From assembly GCA_947570175.1 (NCBI GenBank), contig CANOTJ010000003.1, positions 1-64,000 on the forward strand: a stretch of DNA of 64,000 nucleotides, in the 5' to 3' direction. Under the pieces are notes generated by a model. It had not been told where the DNA came from. It worked only from the letters and a program-made list of their open reading frames with translations, and made no database searches. Below, piece after piece: positions 1 to 64,000 of this stretch. Origin of the DNA: an uncultured Mycoplasmatota bacterium. GTDB taxonomy: Bacteria > Bacillota_I > Bacilli_A > RF39 > UBA660. The translations under genes and the position numbers were made by a program. The stretch's first letter is position 1. Each line of letters starts with the position of its first letter.

Positions 1-90
1 ACGGCAAAACCAACAGAAAAACCAACACCGACACCAACGGCAAAACCAACAGAAAAACCAACACCGACACCAACGGCAAAACCAACAGAA
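1..90 (+). repeat. 36-bp tandem repeats coding for TAKPTEKPTPTP
   Basis: Two full units and part of a third, starting at bases 1, 37 and 73, are nearly identical. They keep the reading frame and encode a Pro/Thr-rich linker. The array probably continues upstream of the window. Confidence 0.85.
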
Positions 91-351
91 ACGCCAAAAC
101 CATGTGAACATGATTGGATCTATACATATGATCCAATAGACAAAATGTATCATCAACTTATAGCTATCTGTGAGTCTTGTGGTGAAGAAAAAAAGGGTGC
201 AAAATCAGAACACGAGTATTTTAGACAAGAAAACGATTGGAACGATAAAGTTTGGTATGAATGTGAATGTGGAAAAACATTAACAGTAGAAGAATATAAT
301 CAATTACAAGGAACAAAAACCAAATCAAAAACATTTGTTAAGACAAGATAG
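1..351 (+). CDS. C-terminal end of a PT-repeat surface protein (5'-truncated by window)
   Basis: The reading frame is open from base 1 to a TAG stop at 349-351, so only the C-terminal 116 codons are seen. Residues 1 to about 37 are a tandem 12-residue repeat, TAKPTEKPTPTP, of the Pro/Thr spacer type common in wall-spanning proteins. A compact domain of about 75 residues follows, with paired cysteines (CESCG and CECG), which looks like a small zinc-ribbon or disulfide fold. An internal ATG at 145 exists but is not a likely start, because the repeats read into it without a break. It lies upstream of a signal peptidase and TasA-like genes, so a surface or adhesion role is inferred. The family is not recognised. 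Confidence 0.75.
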   Translation, partial: TAKPTEKPTPTPTAKPTEKPTPTPTAKPTETPKPCEHDWIYTYDPIDKMYHQLIAICESCGEEKKGAKSEHEYFRQENDWNDKVWYECECGKTLTVEEYNQLQGTKTKSKTFVKTR

Positions 352-383
352 AATCAATGGAAATTAAGTGAGAGTGATAAAAG

Positions 384-1034
384 ATGAAAAAGGGGAAAAA
401 GAAGAAGTGGTATAAATCATTTAGTAATTGGTTGATAATAATTGCCTGTATCATATTGATACCAATATTATTAGCCAACATATTCATTATTTTTCAGTCT
501 CAGACTGACAAAAATAAAGTCCCAGACATATTAGGATACAAACCTTTTATTGTTCTATCAGGATCGATGGAAGGAAAAATTCATAAAGGGGACTTAATAA
601 TAACAAAAATTGTTGATCCAACCACATTAAAAGTAAATGACATTATTGCATTTAGAGATGCTGAAAATACAGTTACAACACACAGAATAATCGATATAGT
701 AGAAGATAATGGGGAAACCCAATTTATTACAAAAGGTGATAATAACACTACTCAAGATCGAAACCTAGTTAGTTTAAGTGATGTGGAAGGAATATATGTA
801 ACTCAAATTTCTGGTTTCGGTGCTATGATGAATAGCTTAGCAGAACCAACGACTATACTAGCATTATCTCTTATGATTACAGTAATATTTGTTATAGGTT
901 TTGTTATTTCAATGAATAGAGAAAAGAAACTAGAAAGAAAAGAATTCTTAGAATATAAGATGATGAAAGAGTATCAAGAAAGACAGAAACAAAAAGAGAA
1001 GCATGATGATTTTGACGATATATTTAAATTTTAG
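384..1034 (+). CDS. SipW-type signal peptidase I
   Basis: A 216-residue membrane serine protease that removes signal peptides. It has an N-terminal transmembrane helix (about 15-35), the catalytic serine in LSGSMEG (about 58-64), a downstream TTHRI motif where SipW/ER-type enzymes carry His instead of the Lys of the bacterial type, KGDNN (about 117-121), and a second hydrophobic helix (about 155-175) before a basic, charged cytosolic tail. It precedes two TasA-like genes whose signal regions are of the SipW-dependent type, so these are its likely substrates. In Bacillus subtilis SipW processes TasA and TapA. Family assignment is firm; substrate pairing is inferred from context. Confidence 0.92.
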   Translation: MKKGKKKKWYKSFSNWLIIIACIILIPILLANIFIIFQSQTDKNKVPDILGYKPFIVLSGSMEGKIHKGDLIITKIVDPTTLKVNDIIAFRDAENTVTTHRIIDIVEDNGETQFITKGDNNTTQDRNLVSLSDVEGIYVTQISGFGAMMNSLAEPTTILALSLMITVIFVIGFVISMNREKKLERKEFLEYKMMKEYQERQKQKEKHDDFDDIFKF

Positions 1035-1800
1035 GTAAATTCTCAAATAAAGGGAGATTTACATAGATAATTAATACGAGAGAGGGGAAAGAAAAATGAA
1101 GAAAAAAATAGCAGTATTAGGAACATTATTGATGGCAGTAGTAATAACTGGATATTCAGTAAGTGGAACATATGCAAAATATGTATCAGAAATCGATATT
1201 GAAGATGAAGCAAGAGTAGCAAAATGGAAAATAGGAATGAATGAAGAATCAATGGAAACATTAGATTTATTCAAAAAATCATATACATATGGAACAAATG
1301 GAACAGTAGTAAGTTCACTAGATGATAAAAAAGTAGTAGCACCAGGAACAAATGGACAATATACATTTGCATTAACAGGAGATATTGAAACAAACTACAA
1401 AATTAAAGTAACAGCAACAGGAACAAACACAGTAACAACAACAGATGAAACAGGAACTTATGATCCAATAAAATTCTATGTAGCAAAAGATGGAGAAGGA
1501 ATCACAACAATAGAAGATATAGCAGAATCAAAATTCTATAATTTTGATAAATTAAAAGAAGAATTAAATAAATTATATTCTGGAACAGACAATAAAGTAT
1601 ACGCACCAGGAAAAGTAGATAGTGCATCATATACAATTTATTGGAAATGGGATTTTGGAACATCAGAAGATAAAGATGACAGAAGCAACTTATTAGATAC
1701 AAAATTAGGAAATGAAATTGTAAAAGATGCAACAAGTCATAAAATTAATTTAAAAATCAATATCAGAGCTGAACAAACACAAGATAAAGCTACAGCTTAG
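1033..1800 (+). repeat. Tandem duplication, copy 1 (768 bp)
   Basis: This copy holds the leader and full gene of a TasA-like protein. It matches 1825-2592 base for base as far as I can read it, including the leader with a GTAAAT...ATTTAC inverted repeat. Only a 24-bp spacer (1801-1824) separates the copies, so the duplication is very recent, under gene conversion, or an assembly product. Confidence 0.9.
1096..1800 (+). CDS. TasA/camelysin-like secreted fibre protein, copy 1
   Basis: A 234-residue protein with a hydrophobic N-terminal helix (about 4-22) followed by TYAKYVSEI and DEARVAKWKIG, the signature of SipW-dependent TasA/camelysin proteins. The body has Thr/Gly-rich beta-strand sequence, and IYWKWDF near residue 180 begins the last conserved block. 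TasA homologues assemble into extracellular amyloid-like fibres; a matrix role here is inferred. RBS GAGAGGGG lies before the ATG. The codon choice (ACA, GCA, GGA) resembles that of highly expressed surface genes. The protein is identical to the next gene's product. Confidence 0.85.
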   Translation: MKKKIAVLGTLLMAVVITGYSVSGTYAKYVSEIDIEDEARVAKWKIGMNEESMETLDLFKKSYTYGTNGTVVSSLDDKKVVAPGTNGQYTFALTGDIETNYKIKVTATGTNTVTTTDETGTYDPIKFYVAKDGEGITTIEDIAESKFYNFDKLKEELNKLYSGTDNKVYAPGKVDSASYTIYWKWDFGTSEDKDDRSNLLDTKLGNEIVKDATSHKINLKINIRAEQTQDKATA

Positions 1801-1824
1801 ATATGATAAAGTAATTAATAACCA

Positions 1825-2592
1825 AGGTAAATTCTCAAATAAAGGGAGATTTACATAGATAATTAATACGAGAGAGGGGAAAGAAAAATGAAGAAAAAAA
1901 TAGCAGTATTAGGAACATTATTGATGGCAGTAGTAATAACTGGATATTCAGTAAGTGGAACATATGCAAAATATGTATCAGAAATCGATATTGAAGATGA
2001 AGCAAGAGTAGCAAAATGGAAAATAGGAATGAATGAAGAATCAATGGAAACATTAGATTTATTCAAAAAATCATATACATATGGAACAAATGGAACAGTA
2101 GTAAGTTCACTAGATGATAAAAAAGTAGTAGCACCAGGAACAAATGGACAATATACATTTGCATTAACAGGAGATATTGAAACAAACTACAAAATTAAAG
2201 TAACAGCAACAGGAACAAACACAGTAACAACAACAGATGAAACAGGAACTTATGATCCAATAAAATTCTATGTAGCAAAAGATGGAGAAGGAATCACAAC
2301 AATAGAAGATATAGCAGAATCAAAATTCTATAATTTTGATAAATTAAAAGAAGAATTAAATAAATTATATTCTGGAACAGACAATAAAGTATACGCACCA
2401 GGAAAAGTAGATAGTGCATCATATACAATTTATTGGAAATGGGATTTTGGAACATCAGAAGATAAAGATGACAGAAGCAACTTATTAGATACAAAATTAG
2501 GAAATGAAATTGTAAAAGATGCAACAAGTCATAAAATTAATTTAAAAATCAATATCAGAGCTGAACAAACACAAGATAAAGCTACAGCTTAG
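1825..2592 (+). repeat. Tandem duplication, copy 2 (768 bp)
   Basis: Second copy of the unit at 1033-1800, offset by exactly 792 bp. The match begins at AGGTAAATTC and ends at the TAG stop; sequences outside differ. Confidence 0.9.
1888..2592 (+). CDS. TasA/camelysin-like secreted fibre protein, copy 2
   Basis: Identical in all 234 residues to the protein at 1096-1800, with the same SipW-type signal region (TYAKY) and the same RBS and leader. Two identical neighbouring copies suggest selection for dosage of an abundant surface fibre subunit. Its transcript probably ends at the paired hairpins at 2598-2649. Confidence 0.85.
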   Translation: MKKKIAVLGTLLMAVVITGYSVSGTYAKYVSEIDIEDEARVAKWKIGMNEESMETLDLFKKSYTYGTNGTVVSSLDDKKVVAPGTNGQYTFALTGDIETNYKIKVTATGTNTVTTTDETGTYDPIKFYVAKDGEGITTIEDIAESKFYNFDKLKEELNKLYSGTDNKVYAPGKVDSASYTIYWKWDFGTSEDKDDRSNLLDTKLGNEIVKDATSHKINLKINIRAEQTQDKATA

Positions 2593-2597
2593 TAAAA

Positions 2598-2649
2598 GGA
2601 AGTTGATTTAACTTCCAAATAAGCCTATGAATTTCGTAGGCTTATTTGG
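2598..2649 (+). terminator. Two adjoining hairpins after the TasA-like pair
   Basis: A 7-bp stem GGAAGTT/AACTTCC (2598-2616) abuts a perfect 13-bp stem (2615-2627 with 2637-2649; arm CCAAATAAGCCTA). The stems share two bases. No strong T-run follows, so the element may stabilise or attenuate the transcript rather than fully terminate it. Confidence 0.6.
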
Positions 2650-2677
2650 AAACTAAATTGTAGACAAGAAAGGGGTA

Positions 2678-4771
2678 ATGGACGTGGAAGACTATAAAAA
2701 TAATGAAGAAAAAGATCAAGGAAAAAAAATAATTATATTCATTATACTAATTATTATACTTCTTTTATTAATTACTAGTTGTAGTTGTACGTCTAAATTT
2801 TTTGGGAAATTAGGAGATTCACTATCAGATAGTATTAATAGTTTATTTAAAAATGAAGAAGATTATAATATAGATGATGATACAAATGATAAAGAAACAA
2901 TTACAAATAAACAATTAAAATTTGATACAACCCATTTAGAGATGTCTTTAAGTGATGAAGATGCCAAAATAAGTTATAGTTATGAAAATATAAATCCTAA
3001 AAAATTTACTTGTTCAACTAGTGATGCAAGTATTGCTACTTGTTATGTAAAAGATGGCTATGTTGTTATTAAACCAAAAGCCGTTGGAACAGTAACTGTT
3101 ATTCTACAAACGACAACAAATGGGAAAATCTATGAAGCAACAGCTAAGGTAACTGTTACAGATTCTGTTAAATTTATACAACTATCTAGCAAAGGTGGAA
3201 TTATTAATTTAAAAGATGGAAATCAAAAAATTGTCTCTTATAGTTTAGTTGGATTAACAGGAGATATTAGTGTAACTTCGAGCAATCCTTCTGTAGCAAC
3301 CGCAGTTGCTAGTAATGGACAATTGATTATGACCGCATCAAAGGCAGGCAGTACAACCATTACCCTTTCTATGACTTATAAAGGAGTGAAATATACTGCT
3401 ACCTATAATTTAAGTGTTATTAATAAGGAAACGAACAAAAAACCAAGTAATAGTGGTAATAACAGTGGAGGAAATCAAAAACCAAGTGGTAGTGGAAATG
3501 GTGGTTCTTCTGGAAACAGTGGTACTAATTCAGGAACAAATCCTCCTAGTCCTAGCAAAGGGGATTATAAACTATCTACACCAAAAGAAAAATATAATAT
3601 GAGTTTTATAAATGGTCATGGAGAAAGAAACATTATTTTATATACAAATTTATTTGCTAATCAAAATACTGTTATAAATTCTTCAGACAATAAAAAAGAG
3701 CTTCAAATTTGTACGAAAGATAAAGTAAATTGTGTAACTCTTACTGTCGATAGTAATCATGATGGTGGAAATATTGAATTAGAATATATAGGAAGTAATT
3801 CAGAACCTTCTTCACTGCCTTTCAAAATAAAAGCAGGAGCTGAAGGAAAATCAACGATACATGTCTCAGGAACCGCCTCTGGTAAAAAAATCGCTGAATT
3901 CAATATCACAATCAATGCGGAGGCAAAGTACATTGTTACAATTGATGCGAATGGCGGAATGTTCAATGAATTTACAAAAGAATATGAATTTCAATTGGCC
4001 CCAGGAGAAAAAATTGATTTGTCGAAATACGATGAACCTATTAAAATTAATGATGAAGAATGTAAATCATATAAATTTAAAGGGTATAGTAAGACAACAG
4101 ATGGAACGATTGAGTATGATAGAGATACTAAAAATATTATTCAAAATTTAGATAGTGATTTAACACTTTATGCAATTTATGAGACAACAGGAGAAGAATT
4201 AAAAGAAGAGGATTTAACAAAAACTCTTTGGTCAAAAAATGCAGAGTTGTTTCATAATGAAGAGTATTATCAAAAATACAAAAAAGATAAAATTATATAT
4301 CCAGGAGCAAAAGGAATATATAAAATGAACTTTAAAAATGAAAGTTCTGAAAAGATAACTATTACAGGACTCACATTAAAAGAAAATACTATTTGTATTA
4401 AAAATAAAGGATGCCTAAATATGGGATATATCATTAAATATTCTCCTAGTGAATCAAATGACTGGACATATTATTATGGAAATAAAAATGATGAATATTG
4501 GGTTTTACATTCTAATCCAGGAACAGAACAATTATCAGATCAAAGTTTTCAAACTAAAATAAAGTTTAAAGATAATGAAAAAATAGATATGAAACCAGGA
4601 GAGGAAATTATTATTTCAATTTTCTGGAAATGGGAAGAAAAAAATGATGAGTTAGACACATTAATAGGAAATCAATCTGCAGAAGCAGCTAGTGATGACA
4701 CTTTAAATGATAAGTATAGTCTTTCTATTGGTATTGATTTCACTAAAGAATTGAAAGCTTGTAAAAAGTAA
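2678..4771 (+). CDS. Large surface protein: Ig-like domains, InlB-type repeat and TasA-like C-terminal module
   Basis: A 697-residue protein. One transmembrane helix (about 18-36) is followed by a Cys-rich CSCTS segment. Two bacterial Ig-like (Big_2-type) domains span about 75-245, one marked by KPKAVGTVTV. A Ser/Gly/Asn linker (about 250-285) leads to a third beta domain (about 295-415). An InlB B-repeat-like unit follows (YIVTIDANGGMF ... LTLYAIYE, about 420-505). The last 185 residues resemble the neighbouring TasA-like proteins, with a PGAKGIYKM block and IFWKWEEK...LIGN matching IYWKWDF...KLGN. This suggests an anchor or cap that joins TasA-type fibres. Not a known named protein. Confidence 0.8.
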   Translation: MDVEDYKNNEEKDQGKKIIIFIILIIILLLLITSCSCTSKFFGKLGDSLSDSINSLFKNEEDYNIDDDTNDKETITNKQLKFDTTHLEMSLSDEDAKISYSYENINPKKFTCSTSDASIATCYVKDGYVVIKPKAVGTVTVILQTTTNGKIYEATAKVTVTDSVKFIQLSSKGGIINLKDGNQKIVSYSLVGLTGDISVTSSNPSVATAVASNGQLIMTASKAGSTTITLSMTYKGVKYTATYNLSVINKETNKKPSNSGNNSGGNQKPSGSGNGGSSGNSGTNSGTNPPSPSKGDYKLSTPKEKYNMSFINGHGERNIILYTNLFANQNTVINSSDNKKELQICTKDKVNCVTLTVDSNHDGGNIELEYIGSNSEPSSLPFKIKAGAEGKSTIHVSGTASGKKIAEFNITINAEAKYIVTIDANGGMFNEFTKEYEFQLAPGEKIDLSKYDEPIKINDEECKSYKFKGYSKTTDGTIEYDRDTKNIIQNLDSDLTLYAIYETTGEELKEEDLTKTLWSKNAELFHNEEYYQKYKKDKIIYPGAKGIYKMNFKNESSEKITITGLTLKENTICIKNKGCLNMGYIIKYSPSESNDWTYYYGNKNDEYWVLHSNPGTEQLSDQSFQTKIKFKDNEKIDMKPGEEIIISIFWKWEEKNDELDTLIGNQSAEAASDDTLNDKYSLSIGIDFTKELKACKK

Positions 4772-4785
4772 AGCTGTGAGATTTC

Positions 4786-5349
4786 ATGAAAATAATTAAA
4801 AGAATAGTATTAATAATTATTTCTATATTTTTAATATTATTACTCAGTTATAATGTTTATAAATTTATTTGTACAAAAATTTTAAAAAAAGATATGGTTC
4901 CTATCAATGGATATGTTACATTAGGAGTAGTATCAGGTTCTATGGAACCAACTCTCCAAATAGGAGATCTTATCATTATTGATACAAAGATAAAGAATTA
5001 TAAAAAGGGAGATATTGTAACATTTTATGACTCTGAAGGATCATTTGTAACTCATAGAATTGTTTCAATTAAAAATAAAAAAATGGTCACCAAGGGAGAT
5101 AATAATAATGCAAAAGATGACCCAACCAATACGAATAAAATAGTTGGTAAATATGTATTGAAGATACCCAAAGGTCAAAAAGTTTTAAATGCTTTAAAAA
5201 GTCCGATAATTACAATTTTAATTTTGGTAAATGGAATTTTAGTCTGTGTATTTGCAAGTATTGATCGCCATGGGAATATCATTTTAAATGAGGAAGAACA
5301 AGAGTATCAAGAATTTAAAGAATATTTAGGAAAGAAAAAGAATAAGTAG
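4786..5349 (+). CDS. Second SipW-type signal peptidase I
   Basis: A 187-residue protein with an N-terminal membrane helix (about 5-27), catalytic VSGSMEPT (about 46-53), FVTHRIVSI with the His of the SipW/ER type, KGDNNNAKDD, and a C-terminal helix (about 142-160). It starts 14 bp after the preceding surface protein and lies just before two more genes with SipW-type signal regions, so it is likely their dedicated peptidase. It differs clearly in sequence from the peptidase at 384, so the cluster has two lineages. Confidence 0.92.
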   Translation: MKIIKRIVLIIISIFLILLLSYNVYKFICTKILKKDMVPINGYVTLGVVSGSMEPTLQIGDLIIIDTKIKNYKKGDIVTFYDSEGSFVTHRIVSIKNKKMVTKGDNNNAKDDPTNTNKIVGKYVLKIPKGQKVLNALKSPIITILILVNGILVCVFASIDRHGNIILNEEEQEYQEFKEYLGKKKNK

Positions 5350-5358
5350 GTGAATATT

Positions 5359-5937
5359 ATGAAAGGATTATTACAGAGTAAACGATTTAAAAAAAATTTA
5401 GGTAAATGGATATTTATGTATGTATTATGTATGGGGCTTTTTACAACTGTAGTAACCTATTCAAAATATATTTCAAGTATGATGGATAACGCAGATGAAG
5501 CAAGAGTTTCAAAATTTAATATTAACCTCAAATACTGTGATGATGAGGATTGTTTGGATCCTAAAACAGAAAATTCTACTGTAAAGAAATATCGACCTTT
5601 TGATGAAATGGTATACTATTTTATAGTAGATACAAGTAATTTAGAAGTAGATGTTAATTTAGTTTTAACTGCTAATATAGATAGCCATTTTAAAATAAAG
5701 GAAATAAAGGAAATTGGAAACGATAATGCAGTCAATTTTATTAGTGAGAATAGTATAAAAAAAACGGTTATAGCTGGAACCCAAAATTTGATAAAATATA
5801 AAGTTACAGTTGTGTACGACATAAATCAAGTTGCTAAGGACCAAAATCAATCAAACAAGAATCCTATTTATGCATTTGATGAGAAAAATGTTTATGATGT
5901 TCTAACGATTGGTTATTCAGCTACACAAATAAAATAG
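5359..5937 (+). CDS. TasA-like/SipW-substrate membrane-exported protein
   Basis: A 192-residue protein. I choose the ATG at 5359, which has AGGTGA 6 bp upstream; a GTG at 5350 is also in frame. The N-terminal basic segment and hydrophobic helix (about 18-38) are followed by TYSKYISSM and DEARVSKFNI, nearly the same as TYAKY...DEARVAKWKI in the TasA-like copies. The mature part is short and beta-rich with YCDDEDC cysteines. It could be a TapA-like anchor or minor fibre subunit; the role is inferred from the cluster. Confidence 0.75.
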   Translation: MKGLLQSKRFKKNLGKWIFMYVLCMGLFTTVVTYSKYISSMMDNADEARVSKFNINLKYCDDEDCLDPKTENSTVKKYRPFDEMVYYFIVDTSNLEVDVNLVLTANIDSHFKIKEIKEIGNDNAVNFISENSIKKTVIAGTQNLIKYKVTVVYDINQVAKDQNQSNKNPIYAFDEKNVYDVLTIGYSATQIK

Positions 5938-5953
5938 AAGGGGTGTGATAAAA

Positions 5954-7018
5954 ATGAAAAACAATAAAAGCAAGATGAAAATATCAATTTGTTTATTATT
6001 AGTCTTAGGTAGTATTGGAATATTTAGTATTCCGAAAACATATTCACGTTTTTTAGAAGAAAGCGCTTCTACCTTAGTTCATAAGGCGCAGTTATATAAT
6101 TTGTATAATGAAGCTTCATTAGTATTAGATAATAGAAATAGTGATATAAATAACGCAAAATTCAGTTTTTCCTTTACAGAGGATAAAGCAGTATTAGGAA
6201 ATGAGATTGACACATATCAAATTGTGATACCAAATACTTGTACTTTTGATGATATAAAAATAGATAACCAATCATCTAATATTGATAAAACTTCACACAC
6301 CCATACTATTACATTTAACAATAGAGCATCAAGAACGATAGCAGTATCTATGACTTGTGCTGTAAATAGTAATGTTAATTTAAATTTTATAGCAAATGTC
6401 AATGAAACTATTACTATTAATCCAGGAACCGAAAAACAAAAACAGGAAACATTTACTTATGGAAAATATTCCTACTCAGAGAGTTACCAAAATTATTCTA
6501 ATAGATTTCATAAACCAACAGATACTCCATCCAGTATTCAGTTTGGATCAGCTTTATCTATGGAAGGAAAATTTAAAAAAGCATTACAAGATAATTATCC
6601 ATGGGTACCTGAAACTATTTTACAACAGATTTTTAATAGGCAAGATATTTTAAATTCTATTCAAACTAACGCATTAGTAGATGATGGAAATGGTAATTTA
6701 ACATCTCCTAAGAAGACTTACACTGATTATTTCATTCATGAAAATGATGATCGCTATTTAATTATTAAAATATATTCTACAGGTCTTAATACAAGATTTA
6801 CGATTAAACAAATCCCAATCGATGCAGGAATCACAATAGCATTTAATAATACCGCAAATAACCAATTAATTATTAATATTACAGGAAAAAATGAGAGTAA
6901 TACATTAAATAGTATTCAAGATTTAAATACTTATTTTGGAAAAGATATTACTGCTAATAAAGAAATAAAATCAAATACAGAGACTGAATATATTGTAGAA
7001 TACACCATTGCTAAATAG
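5954..7018 (+). CDS. Secreted SipW-type substrate, TasA-like N-terminus
   Basis: A 354-residue protein. I choose the ATG at 5954; an in-frame GTG lies 9 bp upstream. A Lys-rich start and hydrophobic helix (about 8-26) are followed by TYSRFLEES, the same position and pattern as TYAKY/TYSKY in its neighbours. The rest is beta-rich and Asn/Thr-rich with no recognised catalytic motif. It is last in the surface operon and ends at the strong terminator at 7025. Probably a fibre-associated or cell-wall protein; exact function unknown. Confidence 0.7.
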   Translation: MKNNKSKMKISICLLLVLGSIGIFSIPKTYSRFLEESASTLVHKAQLYNLYNEASLVLDNRNSDINNAKFSFSFTEDKAVLGNEIDTYQIVIPNTCTFDDIKIDNQSSNIDKTSHTHTITFNNRASRTIAVSMTCAVNSNVNLNFIANVNETITINPGTEKQKQETFTYGKYSYSESYQNYSNRFHKPTDTPSSIQFGSALSMEGKFKKALQDNYPWVPETILQQIFNRQDILNSIQTNALVDDGNGNLTSPKKTYTDYFIHENDDRYLIIKIYSTGLNTRFTIKQIPIDAGITIAFNNTANNQLIINITGKNESNTLNSIQDLNTYFGKDITANKEIKSNTETEYIVEYTIAK

Positions 7019-7024
7019 TAGACT

Positions 7025-7058
7025 AAAAAAACACATTACCTCGAGTAATGTGTTTTTT
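7025..7058. terminator. Bidirectional terminator between the surface operon and prsW-like gene
   Basis: Stem ACACATTAC / GTAATGTGT with loop CTCGA, flanked by an A-run and a T-run, so it can end transcription from both convergent genes. Confidence 0.9.
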
Positions 7059-7073
7059 TATATAATATAAACT

Positions 7074-7760
7074 TTATTTATTATCAAATGCTATATCTAA
7101 CTTAGAAGAAATGTTAATCGTTTTAAATGATAAAATATATAAAGAAATAATAAACATAATAAATATAATATAAATTCCATCATTTTGACTGATTAAACAA
7201 TAATTATAAATTCCATGAAGTAGAGTAGGAATTAAAACGCTATAAACTATAAACCAATTTCCACTTTTTAGATTTTTTTTACTATAACTCAATTTCGCCC
7301 TTCCTAGATAGTAACCCATATATATAGCAAAAAATGCATGCCCTGGAACAGAAATGATAGAACGAAGAAGAGCTGTTCCTATTCCATAATGGAATGAATA
7401 ACCAATATTTTCAACAAGAGCAAAACCAAGTGAAACAAATATACAATATACAATTGCATCAAATTTATAATTAAATTCTTTATGTTTCCAAGTAATGACA
7501 TATATACTAATCCATTTACATATTTCTTCTACTAAACCCACTTTTACAAAGGAATTATAAAATTTATTACCATCATCAATAAGCATTTCTAAAGATAGAG
7601 ATACAATTAAGACAATAACAGAAGCAAACATTCCAGATACAAAAAGTCTCAGTAGTAATAATAATGGTTCCTTTTCTATCTTATCTTTATCAAAAGTGTA
7701 TTTCAACAAAAAGATGATTGGTATAACTGCAATACATATTAAAACGATATTTTTAAACAT
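7074..7760 (-). CDS. PrsW-family intramembrane metalloprotease
   Basis: A 228-residue multi-pass membrane protein with the PrsW motifs: VEEICKW (glutamate pair, about 77-83), ENIGY (about 117-121), PGHAFFAIYMGYYLG (about 138-152) and LLHGIYNYC (about 180-188). The conserved Glu and His residues form a CPBP/PrsW-type metal site. B. subtilis PrsW performs site-1 cleavage of the anti-sigma factor RsiW; the target here is unknown and no anti-sigma gene is adjacent. It stands alone on the minus strand between convergent terminators. Confidence 0.88.
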   Translation of the reverse strand: MFKNIVLICIAVIPIIFLLKYTFDKDKIEKEPLLLLLRLFVSGMFASVIVLIVSLSLEMLIDDGNKFYNSFVKVGLVEEICKWISIYVITWKHKEFNYKFDAIVYCIFVSLGFALVENIGYSFHYGIGTALLRSIISVPGHAFFAIYMGYYLGRAKLSYSKKNLKSGNWFIVYSVLIPTLLHGIYNYCLISQNDGIYIIFIMFIISLYILSFKTINISSKLDIAFDNK

Positions 7761-7984
7761 AAACCCACTTCCTATCTTATTTATATAGTATCATATTTTA
7801 TAATCAATTGATAAAAAAGAGCTTATCAGAATGTCAATATGTGTCAATTTTTTAATATATAAAAATAATATAAACAATAGAAAAATAACAGATTTAGGAA
7901 AGATTCTAAAATATAAAAGTTTTGGGGAGATAGAAAAAATTTTTAAAATGTAAAAAATATGGTATTATTGATATAGGTGATAAT

Positions 7985-8593
7985 ATGGCTAGTAGAATGG
8001 AAAAGTACTATAATCAACCATCCTCAAATACGAAACGGAGTCAAAAAAACCAATCATTATATCAGGAGATAGATAATCTTTATCAAAAAGAAACAGATAT
8101 AACAAGGGTAGAAAGGTTATTAAAAAACTATCAAGATTATAAAACTGTTCATAATCGATATAATGATGACACTATAGAAGAACTAGACTCTAATTTTCAA
8201 AGAAATAAATATAACACATATCGTTTAAAAGCAGATAATTTGCATCAAAAAGAAATTAGTATAGAAGAAGATCAAAAAATAAGAAAATTAATTGATCATA
8301 TTACCATGACTAGCTATTTAAATAAAAGGAAACCAAATTTAATAGAACAAAATCTATTTTCTAAGAAAGAATATAAAAAAAAGGCAACCAATATTAATGA
8401 TCTGTTTAATGAATTAAACTATTCAACCCCAAAAAAAGAAGAAACTTCATTAAATGATTTCTTCGATACCCGTAAGGATGATGAAAAGGAAAAAACTAGA
8501 AGAGCAAACTTGAAGGTAAAAATCATAGTTGGGATTCTCTTTTTAATAAATACAATAGCAATTCTTTTCTTAATATATAGAGCAATAAAGTAA
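7985..8593 (+). CDS. Coiled-coil protein with C-terminal membrane anchor, unknown
   Basis: A 202-residue protein, highly charged and rich in Lys, Glu, Asn and Tyr through residue about 175. It ends in one hydrophobic helix (about 178-198) of tail-anchor type. A -10 TATTAT-like box and RBS TAGGTGAT lie just upstream. No known domain is recognised. The gene is flanked by a terminator shared with the convergent methyltransferase, so it is a single-gene unit. Confidence 0.65.
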   Translation: MASRMEKYYNQPSSNTKRSQKNQSLYQEIDNLYQKETDITRVERLLKNYQDYKTVHNRYNDDTIEELDSNFQRNKYNTYRLKADNLHQKEISIEEDQKIRKLIDHITMTSYLNKRKPNLIEQNLFSKKEYKKKATNINDLFNELNYSTPKKEETSLNDFFDTRKDDEKEKTRRANLKVKIIVGILFLINTIAILFLIYRAIK

Positions 8594-8617
8594 TGTCAAT
8601 ATAACATTACTTTTTTA
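8588..8617. terminator. Bidirectional terminator
   Basis: Stem AAGTAATGT (8588-8596) with ACATTACTT (8604-8612), followed by a T-run on the plus strand and preceded by A-rich sequence. It separates the convergent genes ending at 8593 and 8607. Confidence 0.85.
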
Positions 8618-9377
8618 ATATATCTAATGTGTGAGCAGCTGCCCCAATCAAATCTTGACGTTCGCAGATTTTAAAATGATAGTCTAAAAACTTTTCAAAA
8701 GTTTTCTTATCCATCTTATTTAGTATATTTCTCATATAATTAGCAGGCCCATCAGGAGTAATAATCTTAATTCTTTTTAAATGGGAAATCTTGTTCAATC
8801 GATTGATATCTTCTAATCGAACTACATTATATAAGTCAGTTTCTTTTGAAAGACAATGGTAATCTTCATCCAGCATACCTTCACATTCTAAAATATGATT
8901 ATCTTTAAATCCATGTGTAATTACACAATAATCATTCATACAATAAGCAACCATAATAATTCCATTTTGTTTTGTAACACGTTTTGCTTCTAGTAATGCC
9001 TTTATTTGATCTTCTTGATTACATAGATGATACATAGGGCCAAATAATAAAACTAAATCAAAGGAATTATCTTTGAAACGCGATAAATCAATTGCATTTC
9101 CTTGGTAAGCTTTTACTTGTTTGTTTTTTTGTTCAATTACTCGTAAATTATGTTTTACTAACTCAATTGCAGTTACATCATAACCTTCTTCTACAAGAGA
9201 AATAGAATACCTCCCGCAGCCAGCTCCAATATCTAATATTTTAGGCTGATCCATTTTCTTTAAATAAGTATGAATATATCTCATAGAAGTAATAAATTCT
9301 ACCTGTCCATGTCTGGAATTAAGTCGTTTATCCTCATTAAATTTATTATAATACTTTATTAAATTTTCTTCATTCAT
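8607..9377 (-). CDS. Class I SAM-dependent methyltransferase
   Basis: A 256-residue protein with the Rossmann SAM-binding motif I ILDIGAGCGRYS (about 45-56), an acidic loop VTAIEL (about 68-73), LVLLFGPMYHL at motif IV (about 108-118) and VAYCMNDY downstream. The substrate cannot be told from sequence; it resembles small-molecule methyltransferases of the UbiE/Methyltransf_11 type. It is monocistronic and convergent with the upstream gene. Confidence 0.85.
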   Translation of the reverse strand: MNEENLIKYYNKFNEDKRLNSRHGQVEFITSMRYIHTYLKKMDQPKILDIGAGCGRYSISLVEEGYDVTAIELVKHNLRVIEQKNKQVKAYQGNAIDLSRFKDNSFDLVLLFGPMYHLCNQEDQIKALLEAKRVTKQNGIIMVAYCMNDYCVITHGFKDNHILECEGMLDEDYHCLSKETDLYNVVRLEDINRLNKISHLKRIKIITPDGPANYMRNILNKMDKKTFEKFLDYHFKICERQDLIGAAAHTLDILKK

Positions 9378-9494
9378 ATTATCCCTCTATAAAATAGTAT
9401 CCTATTTTCTTATTTTTTTCAACCAATCAACATATATTTTGATCTGTGTCATAAATCAAGATAATTCATATGATGTAATATGAGGTGAATAAAA

Positions 9495-10292
9495 TTGGAA
9501 TGGTTTGAAAGCTTAAATGTAATTGTTCAAACATTAATAGCTACTATATTTACTTGGTGGGTTACCGCCTTAGGTGCCCTTGTCGTTTGTTTTTTTAAAG
9601 AGGTAAACAAAAAAGTCTTAGGTACAATTTTAGGATTTAGTGCAGGAATCATGATTGCAGCTTCTTTTTGGTCATTGCTTGCTCCATCACTAGATTTATC
9701 AAAAGAACTAGGTTATATTGTATGGTTATTACCAGCTATAGGATTTATTTTAGGAGGACTATTTGTTTTATTATCAGATCGCTTTTTGGATAAAACATTA
9801 AGTTCCAAAAAACATTCAAAAAAGAAGAACTCACTCAAGAGAAGTATTTTATTAACATCAGCTATTGTCATTCATAATATTCCGGAAGGAATGGCCATTG
9901 GAGTTGCTTTTGGCGGAATTGCTAACGGAGTAGAAGGAATGACTGTAATTGGAGCAACTATGTTAGCAATAGGAATTGGAATCCAAAACTTTCCAGAAGG
10001 GGCAGCAGTATCTTTACCACTGAGAAGAGAAGGATGTTCAAGATTTAAGAGTTTTATGATCGGTCAGGCCTCTGCAATCGTAGAACCAATTTCAGCAATT
10101 ATTGGAGTAATTTTAGTTATGTATATTCGAAGTGTCTTACCACTTTTACTTTCCTTTGCAGCGGGAGCCATGATTGTCGTAGTAGCAAGAGAACTTCTTC
10201 CAGAATCCATTAAAGAAAACAAAAATCTATCTACTTTAGGAATGATTGTTGGTTTCGTTCTTATGATGGTCTTGGATGTAGCTTTAGGTTAA
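9495..10292 (+). CDS. ZIP-family divalent metal transporter
   Basis: A 265-residue membrane protein with about eight helices. The metal-binding motifs are HNIPEGMAIG (about 127-136) in helix IV and QNFPEGAAVS (about 158-167) in helix V, with GQASAIVEPISA following, as in bacterial ZupT-type zinc/iron importers. A His-rich/Lys-rich loop (about 98-115, SSKKHSKKKN) sits between helices III and IV. The start is TTG at 9495 with GAGGTGAA upstream; no in-frame ATG fits. Ends at a small hairpin (10292-10316). Confidence 0.9.
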   Translation: MEWFESLNVIVQTLIATIFTWWVTALGALVVCFFKEVNKKVLGTILGFSAGIMIAASFWSLLAPSLDLSKELGYIVWLLPAIGFILGGLFVLLSDRFLDKTLSSKKHSKKKNSLKRSILLTSAIVIHNIPEGMAIGVAFGGIANGVEGMTVIGATMLAIGIGIQNFPEGAAVSLPLRREGCSRFKSFMIGQASAIVEPISAIIGVILVMYIRSVLPLLLSFAAGAMIVVVARELLPESIKENKNLSTLGMIVGFVLMMVLDVALG

Positions 10293-10293
10293 A

Positions 10294-10318
10294 AAAGCAA
10301 AAAATGCTTTTTTATTTT
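10294..10318 (+). terminator. Terminator after ZIP transporter
   Basis: AAAAAGCA / TGCTTTTT stem-loop followed by TTATTTT, directly after the stop codon. Confidence 0.75.
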
Positions 10319-10365
10319 GTATAAATATTCTTCTTTTTCCCATAATGAAATAGAAAGGAGAAAAT

Positions 10366-11139
10366 ATGGCACGTCATAAAGTTGAAATATGTGGCGTGAA
10401 TACTGCGAATATTAAAGTTTTAACCAATGAAGAAATGGTGCAGCTATTTCAAAAATTTCAAAAAGGAGATTTATCTGCTAAGGAGGAGCTAATTAATGGA
10501 AATTTAAAATTAGTCTTATCCATTTTAAAAAAATATAATAATCGAACAGATAATATGGATGATCTTTTTCAAGTAGGTTGCATTGGTTTAATTAAAGCAA
10601 TTGATAACTTTGATTTATCACATGAAGTTAAATTTTCTACTTACGCAGTACCTATGATTCTAGGAGAAGTACGAAGATACTTACGAGATTCGAGTAGTGT
10701 TCGAATTGCTAGAAGTACAAAGGATATAGCATATAAAGCAATGAAAGTGAAAGAAGAATTAACAAATAAAAATGGAAAAGAACCAACTGTCGCACAAATC
10801 GCTCAAGAGCTTGGTATGAAAGAATTTGATGTTAATCATGCAATGGAATCAATGAAAGATACTATTAGTATGTTTGAACCAATTTATAACGATGGTGGGG
10901 ATACTATCTATTTAGCAGATCAACTAGAAGATAAAAGTGATAAAGTCGCAAATGATACTAGAATTGCTTTAAAAGAGGCACTTAGTAAGTTAAAAGAAAA
11001 AGAGAAGTATATTATTCTAGAAAGATATTTGATGGGGAGAACTCAACTGGAACTAGCAAGTGAAATTGGTATTTCTCAGGCTCAAATTTCAAGACTTGAA
11101 AAAAGTGGTTTAGAATCTATTAAAAAGATGATGCAATAA
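10366..11139 (+). CDS. sigG: RNA polymerase sporulation sigma factor, sigma-G type
   Basis: A 257-residue sigma-70 family protein. The N-terminus HKVEICGVNTANIKVL matches the sigma-G signature (KVEICGVDTSKLPVL in Bacillus, from memory). Region 2 holds DDLFQVGCIGLIKAIDNFD (about 65-83) and KFSTYAVPMILGEVRR; region 3 follows; region 4 ends with GISQAQISRLEK (helix-turn-helix). Sigma-G drives late forespore genes. The next gene is a YlmC/YmxH-like PRC-barrel protein, as in Bacillus where ylmC lies just after sigG. This is strong evidence for sporulation ancestry. Whether the organism still sporulates cannot be told from this window. Confidence 0.93.
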   Translation: MARHKVEICGVNTANIKVLTNEEMVQLFQKFQKGDLSAKEELINGNLKLVLSILKKYNNRTDNMDDLFQVGCIGLIKAIDNFDLSHEVKFSTYAVPMILGEVRRYLRDSSSVRIARSTKDIAYKAMKVKEELTNKNGKEPTVAQIAQELGMKEFDVNHAMESMKDTISMFEPIYNDGGDTIYLADQLEDKSDKVANDTRIALKEALSKLKEKEKYIILERYLMGRTQLELASEIGISQAQISRLEKSGLESIKKMMQ

Positions 11140-11245
11140 AATAGAAATAAGAAATTTTTTGACTATTTTTAGTAAAAAGGAATTTCCAATAAGTAGAAAT
11201 AAATCTACTTATTTTTGGATATAATGAAATAGGTAGGTAGATATT

Positions 11246-11476
11246 ATGCGATTATCAGATTTACAAGATAAAGATATTGTGAATGTTCAAGATGGATCCA
11301 AAATAGGAAATATTATTGATGTCATTATTGATCACGATGGAAATATGCAATCGTTAATTGTTCAAAAAAGTAAGTTTTTTTCAAACTTATTTTCAAGTAA
11401 AGATGAATTAGAAATTAAATGGGAACATATAAAAAAAATCGGTGAAGATGTGATTTTGGTTAACATTGTATATTAA
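11246..11476 (+). CDS. YlmC/YmxH-type PRC-barrel protein
   Basis: A 76-residue PRC-barrel domain (MRLSDLQDKDIVNVQDGSKIG ... IKWEHIKKIGEDVILV). Members of this family lie next to sigG or other sporulation genes and are annotated YlmC/YmxH. The function is not well defined. It has its own TATAAT-like box and the RBS TAGGTAG upstream. Confidence 0.85.
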   Translation: MRLSDLQDKDIVNVQDGSKIGNIIDVIIDHDGNMQSLIVQKSKFFSNLFSSKDELEIKWEHIKKIGEDVILVNIVY

Positions 11477-11506
11477 TAATATGTTATAATAGATTTAGGT
11501 GATTGG

Positions 11507-12505
11507 ATGAAAGTACTATTATATACAGAAGGATTAAAAACAATTGGAAAATCAGGCCTTGGAAAAGCTGTTAAACATCAAATGAAAGCCTTAGAAGATA
11601 ATCATATAGAATATACATTAAATATAAAAGATACCTATGATATTGCACATATTAACTTTTATGGTCCTAAATCTTATTTACTTGCTAAAAAGGCCCACAA
11701 GCTAGGGAAAAAAGTAGTGTATCATGCTCATTCAACAGAGGAAGATTTTAGAGATGGTTTTATTTTTTGTAGGCAAATATCTCCTCTTTTCAAAAAATGG
11801 ATTACAAAGTGCTACCGACTTGGAGATGTTGTTATAACTCCAACAAATTATTCTAAAAAATTGTTAGATCAATATAATATAGGAAGAGAAATTTATGCTA
11901 TTTCGAATGGAATTGATACAAATTATTTTCAAAAGGATCAAAAACTAGGTGAGAATTTTAGAAAAACATATGGATATAAAAAAGAAGATAAAGTAATTAT
12001 TGGAATCGGTCTTTATATTGAAAGAAAAGGTATTGTTGATTTTGTAGAACTTGCCAAAAAAATGCCAGAATATCAATTTATTTGGTTTGGGTATAGTCCA
12101 TTAGCAGCTGCTACAAAGAAAGTAAGGGAAGCCGTTAAAACTAAACTTCCCAATTTACAATTTGCTGGGTATGTAGAAAGTGAAATGATAAAATCAGCTA
12201 TGAGTGGATGTGATCTTTATTTATTTCCAACCTTAGAGGAAACAGAAGGAATTCCAATTATTGAAGCATTTGCTTGCAAGACAAATGCCTTGATTCGAGA
12301 TATTCCAATATTTGAGGAATTTAAAGAAGGAGAAGTTGTATATAAAGCAAAAAATTTAAAAGAATTCGAAGATAAAATTAGAAAAATACTCAATCAAGAA
12401 CTTCCTTCCTTAACTAAAAATGCTTATAAAATTGCGGAAGATAGGGATATAAAAAAGGTAGGAAAACAATTAGTAGAAATCTATAAAAAAGTTATGAAGA
12501 AATAA
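11507..12505 (+). CDS. GT4-family glycosyltransferase
   Basis: A 332-residue GT-B fold glycosyltransferase. The N-terminal acceptor half includes YHAHSTEEDF (about 77-86). The C-terminal donor half starts near NGIDTNYF (about 144-151), with IGIGLYIERKG (about 165-175) and the catalytic E-x7-E motif in FPTLEETEGIPIIEAFA (about 240-256). Sequence style resembles glucosyl-diacylglycerol or processive glycolipid synthases, but donor and acceptor are not resolved. A TATAAT box lies just before AGGTGATTGG, so the leader is very short. Confidence 0.88.
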   Translation: MKVLLYTEGLKTIGKSGLGKAVKHQMKALEDNHIEYTLNIKDTYDIAHINFYGPKSYLLAKKAHKLGKKVVYHAHSTEEDFRDGFIFCRQISPLFKKWITKCYRLGDVVITPTNYSKKLLDQYNIGREIYAISNGIDTNYFQKDQKLGENFRKTYGYKKEDKVIIGIGLYIERKGIVDFVELAKKMPEYQFIWFGYSPLAAATKKVREAVKTKLPNLQFAGYVESEMIKSAMSGCDLYLFPTLEETEGIPIIEAFACKTNALIRDIPIFEEFKEGEVVYKAKNLKEFEDKIRKILNQELPSLTKNAYKIAEDRDIKKVGKQLVEIYKKVMKK

Positions 12506-12563
12506 AACTTCTTTTTTATTATAGAATAAGAAGTTTCATGTTATACTGGTGGTAGGTGATTGG

Positions 12564-13577
12564 ATGAAAAGAATAAAAAAAATAACGATAATCATTTTGG
12601 TATTATTATTTATAGGACTGATGATATTATGGTTCATCAATAAAAAAAATACTCCTATAGAAAGAATAAAGAAAATAAATTATTTAGATAGTAATATTAC
12701 TATTCATTTGTATCATCAAGATAAAAAGAGTGCAGATGAAGCAATTGATAAAATAGAGAAAATTTTTGAAAAATATGATACATTATCCGATCGATATAAT
12801 CCAAAGGCAAATGTAAAAAATCTTTATTATATCATCTATAATAATTCTAAAGATGACACTATTACTATTGATAAGACATTATATGAAATGTTAGAATATT
12901 CTAAAGGATGGTATCAGAAAAGCAATGGAAAAATCGATGTATCATTAGCAAGCGTATCAGAAATTTGGAAAATGTATCGAGATAGTACGACTGGAGTTCC
13001 AAGCTCAGAAGAACTAAAAAGAGCTCGAATTCATACAATGAGGGATATTGTTTTATTAGAGAATAATCAAATAAAGAATAATCATGTAGATATTGATTTA
13101 GAAGATATTGCTAAGGGCTTTGCAATCGAAGAGATTACCAATTATTTAAAGCAAAAAAATATATCAGAATACTTAATTGATATCAATGGTGATGCATTTA
13201 TGGGAAAACATTATCAAAATAAAACTTATAAAATTGCATTACAAAATCCAGATGAAAAAAATGATATATATGAGATTGTTCAAGGAAAAAATATAAATGT
13301 TGTAACTACAGGAAATCACCAACTTTATTATGAATATAATCAAATAAGGTATCATCATATTTTAGATTCAAATACTTTAATGCCTGCTAACTATATAAAA
13401 TCAATTACGATTCTCACAAAAGATATAAAAGATTCTTATATGTTATCTAAAATGCTATTTTTAATGCCTCTTGATGAGAGTAAACAGTATGTAGAACAAA
13501 CAAAAGGATTAGAAGCAATTTGGTATGTAGATTCAGATAATATAATAAAATCTAGTTCTTTATTAAGATATGAATAA
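12564..13577 (+). CDS. ApbE-type FAD:protein FMN transferase
   Basis: A 337-residue membrane-anchored protein. I choose the ATG at 12564 with AGGTGAT upstream; a GTG at 12549 is in frame but lacks an RBS. A transmembrane helix (about 5-25) precedes the ApbE domain: DLEDIAKGFAIE (about 180-191), LIDINGDAFMGK (about 206-217) and VTTGNHQLYYE ... YHHILDSNTLMPA (about 255-285), which form the FAD-binding and Mg-binding sites. ApbE attaches FMN to Thr in extracytoplasmic redox proteins. No Rnf/Nqr gene lies in the window. The usual Ser-Gly-Gly flavin motif appears here as INGD. Confidence 0.87.
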   Translation: MKRIKKITIIILVLLFIGLMILWFINKKNTPIERIKKINYLDSNITIHLYHQDKKSADEAIDKIEKIFEKYDTLSDRYNPKANVKNLYYIIYNNSKDDTITIDKTLYEMLEYSKGWYQKSNGKIDVSLASVSEIWKMYRDSTTGVPSSEELKRARIHTMRDIVLLENNQIKNNHVDIDLEDIAKGFAIEEITNYLKQKNISEYLIDINGDAFMGKHYQNKTYKIALQNPDEKNDIYEIVQGKNINVVTTGNHQLYYEYNQIRYHHILDSNTLMPANYIKSITILTKDIKDSYMLSKMLFLMPLDESKQYVEQTKGLEAIWYVDSDNIIKSSSLLRYE

Positions 13578-13639
13578 AATAGGTTGCATTTTCCCCCTTT
13601 TTAGAATATAATATTCGTCATTAGGAAAGGAAGAAAAAT

Positions 13640-14236
13640 ATGAAAAAATTAACAAGTTTGACAGAGTTACAAAGTTTTTATGCGCAAGTACTTCAAAATA
13701 ACTGTTTCATAAAAGACTATCCATTTTCTGAAAAAGAGACTTATAATGAGGAAGAAGAAAAAGAGTTACGTAGTGGCATTATAAATTGGTGTATGATGAG
13801 TGAGGAGGAAAAAGAGAATTTACAAAAGATATCTTCATATTCTTCTAAATATATATTAAATTTATATGAAGAATTTAATGATTGTTCCAACTTTGACCAA
13901 GCCGATGATCTTAAAAATGGATTTGTATCAAGTGAAGGAATATATGAGTTTGCTAAAAAGGAAAAAACTTTTATAAAGATACTAGAAAATGAAATAAAAA
14001 GGAATTTATTAGAACGTGGTTTTATACGTTTATCTTTAGAATATCCTACAGGGGATCCAGTTCTTAAAAAGGTTTTAAAAAAAGCTAATATGCATTTTAT
14101 ACCTGTATGCTTAGAATTTGAAATAGATGTAAAAAGAATAACTATTCGAACTGATGATGGTGATACAATAGATCTTACACCTAAAAGCGTACCAAAAGTT
14201 TATAGAAAAAGTGGACTAGGAATACTAATTTATTAA
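13640..14236 (+). CDS. Unknown cytosolic protein
   Basis: A 198-residue soluble protein with no recognised domain. It is Glu/Lys-rich in the middle and ends in a beta-rich segment (ITIRTDDGDTIDLT ... RKSGLGILIY). A clear promoter precedes it: TTGCAT, 17-bp spacer, TATAAT near 13590-13615. The RBS is AGGAAG. Single-gene unit upstream of miaB. Confidence 0.7.
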   Translation: MKKLTSLTELQSFYAQVLQNNCFIKDYPFSEKETYNEEEEKELRSGIINWCMMSEEEKENLQKISSYSSKYILNLYEEFNDCSNFDQADDLKNGFVSSEGIYEFAKKEKTFIKILENEIKRNLLERGFIRLSLEYPTGDPVLKKVLKKANMHFIPVCLEFEIDVKRITIRTDDGDTIDLTPKSVPKVYRKSGLGILIY

Positions 14237-14349
14237 ATAATTTAATTATGGAAAATGGATATTCACAAAATTTTATTTTAATCATTTATATAGAATCTTG
14301 TTTTATTTAAAAGGATATGCTATTCTAATAAAAGAAAGTTGTGATACAA

Positions 14350-15771
14350 ATGATTATTCCAAATTTAACAGAAGCAAAAAAAAGAACCTCTAAAGAAGTT
14401 TTAGTTAAAACAAATGAATATATAATGGAAAATGAATTAAAAAAAATAGGACAAGGAAAGAAATATTTTGTTAAAACCTATGGATGTCAAATGAATGAAC
14501 ATGATGGAGAAAACATCAAGGCAATCTTAGAAGATATGTCTTTTACAGAAGTGGGAACCATGGAAGAAGCAGATTTAATTCTTTTAAATACATGTGCGAT
14601 TCGGGAAAACGCTCATAATAAAGTATTTGGTTATTTAGGAAGAATTAAACATTTAAAGGAAGAACGACCAAATATTATAACTGGAATTTGCGGTTGTATG
14701 GCTCAAGAAGAGGTCGTAGTAGAAGAAATTATGAAGAAATATAAATGGTTGGATTTTGTTTTTGGAACTCACAATATTCATAAACTACCCCAAATATTAA
14801 GTACTGCTATTGTAAGGAAGCAACAAGAAATTGAAGTAATGAGTGTCGAGGGAGATATTGTTGAAAACATTCCAGTAAAACGCGCAAGTAAGTATAAAGC
14901 ATGGATCAATATTATGTATGGATGTGACAAATTTTGTACATATTGTATTGTGCCCTATACAAGGGGAAAACAACGCAGTAGGCATCCAGAATATATTTTA
15001 GAAGAAGTGAGACAACTAAAAAAAGAAGGATATAAAGAGATTACATTGCTAGGTCAAAATGTAAATGCCTATGGTAAAGATTTAAATATAGATTATAAAA
15101 TGGAAGATTTACTAGAAGACGTCGCCAAAACGAAAATAGAGAGAATTCGATTTGTAACAAGTCATCCATGGGATTTTACAGATGACATGATTAATAAAAT
15201 TTCCAAATATCCAAATATCATGCCCTATATTCATTTACCACTACAAAGTGGATCAAATAAAATATTAAAATTAATGGGTAGAAGGTATACAAAAGAAACT
15301 TATTTAGAATTATTTCAAAAATTAAAACAAAAATTACCATATTCCTCTATTACAACAGATATTATTGTTGGATTTCCAGGAGAAACACAAGAAGATTTTG
15401 AAGATACCTTAGATATTGTAAACACTTGCAAATTTGACTCTGCTTTTACTTTTATTTTTTCTCCCCGAGTAGGAACACCTGCTGCAAAAATGAAAGATGA
15501 TGTTCCAGAAGATGAAAAAAGAAAAAGACTTCAAAGATTAAATCAACTAGTCAATCAATATTCTAATGAAGCTAATCAAAAATATTTCAATAAAATAGTT
15601 CCCGTATTAATAGAAGGATATAGTGAAAAAGATTCTAAATATTTAATGGGATATACAGATACTATGAAATTAGTAAATGTAAAAGGTGATGATTCTGTGA
15701 TTGGCCAAATTGTGAATGTGAGAATAACAGATGTTAAAACATGGAGTATGAATGGAGAAATTATCCAGTAA
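14350..15771 (+). CDS. miaB: tRNA-2-methylthio-N6-dimethylallyladenosine synthase MiaB
   Basis: A 473-residue radical SAM methylthiotransferase acting on tRNA A37. The N-terminal UPF0004 domain ligates the first 4Fe-4S cluster with TYGCQMNEHD, LLNTCAIRENA and GICGCMAQ. The radical SAM motif is CDKFCTYCIVPYTRG (about 193-207), and a C-terminal TRAM domain ends the protein. I choose the ATG at 14350; a GTG at 14341 is in frame. The sequence and its neighbourhood with mutL match Bacillus. mutS, which often lies between miaB and mutL, is absent here. Confidence 0.95.
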   Translation: MIIPNLTEAKKRTSKEVLVKTNEYIMENELKKIGQGKKYFVKTYGCQMNEHDGENIKAILEDMSFTEVGTMEEADLILLNTCAIRENAHNKVFGYLGRIKHLKEERPNIITGICGCMAQEEVVVEEIMKKYKWLDFVFGTHNIHKLPQILSTAIVRKQQEIEVMSVEGDIVENIPVKRASKYKAWINIMYGCDKFCTYCIVPYTRGKQRSRHPEYILEEVRQLKKEGYKEITLLGQNVNAYGKDLNIDYKMEDLLEDVAKTKIERIRFVTSHPWDFTDDMINKISKYPNIMPYIHLPLQSGSNKILKLMGRRYTKETYLELFQKLKQKLPYSSITTDIIVGFPGETQEDFEDTLDIVNTCKFDSAFTFIFSPRVGTPAAKMKDDVPEDEKRKRLQRLNQLVNQYSNEANQKYFNKIVPVLIEGYSEKDSKYLMGYTDTMKLVNVKGDDSVIGQIVNVRITDVKTWSMNGEIIQ

Positions 15772-15773
15772 GA

Positions 15774-15797
15774 ATGACAATATTGTCATTTTTTGTT
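15774..15797 (+). terminator. Palindromic terminator nested in the next promoter
   Basis: Perfect palindrome AATGACAATATTGTCATT followed by T6. Its 5' arm contains ATGACA, 17 bp before TATACT, so the -35 box of the following gene lies inside the terminator stem. Confidence 0.75.
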
Positions 15798-15811
15798 ATA
15801 CTATTTAGTAG

Positions 15812-16591
15812 GTGGGGGATATATTAAAAAAAGAATTGGAAGATTTAAAATGGCAGAATAGAGAACAACTATTTATGATGATAAAAGAATATGTTATGAT
15901 GTATGTGAAAATAGGTTTCTATTTCAGAAATAGTAAAAAAGAAAGAAAAAAATTAGTAGGCAATTTAAAGGATTATTTTAAAATTGTTCAAGAAGAAAAT
16001 AGATATTTCACTTTCATGTTGAAGCGTCTTGATAAAATTAGTAGTAATCATGAACTTTATAAAATATTAGATCAATTGGATATAAAGAATTCTCAAGCTT
16101 ATCATTATTATGATGGCATTATAAGTGAATATGAATCTTCTATTTCTTTAAATGATCAAAAAAGAGCTACTATTACTAAAAAGAATTTTCACTCTATTAT
16201 AGATACTACAAAATATCAAGAGGAAATCATAGGATTATTTTTAAACAGAGATGATCTTATGAATTATTTTAATGAAGATTCCAATGTTTTTGAATATTTA
16301 AAATCTAGAACAAAGGTTTATAATTGTGATATAGAGATTGGAATGCCCTATTATGGTGTTTACCCAATCATAGAAAATAATATTTTAACGAATATTAATA
16401 TCTGTGTTCCTAAAATCATAAATTTAAAAGCAATGCTAATTAATATTCACGAATATAATCATGCGATTAACTTATTTGAATACTTAGGAAAACAGTATTT
16501 CGAGCAAGATTATGAAAAACGTGCAAAATTAGAAGAGGAAAGATTTCTAAAAACATACATAAAAAGAAAACAGCAAAAATATTTTCAATAA
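15812..16591 (+). CDS. Unknown protein with HExxH motif
   Basis: A 259-residue protein starting at GTG 15812. It is helical and charged in the first half. Near residue 213 it has INIHEYNHAINLFEYLG, an HExxH zinc-binding motif, with a glutamate about 25-30 residues further on (KLEEERF) that could be the third ligand. This suggests a small zincin-like metallopeptidase, but the family is not recognised and no signal peptide is seen, so it would be cytosolic. It lies between miaB and a GNAT gene with its own promoter. Start choice is uncertain because the region before GTG lacks a clean RBS. Confidence 0.6.
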   Translation: MGDILKKELEDLKWQNREQLFMMIKEYVMMYVKIGFYFRNSKKERKKLVGNLKDYFKIVQEENRYFTFMLKRLDKISSNHELYKILDQLDIKNSQAYHYYDGIISEYESSISLNDQKRATITKKNFHSIIDTTKYQEEIIGLFLNRDDLMNYFNEDSNVFEYLKSRTKVYNCDIEIGMPYYGVYPIIENNILTNINICVPKIINLKAMLINIHEYNHAINLFEYLGKQYFEQDYEKRAKLEEERFLKTYIKRKQQKYFQ

Positions 16592-16615
16592 AATGACAAT
16601 TATTGTCGTTTTTTG
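16592..16615 (+). terminator. Terminator nested in the next promoter
   Basis: AATGACAATTATTGTCGTT hairpin plus T-run, then TATAAT. Nearly the same terminator-promoter arrangement as at 15774. Confidence 0.7.
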
Positions 16616-16641
16616 TTATAATGATAATAGGTGATGATGTG

Positions 16642-17121
16642 ATGAAGATTATTTTAGAAGAGGCTAAAATAGAAGAATTAAATGGTATTATTTTTCTCTA
16701 TGGCCAATTAGTAAATTTCGAATGTCAATTTTATTATTTTCTTAAAAAATTTGAAAATTTTAGTGATGAAAATATTACATGCTTAAAAAAAGACTTTGAA
16801 TGTTTTATTAAAGATAAAAATCATAAAGTAATAATTGCAAAAGAGAAAGATAAAATTGTGGGAATGATTCATGGACATATTAAAGACAGTTATTTTTATA
16901 TTGGACGAATATTAGAATTAGAAGAGTTAGTGGTTGATGAATATTATCGTCAACTAGGAATAGCTGAAAAACTATATAAAAAATTAATTGATTGGGGAAA
17001 AGAGAATAATACCGAAGAATTACATCTTAACGTGTTTCATACAAATAAGAATGCTTTAAACTTCTATGAAAAAATGTCGTTAGAGCAGCACTCTATAAAA
17101 ATGAAAGGAAAAATGAAATAA
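16642..17121 (+). CDS. GNAT-family N-acetyltransferase
   Basis: A 159-residue protein starting at ATG 16642 with AGGTGATG upstream; an upstream in-frame ATG at 16603 lies in the terminator and is unlikely. Acetyl-CoA-binding motif A is LEELVVDEYYRQLGIAEKL (about 93-111), with R/Q-x-x-G-I-A, and the C-terminal HTNKNALNFYEKM is the usual motif B. The substrate is unknown. It lies 25 bp before mutL and may be cotranscribed with it. Confidence 0.88.
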   Translation: MKIILEEAKIEELNGIIFLYGQLVNFECQFYYFLKKFENFSDENITCLKKDFECFIKDKNHKVIIAKEKDKIVGMIHGHIKDSYFYIGRILELEELVVDEYYRQLGIAEKLYKKLIDWGKENNTEELHLNVFHTNKNALNFYEKMSLEQHSIKMKGKMK

Positions 17122-17145
17122 CAAAAAGAATTATTAGGTGATGAT

Positions 17146-18906
17146 ATGTCAAAAATAAGAATAATGGATGAGATTTTAGCCAATAAAATAGCCGCAGGAG
17201 AAGTGGTAGAAAGATGTGCTTCTGTTGTAAAAGAATTAGTTGAAAATAGTATTGATGCTAAAAGTAGTGAAATAAAAATAGAATTAATAGATTCTGGAAC
17301 CCGTAGTATTCAAGTGATAGATAATGGAGTAGGAATGGATAAAGAGGATGCTATTTTGGCTTTTAATCGTCATGCAACTAGTAAATTACAAACTGAAGAC
17401 GATTTATTCCATATTCATACATTAGGTTTTAGAGGGGAAGCTTTATCTAGTATTGCTAGTGTTAGCGAAGTTATTTTAAAAACCTGTAATCAGCAAGTTG
17501 GAACAGAAGTAAAAATAGAGGGTGGCAAAATAATTTATGTTGAGCCATGTGAATCTAGAAAGGGAACAAAAATTGAAATCAACAATCTTTTTTATAATAC
17601 ACCTGCCAGATTAAAACATATGAAAAGCTTATATACAGAGCTTGCTAGTATCACAGATTACGTCAATAAGATAGCTCTTTCTTATCCAAATATTAAATTT
17701 ACTTTAATCAATAACAACAGTGTGTTATTAAATACAGATGGTAGTGGTAATCTATTAAAAGTTATTCATGCCATCTATGGATTAAATATTACAAAGAAAA
17801 TGATAGAAGTACATGGAGAGAATAATGATTATGAGATTAGTGGATATATATCCCTTCCAGAAATTCATCGCTCCAATCGAAATGGGATGATTACATTAGT
17901 GAATGGTCGCGTTGTTCGAAATATAGAGTTAAACCATGTGATTAATGACAGCTATCATTCCTATAAACCAGATAATCGTTATCCCATTGTTGTTTTAAAT
18001 ATTGAAACAGATCCTACCTTAATAGATGTTAATATTCATCCAACGAAAATGGATGTAAAATTTTCAAAAATGGAAGAATTATTAGAATTAGTTAAAAATA
18101 TGATTAAAGATAAATTAACAACTAAAATATTAATTCCCCATATTGAGATTCCAGAAGAAAAAAAAATGGGACCAGAATATACAGAACAAACATTACCATT
18201 AGAGAGAGTAGAAGAAAAACTTGAAATTTATACAACAAAAGAAGAAATTTTATTAGAAGATGAGAATCCAAATAAATCTTTTGAAGAAATTATAGAAGAA
18301 AAAGAAGAACCAAAAGAGAGACTCCCTGAATTATATCCTGTTGGCTTAGTTCATGGAACTTATATTATTTGTCAAAATGAAAATGGCATGTATATGATTG
18401 ATCAACATGCTGCTAAAGAAAGAGTAAATTATGAATATTATAAAAGAAAATTGGGAAACCCCAACCACGATAGCACTTCATTATTACTACCAATTACAAT
18501 AGAACTTTCTAATAATGATTTTATTATTTTAAAAGAAAATTTTCAATTATTGGAAAATATGAAATTTAAAATAGAAGAATTCGGAGTGAGTTCAGTTATT
18601 ATAAAAGAGCATCCAACATGGCTCCCAAAAGGATATGAAAAAGAGGCAATAGAGAAAATATTAGAAATTATTGTTCAATTAGAAAAGAATTTTAGTATAG
18701 AAAAATTCAATGAAAGTATTGCTACTATGATGAGTTGTAAATTGGCAATTAAAGCAAATATGAATATTACACTAGAGGAAATGGAAACACTCATTAATGA
18801 TCTTAGAAAATGTCAAAACCCATTTCATTGCCCACATGGGAGACCTACAATGGTTTACTATACAAAATATGATTTAGAAAAAATGTTTAAAAGAAGTGGA
18901 TTTTAA
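17146..18906 (+). CDS. mutL: DNA mismatch repair protein MutL
   Basis: A 586-residue protein. The N-terminal GHKL ATPase has KIAAGEVVER, ELVENSIDA, DNGVGMD and GFRGEALSSIASV. The C-terminal dimerisation/endonuclease domain carries DQHAAKERVNYE (about 422-433) and, near the end, CPHGRP. The DQHAAKE motif indicates the nicking-type MutL found in bacteria without MutH. It ends at a terminator shared with the bacteriocin operon on the opposite strand. Confidence 0.96.
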   Translation: MSKIRIMDEILANKIAAGEVVERCASVVKELVENSIDAKSSEIKIELIDSGTRSIQVIDNGVGMDKEDAILAFNRHATSKLQTEDDLFHIHTLGFRGEALSSIASVSEVILKTCNQQVGTEVKIEGGKIIYVEPCESRKGTKIEINNLFYNTPARLKHMKSLYTELASITDYVNKIALSYPNIKFTLINNNSVLLNTDGSGNLLKVIHAIYGLNITKKMIEVHGENNDYEISGYISLPEIHRSNRNGMITLVNGRVVRNIELNHVINDSYHSYKPDNRYPIVVLNIETDPTLIDVNIHPTKMDVKFSKMEELLELVKNMIKDKLTTKILIPHIEIPEEKKMGPEYTEQTLPLERVEEKLEIYTTKEEILLEDENPNKSFEEIIEEKEEPKERLPELYPVGLVHGTYIICQNENGMYMIDQHAAKERVNYEYYKRKLGNPNHDSTSLLLPITIELSNNDFIILKENFQLLENMKFKIEEFGVSSVIIKEHPTWLPKGYEKEAIEKILEIIVQLEKNFSIEKFNESIATMMSCKLAIKANMNITLEEMETLINDLRKCQNPFHCPHGRPTMVYYTKYDLEKMFKRSGF

Positions 18907-18913
18907 TATATGA

Positions 18914-18941
18914 AAAGAAGGAAACTATAAAGTTTCCTTTT
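18914..18941. terminator. Bidirectional terminator of mutL and the bacteriocin operon
   Basis: AAGGAAACT / AGTTTCCTT stem with loop ATAA, A-rich and T-rich flanks. It serves mutL from the left and the small membrane ORF from the right. Confidence 0.85.
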
Positions 18942-19101
18942 AAATACAACAAATACCTTCTGATACATGGCGTGCAATAGTACCAAAATACACTCCAATA
19001 TTAAATATAATATCTGTGCATATTGCGGTAGCTATTAATAAAATAGGGACACATAAAATACAATATATGATTTTTTTATGTTCTTTAATTATAGAGAGCA
19101 T
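18940..19101 (-). CDS. Small membrane protein of the bacteriocin operon (possible immunity protein)
   Basis: A 53-residue ORF whose ATG lies inside the end of the upstream peptide gene (about 13-bp overlap), so the two are translationally coupled. It has a basic N-terminus (IIKEHKK), one long hydrophobic segment (about 11-30), then GVYFGTIARHVSEGICCI. It lacks a double-glycine leader. Position right after a bacteriocin peptide suggests an immunity protein or a third peptide; function is inferred only. Confidence 0.65.
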   Translation of the reverse strand: MLSIIKEHKKIIYCILCVPILLIATAICTDIIFNIGVYFGTIARHVSEGICCI

Positions 19102-19250
19102 ATTTTTCCATTTTGTAATCTTCTAATTGCTGTTCCAATGCTTCGTCCTAAATCTAATATAGAATTAATTCCTCTTACGACAGCACTAATCATAGAAGCA
19201 GAAATTGCTCCTCCAACAATATCCATTAATTCTCTATCTTCTAATCTCAT
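19089..19250 (-). CDS. Double-glycine leader bacteriocin-like peptide (peptide B)
   Basis: A 53-residue peptide. The leader MRLEDRELMDIVGG ends in a GG cleavage site after an (L/I)xxxELxxIxGG-type pattern. The 39-residue mature part (AISASMISAVVRGINSILD...) has small and hydrophobic residues, LGRSIGTAIRRL and a Cys near the end. Start ATG 19250 has AGGAG 6 bp upstream; the longer in-frame ORF from 19301 runs into phage DNA across attL and is not the start. The C39 ABC exporter at 54372-56462 is its likely processing transporter. It is now separated from that gene by 35 kb of prophage. Confidence 0.85.
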   Translation of the reverse strand: MRLEDRELMDIVGGAISASMISAVVRGINSILDLGRSIGTAIRRLQNGKICSL

Positions 19251-19258
19251 ATAAACTC

Positions 19259-19291
19259 CTATCTGCAAGCAAGTGGTCGAATATAACCGTA
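19259..19291 (-). pseudogene. 3' end of the bacteriocin gene split by the prophage (peptide A, C-terminal part)
   Basis: Read on the minus strand from the core at 19289-19296, codons Y-GYIRPLACR and a TAG stop (19259-19261) follow. The stop overlaps the RBS (TAGGAG) of peptide B. This short tail is in the same frame as the truncated peptide gene at 54151-54282. Joined at the core, the two give a 53-codon double-glycine bacteriocin precursor ending GYIRPLACR, an Arg-Pro-Leu-x-Cys end of a kind I recall from double-glycine bacteriocins. No start remains here in the lysogen. Confidence 0.8.
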
Positions 19292-19296
19292 TAAAC
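19289..19296. repeat. attL core (GTATAAAC)
   Basis: Identical 8-mer to 54151-54158. Bacterial DNA lies to the left (bacteriocin C-terminal codons) and phage DNA to the right (integrase end). Confidence 0.8.
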
Positions 19297-19312
19297 CACA
19301 ATCATAATACTT

Positions 19313-20893
19313 TTAAATTTTCATATATAAATCAAGGGTTAAATCGTTTTCTTTTCCAATTTTAGTTTTAGTATACATTACTTTTTCAATAATAGAGTGG
19401 AGTAGATCGTTTTTTTCTTTTACACTTAATTTAAAATATTCATTTACGCACCATTCTACTTTTGGAATAAGAGTTTCTAATTTGTTCATCTTTATTTGCT
19501 CATTTTCTTGTGATATTTCGTTTATTTGCTGTTCTAGGATATAAATACTATCATTTACTATTTTCGAGCGTTCTAGGTACGTTTTTTTATCATATACACC
19601 ATCTTCTAAAAGATCTCTCAATCTATTTAGTTTGTTTTTTTCTTTTTCTAATTCTACATTTAATATTTCTAGTTGATTAATAACAGTGTTTATAATGCTA
19701 TCCTTACTATTATTATAATCTATTATTATTTTTTTGTTTTCAATAACCCATTCTTTTAATAATTCTATTAATGCAATCTCTACATATTCTAAAACATGGG
19801 ATCTGTTATCACAATTATGAGTGCATTTTACAATTGGTTTTGTGTTATATGTTTTAATGCTTCCATCAGCCAATCTATATGTATTAGTTTTTGTATCGAA
19901 TCTAGCCATAACACGACCACATACACTACAACGTAAAATACCTGCTAAAGGATTTCGAAGCTCTGTATTGTTTTTAACATATTTTGTAGAGCAAACCTTC
20001 AATTTATCTTGAACCAATTTAAAATCATCTTCGCTTATAATAGCTTCATGTTTTCCTTTTTCAATCATATAAGTTCCATCATCTTGTCTTACAATTTTGT
20101 GTAATATTTTGCCATCTTCAATTACTGTTATTGTTTTTCGTTGCTGCCATTTTACATATCCAGCATATGTTACATTATGGAGCATTTCTCGAATACCGTT
20201 TTTTTTCCATTTATAACCTCTTGGAGATTTGATTCCGCTTTTATTTAAGCTTTCTGCTATGACACATGTACCATCACCATTTAGGCACATTTTAAAAATC
20301 ATTTTTACAATTTTTGCTTGTTCATCTATAATTTTCAACGAGTAACCTTTTTGCCCTTTTAATTTATATCTTTCATATCCAAAAGGAGCAATTCCGCCTA
20401 TAAAACAGCCACTACGAACACTATCTTTTCGACCTTCCGTAAGTCTTTTTTTGATATTATTATATTCTTTTCGAGAATAAGACAATTTATCTATTAAATA
20501 TTCTTCATCAGCAGGATTGTTCAAATCATATTCTTTTTCGGGAGTTAATATAAGAGTATTAGTATACTTAAATGTTTTAATTATTTTGTCTTGATCTCCT
20601 AAATCTCCACGACATAACCTTTGAACATCTATAACCCAAACACCTTTTACATCTATACCTTCAATTCTTTTCAACAATAATTGAATTTGAGGTCTTTCGT
20701 TAATACTGTCACCACTGACAACTTCTTCATATATATTTTCTTCAAAAACTGGTTTGTTTGCACTCTCGCTAATTAGTTTCAGTCTTTCTTTATGTCTTTC
20801 TAATGTTTTGAATTCATTATTTGATTTTTCGTATTCTAAATCTTCTCTAGATTTTCTTAAATATTCTAAATATATTTCTGTAAATGTTTGCAC
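19313..20893 (-). CDS. Large serine recombinase (phage integrase)
   Basis: A 526-residue site-specific integrase with GTG start at 20893. The N-terminal resolvase domain has YLRKSRED with the catalytic serine (about 15), VVSGDSINERPQ (about 60-71) and DVQRLCRGD (about 89-97). The recombinase domain follows (GGIAPFGYER, MLHNVTYAGYVKW). A zinc ribbon is CSVCGRVM ... KCTHNCDN (about 329-370), and a long coiled coil (about 400-470) precedes the C-terminus. The stop lies 17 bp from the attL core. It catalyses attP x attB integration, and excision with a directionality factor I have not identified. Confidence 0.95.
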   Translation of the reverse strand: MQTFTEIYLEYLRKSREDLEYEKSNNEFKTLERHKERLKLISESANKPVFEENIYEEVVSGDSINERPQIQLLLKRIEGIDVKGVWVIDVQRLCRGDLGDQDKIIKTFKYTNTLILTPEKEYDLNNPADEEYLIDKLSYSRKEYNNIKKRLTEGRKDSVRSGCFIGGIAPFGYERYKLKGQKGYSLKIIDEQAKIVKMIFKMCLNGDGTCVIAESLNKSGIKSPRGYKWKKNGIREMLHNVTYAGYVKWQQRKTITVIEDGKILHKIVRQDDGTYMIEKGKHEAIISEDDFKLVQDKLKVCSTKYVKNNTELRNPLAGILRCSVCGRVMARFDTKTNTYRLADGSIKTYNTKPIVKCTHNCDNRSHVLEYVEIALIELLKEWVIENKKIIIDYNNSKDSIINTVINQLEILNVELEKEKNKLNRLRDLLEDGVYDKKTYLERSKIVNDSIYILEQQINEISQENEQIKMNKLETLIPKVEWCVNEYFKLSVKEKNDLLHSIIEKVMYTKTKIGKENDLTLDLYMKI

Positions 20894-20912
20894 AATTAAT
20901 CACTTCTTTCTA

Positions 20913-20942
20913 TTGTATATTCTTATTTATTTATGATATAAT
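20913..20942 (+). promoter_or_regulatory. Promoter of candidate small RNA
   Basis: TTGTAT (20913-20918), 18-bp spacer, TATAAT (20937-20942) on the plus strand, divergent from the integrase. An 11-bp inverted repeat ATATAATTGTA (20936-20946 with 20959-20969) overlaps the -10 and start region and could be an operator. Confidence 0.6.
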
Positions 20943-20998
20943 TGTACTGAAAAACCAATACAATTATATTCTTTGCATAAAGTTTATTTTTGTTCTAA

Positions 20999-21019
20999 AT
21001 TTAGCGGTTTAGGGTTTTT
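20999..21019. repeat. 21-bp inverted repeat, copy 1
   Basis: Begins ATTTAGCGGTTTAGGG. It is the perfect reverse complement of 23461-23481, 2.4 kb away. Confidence 0.9.
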
Positions 21020-21024
21020 CATTT

Positions 21025-21057
21025 GACTTCTACCTGGCGGGGTAGAGGTCTTTTTTT
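21025..21057 (+). terminator. Rho-independent terminator of the small RNA
   Basis: GACTTCTACC / GGTAGAGGTC stem (10 bp, one G-U), loop TGGCGG, then seven T. On the plus strand only the small RNA lies upstream. Confidence 0.85.
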
Positions 21058-21149
21058 ATGTTAATAAATATTATAATTTTATTTTCTTGAAATACTTTTA
21101 AATATTTCCAATCTTTATTTTTAAATTTTACATATTTTACTTCGTACAT
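21030..21149 (-). CDS. Small phage ORF, unknown
   Basis: A 39-residue ORF with a strong RBS (GAGGTGGTAAG before ATG). The product is basic and aromatic, beginning MYEVKYVKFKNKDWKYLK. Its 3' end overlaps the terminator hairpin of the opposite-strand small RNA. It lies between the exonuclease-BRCT gene and the integrase on the same strand. Real translation is plausible but unproven; it could be a small directionality or regulatory protein. Confidence 0.45.
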   Translation of the reverse strand: MYEVKYVKFKNKDWKYLKVFQENKIIIFINIKKDLYPAR

Positions 21150-21262
21150 CTTACCACCTCAAACAGATGGTAACATATAATTGTTTGTTTGTGTTGATAA
21201 TATGTTTAAAATGATGATTTATATGTTTAAGATGAAAATAATTATATATATTAAAATTATTT

Positions 21263-22630
21263 TTATGAAATAGGGCAGCTTGCTATTTGATCATCTTTTA
21301 ATATTTTTATTAAATCATTTTCCGAGATAATTTCAATATTAATGCCTTTTTCCTGTAATTCTTGAGCTTTAGCTATTTTTCCGCCTATTTTTCCAAACTT
21401 CCATGCTTCACTTCCAAGTTCACCAACGAATAAATAATCTAATTTAGATGATACACCTTTTTTCTCAATTCCACCTAATTTTTCAAGTTTCGATTTGATT
21501 TCGGATTTGCTTCCATTTTTAAATTCTCCAGTTAGACAAAATGTTTTATTTAATAAATTAATAGAATTTTTTGACTCCAATATAGGATTTAATATTTCTT
21601 GAAAAGAAACATTAAGTTTATTTTTTTCCTCTTCTGTTAGTATTCCATCTTCTAATACACTATTAACAATTTCACAAACTTTGTCATATGGATATACTCC
21701 AACCAAATGATTATTAATATCTAACCATGTTTTTAAATTATTTATTTCATCTATAACGATTTCTCCATCACAACTTATTCCGCTTATTATCCCTTGCAAA
21801 ACTTGCAAGTTTAATGTTGTATCATTATACATTTTTGAATGACTAAAAGCAGTAACTAAATTCATTAATTCAATTCTTTCATATTTATCAATTATATTAT
21901 CTTCTAAAATTCTGTTAAGACTATTTATAATGTTATTAAATAAAGAATATTGTTTATATATTAAATTATTGTTAATCCAATTTCTTAATAAATCGATTTC
22001 TTTATCATTAATTATATTGTCATAATTAATCCCTTGAATAATTCCATATAGTTCATTTATATTTGTAGAAAGTTTTTCGTCAATTTTTTCATTAAATTCA
22101 TTTAGATATTGATATTTATGAATAAAATCATCATTGATAAAGAAATTTTCTGTTAAATATTCAAAAAGATTATATGTAGCTTTAGTATCTTCAAAGGCAT
22201 TATGTGCTTCATAATCGTAATTTAAATATTCTGAAATTGAAGTCAAATTATATGAATCCAATTTAAGATACTTTTGAGAAATTTCCAAAGTATCTATGTA
22301 TCTAAAATTTGGTATATCTATATCATATCTATTTAATGATTTTGAAATTACGCTTAAATCATAAGTTATATTATGACCAATAATAATGTTATCGTTTAAA
22401 ATATCTTTAATATTATCCCAATATTCCTTGAATGTTGGTTTGTCTAACACCATGCTTTCAATAATTCCGTTAATTTTTGAATTTCTTATATCAAAACGGT
22501 CTTCTGGATTTATTAGTGTATATTTTTTATCAATTATTTTTCCGTTCTTAATTACTAAAACAGAAATAGAACATATTGAGTTTCCTCTAGCATTTGGATT
22601 TTCTATATCCAATATTGCATAATTTTTCAT
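21263..22630 (-). CDS. DEDDh 3'-5' exonuclease with TerB-like repeats and BRCT domain
   Basis: A 455-residue protein. The N-terminal DnaQ/RNase T-like exonuclease has DIENP (about 7-11), IIGHNITYDLSV (about 102-113) and HNAFEDTKATY (about 157-167), so all four acidic residues and the His are present. The middle (about 195-350) carries two similar helical repeats (GIIQGINYD...IINSLNRILEDN and GIISGISCD...IVNSVLEDG), resembling TerB-like units. The C-terminus is a BRCT domain (KTFCLTGEFKNGSKSEIK...LGSEAWKFGKIGGKIAKA, about 365-445), as in DNA ligase. It may process DNA ends or be a lysogeny-expressed protein, since it lies on the repressor side. Confidence 0.88.
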   Translation of the reverse strand: MKNYAILDIENPNARGNSICSISVLVIKNGKIIDKKYTLINPEDRFDIRNSKINGIIESMVLDKPTFKEYWDNIKDILNDNIIIGHNITYDLSVISKSLNRYDIDIPNFRYIDTLEISQKYLKLDSYNLTSISEYLNYDYEAHNAFEDTKATYNLFEYLTENFFINDDFIHKYQYLNEFNEKIDEKLSTNINELYGIIQGINYDNIINDKEIDLLRNWINNNLIYKQYSLFNNIINSLNRILEDNIIDKYERIELMNLVTAFSHSKMYNDTTLNLQVLQGIISGISCDGEIVIDEINNLKTWLDINNHLVGVYPYDKVCEIVNSVLEDGILTEEEKNKLNVSFQEILNPILESKNSINLLNKTFCLTGEFKNGSKSEIKSKLEKLGGIEKKGVSSKLDYLFVGELGSEAWKFGKIGGKIAKAQELQEKGINIEIISENDLIKILKDDQIASCPIS

Positions 22631-22678
22631 GTATAATATCCTCCTATAAGACCTTCTGTACTAGCAAGGATTCTTTTA

Positions 22679-23038
22679 TTAATCTTTATTTTCGTTATTT
22701 TTTATTTTTTCTTCCATTAGAAATTGATTCATTTCTAAAATGTCTTTATCTGTTATTTTACCATCTTTAGATAGAGTTACTTTCATATCTCCAAATTCTA
22801 CTTCTTTAATTTCCTCGTTTGGATGTTCGATTCTTAAATCTATAGCAAGCATATCTGGAAGAGAAATATTAAGAGCTTTTGATACATCCTCAACATTATC
22901 AATACTAGGAATAATTTCTTGTGTTTCCCATCTTGCTATAGTTGTTTGATTAACTCCAACTATATTAGCTAACTTATTTTGCGATAATCCTTTTTTTTCT
23001 CTTATAAATTTTAAATTAGTATTAAAATAATTGCTCAT
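22679..23038 (-). CDS. XRE-family phage repressor (CI-like)
   Basis: A 119-residue protein. The N-terminal HTH_3 domain (about 7-60) has GLSQNKLANIVGVNQTTIARWE, with a C-terminal acidic tail (about 70-119) that could mediate dimerisation. It is transcribed away from a Cro-like gene across a shared operator region at 23041-23169, the classic lysogeny switch. Likely binds the TGC-N6-GCA sites. No peptidase domain for RecA-type self-cleavage is visible, so induction may use another route. Confidence 0.88.
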   Translation of the reverse strand: MSNYFNTNLKFIREKKGLSQNKLANIVGVNQTTIARWETQEIIPSIDNVEDVSKALNISLPDMLAIDLRIEHPNEEIKEVEFGDMKVTLSKDGKITDKDILEMNQFLMEEKIKNNENKD

Positions 23039-23096
23039 ACTTTCTCCTTTCCAACTTTATTATATAGCATTAAAAATCAAATTTCAATAAAAATTA

Positions 23097-23137
23097 TGCT
23101 TTTTTGCAGAAAAAGTATTGACATCTGCGAATAAGCA
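23097..23137. promoter_or_regulatory. Switch operators O1 and O2 (TGC-N6-GCA)
   Basis: O1 at 23097-23108 (TGCTTTTTTGCA) and O2 at 23126-23137 (TGCGAATAAGCA). Together they form a near-perfect 15-bp inverted repeat. O2 lies entirely between the -35 and -10 of the Cro-side promoter, so occupancy would block it. Confidence 0.75.
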
Positions 23138-23146
23138 TGATAACAT
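23118..23146 (+). promoter_or_regulatory. Early rightward promoter
   Basis: Consensus TTGACA (23118-23123), 17-bp spacer holding operator O2, TAACAT (23141-23146), then RBS AGGAGG before the Cro-like gene at 23170. Confidence 0.85.
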
Positions 23147-23169
23147 CTAAAATAGATAGGAGGTAAAAA

Positions 23170-23436
23170 ATGGAAATAAGAGCAAGAGAACTTATAGCAA
23201 ATAAGTTAAGAAGTATAAGAGCAGATCTAAAATATACAATTGAATATGTTGCAAATAAATCAAATGTAAGTAAAGATACAATATGTAGATATGAAAATAA
23301 TCAAGTATCTATGCAAATTGATATTTTAGAGAAACTTATACAATTCTATGGTTATAATTTTGTTATTTTTTTTAAAGAAATATATGCGAATAAGCAGAAA
23401 TTCAAAAAAGAAGATATAAGTAAAAATGAATTGTAA
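23170..23436 (+). CDS. Cro-like XRE-family regulator
   Basis: An 88-residue protein with an N-terminal helix-turn-helix (about 8-65: LRSIRADLKYTIEYVANKSNVSKDTICRYEN) and a short basic tail. Divergent from the repressor and first gene of the early rightward operon. A third operator-like site, TGCGAATAAGCA, lies inside its coding end at 23385-23396, which might allow roadblock or looping control. RBS AGGAGG. Confidence 0.85.
   Translation: MEIRARELIANKLRSIRADLKYTIEYVANKSNVSKDTICRYENNQVSMQIDILEKLIQFYGYNFVIFFKEIYANKQKFKKEDISKNEL
23385..23396. promoter_or_regulatory. Operator-like site O3 inside the Cro-like gene
   Basis: TGCGAATAAGCA is identical to O2 at all 12 positions, 259 bp downstream. 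Confidence 0.55.
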
Positions 23437-23460
23437 AAAGAAACAAACAATACAAAAACT

Positions 23461-23481
23461 AAAAACCCTAAACCGCTAAAT
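23461..23481. repeat. 21-bp inverted repeat, copy 2, in an mRNA leader
   Basis: Begins AAAAACCCTAAACCGC and is the perfect complement of the candidate small RNA at 20999-21019. It ends 3 bp before the AAAGGAA ribosome-binding site of the next gene. Confidence 0.9.
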
Positions 23482-23496
23482 GAAAGGAACGATAAT

Positions 23497-23709
23497 ATGT
23501 GCATAGTAAAAACGCAAAAAATAAATGGAATATTAGTAAATATTCATGATGACTATATTCCAAAAGAAAAAGAATTATATAAAAACAATTTAAAAAATGT
23601 TTATGACACTATAAACATGATATTCCAGGATAAAGAGACAAAAGATCTATTTTACACACCACAGGAATTAGATAAATTAAAACAACAAAACATATACGAA
23701 TTTCTATAG
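23497..23709 (+). CDS. Small early phage protein, unknown
   Basis: A 70-residue soluble protein (MCIVKTQKINGILVNIHDDYIP...) with no known domain. Its leader carries the 21-nt match to the candidate small RNA, so its translation may be controlled by antisense pairing. It lies between the Cro-like regulator and the origin region. Confidence 0.7.
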   Translation: MCIVKTQKINGILVNIHDDYIPKEKELYKNNLKNVYDTINMIFQDKETKDLFYTPQELDKLKQQNIYEFL

Positions 23710-23718
23710 GAGGATAAC

Positions 23719-23868
23719 ATGAAAGAAATATTTAAAAGTAAAGTAATATGGTTATTTATAATTTTTATTTTAAGTATCACTTATATGAATACTGGAATAC
23801 AAAAAAATGCCAGTGCTGACGACACTGACAAAAAAATAAATAATTATGAAATTAATTCACATCAATAA
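23719..23868 (+). CDS. Small exported or membrane peptide
   Basis: A 49-residue ORF with RBS AGGAGG 7 bp upstream. N-terminal Lys-rich segment, hydrophobic helix (about 9-25), then KNASADDTDKK, which looks like a signal-peptidase site (ASA) followed by a short acidic-basic tail. Function unknown; possibly a superinfection-exclusion peptide, by position only. Confidence 0.6.
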   Translation: MKEIFKSKVIWLFIIFILSITYMNTGIQKNASADDTDKKINNYEINSHQ

Positions 23869-23919
23869 TATAACAAATAGATGTGGAAAAGTCAAGTTTA
23901 ATATTAAAAATAAATATGT

Positions 23920-24118
23920 TTAATAGTTCAAGAATTATACTACTAATTCAATTAGTAGCTCAAACATTAAGCTATAAAACAAGTTAGTAGCTCAATTTTG
24001 ATAGTTTAGTAGCTCAATTTCAATGATTTAGTAGCTCAAGAATTGCGCTACCTATATATAGATTAAACTATACTATTAACTATATTATTAACTATAAAAA
24101 TAAAAATACTACGTATTT
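23920..24118. other. Probable phage replication origin: iterons plus AT-rich region
   Basis: Four exact copies of TTAGTAGCTCAA start at 23952, 23984, 24006 and 24028, with a degenerate copy TTAATAGTTCAA at 23920. Start spacings are 32, 32, 22 and 22 bp, close to whole helical turns. A 9-bp dyad (CTACTAATT at 23940-23948 with 23950-23958) overlaps the first exact copy. About 60 bp of nearly pure A/T with ATTAACTATA repeats follows, like a DNA-unwinding element. The next gene encodes a helix-turn-helix protein. This is the layout of iteron-type origins. Confidence 0.7.
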
Positions 24119-24148
24119 TTACAAAAAAAACAAGAAAGGATGGATTAA

Positions 24149-24529
24149 GTGGATGAGAAATTTAGTCAAATAAAAAATAAACTGATAATCTCTGATATTC
24201 ATGAAAAAGCTTTTAGAATAGCATGTTATTTAATTTCTTGTTCAAAAAATAGAATATGTTATCCATCGGAATACAAGATTGCAGAAGATCTACATTTGTC
24301 AAGAAATACAGTACATGAGTACTTAAAAGAACTTGAAAGTAAAAAAATCATAACAATAGAAAAACAATTTATTGGGAAAGGTAAGAAGGCACCTAGCAAA
24401 TATACAATTTCGAAAGAATATGTTGTTTCCAAAATGAGCAAGCAAAAACATCTTGAACAGCTTATCAGAGAATTACATAATGAACCTGAAATAAAAGAAT
24501 TGTTTGATTATGATTGGTTAAATGAATGA
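24149..24529 (+). CDS. HTH_36-type DNA-binding protein, likely replication initiator
   Basis: A 126-residue protein starting at GTG. Winged-helix core at about 15-85: HEKAFRIACYLISCSKNRICYPSEYKIAEDLHLSRNTVHEYLKELESKKII, typical of the HTH_36 domains in phage and plasmid replication initiators. It lies directly beside the iterons, as origin-binding initiators do. No helicase or helicase loader gene is recognised in the phage, so host factors would be needed. Alternative: transcription regulator of the early operon. Confidence 0.75.
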   Translation: MDEKFSQIKNKLIISDIHEKAFRIACYLISCSKNRICYPSEYKIAEDLHLSRNTVHEYLKELESKKIITIEKQFIGKGKKAPSKYTISKEYVVSKMSKQKHLEQLIRELHNEPEIKELFDYDWLNE

Positions 24530-24551
24530 GGAAGATTAGAGGACAGATAAA

Positions 24552-24755
24552 ATGCTTAATTTAAAGAGAAAATATATAGATTACGAAAAATATTGCAAAG
24601 ATATTCAGAGTAAAGATAATCAAATCAAAGAGAAAGATAATCGAATAAATGATTTAATAAAAGAGATTGAAGAACATAAACAAATCATTGAAGAATTAAA
24701 AAAATCTTATGAGGAGGTAATGTGTGAAAAAGAAAATAAAAATTATTTCAAATAA
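24552..24755 (+). CDS. Small coiled-coil phage protein
   Basis: A 67-residue charged coiled coil (KDNQIKEKDNRINDLIKEIEEHKQIIEELKK). The DNRINDL segment recurs in the product of the gene at 29482. Its 3' end overlaps the next gene by 32 bp. Function unknown. Confidence 0.6.
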   Translation: MLNLKRKYIDYEKYCKDIQSKDNQIKEKDNRINDLIKEIEEHKQIIEELKKSYEEVMCEKENKNYFK

Positions 24756-25044
24756 AGTTAATGAATTAATTAAACAGATTACTTATGAAGTTAAAGATTG
24801 TTTTATGTGGATTAAGAATCGAAAATCTACACAAGAAGAAATTATAAGAGATGAAATTCAATACACTAAAGCTATGGCGAAAATAACAGAAATGCAACGA
24901 CAATTAGAAGAAACTCAAAAGAAATTTGAAGAATATCAAAAAGAAATAGAACATCAACGAAAATTAAAAGAAACATATTTAAGGAATTGTAAGAATTTAA
25001 CAAAGAAAATTGAAGTAATAAAAGAAAGAAGGAAAATAATATGA
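24724..25044 (+). CDS. Coiled-coil phage protein
   Basis: A 106-residue protein starting at GTG (24724) with GAGGAGG upstream. A basic N-terminal region is followed by a long heptad-rich helix (about 50-100: KITEMQRQLEETQKKFEEYQKEIEHQR). No enzyme motif. Ends overlapping the SpoVG start (ATGA-type overlap), so translation is coupled. Confidence 0.6.
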   Translation: MKKKIKIISNKVNELIKQITYEVKDCFMWIKNRKSTQEEIIRDEIQYTKAMAKITEMQRQLEETQKKFEEYQKEIEHQRKLKETYLRNCKNLTKKIEVIKERRKII

Positions 25045-25286
25045 AAATAGGAAATGTTGTTATTAATAAGATTGAAAATGAAGGAAAAGTAAAAGCTTAT
25101 GTTAATTTTATAATTAACGAGGATTTTGCAGTACATGACGCAAGAATTATTGAGGGGAACAAGGGACTATTTGTAGCAATGCCAAGCAGAAAAACTATGA
25201 ATGGTTTTAAAGATGTATGCCATCCAATAACTCAAGAGTTAAGACAAGAAATCAATCAGATTATTCTTGAAGAATATAACAAATAA
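25041..25286 (+). CDS. SpoVG-family protein
   Basis: An 81-residue SpoVG domain: VVINKIENEGKVKAYVNFIINEDFAVHDARIIEGNKGLFVAMPSRK... HPITQELRQEI. It matches almost the full length of chromosomal SpoVG, a small RNA/DNA-binding regulator. Phage copies are known in Gram-positive phages. It may alter host gene expression or division; that is inferred. Confidence 0.93.
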   Translation: MKIGNVVINKIENEGKVKAYVNFIINEDFAVHDARIIEGNKGLFVAMPSRKTMNGFKDVCHPITQELRQEINQIILEEYNK

Positions 25287-25312
25287 AAATGATAATAAGT
25301 AGGAGGGATAAA

Positions 25313-25540
25313 ATGTTAAAAGAATGTTTACAAGGAATAGCAGATGCAATAACATCTGAACTATTTCCTAAACTATTTATATTATCACTTATTATGTTTT
25401 TTTTAGGATTAATTGTAGGATATTCAATTATTGATATCGATGTAAAGAAACAGTGTGATGAAATGAGCATAACAGAGGCATTTCAATATCCATATTGTCG
25501 GAATTATTTTGAAGAACAATTAAGAAAATTAAAGGACTAA
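25313..25540 (+). CDS. Small membrane protein
   Basis: A 75-residue protein starting at ATG 25313 with AGGAGGG upstream. One hydrophobic helix (about 20-42, PKLFILSLIMFFLGLIVGYSIID) and a soluble tail with two cysteines. Unknown phage function. Confidence 0.6.
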   Translation: MLKECLQGIADAITSELFPKLFILSLIMFFLGLIVGYSIIDIDVKKQCDEMSITEAFQYPYCRNYFEEQLRKLKD

Positions 25541-25541
25541 T

Positions 25542-25856
25542 ATGGAATTAAAAGAAAACAATATCAAAGATCTTTCAGTTGATCTTGAGCAGAGTCAAGA
25601 AACACTAAAAAAAATTTCTGGCATAGCAAAATCTTTAGTAGAAGTAATATCCGATACATTTACAGAATTTTGGGATAAAATCAATGGTGACACGATTCTA
25701 CAATATAAAAAACTATACAATCAATCACAATATAAATACATAAAAAAAGGCAAAAAGTATGTCAAAGCAAGGAGACATAATAGCGAAGATATTAGCAAAG
25801 TATTTTTAAGGAAAATATCGCATTATAGTAAAAAAATTAATCAATATAAAAATTAA
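25542..25856 (+). CDS. Unknown early phage protein
   Basis: A 104-residue helical protein, acidic at the start and strongly basic in the second half (YKYIKKGKKYVKARRHNSED). Could bind nucleic acid, from charge only. Confidence 0.55.
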   Translation: MELKENNIKDLSVDLEQSQETLKKISGIAKSLVEVISDTFTEFWDKINGDTILQYKKLYNQSQYKYIKKGKKYVKARRHNSEDISKVFLRKISHYSKKINQYKN

Positions 25857-25875
25857 AGTAAATAGAGGTGAAATT

Positions 25876-26172
25876 ATGGCTAAAAAATACAGTAGTAATT
25901 GGGATGCTAAAAGACTAATTGTTAGTTTTAATCAAAAACAATGGAGACAAGATTTTGCATCTTTTGTAAGAGAAAAGAAATTTTGGGATATAACAAGAGT
26001 TACTAGATCTAGATCAATAAGCAATAATCCATTAGATAGAGGTATTAAATCATTTGAAGTCTATAATCAATATGGTGGAAGTGTTAAGGTTACTTATCAA
26101 GATGATAATAAAATCATCGATTCTACTGATGATGAAATAATAAGAAAATATTTACAAGAAAAGGGTGTGTAA
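25876..26172 (+). CDS. Unknown early phage protein
   Basis: A 98-residue basic protein with GAGGTG RBS. It contains RVTRSRSISNNPLD and a C-terminal beta-like stretch (SVKVTYQDDNKIID). No family recognised. Confidence 0.55.
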   Translation: MAKKYSSNWDAKRLIVSFNQKQWRQDFASFVREKKFWDITRVTRSRSISNNPLDRGIKSFEVYNQYGGSVKVTYQDDNKIIDSTDDEIIRKYLQEKGV

Positions 26173-26173
26173 T

Positions 26174-26341
26174 ATGCTAGGAATAATATTAATAATCGCC
26201 TTATTACTAGGACTATGTGCTTATAAAGATATAAAAATAGATAAATTAAAGGACCAATTAACAATAAAACAATCTGAAAATTTATCTTTAAAAAGGGTAA
26301 TGTATGAAAATGACTTAATACCAGAGGAGTATGTAAAGTGA
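26174..26341 (+). CDS. Small membrane-anchored coiled-coil peptide (Rz/spanin-like topology)
   Basis: A 55-residue ORF starting 1 bp after the previous stop. N-terminal hydrophobic helix (MLGIILIIALLLGLCAY) then a charged helix (KLKDQLTIKQSENLSLKR). Its stop overlaps the next gene's GTG start. Topology is like small phage inner-membrane proteins; function unknown. Confidence 0.55.
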   Translation: MLGIILIIALLLGLCAYKDIKIDKLKDQLTIKQSENLSLKRVMYENDLIPEEYVK

Positions 26342-26592
26342 TCATAAATTATAAAGAATTACTGTATGCGATATTTAATAGTGATCCTTATTCTGAAAAC
26401 GGACAAGAATTTCCAATAATTGTTTATGACATATTAAATAGTGGATTGCCCGTTGCAGTATTTAAAAATGCTAGTACATGCGCTAAATTTTTCAACACAA
26501 CACCAAATGTAATCAAATGTACTATATGTAGAAATAGTTTAAAAAGAAATAGATATAAATTAGAAAGAGTGAAGTTAGATGAAAGAATTTGA
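26338..26592 (+). CDS. Unknown early phage protein
   Basis: An 84-residue protein starting at GTG in overlap with the previous stop. The second half (ASTCAKFFNTTPNVIKCTICRNSLKRNRYKLERV) reads like a short helix-turn-helix of the NUMOD1 type found beside homing endonucleases. Assignment is tentative. Confidence 0.55.
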   Translation: MIINYKELLYAIFNSDPYSENGQEFPIIVYDILNSGLPVAVFKNASTCAKFFNTTPNVIKCTICRNSLKRNRYKLERVKLDERI

Positions 26593-26773
26593 TTTTATGG
26601 ATAAATTATTTCTTGGATTTATGATTTGGGGTGTTTTAGCTATTACAAGCTTGATTGTTTTAGGATTTATAAATGTCTTAAATAATAGATTTAGTCGATA
26701 TGACGTAAACCAAGATGGAATAGTTAATGCACAAGATTATGTTGCAGTTAAGAATTATATTATGGGGAAGTAA
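26579..26773 (+). CDS. Membrane protein with dockerin-like calcium-binding repeat
   Basis: A 64-residue protein: one transmembrane helix (about 8-33), then YDVNQDGIVNAQDYVAVKNYIMGK, which fits the dockerin type I / EF-hand-like loop D-x-N-x-D-G-x-x-x-x-x-D followed by a helix. Only one repeat is present, whereas true dockerins have two. Overlaps the preceding gene by 14 bp. Confidence 0.65.
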   Translation: MKEFDFMDKLFLGFMIWGVLAITSLIVLGFINVLNNRFSRYDVNQDGIVNAQDYVAVKNYIMGK

Positions 26774-26787
26774 AAAGGAGGAATAAA

Positions 26788-27216
26788 ATGGAAGATAAAC
26801 ATTGTGATGGAAGTGATTTTGACTTCTTAATTGGAAAATCAATTGAAAAAGTAGAAGAAAAAAGAGGAAGTTATGATACAGATTTATTCATTCTAACTTG
26901 TAATGATAATACAGTAATCGAAATTGAAACAAATAATGGATGTGGTGGCTGTGGAAATGGTTGGTCTAGTTTCGATGATTTGAAAAAATTAGAGAACAAT
27001 CATAACGTGATTACTAATGTTGTTTGCAAATATGTTTCTGAATTGGCAAAAGAAAAAGAAGATTATGATATGTGGGATTATTGTGAAAATTATGAATTTA
27101 AACTATTTGTATATTATCAAGATGATATGTTAACACTTGAAGGTGATGATGGATATGGAAATGGCTATTATGGTGGTGGATTTTATGTAACCATTAAGGA
27201 TATAGAGGTGAAATAA
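26788..27216 (+). CDS. Unknown phage protein with Cys/Gly-rich motif
   Basis: A 142-residue acidic protein with NNGCGGCGNGW near residue 52 and Gly/Tyr-rich GDDGYGNGYYGGGF near the end. The style resembles small DUF proteins of Firmicutes phages. The CGGC could bind metal. RBS AGGAGG. Function unknown. Confidence 0.65.
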   Translation: MEDKHCDGSDFDFLIGKSIEKVEEKRGSYDTDLFILTCNDNTVIEIETNNGCGGCGNGWSSFDDLKKLENNHNVITNVVCKYVSELAKEKEDYDMWDYCENYEFKLFVYYQDDMLTLEGDDGYGNGYYGGGFYVTIKDIEVK

Positions 27217-27217
27217 A

Positions 27218-27535
27218 ATGAAAGAAGATATATTAAAAGTAATAAATAATTATGGAGTAATACCACAATTAAAATACTTTCAAAGTGAAGTATTTGAATT
27301 AAATGAAGCAATAATACAAAAAGAATATTCTGTAATAGGTGGCAAACCTGAACCACTTATTAATACAGAAAATAATCATATAGCAGAGGAACTATCTGAT
27401 GTAATGTTCATGCTTAAACAATTTCAATATTACTACGGAATTAATGATTCAAATATAAAAGAAATTATGAAATTTAAAATTGAAAGACAATTAAAAAGAA
27501 TTGAGGAAAGTAAAATAGCTGAGGTGGGTAAATAA
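27218..27535 (+). CDS. MazG-like nucleotide pyrophosphohydrolase
   Basis: A 105-residue all-alpha NTP pyrophosphatase. The helix with VFELNEAI (E-x-x-E-type) and the later HIAEELSDVMFMLKQ (EExxD) supply the Mg-binding acids, about 55 residues apart. Phage MazG enzymes hydrolyse NTPs or (p)ppGpp and adjust host nucleotide pools; the substrate here is unknown. Starts 2 bp after the previous gene and overlaps the next by one base. Confidence 0.82.
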   Translation: MKEDILKVINNYGVIPQLKYFQSEVFELNEAIIQKEYSVIGGKPEPLINTENNHIAEELSDVMFMLKQFQYYYGINDSNIKEIMKFKIERQLKRIEESKIAEVGK

Positions 27536-27954
27536 TGAAGAAAACAAAAAATGTATTAACAATTTTAGGAATGATTATAGGAATATTATTAATCATATTT
27601 GGATTAACAGGATGTACAGATGCAGAGATAGCATCACAAAACGTAAGCAAAGAAGCAGATCAATTTAGAGTAAAAAGAAGAATAGTATTTATAAATTTAA
27701 GACATGATAGTTACTTATTTGAAATTATCGGAAATTGTTCAATAGAGACTGATAGTAGCGATAATCAATTAGAAGTAATTTGCAAAGTAGGAGAGGACAA
27801 GTATCAAAAACACTTCTTATATTTATCAAATGAAACAACTTATACAGTAGAACAATTAAATTATAGTGAAGTATCTAAATATGATTATGAGATAGTATTT
27901 AAACCTGAAAGTATTGTACCTATTAAGATTGAAACAGAAGTAGGAGGAAAATAA
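27535..27954 (+). CDS. Phage lipoprotein
   Basis: A 139-residue protein with a type II signal peptide: Lys-rich start, hydrophobic helix (about 8-24) and lipobox LTGC at about 24-27. The soluble domain is beta-rich. Phage-encoded lipoproteins often block superinfection (Ltp/TP-J34 type); that role is inferred. Confidence 0.7.
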   Translation: MKKTKNVLTILGMIIGILLIIFGLTGCTDAEIASQNVSKEADQFRVKRRIVFINLRHDSYLFEIIGNCSIETDSSDNQLEVICKVGEDKYQKHFLYLSNETTYTVEQLNYSEVSKYDYEIVFKPESIVPIKIETEVGGK

Positions 27955-27956
27955 AA

Positions 27957-28196
27957 ATGTGGGAAATATGGCTATATAAAACTTTAATGGCTTTTATAAG
28001 TATTCAAATATTAGAGGTAGTATTTAGAAGTCAAATAAAGAAAGCATTTAAAAAAAATAATACGAATGGTGTCGGATTTATAAAAGGTACTGTTAATTGT
28101 TTATTAGTATCAATGATTCCGGTTATGCGATGGGTATTTGTATCATTGGTTGTTATAGTGATATTTGCAGGTACTCTTATAGATGAAGAAAAATAG
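27957..28196 (+). CDS. Small membrane protein
   Basis: A 79-residue protein with two hydrophobic segments (about 8-22 and 46-75) separated by a basic loop. RBS AGGAGG. Unknown. Confidence 0.6.
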   Translation: MWEIWLYKTLMAFISIQILEVVFRSQIKKAFKKNNTNGVGFIKGTVNCLLVSMIPVMRWVFVSLVVIVIFAGTLIDEEK

Positions 28197-28215
28197 AAGA
28201 ATTGAGGAGTGAGTT

Positions 28216-28404
28216 ATGAAAACATTTGCAGTAATTATGAAATATATAACATTGAGTTTGTTAATGTTTCATACAATATTTTTTATATTATGTATTTACA
28301 ACGGAACAGTTTTAAATATTATAACAAGTTGTATTAATGAAGTAACGTTTATATTTAATGCTCTTATTTGGAATATGTTTGTGGAGGATTTATCATATGA
28401 GTAA
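28216..28404 (+). CDS. Small membrane protein
   Basis: A 62-residue hydrophobic protein with two predicted helices (about 3-30 and 35-57), RBS GAGGAG. Its end overlaps the next ATG. Unknown. Confidence 0.58.
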   Translation: MKTFAVIMKYITLSLLMFHTIFFILCIYNGTVLNIITSCINEVTFIFNALIWNMFVEDLSYE

Positions 28405-28687
28405 GCTAATATTTAATCCAGAAAAAGATATGAAAGAATTGAAAATGTATGGGTTTAAATATATAGATGTCAGTAAAGTACAATGGGCTAACAGTAACAA
28501 TAATTATTGGTGCAAAAAGGTGTATTTGGGCGATGATTATGATAATAGAGTATTTTATTTAATTAATGAAAAGGATAGATATTATCATGTTGACTCTTGC
28601 GAAAGTGGAGTATTAGATAATACAACCTATGATTTAATCAAAGCAAATTTAATAATTGATGAGGAGAAATTGAAAAATGAAAATTAA
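28397..28687 (+). CDS. Unknown phage protein
   Basis: A 96-residue soluble protein; I choose the ATG at 28397 with GGAGG upstream. It is rich in Tyr, Asp and Trp (YCKKVYLGDDYDNRVFYL region) with no known motif. It ends in overlap with the next gene. Confidence 0.6.
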   Translation: MSKLIFNPEKDMKELKMYGFKYIDVSKVQWANSNNNYWCKKVYLGDDYDNRVFYLINEKDRYYHVDSCESGVLDNTTYDLIKANLIIDEEKLKNEN

Positions 28688-28868
28688 TTTATCTGAATTG
28701 GTTAAAGAAAATCTAAATTTAAAACAAGCCTTAAATGAAATAAAAGAATGTTGTGAAAATAATGCTATTGAAGTAAACACTAGAGAATATGGAAGTTTAG
28801 TCGTAACTAATATTGATGATATTTTACAAATAATAGACAAAGCATTAGGAGATGAAAACGATGAGTGA
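28677..28868 (+). CDS. Small coiled-coil array protein 1
   Basis: A 63-residue protein (ENLNLKQALNEIKECCENN...). The N-terminal helix ENxxLKxxLxxI is shared with the genes at 29084 and 30074. The end, KALGDENDE, also encodes the ribosome-binding site of the next gene. Unknown function. Confidence 0.58.
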   Translation: MKINLSELVKENLNLKQALNEIKECCENNAIEVNTREYGSLVVTNIDDILQIIDKALGDENDE

Positions 28869-29097
28869 ATTTGAAACAATAAAAGATATGCAAAGAGAAG
28901 ATTTAGAGTATGCCTATTATGGAGCAAAAGTAAAATATAGAGAATATGAAAATAAATTAAAAGAAATAAGAAATCTTATATTGGAACTAGATGATGAAAC
29001 AGATGATACAACTTGTTTTGATATAGAAAGCAGTATTAGAGAAGAACTGTTACATAGAATTGATGAAGCATTAGGAGGGAATAATGGGATTAAATAA
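28861..29097 (+). CDS. Small coiled-coil array protein 2
   Basis: A 78-residue acidic helical protein starting at ATG 28861, overlapping the previous stop. Ends in EALGGNNGIK, with GGAGGG in the DNA serving the next gene. Unknown. Confidence 0.58.
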   Translation: MSEFETIKDMQREDLEYAYYGAKVKYREYENKLKEIRNLILELDDETDDTTCFDIESSIREELLHRIDEALGGNNGIK

Positions 29098-29332
29098 TTT
29101 TATATTAAATTGTGAAAAAGAAAATCAAGAATTAAAAAAAGACATTAAATACTATAAAAATAAAAGAAAAAGATTGCAAAATAAACTTGAACAACAATCC
29201 AATGCTATTGATGAGTGTATTGAATTAATAGCAAAGTATATACAAGAATGTACTTATGGAGAAGTGCCAAAATATCAAAAATTATTAGAAAAACTACAAC
29301 AAGCGAAAGGTGATAATAATAATGGAAAATAA
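29084..29332 (+). CDS. Small coiled-coil array protein 3
   Basis: An 82-residue protein with a basic coiled coil (ENQELKKDIKYYKNKRKRLQ) followed by QSNAIDECIELIAKYIQ, similar to QSSNVIVEIKKYLQ in the gene at 30074. Ends QQAKGDNNNGK in overlap with the next ATG. Unknown. Confidence 0.58.
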   Translation: MGLNNFILNCEKENQELKKDIKYYKNKRKRLQNKLEQQSNAIDECIELIAKYIQECTYGEVPKYQKLLEKLQQAKGDNNNGK

Positions 29333-29489
29333 AGAAAAACTATTAAAATTAAAGGAAATGTTAGAAAAGCAATTAAAATTTGCAGATGAAATAAACAATT
29401 TACCTATGTGTATTGAGATTGGTAATAAGTTAAATAAAATAGATAACAAGCTAAGAGAATTACAAGCGAAAGGTGGTTGTGATGAATAA
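29322..29489 (+). CDS. Small coiled-coil array protein 4
   Basis: A 55-residue ORF starting at ATG 29322 with AAAGGTGAT upstream. Helical and charged (KLKEMLEKQLKFADEINN). Ends LQAKGGCDE; its last codons overlap the next ATG (GATGAATAA). Confidence 0.55.
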   Translation: MENKEKLLKLKEMLEKQLKFADEINNLPMCIEIGNKLNKIDNKLRELQAKGGCDE

Positions 29490-29745
29490 TCCAAGAGTAG
29501 ATATATCTGAAAAAGAATATTTAAGATTAATCGATCGAGATAATCGTATAAATGATTTAGTAAAGTATTTAGAAGATAAGATAACATTATATGATAATGA
29601 TATAAAACAATCACAGCAATGGTTAGATGTTGAAGAAATGCATCAATCGGTAAAGGCTGATATGCATAAATCCAAATGTATTAAAAAAGAATTAGAGATT
29701 ATTCTAGAAAGGCTAAAAAGTGATAATTATGAACAGAAAAACTGA
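29482..29745 (+). CDS. Small coiled-coil array protein 5
   Basis: An 87-residue protein starting at ATG 29482. It contains RDNRINDLVKYLEDK, a close match to KDNRINDLIKEIEEH in the gene at 24552, so the two share a module. Function unknown. Confidence 0.58.
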   Translation: MNNPRVDISEKEYLRLIDRDNRINDLVKYLEDKITLYDNDIKQSQQWLDVEEMHQSVKADMHKSKCIKKELEIILERLKSDNYEQKN

Positions 29746-30061
29746 ATTAGTAAAAGTACCTTCAAATTTTCTTATAAAAAATGTAATTATAGACGACGAT
29801 ATTTATAAAGAGGGATTTATAGAAATAGACAGATGTCTAGTAGATGAAATAAAAAAATTATGGTGGATAGGAATACATACAACAGGTTGTTGTTGTGGTC
29901 ATAATGAAAATGTTGGATTTATACAAGTAGAGAGAACAGATTTACAAAAGATGCTAGATTTTGGTTATGAATGGTATCATGATTATTCAAATGATCTTGG
30001 TGGAAATAATAGATATGATGCTTTTATTCCTAAAAGTAAATGTCATTGTGAGAAAGGTTAA
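29729..30061 (+). CDS. Cys/His-rich phage protein
   Basis: A 110-residue protein starting at ATG 29729. It has TTGCCCGHNEN (about 54-64), a metal-binding-looking CCC-x-H motif, and CHCEKG at the C-terminus, which could complete a zinc site. Known only as a small phage protein family to my recollection. Unknown function. Confidence 0.62.
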   Translation: MNRKTELVKVPSNFLIKNVIIDDDIYKEGFIEIDRCLVDEIKKLWWIGIHTTGCCCGHNENVGFIQVERTDLQKMLDFGYEWYHDYSNDLGGNNRYDAFIPKSKCHCEKG

Positions 30062-30073
30062 GAGGTAGTAAAT

Positions 30074-30373
30074 ATGAGTAAATGGAAATGTGAAATATGT
30101 GGAAGTAGATTTGAAAACTTTCATGCACAAGGATTCGATCATAAGATATATTGTCCTTTATGTTATTTTAAAAAATTAAGTATTAATTTGAAGAAAGAAA
30201 ATCAACGACTAAAATCACAATTAAAACAAAGTAGTAATGTGATTGTTGAAATAAAAAAATATTTACAAGGATCTTACGAAATGTCTATTTATACAAAAAG
30301 TGTAATGTTAGATAAAGATGGTATTGATGATTTGTTTGATATTTTAAACAAATACAAAGGTGATGATAAATAA
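30074..30373 (+). CDS. Zinc-ribbon plus coiled-coil phage protein
   Basis: A 99-residue protein. The N-terminal zinc ribbon has CEICG (about 6-10) and CPLC (about 29-32). A coiled coil follows (NLKKENQRLKSQLKQSSNVIVEIKKYLQ), related to the array proteins at 28677 and 29084. Last of the modular array; ends KYKGDDK. Confidence 0.65.
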   Translation: MSKWKCEICGSRFENFHAQGFDHKIYCPLCYFKKLSINLKKENQRLKSQLKQSSNVIVEIKKYLQGSYEMSIYTKSVMLDKDGIDDLFDILNKYKGDDK

Positions 30374-30407
30374 AAAAGAAGATCATTAAAATCTCCCATA
30401 ATTAATT

Positions 30408-30530
30408 TCAACATCGATTGAAAAAGCAACTTATCAACCCAAACAACAAAAACAATGGTACTAAAAAGACTGCGATAATAAGTGCAATTGGCAAAAAAAG
30501 TATAAATAATATAAACCATAAAAAGCACAT
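30408..30530 (-). CDS. Candidate 40-residue hydrophobic peptide on the opposite strand
   Basis: The region between 30373 and 30621 has no gene on the plus strand. On the minus strand an ATG at 30530 with AGAGGT upstream opens a 40-codon ORF, MCFLWFILFILFLPIALI..., one long membrane helix ending CFFNRC. It has the size and hydrophobicity of type I toxin peptides. It would be antisense-oriented within the early operon. Coding is inferred from RBS and composition only. Confidence 0.45.
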   Translation of the reverse strand: MCFLWFILFILFLPIALIIAVFLVPLFLLFGLISCFFNRC

Positions 30531-30620
30531 AATAATTACCTCTTTTAAATAATAAATGCAGTGAAGTTATTGGTGACAATAATATATTACTAATAAAAAT
30601 CTAATAGAAAGGGAATAAAA

Positions 30621-30794
30621 GTGAAAAGCAAAGATTTAATCAAAAGAGATAGAGTATTAAAAATTATTGAAGCAAAACTAAATCATGAAGAAATGTTACT
30701 AAAACAAGCTAGTACTGAATACAGAAAAAGATTATCAAGTTATCAAATAGCAATGTTAAGAGATTTATACGATACTATAAAGCTTATGCCCTAA
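30621..30794 (+). CDS. Small helical phage protein
   Basis: A 57-residue basic, helical ORF starting at GTG with GAAAGGGAA upstream (MKSKDLIKRDRVLKIIEAKL...). No family recognised. Directly precedes the first copy of the duplicated leader. Confidence 0.5.
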   Translation: MKSKDLIKRDRVLKIIEAKLNHEEMLLKQASTEYRKRLSSYQIAMLRDLYDTIKLMP

Positions 30795-30796
30795 AA

Positions 30797-30918
30797 ATAG
30801 CAAAAAGTATCAAAGATAAAAAATAAGGTATAAACCTTTATAAATACTAGCAAAAGATAAGTTTATATAGGTGCAATATAATATTGTGGTTATCTTGCAT
30901 CAAATAATAAAGAAAAAA
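30797..30918 (+). repeat. Duplicated structured leader, copy 1
   Basis: About 120 bp matching 33734-33855 at most positions. It contains a hairpin AAGGT-ATAA-ACCTT, then AAGATAA ... TTATCTT (7-bp stem) enclosing CAATATAATATTG, then a constant 3' part ending AATAATAAAGAAAA before the RBS of the next gene. Confidence 0.8.
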
Positions 30919-30930
30919 GGAGGGAAATAT

Positions 30931-31278
30931 ATGCATTTTGAAGATGAAAAAGACTATAAACAAAAATATGATGAATTCTGGAAAGATATAGTAGAGAATG
31001 AAGATGGAACATTAAATAAGGATCAAGTAATGAGAGAATTATCCGATTATTCTATGGTCATGGATAACTGTGCTAGGGCATTTGTATTAATGACAAATGG
31101 GGCAATATCTAAACAAAATACAATGTTTTTTGAAGTAGAGGGAATATTTAATAATATTTTTATTTCAAAAGCACTAGCTGCAGATGATTTAATAAATACA
31201 TGTTTAACAAAAGACATGAGCTATGAGGAAATTATTGCAGCAATAAAAGATTATTTTGATTATGAGGAGGAAAAATAA
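30931..31278 (+). CDS. Unknown phage protein
   Basis: A 115-residue acidic helical protein starting at ATG 30931 with GGAGGG upstream, behind the duplicated leader. A single possible amphipathic helix near the middle; no known domain. Ends DYFDYEEEK, where the GAGGAGG of the DNA serves the next gene. Confidence 0.62.
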   Translation: MHFEDEKDYKQKYDEFWKDIVENEDGTLNKDQVMRELSDYSMVMDNCARAFVLMTNGAISKQNTMFFEVEGIFNNIFISKALAADDLINTCLTKDMSYEEIIAAIKDYFDYEEEK

Positions 31279-31279
31279 T

Positions 31280-31615
31280 ATGATGCCAAATTGTGTTCTT
31301 AGACCTACTACGATATACATAAAAGATAATGAATCAGGGGAAATGTTAGAACTAGGGAATATTGAAAAACTAGAATTAGAAGAAATTCAAACAGAACATG
31401 AAACTTATAATCAAGGTATTAATTATATCAGTCACCCTCGAGAAGTATCGGTATCTTACAAATTAAAAAAACTTTCAAAGAAAAAGTTCATTAAATTATT
31501 AATGGCAAGAAAAATTCAAAGGAATGCAGCTAATGAACTTGCTAAATACTTTTTAAATAAAAGAGGTTATTACTCTTATATAGATTTATTTTTATTAGAT
31601 GGAGGTGCTTTATGA
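31280..31615 (+). CDS. Unknown phage protein
   Basis: A 111-residue protein starting at ATG 31280 in overlap with the preceding reading region. Basic C-terminal half (KLKKLSKKKFIKLLMARKIQRNAANELAKYF) could bind nucleic acid. No family recognised. Confidence 0.6.
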   Translation: MMPNCVLRPTTIYIKDNESGEMLELGNIEKLELEEIQTEHETYNQGINYISHPREVSVSYKLKKLSKKKFIKLLMARKIQRNAANELAKYFLNKRGYYSYIDLFLLDGGAL

Positions 31616-31719
31616 AATATATAATTTATGAGTATATTGCAGCATATATGTTTCAACCAGCTAGATATGATCGATACGAAATAAAAACAGATAAAGAACT
31701 TAAAGATTTTTTTATTTAA
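31612..31719 (+). CDS. Small phage peptide
   Basis: A 35-residue ORF with GGAGGTG upstream and an ATGA-type overlap with the previous stop (MKYIIYEYIAAYMFQPARYDRYE...). Tyr-rich; unknown. Confidence 0.5.
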   Translation: MKYIIYEYIAAYMFQPARYDRYEIKTDKELKDFFI

Positions 31720-31823
31720 GCATCAAAATAATTTAAAAAATATAGAAATATTTAATAAATCAAATAAATGCAAAATTAACTTTGAAGTATATATAAAATA
31801 GTAAAAAGAAAGTAGGTGTAATC

Positions 31824-32687
31824 ATGACAAAAGATGAAATAAAAATCAAATTAGATGAATGGATTAATCAACAACGATTAGATGAATATTCTAAAAAGAC
31901 ATTAGTAGATTATCGCCATGGTGTAGATTTGTTTATTCAATGGATAAAAGAAGATGAATTTGCTATTAATAAAGATCTTACTTTAGATTACAAAGAATAT
32001 TTAGAAAAAGAGTTTGCACTTAATTCTAGAAATAAATATATTGTTGAATTAAATAAATTTTTAAAATATATAGGATATAAAGATTGCACCTTAAAAAAGT
32101 TTAAAACACAAAGAAAAACATCTATTGATGATCCTATATGGGATCAAGAACATAAACGAATGCTACGATGGGCAAAAAAATTAGATATGGAAGATATGTA
32201 TTGGATTATGGAATCATTTGCACTCGCAGGAATAAGAGTAGAAGAATTAAAATTCTTTACAGTAGAAAGAATAACAGAAAGTAATTTTATTAAAGTTTTC
32301 AATAAAGGAAAAGAAAGGACAATTATTTTAACGAATGAATTACGAAGAGGACTTATAGATTATTGTAAAAGAAAAAATATTACATCTGGTTATGTATTTA
32401 TTAGTCCTGTAAAACCGAATCAGATGTTAAATAATAGTACAATTTGGAGGCGATTAAAGAAAATTGCTAAAGCAGCAAAGATTAATCCCAATAAAATCCA
32501 CCCACATGCATGGCGACATTTATTTGCTAAAAAAGCTAAAGAAATCGGAATAGATCTAGATGAATTACAAGATATATTTGGTCATGCCGATATAAAAACA
32601 ACATCTATTTATACCATGACATCTAATAGAGAGAAAAAAGCAAAAATGGAAAAAATAAAATATGGAAAGGGGCAAGATTATGAATAG
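31824..32687 (+). CDS. Tyrosine recombinase (XerC/D-like)
   Basis: A 287-residue protein. The N-terminal SAM-like core-binding domain (about 1-95) precedes a catalytic domain with all key residues: Arg in AGIRVEEL (about 134), Lys in KGKERTI, His/Arg in HPHAWRHLF (about 229-237), His in FGHADIKTTSIYT and the nucleophile Tyr in the same motif. It is in mid-genome among replication genes, not at an att end, so it is not the integrase. It may resolve phage dimers or promote recombination. Confidence 0.92.
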   Translation: MTKDEIKIKLDEWINQQRLDEYSKKTLVDYRHGVDLFIQWIKEDEFAINKDLTLDYKEYLEKEFALNSRNKYIVELNKFLKYIGYKDCTLKKFKTQRKTSIDDPIWDQEHKRMLRWAKKLDMEDMYWIMESFALAGIRVEELKFFTVERITESNFIKVFNKGKERTIILTNELRRGLIDYCKRKNITSGYVFISPVKPNQMLNNSTIWRRLKKIAKAAKINPNKIHPHAWRHLFAKKAKEIGIDLDELQDIFGHADIKTTSIYTMTSNREKKAKMEKIKYGKGQDYE

Positions 32688-33261
32688 CATACAACAAAAT
32701 TTAAAGATAAATTATAAACATAATTATAGTGGAATGTCGTGTATGACAGTCTTTGATGGACTCGGGAAAATGTTAAATCAGATCAATGATGAAGAGGCCG
32801 AATATATTTATAATTCATTAGTTGGAAATCCAGATAGATGTGTAAAAGAATTAAGAAAAGAAAATAAAGAATTGTTTATTGATGCATTAAAGGCACGAGG
32901 AAAATTAAATCGAATAATAAAAAGATTAGAAAATAAAAACCAAATTATTGTTATAACTGAAATGGGAACAATAACTTATTCAAAATTAAGATTGGCCATG
33001 TTTTGGTTAACACATAGCAATGATGATTTTTATGTAACATTTGGTTTTAGTTGGGTGCCAGATTCTAAATTACAAGATGCTGCTAGAAATGAATTAAATA
33101 AAAGTATGACTGTAGGTATCGATTTTTCAAAAGGGGAATCGTATCAAGTAGAAGAAATAAAAATAATTCCACCTAAAATAATTGATTTAAATAAAATTGA
33201 TGAGATTCATGATTTAACACAATTTACATCAGAAATGTTTCAGAAAGGATTCAGGAATTAA
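32680..33261 (+). CDS. Unknown phage protein
   Basis: A 193-residue soluble protein starting at ATG 32680 within the end of the recombinase gene. Contains ELRKENKELFIDALKARGKLNRIIKRLENK (coiled coil, about 60-90) and a beta-rich centre. Unknown; coupled to the recombinase by overlap. Confidence 0.6.
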   Translation: MNSIQQNLKINYKHNYSGMSCMTVFDGLGKMLNQINDEEAEYIYNSLVGNPDRCVKELRKENKELFIDALKARGKLNRIIKRLENKNQIIVITEMGTITYSKLRLAMFWLTHSNDDFYVTFGFSWVPDSKLQDAARNELNKSMTVGIDFSKGESYQVEEIKIIPPKIIDLNKIDEIHDLTQFTSEMFQKGFRN

Positions 33262-33263
33262 CT

Positions 33264-33497
33264 ATGAGTATAGTATTAGTTAAATGCATTAATTACAAGG
33301 AACTAGAAGATTTAACAAATTCTTTATTAAGAACTTTTAAATTGATGGGAGCTCCTTTTAGATACAATAAAAGAAAAAATGAAATCGTTGTTGATGAAAC
33401 AAAGTTTAAATTCGTAACTGTGCAGCAAAATATCGTTGGCATTAGATATAATCGTGTTATGAATGCTTACGACTTTTACAAGGATGGTGTTAAATGA
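33264..33497 (+). CDS. Unknown phage protein
   Basis: A 77-residue protein starting 2 bp after the previous stop (MSIVLVKCINYKELEDLTNSLLRTF). Ends in an ATGA overlap with the next gene. Unknown. Confidence 0.58.
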   Translation: MSIVLVKCINYKELEDLTNSLLRTFKLMGAPFRYNKRKNEIVVDETKFKFVTVQQNIVGIRYNRVMNAYDFYKDGVK

Positions 33498-33736
33498 AAT
33501 TTATATTAGCGATATTAGTTGCATTATCATGGATTATATTATTATCTGTTAAATCTAAAAAACCAGAGGATCCATTAATCCAATTAAGAGAAGAATTAGA
33601 ATTTGTAGATTTAGATCCTAGCGAAATAAATGATATTTTAGAGAAATATAAAAGCAGTTATTCCTATACTTGTTATGAATTGAAAAAAGCATATTATGAA
33701 CTAGGACAAGCTATCAAAAATTCCTTTAAAAAATAG
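33494..33736 (+). CDS. Small membrane-anchored phage protein
   Basis: An 80-residue protein with an N-terminal membrane helix (about 2-19) and an acidic cytosolic or external helical domain (EELEFVDLDPSEINDILEKY). Unknown. Confidence 0.6.
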   Translation: MKFILAILVALSWIILLSVKSKKPEDPLIQLREELEFVDLDPSEINDILEKYKSSYSYTCYELKKAYYELGQAIKNSFKK

Positions 33737-33855
33737 TAAAAAGTATCAAGTATAAAAAATAAGGCATAACCCCTTATAAATACTAGCAAAAATCAAGTTT
33801 ATATAGGTGCAATATAACATTGTGATTATCTTGCATCAAATAATAAAGAAAAGAG
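33734..33855 (+). repeat. Duplicated structured leader, copy 2
   Basis: Matches 30797-30918. Where copy 1 pairs AAGATAA with TTATCTT, copy 2 has AATCA with TGATT around the same loop, so pairing is kept by a shift of partners. It leads into the TTG-started gene at 33865. Confidence 0.8.
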
Positions 33856-33864
33856 GTGTCCTAA

Positions 33865-34398
33865 TTGGAAGAAATAATTTTACAAACAGAAAAAAACACA
33901 ACAATTATTGATCCAGAAAAATTTTCTGCTGAAATGTTGCAATTGATGAATATTTATGAATGTGTTAAAAACAAAACAAAAAACTTTGATAGGCCTGATT
34001 TTGTTAAAGAAATACAAATGCAAATTAATGAAAATAGAAGATTATCACGAGATTTAAAAACTGTTCAAAGAAGATTACAGCATTTGCTGATCTCTAATAC
34101 AATTTCAATGTATGATAGGTATGATCCTAAAACTAAAGATTATATGTACGATATTACGAAATTCGATGATCTGTATGAAAAAATAGAAGAAAATAAACAA
34201 AATCTAACTATAATTGTGACATTAAATGAAGAACAAATGAATGATATTAACAATCAAATTCTAGAAGTTAAAAATGATTACGAATCCAGAATCAACAATA
34301 CTATTGATTATGTAAAATATTGTTTAGAACATTCATGTACAGTTGATGAAATAGAAATATTGAATAAATTAGGCTATAATAAAGATACAGAAGAATAA
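33865..34398 (+). CDS. Unknown helical phage protein
   Basis: A 177-residue acidic, mostly helical protein starting at TTG with AGAGGTG upstream. Coiled-coil segments at about 50-75 and 105-140. No family recognised. Shares the duplicated leader with the gene at 30931. Confidence 0.6.
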   Translation: MEEIILQTEKNTTIIDPEKFSAEMLQLMNIYECVKNKTKNFDRPDFVKEIQMQINENRRLSRDLKTVQRRLQHLLISNTISMYDRYDPKTKDYMYDITKFDDLYEKIEENKQNLTIIVTLNEEQMNDINNQILEVKNDYESRINNTIDYVKYCLEHSCTVDEIEILNKLGYNKDTEE

Positions 34399-34427
34399 TT
34401 CAAAATTAATGAAAGGAGCTAACTAAA

Positions 34428-34485
34428 GACATCCCTTTAGTATTGTAAAATTCATCATAAAAAGGATAACAAAGGAAAGGGTGTC
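34428..34485 (+). promoter_or_regulatory. RBS-sequestering hairpin before the late regulator
   Basis: GACATCCCTTT (34428-34438) pairs with AAAGGGTGTC (34476-34485), which overlaps the ribosome-binding site of the ATG at 34489; one bulged base, loop of 37 nt. Confidence 0.5.
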
Positions 34486-34488
34486 AAA

Positions 34489-34941
34489 ATGGAAAAAAAG
34501 AAAGAATTAACAAAAGAAGAAAAAGCAAAAAAAATAAAAATTAAGCTTTTAAAACAAGTGTACTGGGATGAAAAAGATTTAAAAAGATTAGAGGATAAAT
34601 TAGAAAAAATAACCATAAAAATAGAATCAATAAGATCTAGTAATATAAGTTCAATGCCAAAAAGCAGTGGTCTAGCACAAGATATTAGCGATTTATTGGG
34701 GCAACAGGAAGAATACCAAAGTTTGATTATTAAAAAAATAATGAAGTTAGAAAAAAGTAGGCAAAAAGCAGAAGCTTCAATAGACACCCTAGAAGATTCA
34801 AGATTAAAATTAATATTAAATTATGTATATCTAGAAGATATGACTTTTAAGGAAATTGCGGTTGATTTAAGAAAATCCGAAAGACATATTAGAAGACTAC
34901 ATGATATAGCAATTCGATTAATGAAAATAGTTAAAAATTAG
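34489..34941 (+). CDS. ArpU/DUF1492-type late transcription regulator
   Basis: A 150-residue protein. The N-terminal two-thirds is a Lys/Glu-rich coiled coil. The C-terminus is a sigma-70 region 4-like helix-turn-helix (LILNYVYLEDMTFKEIAVDLRKSERHIRRLHDIAI, about 105-142). Such ArpU/RinA-like proteins activate late operons in Firmicutes phages. It is followed directly by phased TGTC repeats and the late promoter, its likely target. Confidence 0.85.
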   Translation: MEKKKELTKEEKAKKIKIKLLKQVYWDEKDLKRLEDKLEKITIKIESIRSSNISSMPKSSGLAQDISDLLGQQEEYQSLIIKKIMKLEKSRQKAEASIDTLEDSRLKLILNYVYLEDMTFKEIAVDLRKSERHIRRLHDIAIRLMKIVKN

Positions 34942-34968
34942 GTATTAATAATTGCTTAATTTTTTATA

Positions 34969-35032
34969 TGTCCTAAAATGTCCTAGAATGGTCGCTTTTG
35001 TCCATTCATGTCACTAAAATATGTGTTATTAT
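34969..35032 (+). promoter_or_regulatory. Late promoter with phased TGTC activator sites
   Basis: TGTC occurs at 34969, 34979, 34999 and 35009, spaced 10, 20 and 10 bp, so all lie on one DNA face. The last one abuts the -35 position of an extended -10 box TGTTATTAT (35024-35032). No good -35 hexamer is present, as expected for activator dependence. Confidence 0.72.
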
Positions 35033-35040
35033 GGTATTGT

Positions 35041-35111
35041 CATAAAAGACATTAAGAGTTCGCCCCTTACTTTTATGATAATGATTAAGACATCAGAAAT
35101 GGTGTCTTTTT
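35041..35111 (+). promoter_or_regulatory. Late leader: 5' hairpin and terminator-like hairpin
   Basis: CATAAAAG (35041-35048) pairs with CTTTTATG (35070-35077) at the estimated RNA 5' end. A second hairpin AAGACATC/GGTGTCTT (35087-35108) is followed by T5, like an attenuator ahead of the HNH gene. Confidence 0.55.
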
Positions 35112-35138
35112 CTAATGATTTTTTAGGAGGCGATAAAT

Positions 35139-35573
35139 ATGGTAATGAAAATATGCCGAAAATGTGGCAGTTTGATTCCATACCCTTATACATATTGTGA
35201 TAAGTGTCAAAATGAATATAACAGAAATAGAGAACAACAGTTAAAAGAATCTAAAAAGAAATATGATGCTAATTACAATAAATATAAGCGAAATAAGGAA
35301 CATGCCAAGTTCTATAACTCTGATGAATGGAAAATGCTTAAAGAGAAGTACCTACAGGACCAACAATACAGATGTGAAAAATGTGAGGAAATACACAAGA
35401 TAAATCCTAAACATAAGAGAAGAGTAGCTGTAGAAGTACATCATATTAAGTGGTTATCTACACCAGAGGGATGGGAAAGGCGATTAGACTACACTAATCT
35501 AATGGCTTTATGTCATGCACACCATGATGAGATGCATGGTAGATTCCAAAAGAAAAAGAAAAGAAGTATATAA
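35139..35573 (+). CDS. HNH endonuclease of the packaging module
   Basis: A 144-residue protein. The N-terminal zinc ribbon has CRKCG and CDKC (about 5-26); a Lys-rich linker leads to an HNH domain: CEKCEEIH, VEVHHIKWLS (about 105-114), DYTNLMALCHAHHDEMH (about 122-138). All HNH residues and both Cys pairs are present. HNH proteins beside terminase genes are needed for cos cleavage in HK97-type and Staphylococcus phages. Confidence 0.92.
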   Translation: MVMKICRKCGSLIPYPYTYCDKCQNEYNRNREQQLKESKKKYDANYNKYKRNKEHAKFYNSDEWKMLKEKYLQDQQYRCEKCEEIHKINPKHKRRVAVEVHHIKWLSTPEGWERRLDYTNLMALCHAHHDEMHGRFQKKKKRSI

Positions 35574-35644
35574 AGTAGCTGCTGCTATTTTATATAAAGT
35601 AAGTAAATAAGGTTATTTACTATCAAAGTTAGGAGGTGGATCAA

Positions 35645-36040
35645 ATGAGATTAGTTATTATTACAAAAAGATATGATAGTTCTGTAATAAATCAAAAGGT
35701 ACAACCTACACCATTAGATGCAGATGGTAATCCAAAGTATGCAATCTATCTATCAGATGAGAGAGCACAAGTTTTAATTGATGCTGGTGTTGCAGAAGAA
35801 TATGTAACAGAAGATCTAATAGTAGATGATTCTAATGATGGTGTATCTGATTCTGATACTAATGAGGGTAGTGCTATTACTGACAGCAATCCAGATGATT
35901 CAAATGCAGATGATAATATCGATGGCGCTGCTAATGATGAAGATTCAAATGCAGATGATTCAAACGAAGATGAATCAGAAGGACAATCAAAAGATACTAA
36001 ATCTAAAAGTAATTCAAAGAAGAATAAATCAAGTAAATAA
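35645..36040 (+). CDS. Acidic low-complexity phage protein
   Basis: A 131-residue protein starting at ATG 35645 with AGGAGGTG upstream. The first 60 residues form a small domain (MRLVIITKRYDSSV...VLIDAGVAEEYV). The rest is Asp/Asn/Ser-rich (DDSNADDN type) and ends in a basic tail (KSKSNSKKNKSSK). It sits between HNH and terminase. Could be a minor head protein or DNA mimic; unknown. Confidence 0.65.
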   Translation: MRLVIITKRYDSSVINQKVQPTPLDADGNPKYAIYLSDERAQVLIDAGVAEEYVTEDLIVDDSNDGVSDSDTNEGSAITDSNPDDSNADDNIDGAANDEDSNADDSNEDESEGQSKDTKSKSNSKKNKSSK

Positions 36041-36271
36041 TATTGGCCGTTTAACTGCACCTTATTAAACCGCATTTAAAGGCCTTATAAGAAGAGTTCA
36101 CTTTATCACGACCAATGATACTATTTATCTTTTTATTTAGCATTATTTTTTATATATGCTAGGTATAAAGTGAGAGGGGTGGTCGAAAAAGTATTTAGGT
36201 TTTATAGGATATCGGTGCAAGGTGAGTATTTTGTAGCAAAAACTCCCCACGAGAAATTAAGGAGGTGTCGC
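36041..36271. other. Intergenic region with inverted repeats, candidate cos region
   Basis: 230 bp without a convincing gene between the acidic protein and the small terminase. It holds GGCC...GGCC ends (36045-36103), CACTTTAT and CGACC (36100-36116) matched by ATAAAGTG and GGTCG (36165-36185) in pseudoknot order, and a TAGCAT/ATGCTA hairpin. cos sites of HNH-terminase phages lie in this position, so this is the likely cut region. No nick site can be called by eye. Confidence 0.4.
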
Positions 36272-36751
36272 ATGGCTGGTCAAAAACAACCTATAGATTT
36301 GGTTATTGCTAAAGGGAAAAAGCACTTAACTAAAGAAGAAATTAATACAAGAAAAAATCAAGAAATTAGTGTGCCTTTTGTTGACATCCAAGCTCCATCA
36401 TATCTTCCTAAAAACTTACAGAAAGAATTTGATGAGATAGCGGCTAAATTAAAGTTCTTAAATATAATGACAGAATTAGATGAGGACTGTCTCGCCAGAT
36501 ATCTTTTATCTAAAAGAAATTACTTGAAAATAACAAGAAAACTAAATAGCATCATTACAAAAAAAGATGTTAAAGTATCTGAAATAGATGGTTTAATATC
36601 TATCCAAGATAAGTTATTTAAACAATGTCGTTCAGCCGCTGGTGATTTAGGTTTGTCAATATCTAGTAGATGTAAGTTAATAGTGCCTGTTGATCCTACA
36701 CCACCAAAAAAGAATAAGTTCGATAAGTTTAGTAACAATTTAGATGATTGA
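36272..36751 (+). CDS. Terminase small subunit (P27 family)
   Basis: A 159-residue protein starting at ATG 36272 with AGGAGG upstream; the open frame begins earlier (36170) but lacks an RBS. It has GKKHLTKEEINTRK, PSYLPKNLQKEFDEIA and LDEDCLARYL, the typical P27-type order. It recognises cos DNA and recruits the large subunit. Overlaps the large terminase start by 8 bp. Confidence 0.88.
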   Translation: MAGQKQPIDLVIAKGKKHLTKEEINTRKNQEISVPFVDIQAPSYLPKNLQKEFDEIAAKLKFLNIMTELDEDCLARYLLSKRNYLKITRKLNSIITKKDVKVSEIDGLISIQDKLFKQCRSAAGDLGLSISSRCKLIVPVDPTPPKKNKFDKFSNNLDD

Positions 36752-38465
36752 TAGAGTTACAGAATATGCTAGAGCAGTAGTCGCAGGCAAAGTAATTGCG
36801 GGAACACCGCATATACAAGCATGTCAAAGACATTTAAGAGATTTAGAAAGACAAAACACAGAAGAGTTTCCCTATCATTGGGATATAAAAAGGGCGAATA
36901 GAATTCTTGAATATGCAGAAATGTTAACTATTGCGGAAGGTGAGGAACCTATCCAGGTTAAATTAAGAGGTTTTCAAGATTTTGATTTAGGATGTCGTTT
37001 TGGATGGTTAAATCAAAAGAATAAAAGGCGATTCAGAAGATCTTATATATCAAAAGCAAGACAAAATGGTAAAAGTTTTGAAAATGGTATTATAGGAACT
37101 TATGTTGCAGGTTTTGGCGGTTATAATTATGGTAAATTATTTACTGTTGCCACTAAAAAAAGACAAGCTAAAATTGCTTGGGAAGAAATGGCAAAATTTA
37201 TTCAGGCCGATGAGGATTTATCGGAAAAATTTAAGGTTTATGATTATAAATCATTAATTCGAGCTTTAGAAACCCAATGTACCATTGAGGCACTTTCTCG
37301 TGAGGGTGGATTAGATGATGGTTTTAGAGGTATCTTTATTTCAGTTGATGAAATTCATCAACATAAAGATAATAAAATCTATAAGGCATTATACAATGGA
37401 ACTCGTGCATTAGATGAAACTTTAGTATCTATGATCACCACTCGTGGTGACAAATTAAATTCATTTTGTTATGAGATGGATAGTTATTGTTTAGATATCC
37501 TAAATGGGACAGCTACTGCAGAGGATTTTTTTGTTGATATATATACTTTAGATAAAGGCGATAATCTATTCGATCCTAAAAATTTCATAAAAGCGAATCC
37601 GTTTTTAGCAGGTAATGAGGATGGATTAAATCAATTAATCATCGAGGCACAAACTGCTAAAGATATGGGTGGTAGTGAATTAAGAGATTTTATGACTAAA
37701 AGTCTTAATATGTGGGTTAGAAATGCTGATGATCAGTATGTTGATCCAGATAAATTAAAAAAATGTGCTAGAAATAAAAAGTTAGATTTAATGAGAGGAA
37801 AAGAATGCTATATCGGACTCGACTTGTCGGGAGGCGGAGACTTAACTACTTTATCATTAGAATTTCCTTTAGATGATGGCCATTTTTATACATATTCACA
37901 TTCATTTATGCCTAAAGGTAGATTAGAGGAACACATCGAAACAGACACTGCCCCATATGATATTTGGGCCAATAAGAAATTAATTACTGTAACAGGTGGA
38001 CAAATGGATTTCAAAAATGATTATAAGTTTATAGTTAAACATTTGAAAGATATTATAAGTGAATATGAATTACAACCACAAGCATGCGGATACGATCCGC
38101 ACAATGCAGATGGTTTTTTGGCAGATTTAGAAGAATTAGGATGTCCACTAATTATGGTTACACAATCTGCTAGATTTCTAAACGATGCTACAGTTGATAT
38201 GAGATTAAATATCAAGTCTGAAAAATTTGAGTACGATCAAGAAAACGAATTATTATCTTGGTCGTTTTCTAATGCAGCTGTCGTTGAAAATTCATTCGGT
38301 GAAATTAAAATTGATAAGAAAGTGGGAGCTAAAACCAAAAGAATAGATCCAATTGATGCATGTATCAATGCCCATGTTGCTTATCAAAAATGTAATGAAA
38401 TCGAAAACCAAGATTTAGAGAAAAATATGGAAGAATATTTATCCTTAATGGGTTGGGATAAATAG
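36744..38465 (+). CDS. Terminase large subunit
   Basis: A 573-residue packaging motor. ATPase Walker A is SKARQNGKSF (about 94-103), Walker B GIFISVDEIHQHK (about 195-207), and MITTRGD is the coupling motif. The nuclease domain begins YIGLDLSGGGDLTT (about 356-369) with further acidic residues (GYDPHNAD; RIDPIDACINAH near the end). Belongs to the Terminase_1/HK97-phage type that works with HNH proteins. Confidence 0.96.
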   Translation: MIDRVTEYARAVVAGKVIAGTPHIQACQRHLRDLERQNTEEFPYHWDIKRANRILEYAEMLTIAEGEEPIQVKLRGFQDFDLGCRFGWLNQKNKRRFRRSYISKARQNGKSFENGIIGTYVAGFGGYNYGKLFTVATKKRQAKIAWEEMAKFIQADEDLSEKFKVYDYKSLIRALETQCTIEALSREGGLDDGFRGIFISVDEIHQHKDNKIYKALYNGTRALDETLVSMITTRGDKLNSFCYEMDSYCLDILNGTATAEDFFVDIYTLDKGDNLFDPKNFIKANPFLAGNEDGLNQLIIEAQTAKDMGGSELRDFMTKSLNMWVRNADDQYVDPDKLKKCARNKKLDLMRGKECYIGLDLSGGGDLTTLSLEFPLDDGHFYTYSHSFMPKGRLEEHIETDTAPYDIWANKKLITVTGGQMDFKNDYKFIVKHLKDIISEYELQPQACGYDPHNADGFLADLEELGCPLIMVTQSARFLNDATVDMRLNIKSEKFEYDQENELLSWSFSNAAVVENSFGEIKIDKKVGAKTKRIDPIDACINAHVAYQKCNEIENQDLEKNMEEYLSLMGWDK

Positions 38466-38481
38466 AAAGGAGATAGATTTT

Positions 38482-39750
38482 ATGTTTAACAATTTCAAAA
38501 AAGTTATAAAGTCACTTACAACATCGAGTACAGAAAAAGAAACAATTACTTTAGAACAATTAATTGATTTTCTAAATCTTAATGGTGTTAGTGAAAAAGA
38601 ATTGTCAGAAGCAACATACTTTGCTTGTTTAAAGATATTAAGTGAATCATTAGGTAAATTGCCATTAAAATTGGTTTCTACATCTGATAAAAATGGTGTA
38701 GTTGAACAAAAAGAACATCCATTTTATGCAAAGTTGAGATTTAGGCCGAATCGTTTTACGACATCGACTGATTTCTTCGCTGCAGTAGAAATGAATCGTA
38801 ATCATTATGGTAATTCTTATGTATGGATAACAAACAAGAAAAAACAAGAAGATCAAGAGTTGATTCTTTTGCCAAGCGAAAGTGTAGAAGTTTGGTATGA
38901 TGATGGAAAAATTCTATCTGATATACCAGATGTTTATTACATTTATAGAGTTGGTACTCATAGATATGTATTTTCTAGTGAAGAGATCCTACACTTTAAA
39001 ACATCTAGTTCCTTTGATGGTATTAAAGGTTTAAGTGTAAGAGAGCAATTAAAGGCAACCATTACTGGTGGTCAAAAATCACAAGAAATGGTTAATAAAT
39101 TAATCGAAAGTGGTTTTACTGCTAAAGCTGTTCTTCAATATACAGGAAATTTAAATGAAGACAGTGCAAAAAAATTTACTGCTAATCTAGAAAAATATGC
39201 TACTGGTGAAGTAGATGCATTAAAATCTATTATTCCTATACCACTAGGATCAAAATTAGATCCATTAAATATTAAACTTGGTGATAATGAATTTATGGAA
39301 ATTAAAAAATATAATGCTTTACAAATTGCAAGTGCTTTTGGTATAAAACCAAACCAAATAAATGACTATTCAAAAAGTAGTTATGCAAGTGCAGAGGCAC
39401 AACAATTAGCATTCTATGTTGATACTCTTTTGTTCATATTAAAACAGTATGAGGAAGAACTGACATATAAGCTTTTAACTGATGCTGAAATTAAAAGAGG
39501 ATTAAAATTTAAATTTAATGTATCAGTTATTTTAAGAGCTGATTTAAAAACTCAAATTGAGAGTTTATCAAAAGGTGTTGCCAATTTTATATATACCCCT
39601 AATGAGGCGAGAGCTTATCTAGATTTAGAGGCCAAAGCAGGAGGGGACAAATTAATTGGTAATGGTGCAATGATTCCTGCTGAATTAGTAGGAACACAGT
39701 ACCAACAAAAAAATGCTAATGGAGGAGGTGATACTGATGGACAAGAATAA
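38482..39750 (+). CDS. Portal protein (HK97 family)
   Basis: A 422-residue dodecameric head-vertex protein. Landmarks are YFACLKILSESLGKLPLKL (about 45-63), NHYGNSYVWI (about 108-117), ILHFKTSSSFDGIKGLS (about 168-184) and the later FGIKPNQIN. Position between terminase and protease is standard. RBS AAAGGAG. Confidence 0.95.
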   Translation: MFNNFKKVIKSLTTSSTEKETITLEQLIDFLNLNGVSEKELSEATYFACLKILSESLGKLPLKLVSTSDKNGVVEQKEHPFYAKLRFRPNRFTTSTDFFAAVEMNRNHYGNSYVWITNKKKQEDQELILLPSESVEVWYDDGKILSDIPDVYYIYRVGTHRYVFSSEEILHFKTSSSFDGIKGLSVREQLKATITGGQKSQEMVNKLIESGFTAKAVLQYTGNLNEDSAKKFTANLEKYATGEVDALKSIIPIPLGSKLDPLNIKLGDNEFMEIKKYNALQIASAFGIKPNQINDYSKSSYASAEAQQLAFYVDTLLFILKQYEEELTYKLLTDAEIKRGLKFKFNVSVILRADLKTQIESLSKGVANFIYTPNEARAYLDLEAKAGGDKLIGNGAMIPAELVGTQYQQKNANGGGDTDGQE

Positions 39751-40546
39751 GCAGCTAATTCAAAAGTCTGGAGCTGTTGAAAGTCAAGAACTAACAGATG
39801 AAGAATTAGAAAAAATCAATAAATTTACTCTTAAAAACTTAACTAAAGAAGATATTTATACTTTTAAATTAAGAATCTGTGACAATGAGATAGATCGAGA
39901 TTTTGAGGTATTTCCATTATCAACATTAGAGAAGTTAAAAGATCTATTTATTGGCAAAACTATTATTAAGGATCATTCATCTAGAGCAGATAATCAAGTT
40001 GCTAGAATCTATGATACTGAATTAGTTACAGAAAGCGGTCGTACAAAGACAGCAGAGCCATATACGAGTTTAGTAGCTCATTGTTATATGGTAAAAACTA
40101 AAAGTAACGAAGATCTAATCACTGAAATTGATGCGGGGATTAAAAAAGAAGTATCAGTTGGGTGTGCTATCGGCGAGGTGGTATGTTCTATTTGTGGTAC
40201 AGATAATAGGAAAAGATGGTGTGAACACTGGAATGGAAAAGAATACGATGGAAATATGTGTTATTTTGAATTGAAAAATCCAATAGATGCATACGAAGTA
40301 TCTTTTGTAGCAGTACCAGCACAGCCAAAAGCAGGAACAACAAAAAATTATGGACCTGAAAAAGAGGAACATGATGATGAAATTGTTGCTCCTGAAAATA
40401 ATGACAACAATGATAGTACAGAGAGCAACCAAGATGAAACAAAAAATAATAATTTCAATGAACAAGACTTAATTTCATTAAAAATGAAAACGATTAAGTC
40501 TTTTATTTTCGCACAAAAAAATTTAGATAAGAAAGAGGGAATGTAA
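39737..40546 (+). CDS. Prohead protease with Cys-rich insertion
   Basis: A 269-residue protein starting at ATG 39737, overlapping the portal. The U35-type fold is suggested by KDHSSRADNQVARI with the catalytic-type His (about 75-88) and KEVSVGCAIGEVVC with the Ser (about 137-150). A CSICG...CEHW insertion follows (about 150-167), which may bind zinc. The Asp/Asn/Glu-rich C-terminal third (about 215-260) may act as a scaffold. It matures the capsid before packaging. Confidence 0.82.
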   Translation: MDKNKQLIQKSGAVESQELTDEELEKINKFTLKNLTKEDIYTFKLRICDNEIDRDFEVFPLSTLEKLKDLFIGKTIIKDHSSRADNQVARIYDTELVTESGRTKTAEPYTSLVAHCYMVKTKSNEDLITEIDAGIKKEVSVGCAIGEVVCSICGTDNRKRWCEHWNGKEYDGNMCYFELKNPIDAYEVSFVAVPAQPKAGTTKNYGPEKEEHDDEIVAPENNDNNDSTESNQDETKNNNFNEQDLISLKMKTIKSFIFAQKNLDKKEGM

Positions 40547-40547
40547 A

Positions 40548-41741
40548 ATGAATAAGAAAATGCGAGAAATTTTAAAGAAAATTGAAGAAAAAACGATAAT
40601 TGCAAAAAATTATCAAACTGAAAAGGATTTTGACAAAGCTAAAGAAGTGTTAGATGAAATCGAAAACTTACAAAAAGAATATGAAGTAGAGGCAAAATTA
40701 TTTAATGTTGCTAAAGAAGAAGTAACAGAAGAAAAAGTTGCCGAAGTTAAGGAAGAAAAGAAAGCAGATGGATTCGCTGCTGTTACTAAAATGGTAACTG
40801 GTAGAAGAATGGCTGATGAAGAAAAAGCATTAATCGTTGAGGCAGATCCAACAGCAGAAGATGCACATGGTACCAATTATTTACTACCAGAAGATGTTCA
40901 ACTTGCTATTCGTGAATTAAGAAGAAATTATATGTCTGCTAAAGATTTAGGATTAGTTAATGTTGTTCCAACAACTGCACTATCTGGATCAACTAATTTT
41001 GAGACAGATGATGATGGATTACTTTCTGATTTTGAAGATGGTGAGGAAGTAGAAGAGGAAGATGGACCAAAATTCAAAAGAGTTCCATTTGCTATTAAGT
41101 TTAAAGGTAAATTAATTTATATCTCTAACATTTTAGCAGGTAATGAAAAAGCTGGTTTAATGAATTATTTAAATAAGTGGTTCGTTAAAAAAGCAGTTAG
41201 AACTGAAAATGTAGATATCTTTAATACATTAAAATCTGGTAAAACTGCTAAAGAAATCACTGGTTTAAATGCTTTAAAAGAGCACATTAATAAAGATATT
41301 GATCCATCATGTGCAATGACTGGTGTGATTATCACAAATCAAACTGGTTTTGCAGAAATGGATAAACAAAAAGATAGAAATGGTAGAGGTATGTTAGAAG
41401 TTGATCCTACTAATAAATCTCGTAAAGTATTCCAAAATATGCCTATCTATGTATTCTCTGATAAGGAACTTAAAAATGTAAGTGGAAAAGCTCCAATGTT
41501 TGTTGGTGCAACAGATGCAGGTTGTGATTTTATGGATAAAGATGGATTAGAATTTGCTACATCTGAACATTTTGCATTTAATAAGAATCAAACTACTTTG
41601 AGAGTTTTAGAGGGATATGACACAGTTCAAACTGATGTTAATGCATATTCTTATATCACTTATACTGGTGTAGATTGTGAAGAATCAACAACTATTGTTG
41701 TAGAAAAAGAATCAGATAAAACTAATGATCAAACTATATAG
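40548..41741 (+). CDS. Major capsid protein (HK97 fold)
   Basis: A 397-residue protein. The N-terminal delta domain is a Lys/Glu coiled coil (about 1-75), normally removed by the protease. The HK97-fold body begins around VEADPTAEDAHGTNYLLPEDVQ (spanning about 98-120), with the N-arm, E-loop (FKRVPFAIKFKGKLIYIS) and P/A domains. Starts 1 bp after the protease. Acidic patch EDGEEVEEEDGP lies in the E-loop region. Confidence 0.93.
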   Translation: MNKKMREILKKIEEKTIIAKNYQTEKDFDKAKEVLDEIENLQKEYEVEAKLFNVAKEEVTEEKVAEVKEEKKADGFAAVTKMVTGRRMADEEKALIVEADPTAEDAHGTNYLLPEDVQLAIRELRRNYMSAKDLGLVNVVPTTALSGSTNFETDDDGLLSDFEDGEEVEEEDGPKFKRVPFAIKFKGKLIYISNILAGNEKAGLMNYLNKWFVKKAVRTENVDIFNTLKSGKTAKEITGLNALKEHINKDIDPSCAMTGVIITNQTGFAEMDKQKDRNGRGMLEVDPTNKSRKVFQNMPIYVFSDKELKNVSGKAPMFVGATDAGCDFMDKDGLEFATSEHFAFNKNQTTLRVLEGYDTVQTDVNAYSYITYTGVDCEESTTIVVEKESDKTNDQTI

Positions 41742-41756
41742 TTAGGAGGATAGATT

Positions 41757-42113
41757 ATGTCCGCAGTAGCAGAGGTTAAAAAGCAATCTTTATCAGATAC
41801 TTTAACTGCTAGTACTGTTAAAGAGGAACTTGGAATCGATACTGCAGATTCTGCAGTTGACAGTAGATTAACTCGTTATATAAAAGTTGCCGATGCTTAC
41901 TTAAAAGGGGCAATAAGCGAAACCTATCCTGTCGATGATGAAAGAGCTATTGAACTAGCTCTTTTAGTCATTGAGGATCTATATGATAGGAATTCTACTA
42001 CAGTAAAAGAAAATATTACCATAGAAAAATTGAAAGCAGATTTTATATTGCAATTGCAAGTAGAGGGTATGGATGATCTTAAATCAAAAGATACAAATTC
42101 TAAAACTGAATGA
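41757..42113 (+). CDS. Head-tail connector (gp6-like)
   Basis: A 118-residue helical protein with ELGIDTADSAVDSRLTRYIKVADAYLKGAI and LALLVIEDLYDRNS, the QLRG/gp6-like adaptor pattern. Position right after the capsid gene fits an adaptor ring bound to the portal. Overlaps the next gene. Confidence 0.85.
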   Translation: MSAVAEVKKQSLSDTLTASTVKEELGIDTADSAVDSRLTRYIKVADAYLKGAISETYPVDDERAIELALLVIEDLYDRNSTTVKENITIEKLKADFILQLQVEGMDDLKSKDTNSKTE

Positions 42114-42381
42114 TGATAATGATTCCTATAGTGATTATTATTCTTGTCATGCACAAGTTAATAAAACTGGAGGGAATGAATATTTAATTGCAGGTGCAGT
42201 ATCATCTAAAAATAAATTTACATTTATAGTTAGATATTGTGAAGAATTAAAAAATCTACAATTTGATACACAAACATATAGAATTGTTTTTAATGGTATT
42301 ATTTTTAACATTCTAGATGCCGATGATTTTATGCAAAGGCATAAAACTATAAAGATTATTGGTGAGAGTATCAATGGCTAA
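42073..42381 (+). CDS. Head closure (stopper) protein
   Basis: A 102-residue beta-rich protein, starting within the adaptor gene (QKIQILKLND...YRIVFNGIIFNILDADDFMQ). Matches SPP1 gp16-like/HK97 gp7-like stopper proteins in size, order and strand pattern. Confidence 0.75.
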   Translation: MILNQKIQILKLNDDNDSYSDYYSCHAQVNKTGGNEYLIAGAVSSKNKFTFIVRYCEELKNLQFDTQTYRIVFNGIIFNILDADDFMQRHKTIKIIGESING

Positions 42382-42763
42382 TAGCATCAAAATTGGTGAT
42401 CTCGAAAAAGTAATTGATGAAGAACTAACGATATATTGTGATGAAATTACAAAAAAAGTTAAACAAATAAGTGATGATGTAATGAAAGATTTAGTTAAAA
42501 ATACAAAAAAAGATGCCAATAAAAGGACAGGTACTTATGCTAAAGCAATTACATCTAAAAGAACAAAAGAAACAAAAAGGTCAAGAGAAAACACTTGGTA
42601 CGTAAAAGATCCAGAATATCGTAAATCTCATTTACTAGAGAAAGGCCATGCCACAAGAAATGGTGGAAGAACTCGAGCTTTTCCTTTTATTAGTAAGAAT
42701 GAACAAATAGCAGTTAAAGATTATGAAAATAAAGTAGAGGAGGCAATTAAAAATGGATCTTAA
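42374..42763 (+). CDS. HK97 gp10-like head-tail joining protein
   Basis: A 129-residue protein starting at ATG 42374. It has the N-terminal helix KKVKQISDDVMKDLVKNTKK and the gp10-family ending LLEKGHATRNGGRTRAFPFI. Helps tail completion or attachment. Confidence 0.87.
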   Translation: MANSIKIGDLEKVIDEELTIYCDEITKKVKQISDDVMKDLVKNTKKDANKRTGTYAKAITSKRTKETKRSRENTWYVKDPEYRKSHLLEKGHATRNGGRTRAFPFISKNEQIAVKDYENKVEEAIKNGS

Positions 42764-43100
42764 GGAAATTTTAAAAAAAGGTACTAATCTACCTACTACA
42801 GAAAATCATTTTATAAAACCTCCTAAACTTCCTTATTTAATTTTTAATCAAGATAAAGATGTTAGAGGAGTTTCAAAAGAAAATCTTATTATTGATAGCG
42901 ATGTTTCTATAGAACTCTATACATCTAAAATAGATCAAGAATTAGAAAAGAAAGTAAAAGAAGTCATTATAGATGACATATTAAGTGTTTCTAATAACGA
43001 TGATGAAATAGAAATTAGTCAAAATAGGGAGTATATAGAATCTGAACAGATGTATATGACTACTTTTGATTTTAATTTAATAGAAAAAGGAGGAATTTAG
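42753..43100 (+). CDS. Tail terminator-like protein
   Basis: A 115-residue protein following gp10 with an 11-bp overlap. Beta-rich with PKLPYLIFNQD and VSIELYTSKIDQELEKKVKEVI; size and position fit the tail terminator. Assigned mainly by order. Confidence 0.72.
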   Translation: MDLKEILKKGTNLPTTENHFIKPPKLPYLIFNQDKDVRGVSKENLIIDSDVSIELYTSKIDQELEKKVKEVIIDDILSVSNNDDEIEISQNREYIESEQMYMTTFDFNLIEKGGI

Positions 43101-43102
43101 TC

Positions 43103-43684
43103 ATGGGTAAAAGAACAAAAGAAACAATTACTTTAGGAAGTGGTAAATTATATTCTGTTGAATATACAGGAACAATTCCAAGTAACGAAGATTTAGAAAA
43201 ACAAGATAATATTCTAGGTTATATCCAAAAAGGAGCATCTTTAGATTATAAACCAGAATTTTATGAAGCAGAAGATGATTTAGGAATTGTTAAAAAGCAA
43301 ATTTTAACAAAAGAAGAGGTTACATTTAAGAGTGGAATTTTAACTTGGAATGCTGAAACCTTAAAGAAATTAGTAGCAACAGGAAGAATTACAGAAGATT
43401 CTGAAAAAGGTATGAGGACTATCAAAATTGGTGGTATTAATAATAATGATGGTAAACAATATATCTTCCATTTTGTTCATGAAGATAAGAAAGATGGAAA
43501 TGTAAGAATCACTATCGTTGGACAAAATACTGCTGGATTCTCATTAGCATTTGCCAAAGATGCTGAAACAGTAATTGATGCTGAAATTAAAGCACTTCCA
43601 AATGATAATGATGGTACTTTAATTATATTCCAAGAAGAATATACACCATCAGATGATAATGAAAATACTGATCAAACAGTTTAA
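43103..43684 (+). CDS. Major tail protein
   Basis: A 193-residue beta-rich protein (GKRTKETITLGSGKLYSVEYTG; FHFVHEDKKDGNVRITIVGQNTAGFSLAFAKDAETVI). The TVIDAEIKALPNDNDGTLIIF part is typical of tube proteins. Its order before the chaperone pair supports this. Confidence 0.85.
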   Translation: MGKRTKETITLGSGKLYSVEYTGTIPSNEDLEKQDNILGYIQKGASLDYKPEFYEAEDDLGIVKKQILTKEEVTFKSGILTWNAETLKKLVATGRITEDSEKGMRTIKIGGINNNDGKQYIFHFVHEDKKDGNVRITIVGQNTAGFSLAFAKDAETVIDAEIKALPNDNDGTLIIFQEEYTPSDDNENTDQTV

Positions 43685-43710
43685 TTAAGAAAGTAAGGGA
43701 GGAATGAAAT

Positions 43711-44022
43711 ATGTTTGATATGACACAGTACATACCTAGATATTTTAAAACAAAACTAAAGAATGGGAAAATTTTAGATGTGGAACCACCAAAATTAAAA
43801 GTTCTTAAAAAAATTCTAAAATTGAGTAATATAAAAGATGATATGTCAGAGAAGGATTTTGATAATATCATTCTTGCTACATCTATGGCTTTAAGTAAAA
43901 ATAAACAAAATTATCAAGTAACAACAGAGTGGTTAGAAGAAAATCACAATATAGATGAATTACAAGATTTATTGATAAATTATTTTAACTGGGTCGATGA
44001 AATAGAAAACTCAAAAAACTAA
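43711..44022 (+). CDS. Tail assembly chaperone (0-frame product)
   Basis: A 103-residue protein ending at TAA 44020-44022, directly after a slippery AAAAAAC (44013-44019). A -1 shift there joins it to the next ORF, as in lambda gpG/gpGT. The pair wraps or recruits the tape measure. Ends ...DEIENSKN in the 0 frame. Confidence 0.85.
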   Translation: MFDMTQYIPRYFKTKLKNGKILDVEPPKLKVLKKILKLSNIKDDMSEKDFDNIILATSMALSKNKQNYQVTTEWLEENHNIDELQDLLINYFNWVDEIENSKN

Positions 44023-44063
44023 TTGCCCCATATTATCCTAACAAGGATGATGAAGATGTGGGG
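44013..44063 (+). promoter_or_regulatory. Programmed -1 ribosomal frameshift signal
   Basis: Slippery heptamer A-AAA-AAC at 44013-44019, stop codon next, spacer of six bases, then a stem: CCCCATA (44026-44032) with TGTGGGG (44057-44063) and an inner hairpin ATCCT/AGGAT (44035-44048). Confidence 0.85.
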
Positions 44064-44294
44064 TACAAATTAGTTAGTCATAGAGAAAAAATGATATCTA
44101 AATATTGCGGTATCTCTATTTTAGATGTCGAGGATCTAGATTTAGTAGAGTATTTCTTTTATTATAGGGAAGCTGTTATTTATAATTGTATGCAAACAGA
44201 AGATGGAATCGAATATTTGCAAAATGCTCATAGATTGCAACAAACCGAACCAGATAGAAAGAAATTAAGAGAAAAATATCATAAAAATTCATAA
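44019..44294 (+). CDS. Tail assembly chaperone extension (frameshift product)
   Basis: In the -1 frame, reading continues without stop as KKLIAPYYPNKDDEDVGYKLVSHREKM... to 44294, giving a fusion of about 194 residues. A GTG at 44058 could start a 78-residue product, but it lies in the stimulatory stem and has no RBS, so the frameshift product is more likely. Helical content and position match gpT-type domains. Confidence 0.8.
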   Translation, partial: LIAPYYPNKDDEDVGYKLVSHREKMISKYCGISILDVEDLDLVEYFFYYREAVIYNCMQTEDGIEYLQNAHRLQQTEPDRKKLREKYHKNS

Positions 44295-44342
44295 GAGTGG
44301 GCGAACTCTTCTTTTTTTGACAAAAAAGGGAGAGGGTGAAAC

Positions 44343-47330
44343 ATGGCACAAAAAATCAAAGGTATAACTATTGAAATTGGTGGAGATACAACAAAACTTG
44401 ATAAGGCTTTAGGCGAGGTAAATAGTAAAACAAAACAATTACAATCCGAATTGAAAGGTGTTAATAGTCTTTTAAAAATGGATCCTAAAAATGTCACATT
44501 ACTAAAACAAAAACAGGATTTGTTGAATCAAAGTATTTCTAACACAAGAGAAAAATTAAATACATTAAAAACCGCCCAAATTCAAGTTCAGGAGCAATTT
44601 GATAAGGGTCAAATTACAGAAGAACAATATCGAGATTTTCAGAGAGAAATTATTGCAACAGAAAATAAGTTAAAGTCATTAACTAAAGAATTGAAAAATT
44701 TTGGATCTGTTGGAGCACAACAAATAGCAATTGCAGGTCAAAAGATGCAAGATGTTGGAGGTAAAATAGAATCAGTAGGAAAAAAGGTATCAATTGCAAG
44801 TGTTGGTACTACTGCAGCATTAACTGCAATTTCAAAAAGCGCTATTGATTTTGAAACTGCATTCACAGGTGTTACTAAAACAGTTGATGGAACTGATAAA
44901 CAGTTAGAAGAAATAAAACAAGGTCTTTTGGATTTATCAAAGACAACTGCAAGTAGTTCAACTGAAATCGCAGCAGTCGCAGAGGCTGCAGGACAATTAG
45001 GTGTAAAAACCGAAAATATTTTATCATTCACTGAAACTATGGTTAGATTAGGCGATTCAACAAATATGTCTGCAGATGAAGCCGCAACTGCAATCGCTCA
45101 ATTATATAACATCATGGGGGCTGATATAAATACAGTAGATCGATTTGGTGCTGCTATTGTTGCTTTAGGGAATAATGCAGCTACAACTGAATCAGATATA
45201 GTTAATATGGCCTCAAGAATAGCATCATCAGGATCACAAGTTGGTTTAACTGAACAAGAGATATTAGCATTATCTACAACATTAGCAAGTGTTGGTTTAG
45301 AAGCGGAAGGTGGAGGTTCTGCTATTTCTGCCGTTATAACTAAAATAGATAAAGATGTTGCTTTAAATACTGATAGTTTGAAAACATGGGCAAACGTTTC
45401 TAATATGTCTGTAACAGATTTTAAAAACTTATGGGAAACTGATGCAATGTCTGCTATTCAAAAAGTAGTTGGTGGAATGGGTGATGCTAAAGCAGGCGGT
45501 GAAAATTTAAATGTTATTTTAGATGAACTTGGTGTAAGTTCATTAAGACAAACTGATACAATGAAAAGATTATCTAGTGCATCAGGATTAATGTCAAATA
45601 TGGTAAACATAAGTAATAGTGCATGGAAAGATAATTCTGCATTAACCATTGAATCATCAAAGCGATACGAAACAACTGCTGCGAAGATCACTCAAATGAA
45701 AAATACAATTACTGAATTATGCGTTAAATTAGGCGAAATATTATTACCAATCATTCAACGAGTTGTTGCGGCAATATCCAGTTTTTCTAATTGGCTTACT
45801 AATTTAAATCCAGCAGCTCAAAAGGTTGTAGTAACAGTATTAGCCATTGTATCCGCCCTCGGCCCATTTATTATAATTTTAGCTAAATTAATTACATCTT
45901 TTGGTACTATAATGACTATTGTTCCAAAGATTGTATCTATAATTAAAACAGTTAAACTAGCTTTTGTTGCATTCAATGCAGTATTAATGGCAAATCCAAT
46001 TATTTTAATAGTTGCTGCAATAGCAGCACTAATTGCAGGATTTGTTCTTTTATGGAATAAATGCGAATGGTTTAGAAATTTCTGGATCAATCTTTGGGAA
46101 AATATTAAAAATGTGTGTAAAAAAGTTATTGATGGAATAGTTAATTTTTTTACAGGTATTATAGATTTTTTTAAAAATAATTGGCAATCGTTATTATTAT
46201 TTATAGCGAATCCATTTGCTGGAGCATTTAAACTACTTTATGATAACTGTGAGGGATTTAGAAATTTTATTGATGGTATTATTCAAAAAATAAAAAATAT
46301 TTTTTCTAGTATTGTTTCATTTATTAATACTAATGTTATTGAACCAATTAAAAAATTCTTTGAACCTCTTATAGCTTGGTTTACCAATCTTTTTACAAGT
46401 ATTTATAATAGTTTAGCGAGTATTATAAATGTAATCTGGGGTATTTTACAAGGATTATGGGAAATGATTGTTACCTTATTTACTACTGCTATAAATTGGA
46501 TAAATGAAAATGTAATTACACCAATTAAGACAGCTTTTACAACAGCAATAGATACAATCAAAAATGCAATTCAAAGTGCTTGGGAATTTATAAAAAATGT
46601 ATTTATTACTATTGCAACATGGTTAAATGATAATGTATTAACACCAATTATGACATTGTTAAGTACAATATGGTTGTGGATTCAGGAGAATATTATTACT
46701 CCGATTCAAAATATATTCACTTCTGTATGGACAACTTTGGTAACTGGTGCTAGTAATGCATGGGAAGGTATTAAAAATATATTTTCATCAGTAGCTACAT
46801 TTTTTGGTAATATTTTCTCTAGTGCATGGCAAAAAGTAAGAGAGGTATTCGCAACAGGTGGAAGAATTTTTGAAGGAATAAAAGATTCGATTGCTAGTGT
46901 ATTTACAACTGTTGTTAATAAAATAATAGGTGGAATTAATACAGTAGTCGCCGTTCCTTTTAACGCAATAAATAAAGCATTAAATAAAATTAGGAATATA
47001 TCATTTTTAGATATTTCACCATTTAAAGATAAATGGGGGGAAAATCCATTAAAAGTTCCTAAAATACCATTATTAAGAACAGGAGGATCTATTATTGGCG
47101 ATGGTGAAGCGATTATGGCAGAAGCTGGTAGTCCAGAAATGATTACAATGATGAATGGTAAAGCAATCGTAAGACCATTGACTAGCACTGATCGTAAACA
47201 AGTAGTATCTAATACAAATAATAGTGGTAATAATACATTCAATTTCTATTCACCAGAGGCATTAACACCTAGTGAATGTGTAAGAAATATGAGAAAAGAA
47301 GTACAATATCAAAAATTGATTCATGGATAG
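44343..47330 (+). CDS. Tail tape measure protein
   Basis: A 995-residue protein that sets tail length. N-terminal coiled coil (about 10-130), the TP901-type core region (SKSAIDFETAFTGVTKTVDGT, about 160-180; AAGQLGVKT), two hydrophobic stretches (about 495-525 and 545-570), then amphipathic repeats rich in Trp (W-x-N/F type, about 575-850). RBS GGGAGAGGG. Its gene is the longest of the phage. Confidence 0.95.
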   Translation: MAQKIKGITIEIGGDTTKLDKALGEVNSKTKQLQSELKGVNSLLKMDPKNVTLLKQKQDLLNQSISNTREKLNTLKTAQIQVQEQFDKGQITEEQYRDFQREIIATENKLKSLTKELKNFGSVGAQQIAIAGQKMQDVGGKIESVGKKVSIASVGTTAALTAISKSAIDFETAFTGVTKTVDGTDKQLEEIKQGLLDLSKTTASSSTEIAAVAEAAGQLGVKTENILSFTETMVRLGDSTNMSADEAATAIAQLYNIMGADINTVDRFGAAIVALGNNAATTESDIVNMASRIASSGSQVGLTEQEILALSTTLASVGLEAEGGGSAISAVITKIDKDVALNTDSLKTWANVSNMSVTDFKNLWETDAMSAIQKVVGGMGDAKAGGENLNVILDELGVSSLRQTDTMKRLSSASGLMSNMVNISNSAWKDNSALTIESSKRYETTAAKITQMKNTITELCVKLGEILLPIIQRVVAAISSFSNWLTNLNPAAQKVVVTVLAIVSALGPFIIILAKLITSFGTIMTIVPKIVSIIKTVKLAFVAFNAVLMANPIILIVAAIAALIAGFVLLWNKCEWFRNFWINLWENIKNVCKKVIDGIVNFFTGIIDFFKNNWQSLLLFIANPFAGAFKLLYDNCEGFRNFIDGIIQKIKNIFSSIVSFINTNVIEPIKKFFEPLIAWFTNLFTSIYNSLASIINVIWGILQGLWEMIVTLFTTAINWINENVITPIKTAFTTAIDTIKNAIQSAWEFIKNVFITIATWLNDNVLTPIMTLLSTIWLWIQENIITPIQNIFTSVWTTLVTGASNAWEGIKNIFSSVATFFGNIFSSAWQKVREVFATGGRIFEGIKDSIASVFTTVVNKIIGGINTVVAVPFNAINKALNKIRNISFLDISPFKDKWGENPLKVPKIPLLRTGGSIIGDGEAIMAEAGSPEMITMMNGKAIVRPLTSTDRKQVVSNTNNSGNNTFNFYSPEALTPSECVRNMRKEVQYQKLIHG

Positions 47331-47341
47331 GAGGAAAATAT

Positions 47342-48202
47342 ATGCAAAAAAAATTAGTATGTGAATCACATTTACATGAAAAAATAATTTTTACTTATGA
47401 TTTTCCTTTTTATCTAGAAAAGGTTGAGGGACTTCATGAGGTAATAGGCACAGTTACTGGAATAAAAAGTGCCTATGCAATTGGGGAAAACTATATAGAT
47501 ACAGGTATTGAAAAAAGAAATATCGTTATAAGTGGAATCATAAAAGATGATTTTATTAATAATAGGCAAAAACTTTATCGCATATTTCCTTTAAAAACAA
47601 CTGGAACGCTTTATTATTATGAAGATGATCTAGAAAGAAAAATCAATTATAAAGTAGAAAGTATTAAGATAAATGAAAAAGGATACCCTAAAGTTTTTCA
47701 AATATCTTTAATATGCCCTACACCATATTTTACTGATATAGAAAAGACAACTTTGCAAATGGCCACTTGGTCACCTGCTTTTAAGTTTCCTCTTAAAATT
47801 CCACAATCAACTGGAATAAAGTTTGGCATCAAAAATAAAACTTCGATGGTATCTATAATGAATTCAACTAATATTGAATTTGGAATGACAATCACATTTA
47901 CTGCAAATGATGTAGTAGTGAACCCATCTTTATTTAATGTTGATACAAGGGAAGAAATGAAAATAGAAAAAACTATGCAGGCAGGCGATAAGATTTTGGT
48001 ACATACATATAGACAGAATAAAAATATTATTTATATTTCTGCTAGTTCTGAACAAGAGGAAAATATAAATAATCTAATGGTCTATGGAAGTAAGTTTTTA
48101 CAAATACATCATGGTGAAAATACATATCGTTATAATGCTGATGAAAATGTAGATAGCTTGGAAACTGTAATAGAATATTTAACAGAATATGAGGCAGTAT
48201 AA
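47342..48202 (+). CDS. Distal tail protein (Dit-like)
   Basis: A 286-residue protein starting at ATG 47342 with GGAGG upstream; the open frame starts earlier inside the tape measure gene. It has the phage-tail family pattern (ISGIIKDDFINNRQKLYRIFPL, about 62-83; FQISLICPTPYF). Forms the hub at the tail end. Overlaps the next gene at ATAATG. Confidence 0.87.
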   Translation: MQKKLVCESHLHEKIIFTYDFPFYLEKVEGLHEVIGTVTGIKSAYAIGENYIDTGIEKRNIVISGIIKDDFINNRQKLYRIFPLKTTGTLYYYEDDLERKINYKVESIKINEKGYPKVFQISLICPTPYFTDIEKTTLQMATWSPAFKFPLKIPQSTGIKFGIKNKTSMVSIMNSTNIEFGMTITFTANDVVVNPSLFNVDTREEMKIEKTMQAGDKILVHTYRQNKNIIYISASSEQEENINNLMVYGSKFLQIHHGENTYRYNADENVDSLETVIEYLTEYEAV

Positions 48203-49248
48203 TGATTCCAAAATTTGATATTTATGTGTATGATAAAAATTTAAATTTTATAGGTATTATAGATTTCTTTAGTTCTTTAAGATGGCGAAGAAAATACTAT
48301 GATTATGGTGAATTTGAATTACATATACCGATTGATGATCAAACTAAAAAGTTTCTAGCAAAAGATAATATAATTATTCGAGAAGATGCTATTGAAGCAG
48401 GAATTATTGAAAGTATTAAAATATCCGATGACAGTAAAAAGGTAGAGGCAACTGTTATTGGAAGATTTCTATCAAGCATATTAACAAGAAGAATTGTCAA
48501 AAAACGAATTAATTTTAGTGGAAAAATATTAGATGGTGAAAGAAAGTTATTATCTGAAATGACACCATTTTCTAAATTAGAAATAAGATCTACAACAATA
48601 GAATCAAGTTCTATTGTTTTTCAGTGTACTTATAAAAATGTTGGTGATTATTTACTCAAACTTTCTAAAACATCTACCATTGCTCACAGAATTGTACCAG
48701 ATCTACAACAAAAAAAGTTTATATATGAAAATTATCAAGGATTAGATCGTACAGAAACACAGTCATTAAATCCTAGATATGAGTTTAGTGAGGACAAAGG
48801 GAATATAGAAAAAGCAGATTATACTTACGATTCAAAATCAGAGAAAAATTATGCTTTAGTCGGTGGTCAAGGCGAGGGTGATGCAAGAATATTAGTGGAG
48901 GTAAACAGTGGTGATTATAGTGATCTAGATTTAAGAGAAACTTTCGTTGATGCAAAATCAGAAAGTAATAGCAATTTAACTGCAGAACAATACAAAGAAA
49001 TATTAAAAACAAAAGGTAAAGAGAATTTATCTGATTCTGTGGAATCTATGGAAGTTACCGCTTATGCAACAGATTATAAAAATGGTTGGGATTTAGGCGA
49101 TATAGTAAATACAAAAAAAGAGAGTTGGGGAAAATCTTTAAAAAAACGAATTGTAGAAATTGAAGAAACTATCGAAAATTCAAATCAAAAGATATATGCA
49201 ACTTTTGGAGATCCTTTGGCAGAAACATTCTCTGAAAAAGAAGATTAG
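48202..49248 (+). CDS. Tail-associated hub protein (Gp37/Tal-like)
   Basis: A 348-residue protein of the siphovirus Gp37-like family: WRRKYYDYGEFELHIPIDD (about 29-47), GIIESIKISDD, TVIGRFLSSILTRRIV, and GWDLGDIVNTKKESWG near the end. Follows Dit as in other Gram-positive siphoviruses. No peptidoglycan hydrolase domain is seen. Confidence 0.87.
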   Translation: MIPKFDIYVYDKNLNFIGIIDFFSSLRWRRKYYDYGEFELHIPIDDQTKKFLAKDNIIIREDAIEAGIIESIKISDDSKKVEATVIGRFLSSILTRRIVKKRINFSGKILDGERKLLSEMTPFSKLEIRSTTIESSSIVFQCTYKNVGDYLLKLSKTSTIAHRIVPDLQQKKFIYENYQGLDRTETQSLNPRYEFSEDKGNIEKADYTYDSKSEKNYALVGGQGEGDARILVEVNSGDYSDLDLRETFVDAKSESNSNLTAEQYKEILKTKGKENLSDSVESMEVTAYATDYKNGWDLGDIVNTKKESWGKSLKKRIVEIEETIENSNQKIYATFGDPLAETFSEKED

Positions 49249-49263
49249 AAAAAGGAGGAAATT

Positions 49264-50340
49264 ATGGAAAAATGTACATTTTTTAATGACGTTGATGATG
49301 ATAGAATTTATTTTGCAGAAGATTTAGCAAGACATTTAGCTGCATATTTTACGAACGGAATATTTAATAACAGTTGTCAAGTTTTAGGAGAAAATAACGA
49401 TATGTCCATTAGTATAAATATAGGATCTGCTAATATTAATGGTTATAGATATGATAATGATACTATTAAAATATTAAATATAGAAAATGCTGATGGCATA
49501 TTAAGTAGGGTAGACAATATTGTTATTCGTTTGGATTTAACAAATCGAATGATAACATCACAGGTAATTAAAGGTTCTTTTTCAGAAAATCCAGTAGCGC
49601 CTCCTTTGGTAAGGACAGCTACTGTTTTTGATTTAAGAATCGCTAAAATAAGTATTCCTGCAGGAACAACAACGATAACTCAGGATTTAATTACTGATAC
49701 GAGATTTATTACTTCTGATTGCGGTAATGTAGTAGGAGCAGTTCAACAAATAAATACAGATGATATATTTGCGCAATATCAATCAAAATTCAATGAATGG
49801 TTTTTAAAAATGAAAGATCAATTAGATACAGATGCAGCTGGTAATCTCCAAAGTCAAATTGATGATATCGAAGAAGAAATAAAGAACTTTAATGGTGGAG
49901 TTACTGGAGATACATTGCCAATAGGAAGTATTGTTGACTATGATGGCGATACTGTACCTGCAAATTGGGAAAAGGTGGAAGATGAAAATATTTATTCAAC
50001 TGCAGAACAAGAAATAGGAGAATGGTTTGGTAAAAAACTTTATAGAAAAACATTAGTTACAGAAAGAATAACAGCAGCTAAATTAATAGATGTTCCTATT
50101 GCTAATATTGATATGTTTTGGATAGATGCAAGTGGTACTTATATGGTTGTTGAAGTTGGAGGAGTAAAACAAACAACACCTATGCCTATGTACAAAGATT
50201 CTGCTCTTTGGACATCATTGAGACCAAATATTACTTCTAAAAATATTGAATTGAGTGTTGGCACAGGTGCTTATTGTCATGGTGTTTGTTATATAACAAT
50301 ACTTTATACAAAAACAACAGATGAGGTGGTGCAAAAATGA
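49264..50340 (+). CDS. Baseplate/receptor-binding protein
   Basis: A 358-residue protein. The N-terminal half (about 1-160) is a BppU-like region (YFAEDLARHLAAYFTNGIF; ADGILSRVDNIVIRLDL). A short coiled coil (about 200-215) is followed by a C-terminal tip domain (about 240-355) that is related to most of the next protein (YSTAEQE...GKKLYRKTL...FWIDASG...YITILYTKTTDE). Likely contacts the host surface. Confidence 0.8.
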   Translation: MEKCTFFNDVDDDRIYFAEDLARHLAAYFTNGIFNNSCQVLGENNDMSISINIGSANINGYRYDNDTIKILNIENADGILSRVDNIVIRLDLTNRMITSQVIKGSFSENPVAPPLVRTATVFDLRIAKISIPAGTTTITQDLITDTRFITSDCGNVVGAVQQINTDDIFAQYQSKFNEWFLKMKDQLDTDAAGNLQSQIDDIEEEIKNFNGGVTGDTLPIGSIVDYDGDTVPANWEKVEDENIYSTAEQEIGEWFGKKLYRKTLVTERITAAKLIDVPIANIDMFWIDASGTYMVVEVGGVKQTTPMPMYKDSALWTSLRPNITSKNIELSVGTGAYCHGVCYITILYTKTTDEVVQK

Positions 50341-50792
50341 GAATAAGAAAAATAGCGAACAGTATAGGGTTAGTAGGAAATATATTTAATAAAAAAAGTG
50401 ATAGTACAGAAGATAGCTATAGTTGTGATTATGTTAATAAAGCAATTCAAGACATTTACTCAACAGAAGAAATAAAAACTAATAAAGTATGGATAAACGG
50501 CAAACCAATTTATAGAAAAGTCATTGATAGAGGTAATAGAATAGCTAGTGAGTTATTTGATCATAACATTCCAAATGTTGATGACATCTGGATAAATAAT
50601 GACATGACATTTAGAGTTCATGCTACTGGTAATCATGTACCTTTAAATGCTAGTGGAGCGCAAACTTATGTATATGCGAATAAAACACAAGTTACTACTA
50701 CAAATAGTGGTGCCATTTCTGCCGAAAAAATTTATATTACTTTAGAATACACAAAAACAACAGATAAAGCAACAACAGATAAAGGAGCGTAA
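50337..50792 (+). CDS. Second tip protein, paralogue of the preceding C-terminal domain
   Basis: A 151-residue protein starting inside the end of the previous gene. From residue about 40 it reads YSTEEIKTNKVWINGKPIYRKV...IWINNDMTF...IYITLEYTKTTDK, the same spacing of motifs as residues 250-355 of the previous protein. This looks like a duplicated tip module that has diverged. Receptor-binding role is inferred. Confidence 0.72.
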   Translation: MRIRKIANSIGLVGNIFNKKSDSTEDSYSCDYVNKAIQDIYSTEEIKTNKVWINGKPIYRKVIDRGNRIASELFDHNIPNVDDIWINNDMTFRVHATGNHVPLNASGAQTYVYANKTQVTTTNSGAISAEKIYITLEYTKTTDKATTDKGA

Positions 50793-50795
50793 TGT

Positions 50796-51074
50796 ATGGA
50801 AAAAATAATAAATTCAATACCTCAAATAGCAACACTAATCACAAGTATGGGAATTGTACTAGGAGTAATAAAAAAATGGTTAATAGGGCCATTAGAGTTG
50901 TCTTGCATAAAGACAGATTTAGTTAATTTTATAAATGATGTTGAAAATGGATTTGATAAATCAGAAATACAAAAATTAAATGCTCATGAATTATATGATA
51001 GATATACACAACTCGGAGGGAATTCTTATGTTCATGAACATTGGGAGAAATTAAAGGAAGAAGGTAAGATTTAA
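50796..51074 (+). CDS. Small membrane-associated lysis-region protein
   Basis: A 92-residue protein with one hydrophobic helix (about 9-27) and a charged tail. Lies just before the holin. Possibly a holin partner (Firmicutes phages often carry two), otherwise unknown. Confidence 0.65.
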   Translation: MEKIINSIPQIATLITSMGIVLGVIKKWLIGPLELSCIKTDLVNFINDVENGFDKSEIQKLNAHELYDRYTQLGGNSYVHEHWEKLKEEGKI

Positions 51075-51075
51075 A

Positions 51076-51282
51076 ATGAATAATAAATTATATGATATTT
51101 TAAAATGGATTGCTATTATTGGTTTATCAGGATTAGGTTTTTTAGTTAATGGTCTTGGTGAGATATGGAAAATACCATTTACTAATGAAATAGTTAAATC
51201 AATTGATGTTGTTGGTACTGCTTTAGGTATTTGGCTTAGTATATCAGCAGCTAGTTATAATAAGAAAAAAGGAGGAAAATAA
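51076..51282 (+). CDS. Holin (phi LC3-type)
   Basis: A 68-residue protein with two hydrophobic helices (about 8-28 and 40-60) and a Lys-rich end (YNKKKGGK), in keeping with phi LC3-family holins. It would form membrane lesions that release the amidase. Confidence 0.85.
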   Translation: MNNKLYDILKWIAIIGLSGLGFLVNGLGEIWKIPFTNEIVKSIDVVGTALGIWLSISAASYNKKKGGK

Positions 51283-51283
51283 T

Positions 51284-51430
51284 ATGAATATTGAAGAAGT
51301 AAAATTCGATGAAGAATTATATAAGAAAAATATTGAAGAAAATGAATTTGCTAATATTTCTGGTAAAGAAGACGGAGTTGGTGAAGAATTAGATGTTGAT
51401 TCCATAGAAGTAGAAATGGAGGACGAATAA
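51284..51430 (+). CDS. Small acidic phage protein
   Basis: A 48-residue very acidic ORF with GGAGG upstream, between holin and amidase. No membrane segment. Unknown. Confidence 0.55.
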   Translation: MNIEEVKFDEELYKKNIEENEFANISGKEDGVGEELDVDSIEVEMEDE

Positions 51431-51432
51431 TT

Positions 51433-52275
51433 ATGCAAATAACTAAATTAATTTGTCCTACAAGTAAATATGCTATTAAGTGTCCTTTTCTAATGACACC
51501 AGAAGGTATAACAGTACATAATACAGCAAATGATGCTAGTGCTATGGCTGAAGCATCATATATGTTAGGAAATAATAATCAAGTATCTGTTCATTCATTT
51601 GTTGATGATACAAGAGTTGTTGAAGCTATTGAACAATATAGGAATGCTTGGGCTAATGGTGATGGTGTAAATGGTTTTGGTAATAGAAAAACTATATCTG
51701 TAGAAATTTGTTATTCTAAATCAGGAGGAGAAAGATTTGATAAGGCTGAAAATTTGGCAGCGGAATATATTGCAAGTTTACTTAAAAAATATGGTTGGGG
51801 AATTGACAAAGTAAAAAAACATCAAGATTGGAATGGTAAATATTGTCCTCATCGTACATTAGATTTAGGATGGCAAAGATTTTTAAATAAAGTACAATCA
51901 TATTTAGGAACAACATCTGCTCCAGTAAATAATTCAAAAGGTGGTGCAGATCAAATATTAAGAGTTGGTAGTATAGTTAGAATAGATAAAACATTAACTG
52001 TAACAGGTGTAAATGCTAAAAGTAATTTAATAGCTATTCAAGAGCTAACAGGAACACCAACATCTTCTATCCATTGGTTTGATCCTACTAACTTTGATGT
52101 AGTAGAAGGACCAAAAAAAGCTCAACAAGTTTGTACTGTAGGATGCAAAGTTAAATTAAAAGGTAATTACAAGGTATTAGGTTTAGTTAAAACCGAAGAT
52201 TGGGCATGTAAGTTAAAAATAGGAAATAGAACTAATTGGGTATGGACTAATCCATGTTATGAAGTTCAAGACTAA
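51433..52275 (+). CDS. N-acetylmuramoyl-L-alanine amidase (endolysin)
   Basis: A 280-residue endolysin. Amidase_2 domain (about 15-150): GITVHNTAND with the first zinc His (about 26), VSVHSFVDD with a second, and CPHRTLDLGW with the third. A C-terminal part (about 175-280) holds two SH3b-like wall-binding repeats (RVGSIVRIDKTLTVTG; CKVKLKGNYKVLG). No signal peptide, so it depends on the holin. Followed by a strong terminator. Confidence 0.92.
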   Translation: MQITKLICPTSKYAIKCPFLMTPEGITVHNTANDASAMAEASYMLGNNNQVSVHSFVDDTRVVEAIEQYRNAWANGDGVNGFGNRKTISVEICYSKSGGERFDKAENLAAEYIASLLKKYGWGIDKVKKHQDWNGKYCPHRTLDLGWQRFLNKVQSYLGTTSAPVNNSKGGADQILRVGSIVRIDKTLTVTGVNAKSNLIAIQELTGTPTSSIHWFDPTNFDVVEGPKKAQQVCTVGCKVKLKGNYKVLGLVKTEDWACKLKIGNRTNWVWTNPCYEVQD

Positions 52276-52278
52276 TAA

Positions 52279-52308
52279 AGCTAGGATTGAATTCCTAGCT
52301 CTTTTTTT
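52279..52308 (+). terminator. Late operon terminator
   Basis: AGCTAGGA / TCCTAGCT stem with loop TTGAAT, then CTTTTTTTG, directly after the endolysin. Confidence 0.88.
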
Positions 52309-52389
52309 GTTGCTTTTTGTCTATTTTTATCATATAATTTTGTTTGGGACAAGCAGTATTAGTCTTTAATGTAGAAAGAGGGTGATACT

Positions 52390-52785
52390 GTGAATGGTTT
52401 GAAAATTAGACCAGGAGGAATCTATTTAGTTAATTTAGGAAGAACTAAAAGTCCTGAACTAAATTCGCCTCATTATTGTGTAATTCTAAAAACACATGAC
52501 AGAGATTTATTTCTTGCTCTGCCAACAACGAGTAAATCAAAAGAAGACGAATTCAAATTTATTATACCTGAAGATAATTCAACGTGCTTGTTTAAACATA
52601 TGAAAACTATAGCAAGAAGTAGAATTATAAAACCATTAATTGATTATGATGGAAATCAAGTAATTCTATCGCCAGATAATCTTGCTGATTTGATAAGAGA
52701 TTATAAAGATTATATAGAATTTTTATGCAATAAAGCTATACAAGGAAATATCGATTATACAAACAGTTTACAAGTATTAAATTAG
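52390..52785 (+). CDS. PemK/MazF-like protein
   Basis: A 131-residue protein starting at GTG 52390. The start RPGGIYLVNLGRTKS...PHYCVILKT is the MazF/PemK beta-barrel pattern (G-D/G-I-x-x-V, then P-x-x-V), with FLALPTTSKSK and SRIIKPL fitting later strands. MazF-type proteins cleave mRNA. No antitoxin gene is adjacent; the structured RNA just downstream is a conceivable partner but that is speculation. Confidence 0.68.
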   Translation: MNGLKIRPGGIYLVNLGRTKSPELNSPHYCVILKTHDRDLFLALPTTSKSKEDEFKFIIPEDNSTCLFKHMKTIARSRIIKPLIDYDGNQVILSPDNLADLIRDYKDYIEFLCNKAIQGNIDYTNSLQVLN

Positions 52786-52790
52786 TCGAT

Positions 52791-52819
52791 TTGCATTATT
52801 TGGAAAAATGTGGTAGTAT
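52791..52819 (+). promoter_or_regulatory. Promoter of structured RNA
   Basis: TTGCAT (52791-52796), 17-bp spacer, TAGTAT (52814-52819) at the end of the PemK-like gene. Confidence 0.68.
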
Positions 52820-52825
52820 ACAAGT

Positions 52826-52965
52826 AACTCCAAAGATTATATATCGAAGAGCTAGGTATATAATATTATATCTAGCATATTGGGGTAGTTAGTTTGTGGT
52901 GAAAATCACATATTGTCCAGGTTTTCCTGGGAAGAGAAAAAGAAAGAACGCACTTTCTTTTTTAA
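52826..52965 (+). ncRNA. Candidate structured non-coding RNA
   Basis: About 140 nt with no ORF. An outer helix ACTCCAA (about 52827-52833) with TTGGGGT (about 52883-52889) encloses GCTAG/CTAGC. Then come TGTG/CACA (about 52895-52910) and CCAGG-TTTT-CCTGG (52918-52931), ending in a terminator AAAGAAAG/CTTTCTTT plus T-run. Consensus promoter at one end and terminator at the other support a discrete RNA. It does not match any RNA class I know. Confidence 0.6.
52937..52963 (+). terminator. Terminator of structured RNA
   Basis: AAAGAAAG, loop AACGCA, CTTTCTTTTTT. Confidence 0.8.
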
Positions 52966-52993
52966 TTGTTTTAAATAACAATAATTTTAAAAT

Positions 52994-53069
52994 TTGACAA
53001 TGCAATATTCAAAATCTAAAATAAAAACATCTCAAATATCACAAATTAGTGATTTGTAGATGTTCTTTT
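52994..53069 (+). promoter_or_regulatory. Strong promoter followed at once by a terminator-like hairpin
   Basis: TTGACA (52994-52999), 17-bp spacer, TAAAAT (53017-53022). Within a few bases of the expected start lies ACATCT...AGATGT enclosing ACAAAT/ATTTGT, followed by T7. It can act as an attenuator for the gene at 53105 or make a very short RNA. Confidence 0.68.
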
Positions 53070-53104
53070 TTTATGCTTTAATACTCCTAGAAAGGAGGAG
53101 TAGC

Positions 53105-53275
53105 ATGTTAAAAATATTAAATAATGATGAATTACACCAATTCATTACAAACGAAAAAATCCCATGCAAGGAATCTGTATTTAGTATTATATTAGATATA
53201 GATAATTTAAGATATATTATTAATGGTGATTTGATTATTGATTGTGATAAAAATGTTTTGAATAAGTATCTTTAA
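53105..53275 (+). CDS. Small phage protein near attR, unknown
   Basis: A 56-residue acidic protein (MLKILNNDELHQFITNEKIPC...). Its AAGGAGG RBS can pair with ACTCCT just upstream, so translation may be restricted. It converges with the LytTR regulator, overlapping its stop by 4 bp. No homology recognised. Confidence 0.6.
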   Translation: MLKILNNDELHQFITNEKIPCKESVFSIILDIDNLRYIINGDLIIDCDKNVLNKYL

Positions 53276-53994
53276 TTTTTAAGATATTCCAAAATTGATT
53301 TCAAATACCTTGCAGATACAACATCTGTTTGCATACCGTTATCAAAATAAATAATTCTATTTTTAGTATCTATTTTACTTATACGATCAGTATTAACCAA
53401 ACAACTTTTATGAGATAGAATGAATCTATTATCAACTATATCCTGGATCTGTTGCAATTGCTTACTAGATTCAAATGTCATATAATCCAAAATAAATTTT
53501 GATTTTCTATTTTCAATTTTAACATATAGTAAATTATGAGCTTCAAATCTATATAGCATTGATTTAGTTTGAATGACTAATATATTAGTCCTATATTTAT
53601 TTAATATTTGCTCTTTAAACAATATTGGAAGTTCTTTCTTATAATCGGATTTTTTAGATATAAATTTTAAAAACATAATTTTGCTTTCTAGCATATCCAT
53701 AGAATATTCAGTAAAATAATCTGTTATAAATATGATTAAACTTTTGTTATCATGTTTTCTTATGAAATTGGCTATTTGTATTCCATTTACACCTTTATCA
53801 TTATTCAATTCAATATCCAATATATATATTTTAAAATACTTATCATTTGTTATTAACCGTTTAAGCTTATTAGTATAGTCACTAAATTTCTCTATTTCAA
53901 CTTCTACCTTATACTGTATTGAAAATGAATGAATAATGTTAACAATTTTTTCACTAAATTCTTCCATGTCTTCAACTATAATAAATTTAAACAT
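53272..53994 (-). CDS. Orphan LytTR-type response regulator (AgrA/ComE-like)
   Basis: A 240-residue protein. Receiver domain (about 1-125) has acidic residues VEDMEE (about 7-12) and the phospho-acceptor Asp in YILDIEL (about 58-64). A LytTR DNA-binding domain follows (about 140-238), with RFILSHKSCLVNTDRISKID. Such regulators control bacteriocin, agr and competence operons with a HPK10-type kinase, but no kinase gene is in the window. The gene and its promoter (TTGTAT, 17 bp, TATGAT at 54057-54029) lie on the phage side of attR, so it is prophage cargo. Confidence 0.88.
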   Translation of the reverse strand: MFKFIIVEDMEEFSEKIVNIIHSFSIQYKVEVEIEKFSDYTNKLKRLITNDKYFKIYILDIELNNDKGVNGIQIANFIRKHDNKSLIIFITDYFTEYSMDMLESKIMFLKFISKKSDYKKELPILFKEQILNKYRTNILVIQTKSMLYRFEAHNLLYVKIENRKSKFILDYMTFESSKQLQQIQDIVDNRFILSHKSCLVNTDRISKIDTKNRIIYFDNGMQTDVVSARYLKSILEYLKN

Positions 53995-54028
53995 AGTAAA
54001 TACCCTTTCTTATTCACTATAAAAAAAT

Positions 54029-54057
54029 ATCATAATATTTTATCTTTTTCAATACAA
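54029..54057 (-). promoter_or_regulatory. Promoter of the LytTR regulator
   Basis: On the minus strand TTGTAT (54057-54052), 17-bp spacer, TATGAT (54034-54029), inside the prophage next to attR. Confidence 0.6.
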
Positions 54058-54150
54058 AAATGTTTGTTGGAAGAAATTGGAAATGTAAAAGGGGATTGTA
54101 ATAATAAAATAGAAGGTATATATTATATAATAATAAAGAAAAAGAATTTT

Positions 54151-54158
54151 GTATAAAC
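54151..54158. repeat. attR core (GTATAAAC)
   Basis: Identical to the attL core at 19289-19296. Phage DNA lies to the left and the bacteriocin gene to the right. Confidence 0.8.
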
Positions 54159-54282
54159 ATTGTGGTTGATATCCATCTATAATCCCTACTAAAAATGTAA
54201 TTCCTGCCCCAATTAATAAACCAATGCCAAACTTAGCAGCGCCTCCACTGATTTGTTGTAATTCTTCATCTTTTAATTTCAT
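54151..54282 (-). pseudogene. 5' part of the bacteriocin gene split by the prophage (peptide A, leader and core)
   Basis: From ATG 54282 (GGAG upstream) it encodes the leader MKLKDEELQQISGG, then AAKFGIGLLIGAGITFLVGI, then IDGYQPQCLY, up to the attR core. The natural end (GYIRPLACR, stop) lies at 19259-19288. In the lysogen the frame runs on into phage DNA to a stop at 54049, adding a 34-residue hydrophobic tail (KILFLYYYIIYTFYF...), so the product is a chimera of 78 residues that is unlikely to be a normal bacteriocin. Confidence 0.85.
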
Positions 54283-54371
54283 ATATACTCCTTTCTTCCG
54301 CAATCGCTTTCTTCTATTTTAACGCCAGATTAGATAAAATAAAGCTATAAATTTACTAAAAAGATAACGCA

Positions 54372-56462
54372 TTATAAAACTTCCTTTCCTTGATTTCTTT
54401 TTAAATCTTCTATTACTTTTCCATGTTTCATTTGAATAACACGTTCAAATAAATCGATGTTATCGGTTCTATGGGTAACAAAAACAATACTCTTTTCTGA
54501 ATAATGATGTAAAATATTTTTTAATATTTTTCGCTCTAATGATACATCTACTTGACTAAGACCTTCATCAATTAATAAATAATTAAAATTCTTAAGTAAT
54601 GCTCGCGCAAGAATGATTCTTTGTTTTTCACCACCTGAGATATTAAATCCGTTTTCTTCAATTAACATATAATAATTTAACGAATTATTTTTTATAATCT
54701 CTTCAATATAACAATCTTTAATCACTTGAAAAAATCTTTCCTGCTCCACCGTTTCATTTAAGACGATATTGTTGTATAAAGTATCTGTAAATAGAATTTC
54801 ATTTTGTGAAATATAAAGAACATTTTGATTGATATCCATTCTAGATATTTCATTCAAATTTCTATTGTTTACCATTACTCGATTGATGGGATAATAATTT
54901 TTAAGTAGTTTTAATAGTGTACTTTTCCCACTACCACTCGGACCTATAATGGCTATTTTTTCCTTATTTTGAATTGATAGTGTTTGATTTTTTAACAGTG
55001 TCTGATTATTATAAAGGGTAGGGTGTTCTTGTATTATTAAATTTGAAAAACAAATATTCTCATAATTTATATTCTTTTTTTCATCATTCATAATTTCTGA
55101 AATTCGTTGATAAGATATTTTTGCCTCCTCCATATTTTTTATAAGATTTAAAATATTTTTGACAGGTTCTATAAAATAATGGAATAAAAACAAAAAGGTA
55201 ATAAAGGAACTAAGTTCAATTTTTTTATAATGAATGAATAAAATTCCAAAGAAAATTAAAATAATTGATATCATTCCATTCAAAAAACTGATAATTGTTT
55301 GTTCTAAATTAGATAGTACTTCTAATTTTTTTTGTTTTTGTAAATGAATCTGTAATAAATCGTTTAATTGACTAATTACATGTTTTTCGATTCCAAGTCC
55401 TTTTACAGTTTCAAAACCTGTTAGGTTCTCAACGATATAAGAATTCATATTTGTATGGCTGTTTTTTAATTCATTTAATCTTTTATACATGACTGGTTTC
55501 ACTATATAAAAAATTATAATATATACTATTAGGAAAGCTAGGGAAAAGATAAAGAGTAATGAATTGACATGATATAAAATAACAGCTGCTACAAAAGTTA
55601 AAATAATATCAATAAAAAATGTTAAAATAATTTCACTAACAGTTTGTTTGATAATATTTAGATCGTTGATTCTTGTAATTAATTCTCCTGATGTTCGATT
55701 GCGATAATAATGGTAAGGAAGTAAAATGATTTTTTTTAATACATCTGTAAATAATTCTTTCGTTATTTTTTGATTTAGAAAAATAAAAATCTGATTTCGA
55801 ATCCATAAAAAGATATTTTTTAATAGTTCAAAAAAGATAAATAAAATCATTAACCGAGAAATAAGATTATGATGATTTATATTTTGTAAGCTTATTTGAA
55901 AATAGAAGGAACTACAAATAGAGAGTATTGTAATTAGTAATGATAATATAACAATTATCAAAAGTTTCTTTTTATTTTGCATCAATAATTCTGTTATATA
56001 TTTATAAAACGATTTTTCTTTATAACAAATAGGGATTTTTCGTTTAGGATATAATGTTATTAATATATCATTGTAAATAGTTTTAAATTCTTTCCATGTT
56101 ATTTTTTTTATTCCCTTTGCGGGATCTGCTATGATGAGTGTCTTTTTATTAAAATTAATTTCATAAATTACAATATAGTGTTGATAAATCTTATCTATTG
56201 TAACGTGGGCAATACAAGGTAAGATAATATTGTTATGTTCAACTTCTTCTATTTTGATACGAATTCCTTCTGATCGAAATCCAATTGCTCTTGCTGTTTC
56301 AATTAAGTGATAAGCAGTTGTACCACTTTTGGTTGTTCTACTCATTTGCCTTAATTTTTCTTTTGACATATTTCCTTTATAGAATCTAATAATCATAAGT
56401 AGCGAAGCAATAGCACAATCTTTTAAATCATCTTGTTTTACAAATGGATATTTTTTTCTCAT
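54372..56462 (-). CDS. Bacteriocin ABC transporter with C39 peptidase domain
   Basis: A 696-residue peptidase-containing transporter that cleaves double-glycine leaders and exports the peptides. C39 peptidase (about 1-140): KQDDLKDCAIASL with oxyanion Gln and catalytic Cys (about 16), His in KIYQHYIVIYEI (about 95), Asp in IADPAKG (about 111). Six-helix membrane domain (about 155-450). ATPase: Walker A GPSGSGKSTLL, signature NISGGEKQRII, Walker B LLIDEGLSQVD, H-loop FVTHR. RBS AGGAGGTAAC. First gene of the interrupted bacteriocin operon. Confidence 0.95.
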   Translation of the reverse strand: MRKKYPFVKQDDLKDCAIASLLMIIRFYKGNMSKEKLRQMSRTTKSGTTAYHLIETARAIGFRSEGIRIKIEEVEHNNIILPCIAHVTIDKIYQHYIVIYEINFNKKTLIIADPAKGIKKITWKEFKTIYNDILITLYPKRKIPICYKEKSFYKYITELLMQNKKKLLIIVILSLLITILSICSSFYFQISLQNINHHNLISRLMILFIFFELLKNIFLWIRNQIFIFLNQKITKELFTDVLKKIILLPYHYYRNRTSGELITRINDLNIIKQTVSEIILTFFIDIILTFVAAVILYHVNSLLFIFSLAFLIVYIIIFYIVKPVMYKRLNELKNSHTNMNSYIVENLTGFETVKGLGIEKHVISQLNDLLQIHLQKQKKLEVLSNLEQTIISFLNGMISIILIFFGILFIHYKKIELSSFITFLFLFHYFIEPVKNILNLIKNMEEAKISYQRISEIMNDEKKNINYENICFSNLIIQEHPTLYNNQTLLKNQTLSIQNKEKIAIIGPSGSGKSTLLKLLKNYYPINRVMVNNRNLNEISRMDINQNVLYISQNEILFTDTLYNNIVLNETVEQERFFQVIKDCYIEEIIKNNSLNYYMLIEENGFNISGGEKQRIILARALLKNFNYLLIDEGLSQVDVSLERKILKNILHHYSEKSIVFVTHRTDNIDLFERVIQMKHGKVIEDLKRNQGKEVL

Positions 56463-56538
56463 TGTTACCTCCTTGCTTCTAACTTACTGTCTAGATAGAA
56501 ATAATTCCTGCAAACAATGGTATCTATCATAGAAATGT
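56462..56538. repeat. 77-bp direct repeat, copy 1 (leader of the ABC transporter gene)
   Basis: Matches 58142-58218 with one difference (56496 T, 58176 C). On the minus strand it is the promoter/leader and RBS of the transporter gene and contains the dyad CTGTCTAGATAG. Confidence 0.92.
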
Positions 56539-56767
56539 GACTTTTGTAATAACAAATTTCAATATACAAGGTACGTTTAAATGTTTGTGAATTCTCTAGT
56601 TCGAATTACTTCAAATTATTTGCAAAGTCAGATAGTGAAAATAATCAAAAGTATAAATAGTAAGACAAATTTTTTAAAAATGTTTCCAAGTAAAAAAGAA
56701 ACTATGGAGAGTTTCTTTTTTGTAATCGTTATTTATAAAAATATGTTATAATTGTAAACAAGGAGGA
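56539..56767. other. Intergenic region with terminator upstream of the DUF3800 gene
   Basis: No ORF is seen. It contains small inverted repeats (TTTGT/ACAAA at about 56543-56556; AATTC/GAATT near 56598-56616) and a strong terminator, AAGAAACT/AGTTTCTT plus T6 (56694-56720), although no plus-strand gene precedes it. This suggests a short RNA from the plus strand. An extended -10 TGTTATAAT (56744-56752) then serves the DUF3800 gene. Confidence 0.45.
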
Positions 56768-56773
56768 TTGAAT

Positions 56774-57469
56774 ATGAATCAGAAAATTGAAATAAATGTT
56801 TATGCTGACGAGAGCTGCCATTTAGAGCACGACGATGTTGAGTTTATGGTTTTAGGCTGTGTATATTGTTTAAAAAAAGATAAAAATTATATTACAAATA
56901 AAATAAAAGAAATAAAGAAAAAATATGGATTAAAACCAACAACTGAAATAAAATGGACAAAAGTTTCACTTAAAAAAATAAATATGTACAAAGAATTAAT
57001 AGATTTGTTATCCAATGAAAATGTATCATTTAGAGGATGGATTGCTCATGATAAAAAGTCATTAGACCATGAATTATTTCATCAAACATATGATGATTGG
57101 TATTATAAAATGTATTATTATCTTTTCAATTATATTATATCTGAAAGTTTAGTAGATTATAATATTTTTTTAGATATAAAAGATACCCGATCAAGTATGA
57201 AAAACGATAAACTTAAAAACATATTAAATCGTTATAATATATATAATGTTAGCAAGGTTCAAGCCATTCGTTCTGATGAAGTTCAATTAATCCAATTGGC
57301 AGATTTAGTAATAGGGGCAATCAGTTATAAATTAAGGAATTTAGCGACAAGTACTGCAAAATTAGAATTGGTTAATTATATAGAAAATAAATTTAATACA
57401 TCATTTTTTAATAATTCATCCAATAACAATAAGAAATTTAATATTTTTCATTGGAGCAGTCAAAAATAA
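56774..57469 (+). CDS. DUF3800-family protein
   Basis: A 231-residue protein starting at ATG 56774 (AGGAGG 7 bp upstream; a TTG at 56768 is too close). The N-terminus INVYADESCHLEHD has the DES motif of DUF3800, followed by MVLGCVYC and IKWTKVS; later acidic positions are NIFLDIKDTR (about 130) and IQLADLVIGAISY (about 175), as in the RNase H-like fold. DUF3800 proteins are common in phage and defence regions; their activity is not established. Overlaps the next gene at TAATG. Confidence 0.85.
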   Translation: MNQKIEINVYADESCHLEHDDVEFMVLGCVYCLKKDKNYITNKIKEIKKKYGLKPTTEIKWTKVSLKKINMYKELIDLLSNENVSFRGWIAHDKKSLDHELFHQTYDDWYYKMYYYLFNYIISESLVDYNIFLDIKDTRSSMKNDKLKNILNRYNIYNVSKVQAIRSDEVQLIQLADLVIGAISYKLRNLATSTAKLELVNYIENKFNTSFFNNSSNNNKKFNIFHWSSQK

Positions 57470-57972
57470 TGAATTGTGACAAAATAAATTTTCAAATTAT
57501 CGAAAAGAAGAGAGATGAAGAACAAAAAAGTTATCATGATAGAGCATATGCTATTTTTAAAAATAGTTTAATGAATTCGGATATAAAATTTAAAAACATA
57601 CCTGTTAAAGTTAGAGAATTGCCTTTTGAAGACAATAAAGTACAAGGCTTCTTTCATGTCATATCTGAATTAGATAAGAAGTTAAAAATTAGATTATATA
57701 AAGATGAAAGAGTAAAATATATTCCATATATTTCTAAAATGATAACTGAATATGATAAATGCAGTACTTGTTATAGTAATTGTTCTAAAATAAAAGTATG
57801 GACAGCGCCATATAATGGAAAAATTGAAAGAACTAAATTTTATTTTGAGGAAGATAATTATATAGTTATATTGGAAAAACGTCCAAACTATTATCAATTG
57901 GTTTCTGCTTATGTAGTGGATAGAGAAGATAGAAAATTAGATATATTAAAAGAATATAATAAATATAAATAA
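57469..57972 (+). CDS. Possible barnase/EndoU-like nuclease (PBECR-type), partner of DUF3800
   Basis: A 167-residue protein coupled to the DUF3800 gene by a one-base overlap. The C-terminal part has KDERVKYIPYISKMI, then a Cys cluster (KCSTCYSNCSK), RTKFYFEEDNYIVILEKRPN and YYQLVSAYVVD. This order resembles the phage-associated barnase-EndoU-colicin-RelE (PBECR) nuclease domains as I recall them. A toxin or effector role is inferred. It could instead be an uncharacterised partner of DUF3800. Confidence 0.55.
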   Translation: MNCDKINFQIIEKKRDEEQKSYHDRAYAIFKNSLMNSDIKFKNIPVKVRELPFEDNKVQGFFHVISELDKKLKIRLYKDERVKYIPYISKMITEYDKCSTCYSNCSKIKVWTAPYNGKIERTKFYFEEDNYIVILEKRPNYYQLVSAYVVDREDRKLDILKEYNKYK

Positions 57973-58363
57973 AACGGAAAAAGGATTGGTTTTGACCAAT
58001 CCTTAATCTGATGCTCCTTCTAAACTAGTTAGATGAGTAATTGAAATATATCATATATTTACAATTTTGTCAAATATACTTGACATATTATAGTATATTC
58101 TAATAACAAAAAAATATTTATCAAATATAAATTATAATACGTTGTTACCTCCTTGCTTCTAACTTACTGTCTAGACAGAAATAATTCCTGCAAACAATGG
58201 TATCTATCATAGAAATGTAATTTATTATTGCAATTAATTGATTCAGATTCTTATATGCATACTCATTTATTTAAAAAGAAACTGTAAAGTTTTGATTTTT
58301 TCTTGTTTAAAAATAGGATATCTAATAAGAAGATGCTATAATAATAATAGGAGTTGATGATAT
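57973..58363. other. Intergenic region: hairpin, second 77-bp repeat, deoD promoter
   Basis: A 10-bp perfect hairpin AAGGATTGGT/ACCAATCCTT (57981-58004) follows the cassette. AT-rich sequence without ORF leads to the repeat at 58142-58218. TATAAT near 58335 and GGAGTTGATG serve deoD. Confidence 0.6.
58142..58218. repeat. 77-bp direct repeat, copy 2 (no gene attached)
   Basis: Copy of the transporter leader, 1680 bp from copy 1. The transporter's ATG position reads ACG here, and no coding sequence follows on the minus strand. Contains the perfect palindrome CTGTCTAGACAG. Confidence 0.92.
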
Positions 58364-59071
58364 ATGACAGCACATATAGAAGCAAAAAAGGATGAAATTG
58401 CTGAGATTGTAATAATGCCAGGAGATCCTCTCCGAGCTAAATTTATTGCTGAAACTTATTTAAAAGATGTAAAATTAGTAAATCAAATTCGAAACATGTA
58501 TGCTTATACGGGGTATTATCATGATAAGAAATTAACGATTATGGCATCTGGGATGGGAATGCCAAGTATTGGAATATATTCCTATGAGTTATATAAGTTT
58601 TATGATGTAAAAACAATTATTCGAGTAGGAACTGCGGGATCTTACTCGAAAGATTTAAATTTATATGATTTAGTTCTTGTAAATGCTAGTTATTCTGATT
58701 CGAGTTATGCAAAAGTCCAAAACAAAAACGAAGAAGATACAATAAAAGCATCCTTTTCTACAAATTTATACATTACACAGACTGCAGAAGAAAAAAATTT
58801 TCATGTGAGTATAGGAAACGTGTACTCTACAGATGTATTTTATAAAGAAAATGATAACTTTAAAAGAATCATTCAAGAAAAAGGTTGTGGTGCCTGCGAG
58901 ATGGAATCCTTCGCACTTTTTCATAATGCAAAAACACTTGGAAAGAACGCGGCCTGTTTATTAACCATTTCAGATAGTCTTGTAACAGGAGAAGAAACTA
59001 CTCCAGAGGAAAGACAAACAGCCTTCATTCAAATGATTGAACTAGCTTTAGATTCTAGTTTAAAAATGTAG
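58364..59071 (+). CDS. deoD: Purine-nucleoside phosphorylase DeoD
   Basis: A 235-residue enzyme cleaving purine nucleosides with phosphate. Hexameric NP-I family motifs: IVIMPGDPLRAKFIAE (about 15-30), ASGMGMPSIGIYSYEL (about 64-79), RVGTAGSYS (about 87-95), CGACEMESFALF (about 174-185) with the nucleoside-binding Glu pair, and TISDSLVTGEE with the catalytic Asp (about 204). Length and order are normal. Confidence 0.96.
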   Translation: MTAHIEAKKDEIAEIVIMPGDPLRAKFIAETYLKDVKLVNQIRNMYAYTGYYHDKKLTIMASGMGMPSIGIYSYELYKFYDVKTIIRVGTAGSYSKDLNLYDLVLVNASYSDSSYAKVQNKNEEDTIKASFSTNLYITQTAEEKNFHVSIGNVYSTDVFYKENDNFKRIIQEKGCGACEMESFALFHNAKTLGKNAACLLTISDSLVTGEETTPEERQTAFIQMIELALDSSLKM

Positions 59072-59156
59072 TGTTATAAAAATAGAAAATAAATGATATA
59101 AAAAGAAAATTCGAATAAAATAAAATATAAAGCCATAATAAAAAAGAGGTGAAAAC

Positions 59157-60440
59157 ATGGAATATTCAAAACATCATATGAACCGTTATCGTATCCATTT
59201 CGTTCAAACAGATAAATTTAAAACGATTAACGTCAAAATTAATTTTAAAAGAAAAATAGAAAAAGATGAAATTACGATTCGTAGATTCTTAAGTTCTATA
59301 TTATTGAATTCTAGTGCCAAATTTAAAAGTGAAAGAGAGTTGAATATAGAAGTAGAAAATCTATATAATATAGGGGTCCAATCTAATGTTAGTCGAAGTG
59401 GAAAGTATAGTATCTTATCCTTTTCGATGAATTTATTAAATGAAAAATATACAGAAGAAGGTATGCTTCAAAAGTCGTTTGATTTTTTGAAGGAATTGTT
59501 ATTTTATCCAAATATAGAAAACAAACAGTTTTCTCAAGATAGTTTTGATTTTATAAAACAATCCATCAAGGAAGAAATTGAAAGCTTTAAAGATAATCCA
59601 AATCGTTATAGTAGATACCGTTTATTTGAAGAAACTAGTCCAGAATCTATCCTATCTTATCCGTATTCTGGTACTTTGGAACAACTTGAAAATATCACAC
59701 CAGAAAACTTATATGAATATTATCAATCTGTAATAGAAGAAGATATGCTAGATATTTTTGTTATTGGTGATATTGAAGAAGAAAAGATAAAATCTATTAT
59801 TGAAAATATGATTCCTTTCTATGAACGTAATATGGAAACTGAAAGACATGATTTAAGAAATATAGAAAATAGAGAAGAAGAAAAAATTGTTACAGAAGAA
59901 GGAAATTATAATCAAAGTAATTTAGCTATCTCTCTAACCCTTTCACCACTAACTGAATTTGAAAAACAATATGTTTTGCAGATTTTTAATTTTATTTTTG
60001 GTGGAGGGAGTGAATCCAAATTATTTCAAATTGTAAGAGAAAAAAACTCCCTTTGCTATTCTATCGGAGCAAGTTCTATGCTATTAGACCACTTAGTAAT
60101 TGTTACAGCAGGAATTGATTCCAAAAGTTTTTCCAAGGCAATAAAACTCATTAAACAATGCTTAGAAGATATGAAAGAGGGAAAATTTAATGAAGAAGAT
60201 ATTGCAAAAGCCAAAACAACTTATATCAATGGATGCCAACAAATTTTAGACTCTCCAGTATCTATTTTAAATAATTTTATTTCGAAAGAGTATTTAAATT
60301 TAGATTTAGTAGAAGAAAAAATGAAGCAAATCCAAAAGGTAGACAAAGAGATGTTAATAAATTTAGGTCAGAAAATAAGAATTCATACCATTTATTTATT
60401 AAAAGGAGGAAACGAAAATGAAGAAGATACCTCTAACTAA
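59157..60440 (+). CDS. M16 peptidase-like protein lacking the zinc motif (YmfF-like)
   Basis: A 427-residue M16-fold protein. The HxxEH motif is absent: the corresponding region reads RRFLSSILLNSSAKFKSEREL. Other M16 landmarks remain (GFNYNQSNLAIS-like NYNQSNLAISLTL; FGGGSESKLFQIVREKNSLCYSIGA, about 280-305). It probably forms a complex with the active partner encoded next, with a 23-bp overlap. The pair corresponds to ymfF-ymfH of Bacillus. Confidence 0.9.
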   Translation: MEYSKHHMNRYRIHFVQTDKFKTINVKINFKRKIEKDEITIRRFLSSILLNSSAKFKSERELNIEVENLYNIGVQSNVSRSGKYSILSFSMNLLNEKYTEEGMLQKSFDFLKELLFYPNIENKQFSQDSFDFIKQSIKEEIESFKDNPNRYSRYRLFEETSPESILSYPYSGTLEQLENITPENLYEYYQSVIEEDMLDIFVIGDIEEEKIKSIIENMIPFYERNMETERHDLRNIENREEEKIVTEEGNYNQSNLAISLTLSPLTEFEKQYVLQIFNFIFGGGSESKLFQIVREKNSLCYSIGASSMLLDHLVIVTAGIDSKSFSKAIKLIKQCLEDMKEGKFNEEDIAKAKTTYINGCQQILDSPVSILNNFISKEYLNLDLVEEKMKQIQKVDKEMLINLGQKIRIHTIYLLKGGNENEEDTSN

Positions 60441-61689
60441 ATTAGAAACAGATATCTATACTGAAAAACTAGAAAATGGACTTGAGATATTTGTTGTACC
60501 TAAAAAAAATGTCAATAACATTTATGCTACATTTACCACTAAATTTGGCTCACGTACTAACGAATTTATTCCCTTTGGGGAAAAAGATTATGTAAAAGTA
60601 CCTGAAGGAATCGCTCATTTTTTAGAACATAAAGCATTTGAGCAAGAAGATGGTGTAGATCCCTTCACCTTATTTTCAAAAAATGGGGCAGATTCTAATG
60701 CTTCAACAGATCGTTTTAAAACCACCTATTTATTTGCAGGTGCTACAAATTTTAAACAAAATATGAATTGCTTATTAGATTTTGTCCAAGCCCCATATTT
60801 TACAGACGAAAACGTTGAAAAAGAAAAAGGAATTATTGAACAAGAAATAGAAATGTATAAAGATCAACCCTTTCGTGAAGGATATGATCGAATCATTTAC
60901 AATTCCTTTGTAAAAAATCCAATTCGATATACAGTAGGTGGTAGTGTAGATAGTATTTATAAAATTACTAAGGATCACCTTTATCAATGTTATCAAACTT
61001 TTTATAATCCAAATAATATGTTTGTTGTAGTAACTGGAAAAGTGGAACCAAAAGAAGTAATTGAAATCATAAAAGAGAATCAACAAAATAAAAAATTAAA
61101 GAAAATGGCAGAAATTAAAGTACAAGAATATTCTGAACCTGATCATGTTGCAAAGGAAAAAGATGAAATTAAAATGAATGTAACAATTCCAAAAATGTTT
61201 CTATCTTATAAATTTAATATTCAAGAAATTACAGAAGATTTTGATTTAAATTATTACTTTTCTATTTATACAGATTTAAAATTCGGACCTACATCAGTTT
61301 TGTCAGAACGTCTAAAACAGAAAAAAATTATGACCACAGATATTGATTTTTCATTAATAAAAATTGATCATCATCTATTAATTGTATTTGACTGTGAAAC
61401 AGAAAATACAGAACAAGTAATTAAAATTATCAAACAAGAATTTAGTAAAAATGATATTAAAGAAGAAGAATTTAATCGAAAGAAAAAAGCAATCCTTGCC
61501 GCTTGTGTATATATGAGTGATAATATTTATAGTTTAAATAATAAAATCACTAATGATATTATTCATTTTAATCAGGTAAATACAGATATGTATAATCGTA
61601 TTAAAAACTTAGAATATGAAAAGTTAAATGATATCATTAATCATTTAGATTTTTCAAATTATGCTAGTGTTATTGTGAACCCTAAATAA
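60418..61689 (+). CDS. M16-family zinc peptidase (YmfH-like)
   Basis: A 423-residue protein. Zinc motif HFLEH in EGIAHFLEHKAFE (about 62-74) and the distal Glu in EKEKGIIEQEIEMY (about 135-148) make it the active subunit. Later FGPTSVLSERLKQKKIM fits the C-terminal half. Starts within the end of the partner gene with AGGAGG upstream. Ends at a small terminator (61690-61712). Confidence 0.93.
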   Translation: MKKIPLTKLETDIYTEKLENGLEIFVVPKKNVNNIYATFTTKFGSRTNEFIPFGEKDYVKVPEGIAHFLEHKAFEQEDGVDPFTLFSKNGADSNASTDRFKTTYLFAGATNFKQNMNCLLDFVQAPYFTDENVEKEKGIIEQEIEMYKDQPFREGYDRIIYNSFVKNPIRYTVGGSVDSIYKITKDHLYQCYQTFYNPNNMFVVVTGKVEPKEVIEIIKENQQNKKLKKMAEIKVQEYSEPDHVAKEKDEIKMNVTIPKMFLSYKFNIQEITEDFDLNYYFSIYTDLKFGPTSVLSERLKQKKIMTTDIDFSLIKIDHHLLIVFDCETENTEQVIKIIKQEFSKNDIKEEEFNRKKKAILAACVYMSDNIYSLNNKITNDIIHFNQVNTDMYNRIKNLEYEKLNDIINHLDFSNYASVIVNPK

Positions 61690-61713
61690 CCGTCTTCATG
61701 ATGGTTTTTTCTT
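61690..61713 (+). terminator. Terminator after the M16 pair
   Basis: AACCGTCTTCATGATGGTT hairpin followed by TTTTTC. Confidence 0.7.
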
Positions 61714-61767
61714 GAAAAAAAAAAAGAGGTATGTTATGATGATACTAGTATAGAGGTGAGTTACAAA

Positions 61768-64000
61768 ATGAAAAGAAGAGGATTCACATTAGCAGAATTA
61801 CTAGCAACCATAGTAATATTAGGAATTATCACAGCCATTACTGTTCCGATTGTAATTAATCAAGTAGATAGCTATAAAAAAAAGATGTGTGTGACACAAT
61901 ATGATAATATTTTGAATGCGGCAAGAGCATATGCATCGGATCATATTCAAGAATTATCCAATAGTAATACAATTACTTTAGAAACTTTAACGAAAGGTGG
62001 TTATATAGATGGGGATAATTTGAAAGATGTTATCTCAGAAGAAAAGATTAGTCCAGATTTAAAAATTCAAATTATCAAAGTAGGAAAAAAGTATAAATGT
62101 TATATTGTTGATAATGATGCAATGGGGTGTGGAGATGAATATAAAAAGCTTTATGATTCATCAGAGCCAACAGCTGAAATAAAAGTCGTTTCTGTAGGAA
62201 TTGATAGTATTACAGTAAAGGGAATTTGTACAGATCCAGATAGTGGAATTTCTAAATATGAATTTAGTTTAGATAATGTTAATTGGGTTAGTAATAAGAA
62301 TAAACCTTTAAAAGATACTTATACATTTGAAAATTTAGTTCCAAATACCAATTATACTTTATATGTAAAATGCAGTAATGGTATGAGCGCTAAAACAAAA
62401 GGACATACAGATAAAAAGACGAAAGAATTACCACTTCCAACGATAACAGTACCAGAAGGTTGGCGAGAAAGTAAGACAGTAACCATCACAACGGATAATG
62501 GTTATAAAATCGAATATGTTAAAAATAATGGGACACCTGTTAAAGTAAATACTAATACTGCAACGGTGGAATTTACAGAAAATGGGACTATTAAAGCACG
62601 AGTTAGTTCAGGAAAGCATTATGGAAAATATGTAGAAAAAGAAGTTACTCAAATAGACAAAATAAAACCTAGTTGTACAATCAGTGTAACAGGAGGGACA
62701 AAAGGAAGTAATAATTGGTATACAACAAGTCCAACCATAAAAATGACAACATCAAAAGCAGGAGATAGTGGTTTATCATATACAGGTCCAACAGAGCAAA
62801 CAACCGCAAGTTATACAAAACAAGTATCTTCAGGAAATACAGGAGAAAACCAAGTAACAATGACATCAGACAAAACAACAAAATATTATGGATATGTAAA
62901 AGCAGGAAATGGAAAAACAGCAACATGTACAAGTGGAGAAATCAAATTAGATCAGACAAATCCAACCGCAAAAGCAGAAGTAACACCAATATCAACAGAT
63001 AAAATAACAGTAACAGCAAGATGTAGTTCACCAAGTGGAATTTCAAAATACGAATTTAGGAAAGATAATGGAAGTTGGATAACTAGCAGTACTAATACAC
63101 ATACATTTACAGGATTAAAGCCTTATAATGCATATGGACAAGATACAGCAAGTGCGACTCATAGCTTTCAAGTAAGGTGTACAAGTGGCGCAGGAAAAGA
63201 GGCGGAATCAGAGCTTGTAAATGAAAAATCAAAGCCATATATTCCACCTATCTATGGACATAATGATTCAACTGATTCAACAGGAAAATTAGCAGGAACT
63301 AATTGGAGACAAAGCAAAATATATCATTTGACATTTAATGGATCAAATGTAACAACACCAATATATTATTTCTATACGACGGCGCCAGTAACTAGTAGTG
63401 TATCAGTACGATCATGTGGCTTAAATTATTCTCTTCTTTCAAATGGTGGTAGTGGTACAATTCCTAAGGGACCAGATACAACATGTTCTGGTGATTATAC
63501 AACAAATATTCAGTCAAATACTTGGTATATGATATCTCCATCTTCACATGGGGGCTATCAATTTCCAGATCTAACTTTTAAACAACCGGGACAAATAGTG
63601 TCAAGAATTAACGATGGAACAAGTTATTATCAAAGTAGTTCCAATAATATAGAATTTATAACAGGGGCAACAATAAACGATTATGAAACAAAGGATGGTT
63701 TATTAGCGCATTTGGATGGCTTAAGTAATAATGATAGTAATACATGGAAGAATTTGGCAAAAAATACCACGGCATCAGTATCAACAACCAGTGGATGGCA
63801 AAATGGACAGAAGGTATGTGGAGCATATGATCCTAATAGAGGATGTTTAATGTGGACAACTGAAAATGGTTCTTTATACTTTGATGGTGTAGATGATTAT
63901 TTGGATTTTGATTTTATTAGAAATAAAAATCAATTTACAATAGAAACAGTTTATAAGCCTATTAAAGGTGATGGAGAACAACATGTTATTAGTGATAACG
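61768..64000 (+). CDS. Giant surface protein with prepilin-like N-terminus and LamG-like domain (3'-truncated by window)
   Basis: Open from ATG 61768 (GAGGTGAG upstream) to the window end, at least 744 codons. The start MKRRGFTLAELLATIVILGI is a type IV prepilin/pseudopilin signal with Glu at +5 after a Gly cleavage site. A globular pilin-like part (about 30-125) has paired Cys. Fibronectin-like Ig modules follow (SGISKYEFSLDN and SGISKYEFRKDN show repetition, about 158 and 425), joined by Thr/Lys-rich segments, then a concanavalin/LamG-like domain (GLLAHLDGLSNNDSNTWKNL ... LYFDGVDDYLDFDF, from about 650). Prepilin peptidase is not in the window. Likely a surface adhesin. Confidence 0.85.
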   Translation, partial: MKRRGFTLAELLATIVILGIITAITVPIVINQVDSYKKKMCVTQYDNILNAARAYASDHIQELSNSNTITLETLTKGGYIDGDNLKDVISEEKISPDLKIQIIKVGKKYKCYIVDNDAMGCGDEYKKLYDSSEPTAEIKVVSVGIDSITVKGICTDPDSGISKYEFSLDNVNWVSNKNKPLKDTYTFENLVPNTNYTLYVKCSNGMSAKTKGHTDKKTKELPLPTITVPEGWRESKTVTITTDNGYKIEYVKNNGTPVKVNTNTATVEFTENGTIKARVSSGKHYGKYVEKEVTQIDKIKPSCTISVTGGTKGSNNWYTTSPTIKMTTSKAGDSGLSYTGPTEQTTASYTKQVSSGNTGENQVTMTSDKTTKYYGYVKAGNGKTATCTSGEIKLDQTNPTAKAEVTPISTDKITVTARCSSPSGISKYEFRKDNGSWITSSTNTHTFTGLKPYNAYGQDTASATHSFQVRCTSGAGKEAESELVNEKSKPYIPPIYGHNDSTDSTGKLAGTNWRQSKIYHLTFNGSNVTTPIYYFYTTAPVTSSVSVRSCGLNYSLLSNGGSGTIPKGPDTTCSGDYTTNIQSNTWYMISPSSHGGYQFPDLTFKQPGQIVSRINDGTSYYQSSSNNIEFITGATINDYETKDGLLAHLDGLSNNDSNTWKNLAKNTTASVSTTSGWQNGQKVCGAYDPNRGCLMWTTENGSLYFDGVDDYLDFDFIRNKNQFTIETVYKPIKGDGEQHVISDN

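What the first reader, a model, noticed from the sequence alone, without database searches (positions are those of the whole stretch)
19259..54282. Prophage integrated in frame inside a double-glycine bacteriocin gene; excision would rebuild it
Seen: the 5' part of a double-glycine peptide gene (54282 to 54151, minus strand) runs into phage DNA at GTATAAAC. The same 8-mer at 19289-19296 is followed by GYIRPLACR and a stop in the same frame. Joining gives a 53-codon precursor whose stop touches the RBS of a second 53-codon double-glycine peptide. The rebuilt operon is C39 exporter, peptide A, peptide B, small membrane protein, terminator. Known: insertion of phage into genes with precise excision occurs (comK in Listeria, sporulation genes in Bacillus). 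Inference: lysogeny switches off one bacteriocin peptide, and excision restores it, tying phage state to competition.
Basis: partly seen in the sequence, partly recalled or inferred. Interest (0 to 1): 0.93.

Follow-up and report, generated by a model that had tools for sequence, protein, structure and literature searches.

The report
Phage splits a conserved bacteriocin-like gene
A dormant virus sits inside a gene for a small secreted, bacteriocin-like peptide in an uncultured bacterium, and the same kind of viral integrase breaks the same gene at the same codon in two other genera, so infection switches that peptide off; whether the virus ever leaves in a controlled way to switch it back on is not shown.

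Summary
The prophage is real. An intact-looking 34.9-kb temperate phage with a large serine integrase interrupts peptide A of a C39-exporter / double-glycine-peptide operon. GTATAAAC is not the core: both copies are phage DNA, a direct repeat 22 bp apart within attP. The core is CC on the + strand (GG in the gene), at 54173-54174 and 19287-19288. Coordinates then give an empty gene of 45 codons, not 53, which matches 27 of 27 intact relatives inspected in detail (44-47 codons, always two residues between DG and RPL). A same-genus pair (lysogen G241, empty G318) shows the same breakpoint. Two other genera carry integrases 77% and 70% identical in the same codon of the same gene, but in the opposite orientation, which fits a reversed attP central dinucleotide. 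One of these phages, as far as its DNA was examined, shares nothing but the integrase with this one. The target is almost a core gene: 353 of 386 family genomes, 144 of 150 genera. Loss of peptide A in lysogens is well supported. Regulated "active lysogeny" is possible but untested, and "bacteriocin" is itself an inference.

The parts
18918..18939 (-). intrinsic terminator at the end of the operon
   Evidence: 9-bp stem followed by a T-rich tail
18940..19101 (-). small membrane protein, 53 aa, putative immunity or accessory protein
   Evidence: ORF; weak homologues at the same operon position in relatives
19089..19250 (-). peptide B, 53 aa double-glycine precursor (..LGRSIGTAIRR..)
   Evidence: a homologue follows peptide A in most of the relatives inspected
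19259..19288 (-). 3' part of peptide A: GG of the core with the last base of the Gly codon, then YIRPLACR and stop
   Evidence: matches the C-terminus of intact relatives
19287..19288 (+). attachment core dinucleotide CC (GG on the gene strand), integrase-side junction
   Evidence: boundary against intact relatives and attP symmetry
   Evidence: a like arm lies next to the integrase in G241 and G015
19313..20893 (-). large serine integrase, 526 aa
   Evidence: Pfam Recombinase 1.4e-21, Resolvase 7e-10
19289..54172 (.). prophage; 34,886 bp counting one copy of the core
   Evidence: structural, lysis, regulatory and integration genes
31824..32687 (+). second recombinase, of the phrog_1 integrase family, inside the prophage
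   Evidence: phrog_1 integrase 1.7e-29
53272..53994 (-). LytTR (AgrA-like) response regulator carried by the phage at the peptide A side, co-oriented with the operon
   Evidence: Pfam LytTR 6e-12; phrog_8810 3.6e-22
   Evidence: inverted repeat of the integrase-side arm about CC
54173..54174 (+). attachment core dinucleotide CC, far junction
   Evidence: the same breakpoint in the G241 (lysogen) / G318 (empty) pair
54173..54282 (-). 5' part of peptide A: leader, GG cleavage site and core up to the Gly codon
54049..54282 (-). hybrid ORF in the lysogen: peptide A N-terminal part fused to phage codons (77 aa)
54372..56462 (-). C39-peptidase ABC exporter, 696 aa, intact
   Evidence: homologues in 355 of 386 family genomes

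Best explanation
A temperate phage carries a large serine integrase whose host attachment site lies in the strongly conserved IDGYVRPL codons near the end of the double-glycine peptide A gene. Crossover at a GG dinucleotide (CC on the + strand) splits the gene inside a glycine codon. In the lysogen the exporter is followed by a hybrid peptide A with a phage-encoded tail, while peptide B and the small membrane protein lie beyond 34.9 kb of phage DNA, directly downstream of the co-oriented integrase gene. Lysogeny therefore removes peptide A, and with it any function that needs the A+B pair. Precise excision by the integrase plus a phage directionality factor would restore a 45-codon gene. Shown by sequence: the insertion, the core, the intact halves, and recurrence in three genera. 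Inferred: loss of function, restoration on excision, and the bacteriocin role.
For: Phage gene set and serine integrase at the junction. 27 of 27 intact relatives have exactly two residues between DG and RPL, so the halves join at GG without extra codons. Same-genus comparison: the G241 lysogen and the empty G318 gene run in step up to GATGGAT, then diverge into attP arm and VRPL codons. G015: the N-terminal half abuts the integrase on one contig, and the C-terminal half plus peptide B abuts phage DNA on another, giving the same core. attP arms are symmetric about the core in both phages (15/20, p about 2e-4; 14/20, p about 1.6e-3). All three integrases of this clade sit in this gene; none of the more distant ones examined does. 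Peptide A is present in 353 of 386 family genomes, and the window's own genome shows one match only.
Against: No unlysogenised genome of the same species or genus is held. G015 and G241 are draft MAGs; the two G015 junctions fall on separate contigs and the second junction of G241 was not found. No reads were available to show excised circles. The antibacterial role rests on weak family matches (TIGR03949 just above cut-off for one relative, 23.6 bits). Near-universality in the family may point to signalling rather than competition.
Confidence: 0.88

Rival explanations
1. Active lysogeny: the phage is a regulated on/off switch that excises under particular conditions without killing the host, restoring the peptide when it is useful (like the Listeria comK prophage or Sa3int phages).
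For: Both gene halves, start sites and downstream genes are undamaged in the window and in G015. The phage carries an AgrA-like LytTR regulator next to the operon, with no terminator found between the truncated gene and the regulator.
Against: Undamaged halves are equally expected of a recent insertion. The distribution is sparse (3 of 386 family genomes carry this integrase clade). The G015 phage is in the opposite orientation, no LytTR gene lies near its peptide-side end, and it is otherwise unrelated as far as examined. No excision data.
Confidence: 0.12
2. One reading: the core is GTATAAAC and the restored gene has 53 codons.
For: The 8-mer is present at both junctions and keeps the frame.
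Against: None of 27 intact relatives has the extra eight residues. The G015 junctions lack the 8-mer. attP symmetry is centred on CC/GG, not on the 8-mer.
Confidence: 0.02
3. A defective, fixed prophage: the phage can no longer excise and peptide A is simply a lost gene in this lineage.
For: Only one genome of the species is held; excision cannot be tested.
Against: The key phage modules and the integrase are open reading frames, and the gene halves show no decay.
Confidence: 0.15
4. The peptides are not a bacteriocin but a core signalling or colonisation system of this family, so the phage silences communication rather than competition.
For: Peptide A in 353 of 386 genomes (239 of 252 good ones) and the exporter in 355 of 386, across about 145 genera; bacteriocin loci are usually patchy (general knowledge).
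Against: Two adjacent double-glycine peptides plus a small membrane protein is the layout of a two-peptide bacteriocin; NCBIfam class IIb match for a relative.
Confidence: 0.3

Closest known systems
Active lysogeny / phage regulatory switches (Listeria comK prophage; Sa3int phages, PMC6597384; SPbeta in spsM, PMC13228054)
   Same: A prophage splits a host gene in a way that precise excision would mend
   Different: Target is a double-glycine peptide gene; excision and regulation not shown here
Large serine phage integrases (phiC31, Bxb1, A118/LI; PMC3783163)
   Same: Resolvase, Recombinase and zinc-ribbon-like domains, quasi-palindromic attP, 2-bp core, hybrid attL/attR
   Different: Less than 60% identical to any record in the phage collection searched; attB lies in a peptide gene; natural relatives use both polarities of the core
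Prophages at cotJC-like genes (related integrases in this family; C. difficile phi027 lies beside a cotJC-homologous gene, PMC11222575)
   Same: Related integrases (34-42% identical) next to a split conserved host coding gene, in both orientations
   Different: Different target gene
Class IIb two-peptide bacteriocin operons (lactobin A/cerein 7B family, TIGR03949)
   Same: C39 exporter, two double-glycine precursors, small membrane protein
   Different: Matches only weakly; conserved in almost every genome of the family; activity unknown

Membership tests
Large serine phage integrase | Resolvase + Recombinase + zinc-ribbon domains | tested here: met
   Pfam PF00239 and PF07508 above cut-off, PF13408 just below its cut-off
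Large serine phage integrase | attP with inverted arms about a central dinucleotide, shared core in attL/attR | tested here: met
   Symmetry about CC/GG in two phages
Large serine phage integrase | Recombination activity and a directionality factor | not testable with these tools
   Needs an assay; no directionality factor identified
Active lysogeny (phage regulatory switch) | Prophage inside a host gene whose precise excision would restore it | tested here: met
   Halves match intact relatives across the core
Active lysogeny (phage regulatory switch) | Excision in living cells without lysis, tied to a condition | not testable with these tools
   No reads or expression data
Class IIb two-peptide bacteriocin | Two adjacent double-glycine precursors with a C39 exporter | tested here: met
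   seen intact in relatives; split by the phage here
Class IIb two-peptide bacteriocin | Match to a curated bacteriocin model above cut-off | tested here: inconclusive
   One relative of peptide A passes TIGR03949 (23.6 against 21.5), another misses (20.4); peptide B does not pass any bacteriocin model; the window's peptide A half is weak in Pfam PF10439
Class IIb two-peptide bacteriocin | Killing that needs both peptides, and an immunity protein | not testable with these tools
   Needs an assay

The most novel reading that the evidence does not exclude
The phage is a communication-linked switch: its AgrA-like LytTR regulator, sitting next to and co-oriented with the peptide operon, couples phage state to the host's peptide system, and excision reversibly restores a nearly universal secreted peptide pair.
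Probability: 0.08. Interest if true: 0.85.

Novelty: new member of a known kind. Interest (0 to 1): 0.5.

Why it matters
It shows one integrase clade using the best-conserved codons of a nearly universal secreted-peptide gene as its landing site, in three genera, so lysogeny predictably removes that peptide. It also gives natural cases of polarity switching: within the peptide-gene clade, and repeatedly among cotJC-targeting relatives, related integrases sit in opposite orientations in the same site. In the peptide-gene phages this goes with CC versus GG at the core, as predicted from laboratory work on Bxb1 and phiC31.

Tried and rejected
GTATAAAC as core: rejected. Search for the attP palindrome in viral contigs: six hits, none with a related integrase. 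Integrase and LytTR in viral contigs: no relatives. Same-genus empty site for the window species: none held. LytTR-type direct repeats upstream of the exporter: none found in the window, and no consistent pattern in relatives. Structured RNA near 52800-53000: no credible Rfam match. Overall kinship of the G015 phage: no window prophage protein of 90 residues or more except the integrase matched the 50 kb of G015 examined, so kinship rests on the integrase/attP module alone. Literature: a few full-text searches found no report of a prophage inside a double-glycine bacteriocin gene, which is weak evidence of absence.

Full report
Observation. The peptide A gene starts at 54282 on the minus strand and runs into foreign DNA; its last codons lie at 19288-19259; GTATAAAC is present at both ends. 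The exporter is an intact C39-peptidase ABC transporter, peptide B is a 53-residue double-glycine precursor, and a terminator follows the small membrane protein. The DNA between carries the genes of a temperate phage: head, packaging, tail, lysis, replication and repressor-type genes.

Where the crossover really is. In 27 intact relatives from the same family peptide A has 44-47 residues and ends in ..DG-xx-RPL.C.., with exactly two residues between DG and RPL in every case. Joining the two halves at GTATAAAC would leave ten. The halves fit the family pattern only if they join at the GG of the glycine codon (CC on the + strand, 54173-54174 and 19287-19288); the coordinates then give 45 codons. 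The attP site inferred from the two phage ends has arms ATTGTGGTT and AACCACAAT placed symmetrically about CC: 15 of the first 20 positions, p about 2e-4 against shuffled arms, and no such symmetry about the 8-mer.

Recurrence. Integrases 77% and 70% identical occur in two other genera, G241 and G015. In both, the integrase end abuts the N-terminal half of a peptide A gene; in G015 an exporter follows on the same contig. In G015 the C-terminal half and peptide B were found on another contig, next to phage genes. Its attP is also symmetric about the same GG (14 of 20, p about 1.6e-3). A genus-mate of G241, G318, has the uninterrupted gene; the two run in step up to GATGGAT and then part. A tblastn of window prophage proteins of 90 residues or more against the G015 DNA examined found only the integrase, so the integrase with its attP appears to be a module shared by different phages. 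This is limited to the 50 kb of G015 examined.

Orientation. In the window the integrase lies next to the C-terminal half; in G241 and G015 it lies next to the N-terminal half. The integrase-side arms are alike, but the core on the strand running into the integrase-side arm differs, CC against GG. Laboratory work cited in PMC3783163 (Ghosh 2003, Smith 2004) showed that the central dinucleotide sets orientation for Bxb1 and phiC31; this looks like the same thing in nature. More distant integrases of this family (34-42% identical) mostly abut split cotJC-like catalase genes, eight with the C-terminal half and three with the N-terminal half next to the integrase, interleaved in the integrase tree.

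Conservation of the target. A profile of peptide A finds a match in 353 of 386 family genomes, 144 of 150 genera; the exporter search finds 355 of 386. The listed peptide matches cover all or nearly all of the profile, but the weaker matches were not listed, so the true frequency of interruption is not measured; three cases are known. This conservation makes the gene a dependable landing site, and it also makes the label "bacteriocin" less certain: curated models match only weakly.

Consequences in the lysogen. Peptide A becomes a 77-residue hybrid with a phage-encoded tail in the window, and shorter altered forms in G241 and G015. The integrase is co-oriented with peptide B, and the phage LytTR gene is co-oriented with and just downstream of the truncated gene (53994-53272 after a stop at 54049), with no terminator found between. 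Read-through is therefore possible but is inference. The LytTR protein belongs to a phage protein family (phrog_8810) and is about 29-36% identical to host LytTR regulators of this bacterial family.

Verdict. Insertion into and disruption of a conserved double-glycine peptide gene is well supported, and so is restorability by a reversal at the core. A regulated switch is not shown. I did not write out the rejoined peptide gene; the codon count comes from coordinates and the evidence from naturally intact relatives.

Noticed in passing
L039, L040, L041, L066-L069, L071, L072, L074, L076: Related serine integrases in this family abut a split cotJC-like (spore-coat/manganese catalase) gene, 11 cases, in both orientations.
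   Followed up: partly
window 53272-53994: Phage-borne orphan LytTR (AgrA-like) regulator (phrog_8810), with no histidine kinase beside it.
   Followed up: partly
L086 (G000 C7), L084 (G241 C78): Host LytTR-domain genes next to cotJB/cotJC-like genes in two genera.
   Followed up: no
window 31824-32687: A second integrase-family recombinase (phrog_1) inside a prophage that also has a serine integrase.
   Followed up: no
window 52390-52785: PemK/MazF-like toxin gene in the prophage; no partner identified.
   Followed up: no
window 1096-1800 and 1888-2592: Two ORFs of the same length (234 aa) in tandem, no Pfam match; possible duplication.
   Followed up: no
family-wide: The exporter and peptide A are nearly universal in the family, unusual for a bacteriocin locus.
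   Followed up: partly

Follow-up and report, generated by a model that had tools for sequence, protein, structure and literature searches.

Small RNAs encoded beside serine integrases in a phage lineage probably silence a putative recombination directionality factor in trans

How temperate phages with a serine integrase keep their excision factor switched off while the integrase is being made is, to our knowledge, poorly understood. Phage lambda faces the same problem, namely making integrase without excisionase, and deals with it at its int/xis genes through a separate promoter (pI) and mRNA processing (sib retroregulation), its integrase being of the tyrosine type; in the locus described here, a small RNA (sRNA) and a serine integrase would be used instead. 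The locus lies in a stretch of 64,000 nucleotides of an uncultured Mycoplasmatota bacterium, hereafter the window, and its comparison with related loci suggests that a family of trans-acting phage sRNAs, carried by prophages in one family of gut bacteria, probably silences the recombination directionality factor (RDF), favouring integration and stable lysogeny.

The window encodes a large serine integrase of 526 amino acids on the minus strand (19313..20893), which matches the Pfam families Recombinase and Resolvase and the PHROG integrase family phrog_95. A promoter-terminator unit on the plus strand is divergent from this gene and is transcribed away from it. The promoter (20913..20942) is composed of TTGTAT (20913-20918), an 18-nt spacer and TATAAT (20937-20942). 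A predicted trans-acting sRNA of about 109 nt (20949..21057, plus strand), whose start was placed from the -10, ends in an intrinsic terminator (21025..21057, plus strand) predicted to fold into a stem of 11 pairs (21025-21050) followed by T7. Inspection of the open reading frames revealed no plausible gene in 20949-21057, and the predicted fold of this segment has a z score of -4.62, with a strong terminator and part of the pairing core in a hairpin loop. A consensus promoter and a Rho-independent terminator around some 110 nt free of open reading frames, as described in the original prediction, were therefore confirmed, and the -10 was found to be of the extended type as well (TGATATAAT). 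The unit thus has, by prediction, the promoter and terminator of its own and the lack of coding sequence that are expected of a trans-encoded sRNA.

The sequence with which this RNA would pair is located about 2.4 kb away from the sRNA gene, which adjoins the integrase. A CI-like repressor (22679..23038, minus strand) and a Cro-like early regulator (23170..23436, plus strand), both with Pfam HTH_3, are followed by the target gene as the second early gene (23497..23709, plus strand), which codes for a 70-amino-acid putative RDF belonging to the profile of such proteins beside integrases, and then by a gene for a small hydrophobic membrane peptide (23719..23868). The pairing segment of the sRNA (20999..21019, plus strand) was confirmed to be the exact reverse complement of a target site in the mRNA leader (23461..23481, plus strand), between the Cro-like gene and the target gene. 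The ribosome site of the target gene, AAAGGAA (23483..23489, plus strand), is partly within the predicted duplex and is separated from the target site by 1 nt, not by the 3 bp given before. The position of the site, after the Cro-like gene and before the gene at 23497, did not support the proposal that the RNA represses the early operon; control of excision is a likelier purpose than control of the whole operon, because the integrase and one small gene are what is conserved with the RNA.

Among inverted exact matches in the 64-kb window, the 21-nt match is the longest; no further copy of the 21-mer was found there with up to 3 mismatches, nor in any of 100 shuffles, and its 14-base core is confined to these two sites in the whole host assembly (a 1.38-Mb draft). 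The pairing goes on imperfectly past the 21-mer (26 nt at 92%), and the duplex predicted for the window pair, at -35.2 kcal/mol, extends over the ribosome site as well. The earlier statement that such a match exceeds chance did not hold for its length, since, when the window was simulated 60 times with a first-order Markov model, the ten highest per-run maxima were 20-24 nt, a range to which AT-rich and palindromic matches also contribute. It did hold for G+C content and position, which make the match unlikely where length alone would not: the window pair has a log-odds score of 37.8, the next best site for the leader in 18 kb, both strands included, reaches 21.5, and none of 500 shuffled leaders attained 37.8 (maximum 24.5). 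A chance origin of the pairing was ruled out by the composition-weighted scores, the shuffles and the cognate matrix presented below, raw length alone being insufficient for this purpose.

A search with the target protein in 291 genomes of the same family provided two close relatives, L034 (71% identity) and L035 (61%), with integrases 77% and 71% identical to that of the window, respectively. In both of them, a promoter-terminator unit with a TTAGCGG core is found beside the integrase and its complement in the leader. The pairing in L034 includes a G-U pair, and the sequences flanking the core differ from those of the window in matching ways; in L035 a bulge separates two matches, the first of them of 12 nt. 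A set of 28 loci with both genes was then assembled from an integrase search (386 genomes) and a target-profile search (385 genomes), corresponding to about 26 distinct loci because the targets of L111 and L112 are identical and the loci L084 and L085 nearly so. The integrase search gave 25 matches, including G175, left out for its position at a contig edge, and L076, with only 379 nt of flank, and L078, which was outside the 28-locus set at E 1e-3, was tested later. Six of the 34 target loci fall outside the 28: L113 and L116, left out for their short contigs, and L037, L039, L043 and L108, in whose fetched flank no integrase was found. The gene beside the target homologues of L037 and L039 is presumably a MobV-type relaxase, and a recombinase was not found for these two loci. 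A class-wide search matched 5 of 395 genomes, all from the family of the window. In the viral_contigs set there was no exact copy and no Cro or integrase relative, with one weak relative of the target, and a phage collection contained a target homologue in THSA-485A (E 1e-7) and weaker candidates in L120, L121 and L123, without a pairing unit tied to any of these four.

Promoter-terminator units homologous to that of the window were recognized in 20 other loci, and an extended -10 (TGN, then the -10 hexamer) is present in 21 of the 21 units examined. An Rfam search of the window gave 0 matches at gathering score, so the unit is not assigned to an Rfam family, and the sole match obtained in six loci with E values up to 1 was a snoRNA model, below the cut-off and outside the unit.

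Pairing between leader and locus was evaluated with several scoring schemes. Ungapped scoring, tried first, already revealed the pairs, and RNAduplex tiles produced long AT-rich chains. In the first gapped scheme, the antisense of the leader itself dominated the results; with this masked, the best site was in the cassette in 10 of 28 loci, which rose to 16 with log-odds weights for a genome of 28% G+C. The duplex weights were altered after results had been seen, so the final weights, which the shuffle and cognate tests use, were not preset. When each leader was scanned without guidance against both strands of its entire locus, the highest-scoring complementary site was on the plus strand, no more than 330 nt from the integrase start, in these 16 loci, and the cassette site was second best in 2 more. 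The observed pairing score was reached by at most 3 of 500 shuffled leaders in 20 of the 28 loci, two of which, L036 and L038, had the unit or site placed by hand. The unit of L036 is displaced to a position 776 nt away from the integrase, and L038 has a gene inserted between site and target, so that the sRNA would face a two-gene leader. That the two partners have diversified in step in 20 of 28 loci supports a trans-acting sRNA on an early mRNA leader, as initially proposed, far more strongly than a single match could.

Two further loci pair less securely than these 20: L114, whose score was reached by 71 of 500 shuffles and is not significant alone, and L078, with a score of 28.7 at +137 that is the best on the plus strand, one minus-strand site reaching 32.4. 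In seven of the 28 loci (L040, L046, L047, L074, L079, L080 and L081) no pairing unit was found. The integrase match of L074 has an internal stop, and neither unit nor site was seen there. L080 and L081 score 21.6 (4 of 500 shuffles), a value that was discounted because the sequence there, read by eye, holds the complement of the ribosome site of the integrase gene, which would pair with the AGGAGG of the target leader. The comparison of relatives suggested with the original prediction mostly favours it: the two sites change together, and what speaks in part against it is the gene lying between in L038 and the seven loci without a unit.

Sorted by eye, the cores are of about nine kinds: TTAGCGG, TCGTGG, GATAGCTT and single kinds in L077, L078, L083, L086, L114 and L115. 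In a 28 x 28 matrix of cassettes and leaders, row medians were 14-18 and 18 clear cognate pairs scored 24-38; 14 of the 18 loci with a cognate score of at least 24 rank first in their own row, and the remaining four (L082, L110, L111 and L112) are exceeded only by cassettes from loci that share their core. Among the seven TCGTGG-core loci, two-sided changes occur in 6 of 16 columns and 101 of 112 cells pair, versus at most 96 with partners swapped; the GATAGCTT-core loci have two-sided changes in 0 of 12 columns. Predicted duplexes range from -20.5 to -35.2 kcal/mol in 19 loci. The site is usually about 15-60 nt upstream of the start codon, and otherwise the duplex is over the ribosome site or start codon (L044, L082, L084, L085, L086, L111 and L112). 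The comparison shows a predicted pairing sequence that diversifies widely and yet matches within each phage, the mark of a pairing maintained by selection, and this is the complementarity to a separate mRNA that a trans-encoded sRNA would preserve.

The repeat might instead be a DNA element, such as an operator, an att or recombinase site or an invertible segment; its copies lie by an integrase gene, and a palindrome does overlap the sRNA promoter. Such an element is highly improbable as the explanation, because the sequence varies between phages yet remains matched inside each phage, with tolerance of G-U pairs and bulges, and the site stays at the translation start of one gene. The G-U pairs of L034, L073 and L045 preserve RNA complementarity, not DNA complementarity. 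Together with the bulges, the promoter-terminator frame and the fixed relation to the translation start of a single gene, they favour RNA pairing, and the sRNA reading is strongly supported by these sequence data.

The gene that accompanies the integrase in these loci is the target. It is present in 23 of 23 loci of the integrase search with sufficient flank, of which 7 belonged to the seed profile and one, L078, was matched only at E 2e-4. In the final set, target (by profile) and integrase are found in 27 of the 27 loci other than the window, CI in 12, Cro in 10 and SpoVG in 9, CI and Cro having been counted at E 0.01, where helix-turn-helix proteins match broadly; 23 of 23 is the cleaner figure, because the target itself was used to collect part of the final set. 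Genes for the exonuclease, the membrane peptide and replication occur in at most 1 of the 27. This distribution bears on a type I toxin-antitoxin system with the membrane peptide (23719-23868) as its toxin, a proposal suggested by the occurrence of a hydrophobic peptide gene together with a small RNA in a single operon. Of the 27 other loci, 1 has the peptide and all 27 have the target by profile, so a conserved small hydrophobic toxin was not recovered as the target and this explanation is extremely improbable.

Similarity between integrases is correlated with similarity between targets (Spearman 0.353 in 26 loci, 0 of 5000 permutations), and the target is therefore encoded and inherited with a large serine integrase, as an RDF would be. 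Pairing, as predicted, and this gene linkage are the parts of the proposed mechanism that are backed by data here. The sRNA might instead silence an antirepressor or another switch protein, guarding repressor-based lysogeny in the manner of C4 and sar, and this would agree with an early target gene adjoining a Cro-like gene and with the known phage antisense RNAs, which act on antirepressors or cII according to an excerpt of PMC12197685. We consider it rather unlikely, since a protein linked to the repressor would be expected to change along with it, and the two closest relatives, L034 and L035, have a non-homologous repressor (no match at E 0.01) and keep a close integrase and target.

The target is likely the RDF (excisionase) of the integrase. 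This assignment is based on linkage: the small early protein goes with the integrase and not with the repressor, as expected of an RDF. TP901-1 is a phage with a serine integrase, and its record contains an excisionase, marked experimental, at the corresponding place in the same early operon, after mor; sequence comparison gave no match between TP901-1 Xis and the target. The SPbeta integrase is a relative of the window integrase (28% identity), and the SPbeta RDF, SprB, was the best of 162 open reading frames by one profile, at a non-significant E of 0.07, and third of 112 by hhalign. No known family, nor any naming an antirepressor, was assigned to the 70-amino-acid protein by Pfam, PHROG or NCBIfam. 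An AlphaFold2 model predicted a beta hairpin and two helices (pLDDT 79.6, pTM 0.38), and the model had no PDB match and nothing above background, a result compatible with a known fold. RDFs in general lack significant similarity to one another in sequence, as stated in an excerpt of PMC5025042.

With respect to the mechanism, a lysogen or a newly infecting phage would make the sRNA and the integrase from the divergent genes. The RNA of about 110 nt would pair with the leader of the second early gene through 21 bp and a weaker part over the ribosome site, or over the start codon of the target in other phages, blocking translation of the target or marking its mRNA for decay. As long as the sRNA is present and the RDF is not made, the integrase would integrate and not excise. 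The block could be overcome at induction, either by a strongly transcribed early RDF mRNA or by switching off the sRNA promoter. We infer from the sequences the expression of the sRNA, repression as the direction of its effect, the identity of the RDF and the induction step. With slightly less assurance than for silencing itself, we also hold it to be reasonably probable that a fast-diversifying sRNA family, inherited with the integrase, sets the direction of the serine integrase by silencing the RDF in trans, each lineage having its own pairing code and hence a matched triplet of integrase, sRNA and RDF.

The sRNA might activate its target, as some known sRNAs can do by pairing upstream of the ribosome site. 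Activation of the target gene is nevertheless very unlikely, because the window leader is predicted to be unstructured, with no block to be opened, and the duplex would be over the ribosome site or start codon in L044, L082, L084, L085, L086 and L111.

Silencing of an RDF by such an RNA would have partial precedents. The RNAs sar and C4, which exert antisense control on ant, are linked to the ant region. As excerpted from PMC12197685, C4 of P1/P7 and sar of P22 are likewise phage RNAs acting on a phage mRNA to keep a lysis-favouring protein low, and lambda OOP is likewise a small phage RNA that lowers one early gene and affects the choice between lysis and lysogeny. In contrast to C4 and sar, the sRNA described here is encoded about 2.4 kb away, by the integrase, and its target follows the integrase and not the repressor; OOP is an antisense RNA of cII, whereas the partners here are separate, co-varying loci. 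DicF and Esr41 are likewise prophage-encoded RNAs that base-pair in trans, DicF acting on host mRNAs and Esr41 being proposed to do so in the same excerpt (PMC12197685); unlike them, the 14-base core of the window has no second target in the host assembly. On the protein side, TP901-1 Xis, SPbeta SprB and CD1234 of C. difficile are small proteins working with a large serine integrase, as is proposed for the target. Two of them, SprB and CD1234, are acidic, and CD1234 is controlled by sigma-E and SpoIIID, as given in the excerpt of PMC5025042; its control is not by an sRNA, unlike that proposed here. Among open-access articles, judged by title and the start of the abstract, there was no report of an sRNA controlling an RDF; antisense RNAs on antirepressors or cII are known in phages, and an sRNA on an RDF would, within that scope, be a new form of such control.

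If the proposal is true, an RNA switch would be the answer of this lineage to the control of its excision factor, and a family of unrecognised RDFs would have been located, their genes flagged by the guarding RNA. Such a flag is of value, since RDFs have little sequence in common and are difficult to recognize. Reversible DNA writing would gain useful parts from matched sets of integrase, RDF and RNA off-switch, and the covarying pairs would constitute a natural record of evolving antisense specificity.

The shut-off of the sRNA promoter considered above could act through a palindrome or operator at the -10. In the window, a palindrome with 11-bp arms extends over the -10 and the transcription start (20936..20969, no strand assigned) and is a possible operator; L034 has one too, and in many loci the -10 of the sRNA promoter is inside or adjoining a palindrome, which may serve as an operator.

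Two exact copies of TGCGAATAAGCA are present in the window, the first one (23126-23137) between the CI-like and Cro-like genes and the second one (23385-23396) inside the 3' end of the Cro-like gene, about 100 nt upstream of the target gene, which codes for a putative recombination directionality factor (RDF). Both copies are likely repressor operators, and the second copy perhaps acts on the target gene. The motif TGTCGAATA, or the related TCGACA/CCGACA, was common to the target leaders of the related loci L036, L038, L083, L110 and L081 (also L077, L115 and L116), located between the sRNA pairing site and the ribosome site, and it could perhaps constitute a second regulatory element. In many loci a palindrome (20936-20969 in the window), with arms such as ATATAATTGTA..TACAATTATAT, overlaps the sRNA promoter's extended -10 or comes after it. 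This palindrome may function as an operator, or in certain loci as a hairpin at the 5' end of the RNA.

Homologues of the target gene lacking an integrase in the flank were found in L037 (at 9776), L039 (at 2408), L108 and L043. The L037 and L039 elements also bear an exonuclease-BRCT gene similar to that at 21263-22630 of the window, and a further gene that we take to be relaxase-like. Outside the family, Thermoanaerobacterium phage THSA-485A (L127) carries a target homologue, Tsac_2881 (8843-9022, E-value 1e-7), immediately 3' of a helix-turn-helix gene and close to the integrase; Tsac_2881 is a candidate RDF of a sequenced phage.

Small genes adjoin the 3' end of the integrase gene in the window (19089-19301) and likewise in the closest relatives, L034 and L035. 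By eye, their products look like double-glycine bacteriocin-type peptides, and genes of this kind may be the integration targets of these phages. Near the window start, a small gene lies within a perfect direct repeat of 768 nt (1033-1800 and 1825-2592); the repeat is either an assembly artefact or a recent tandem duplication.
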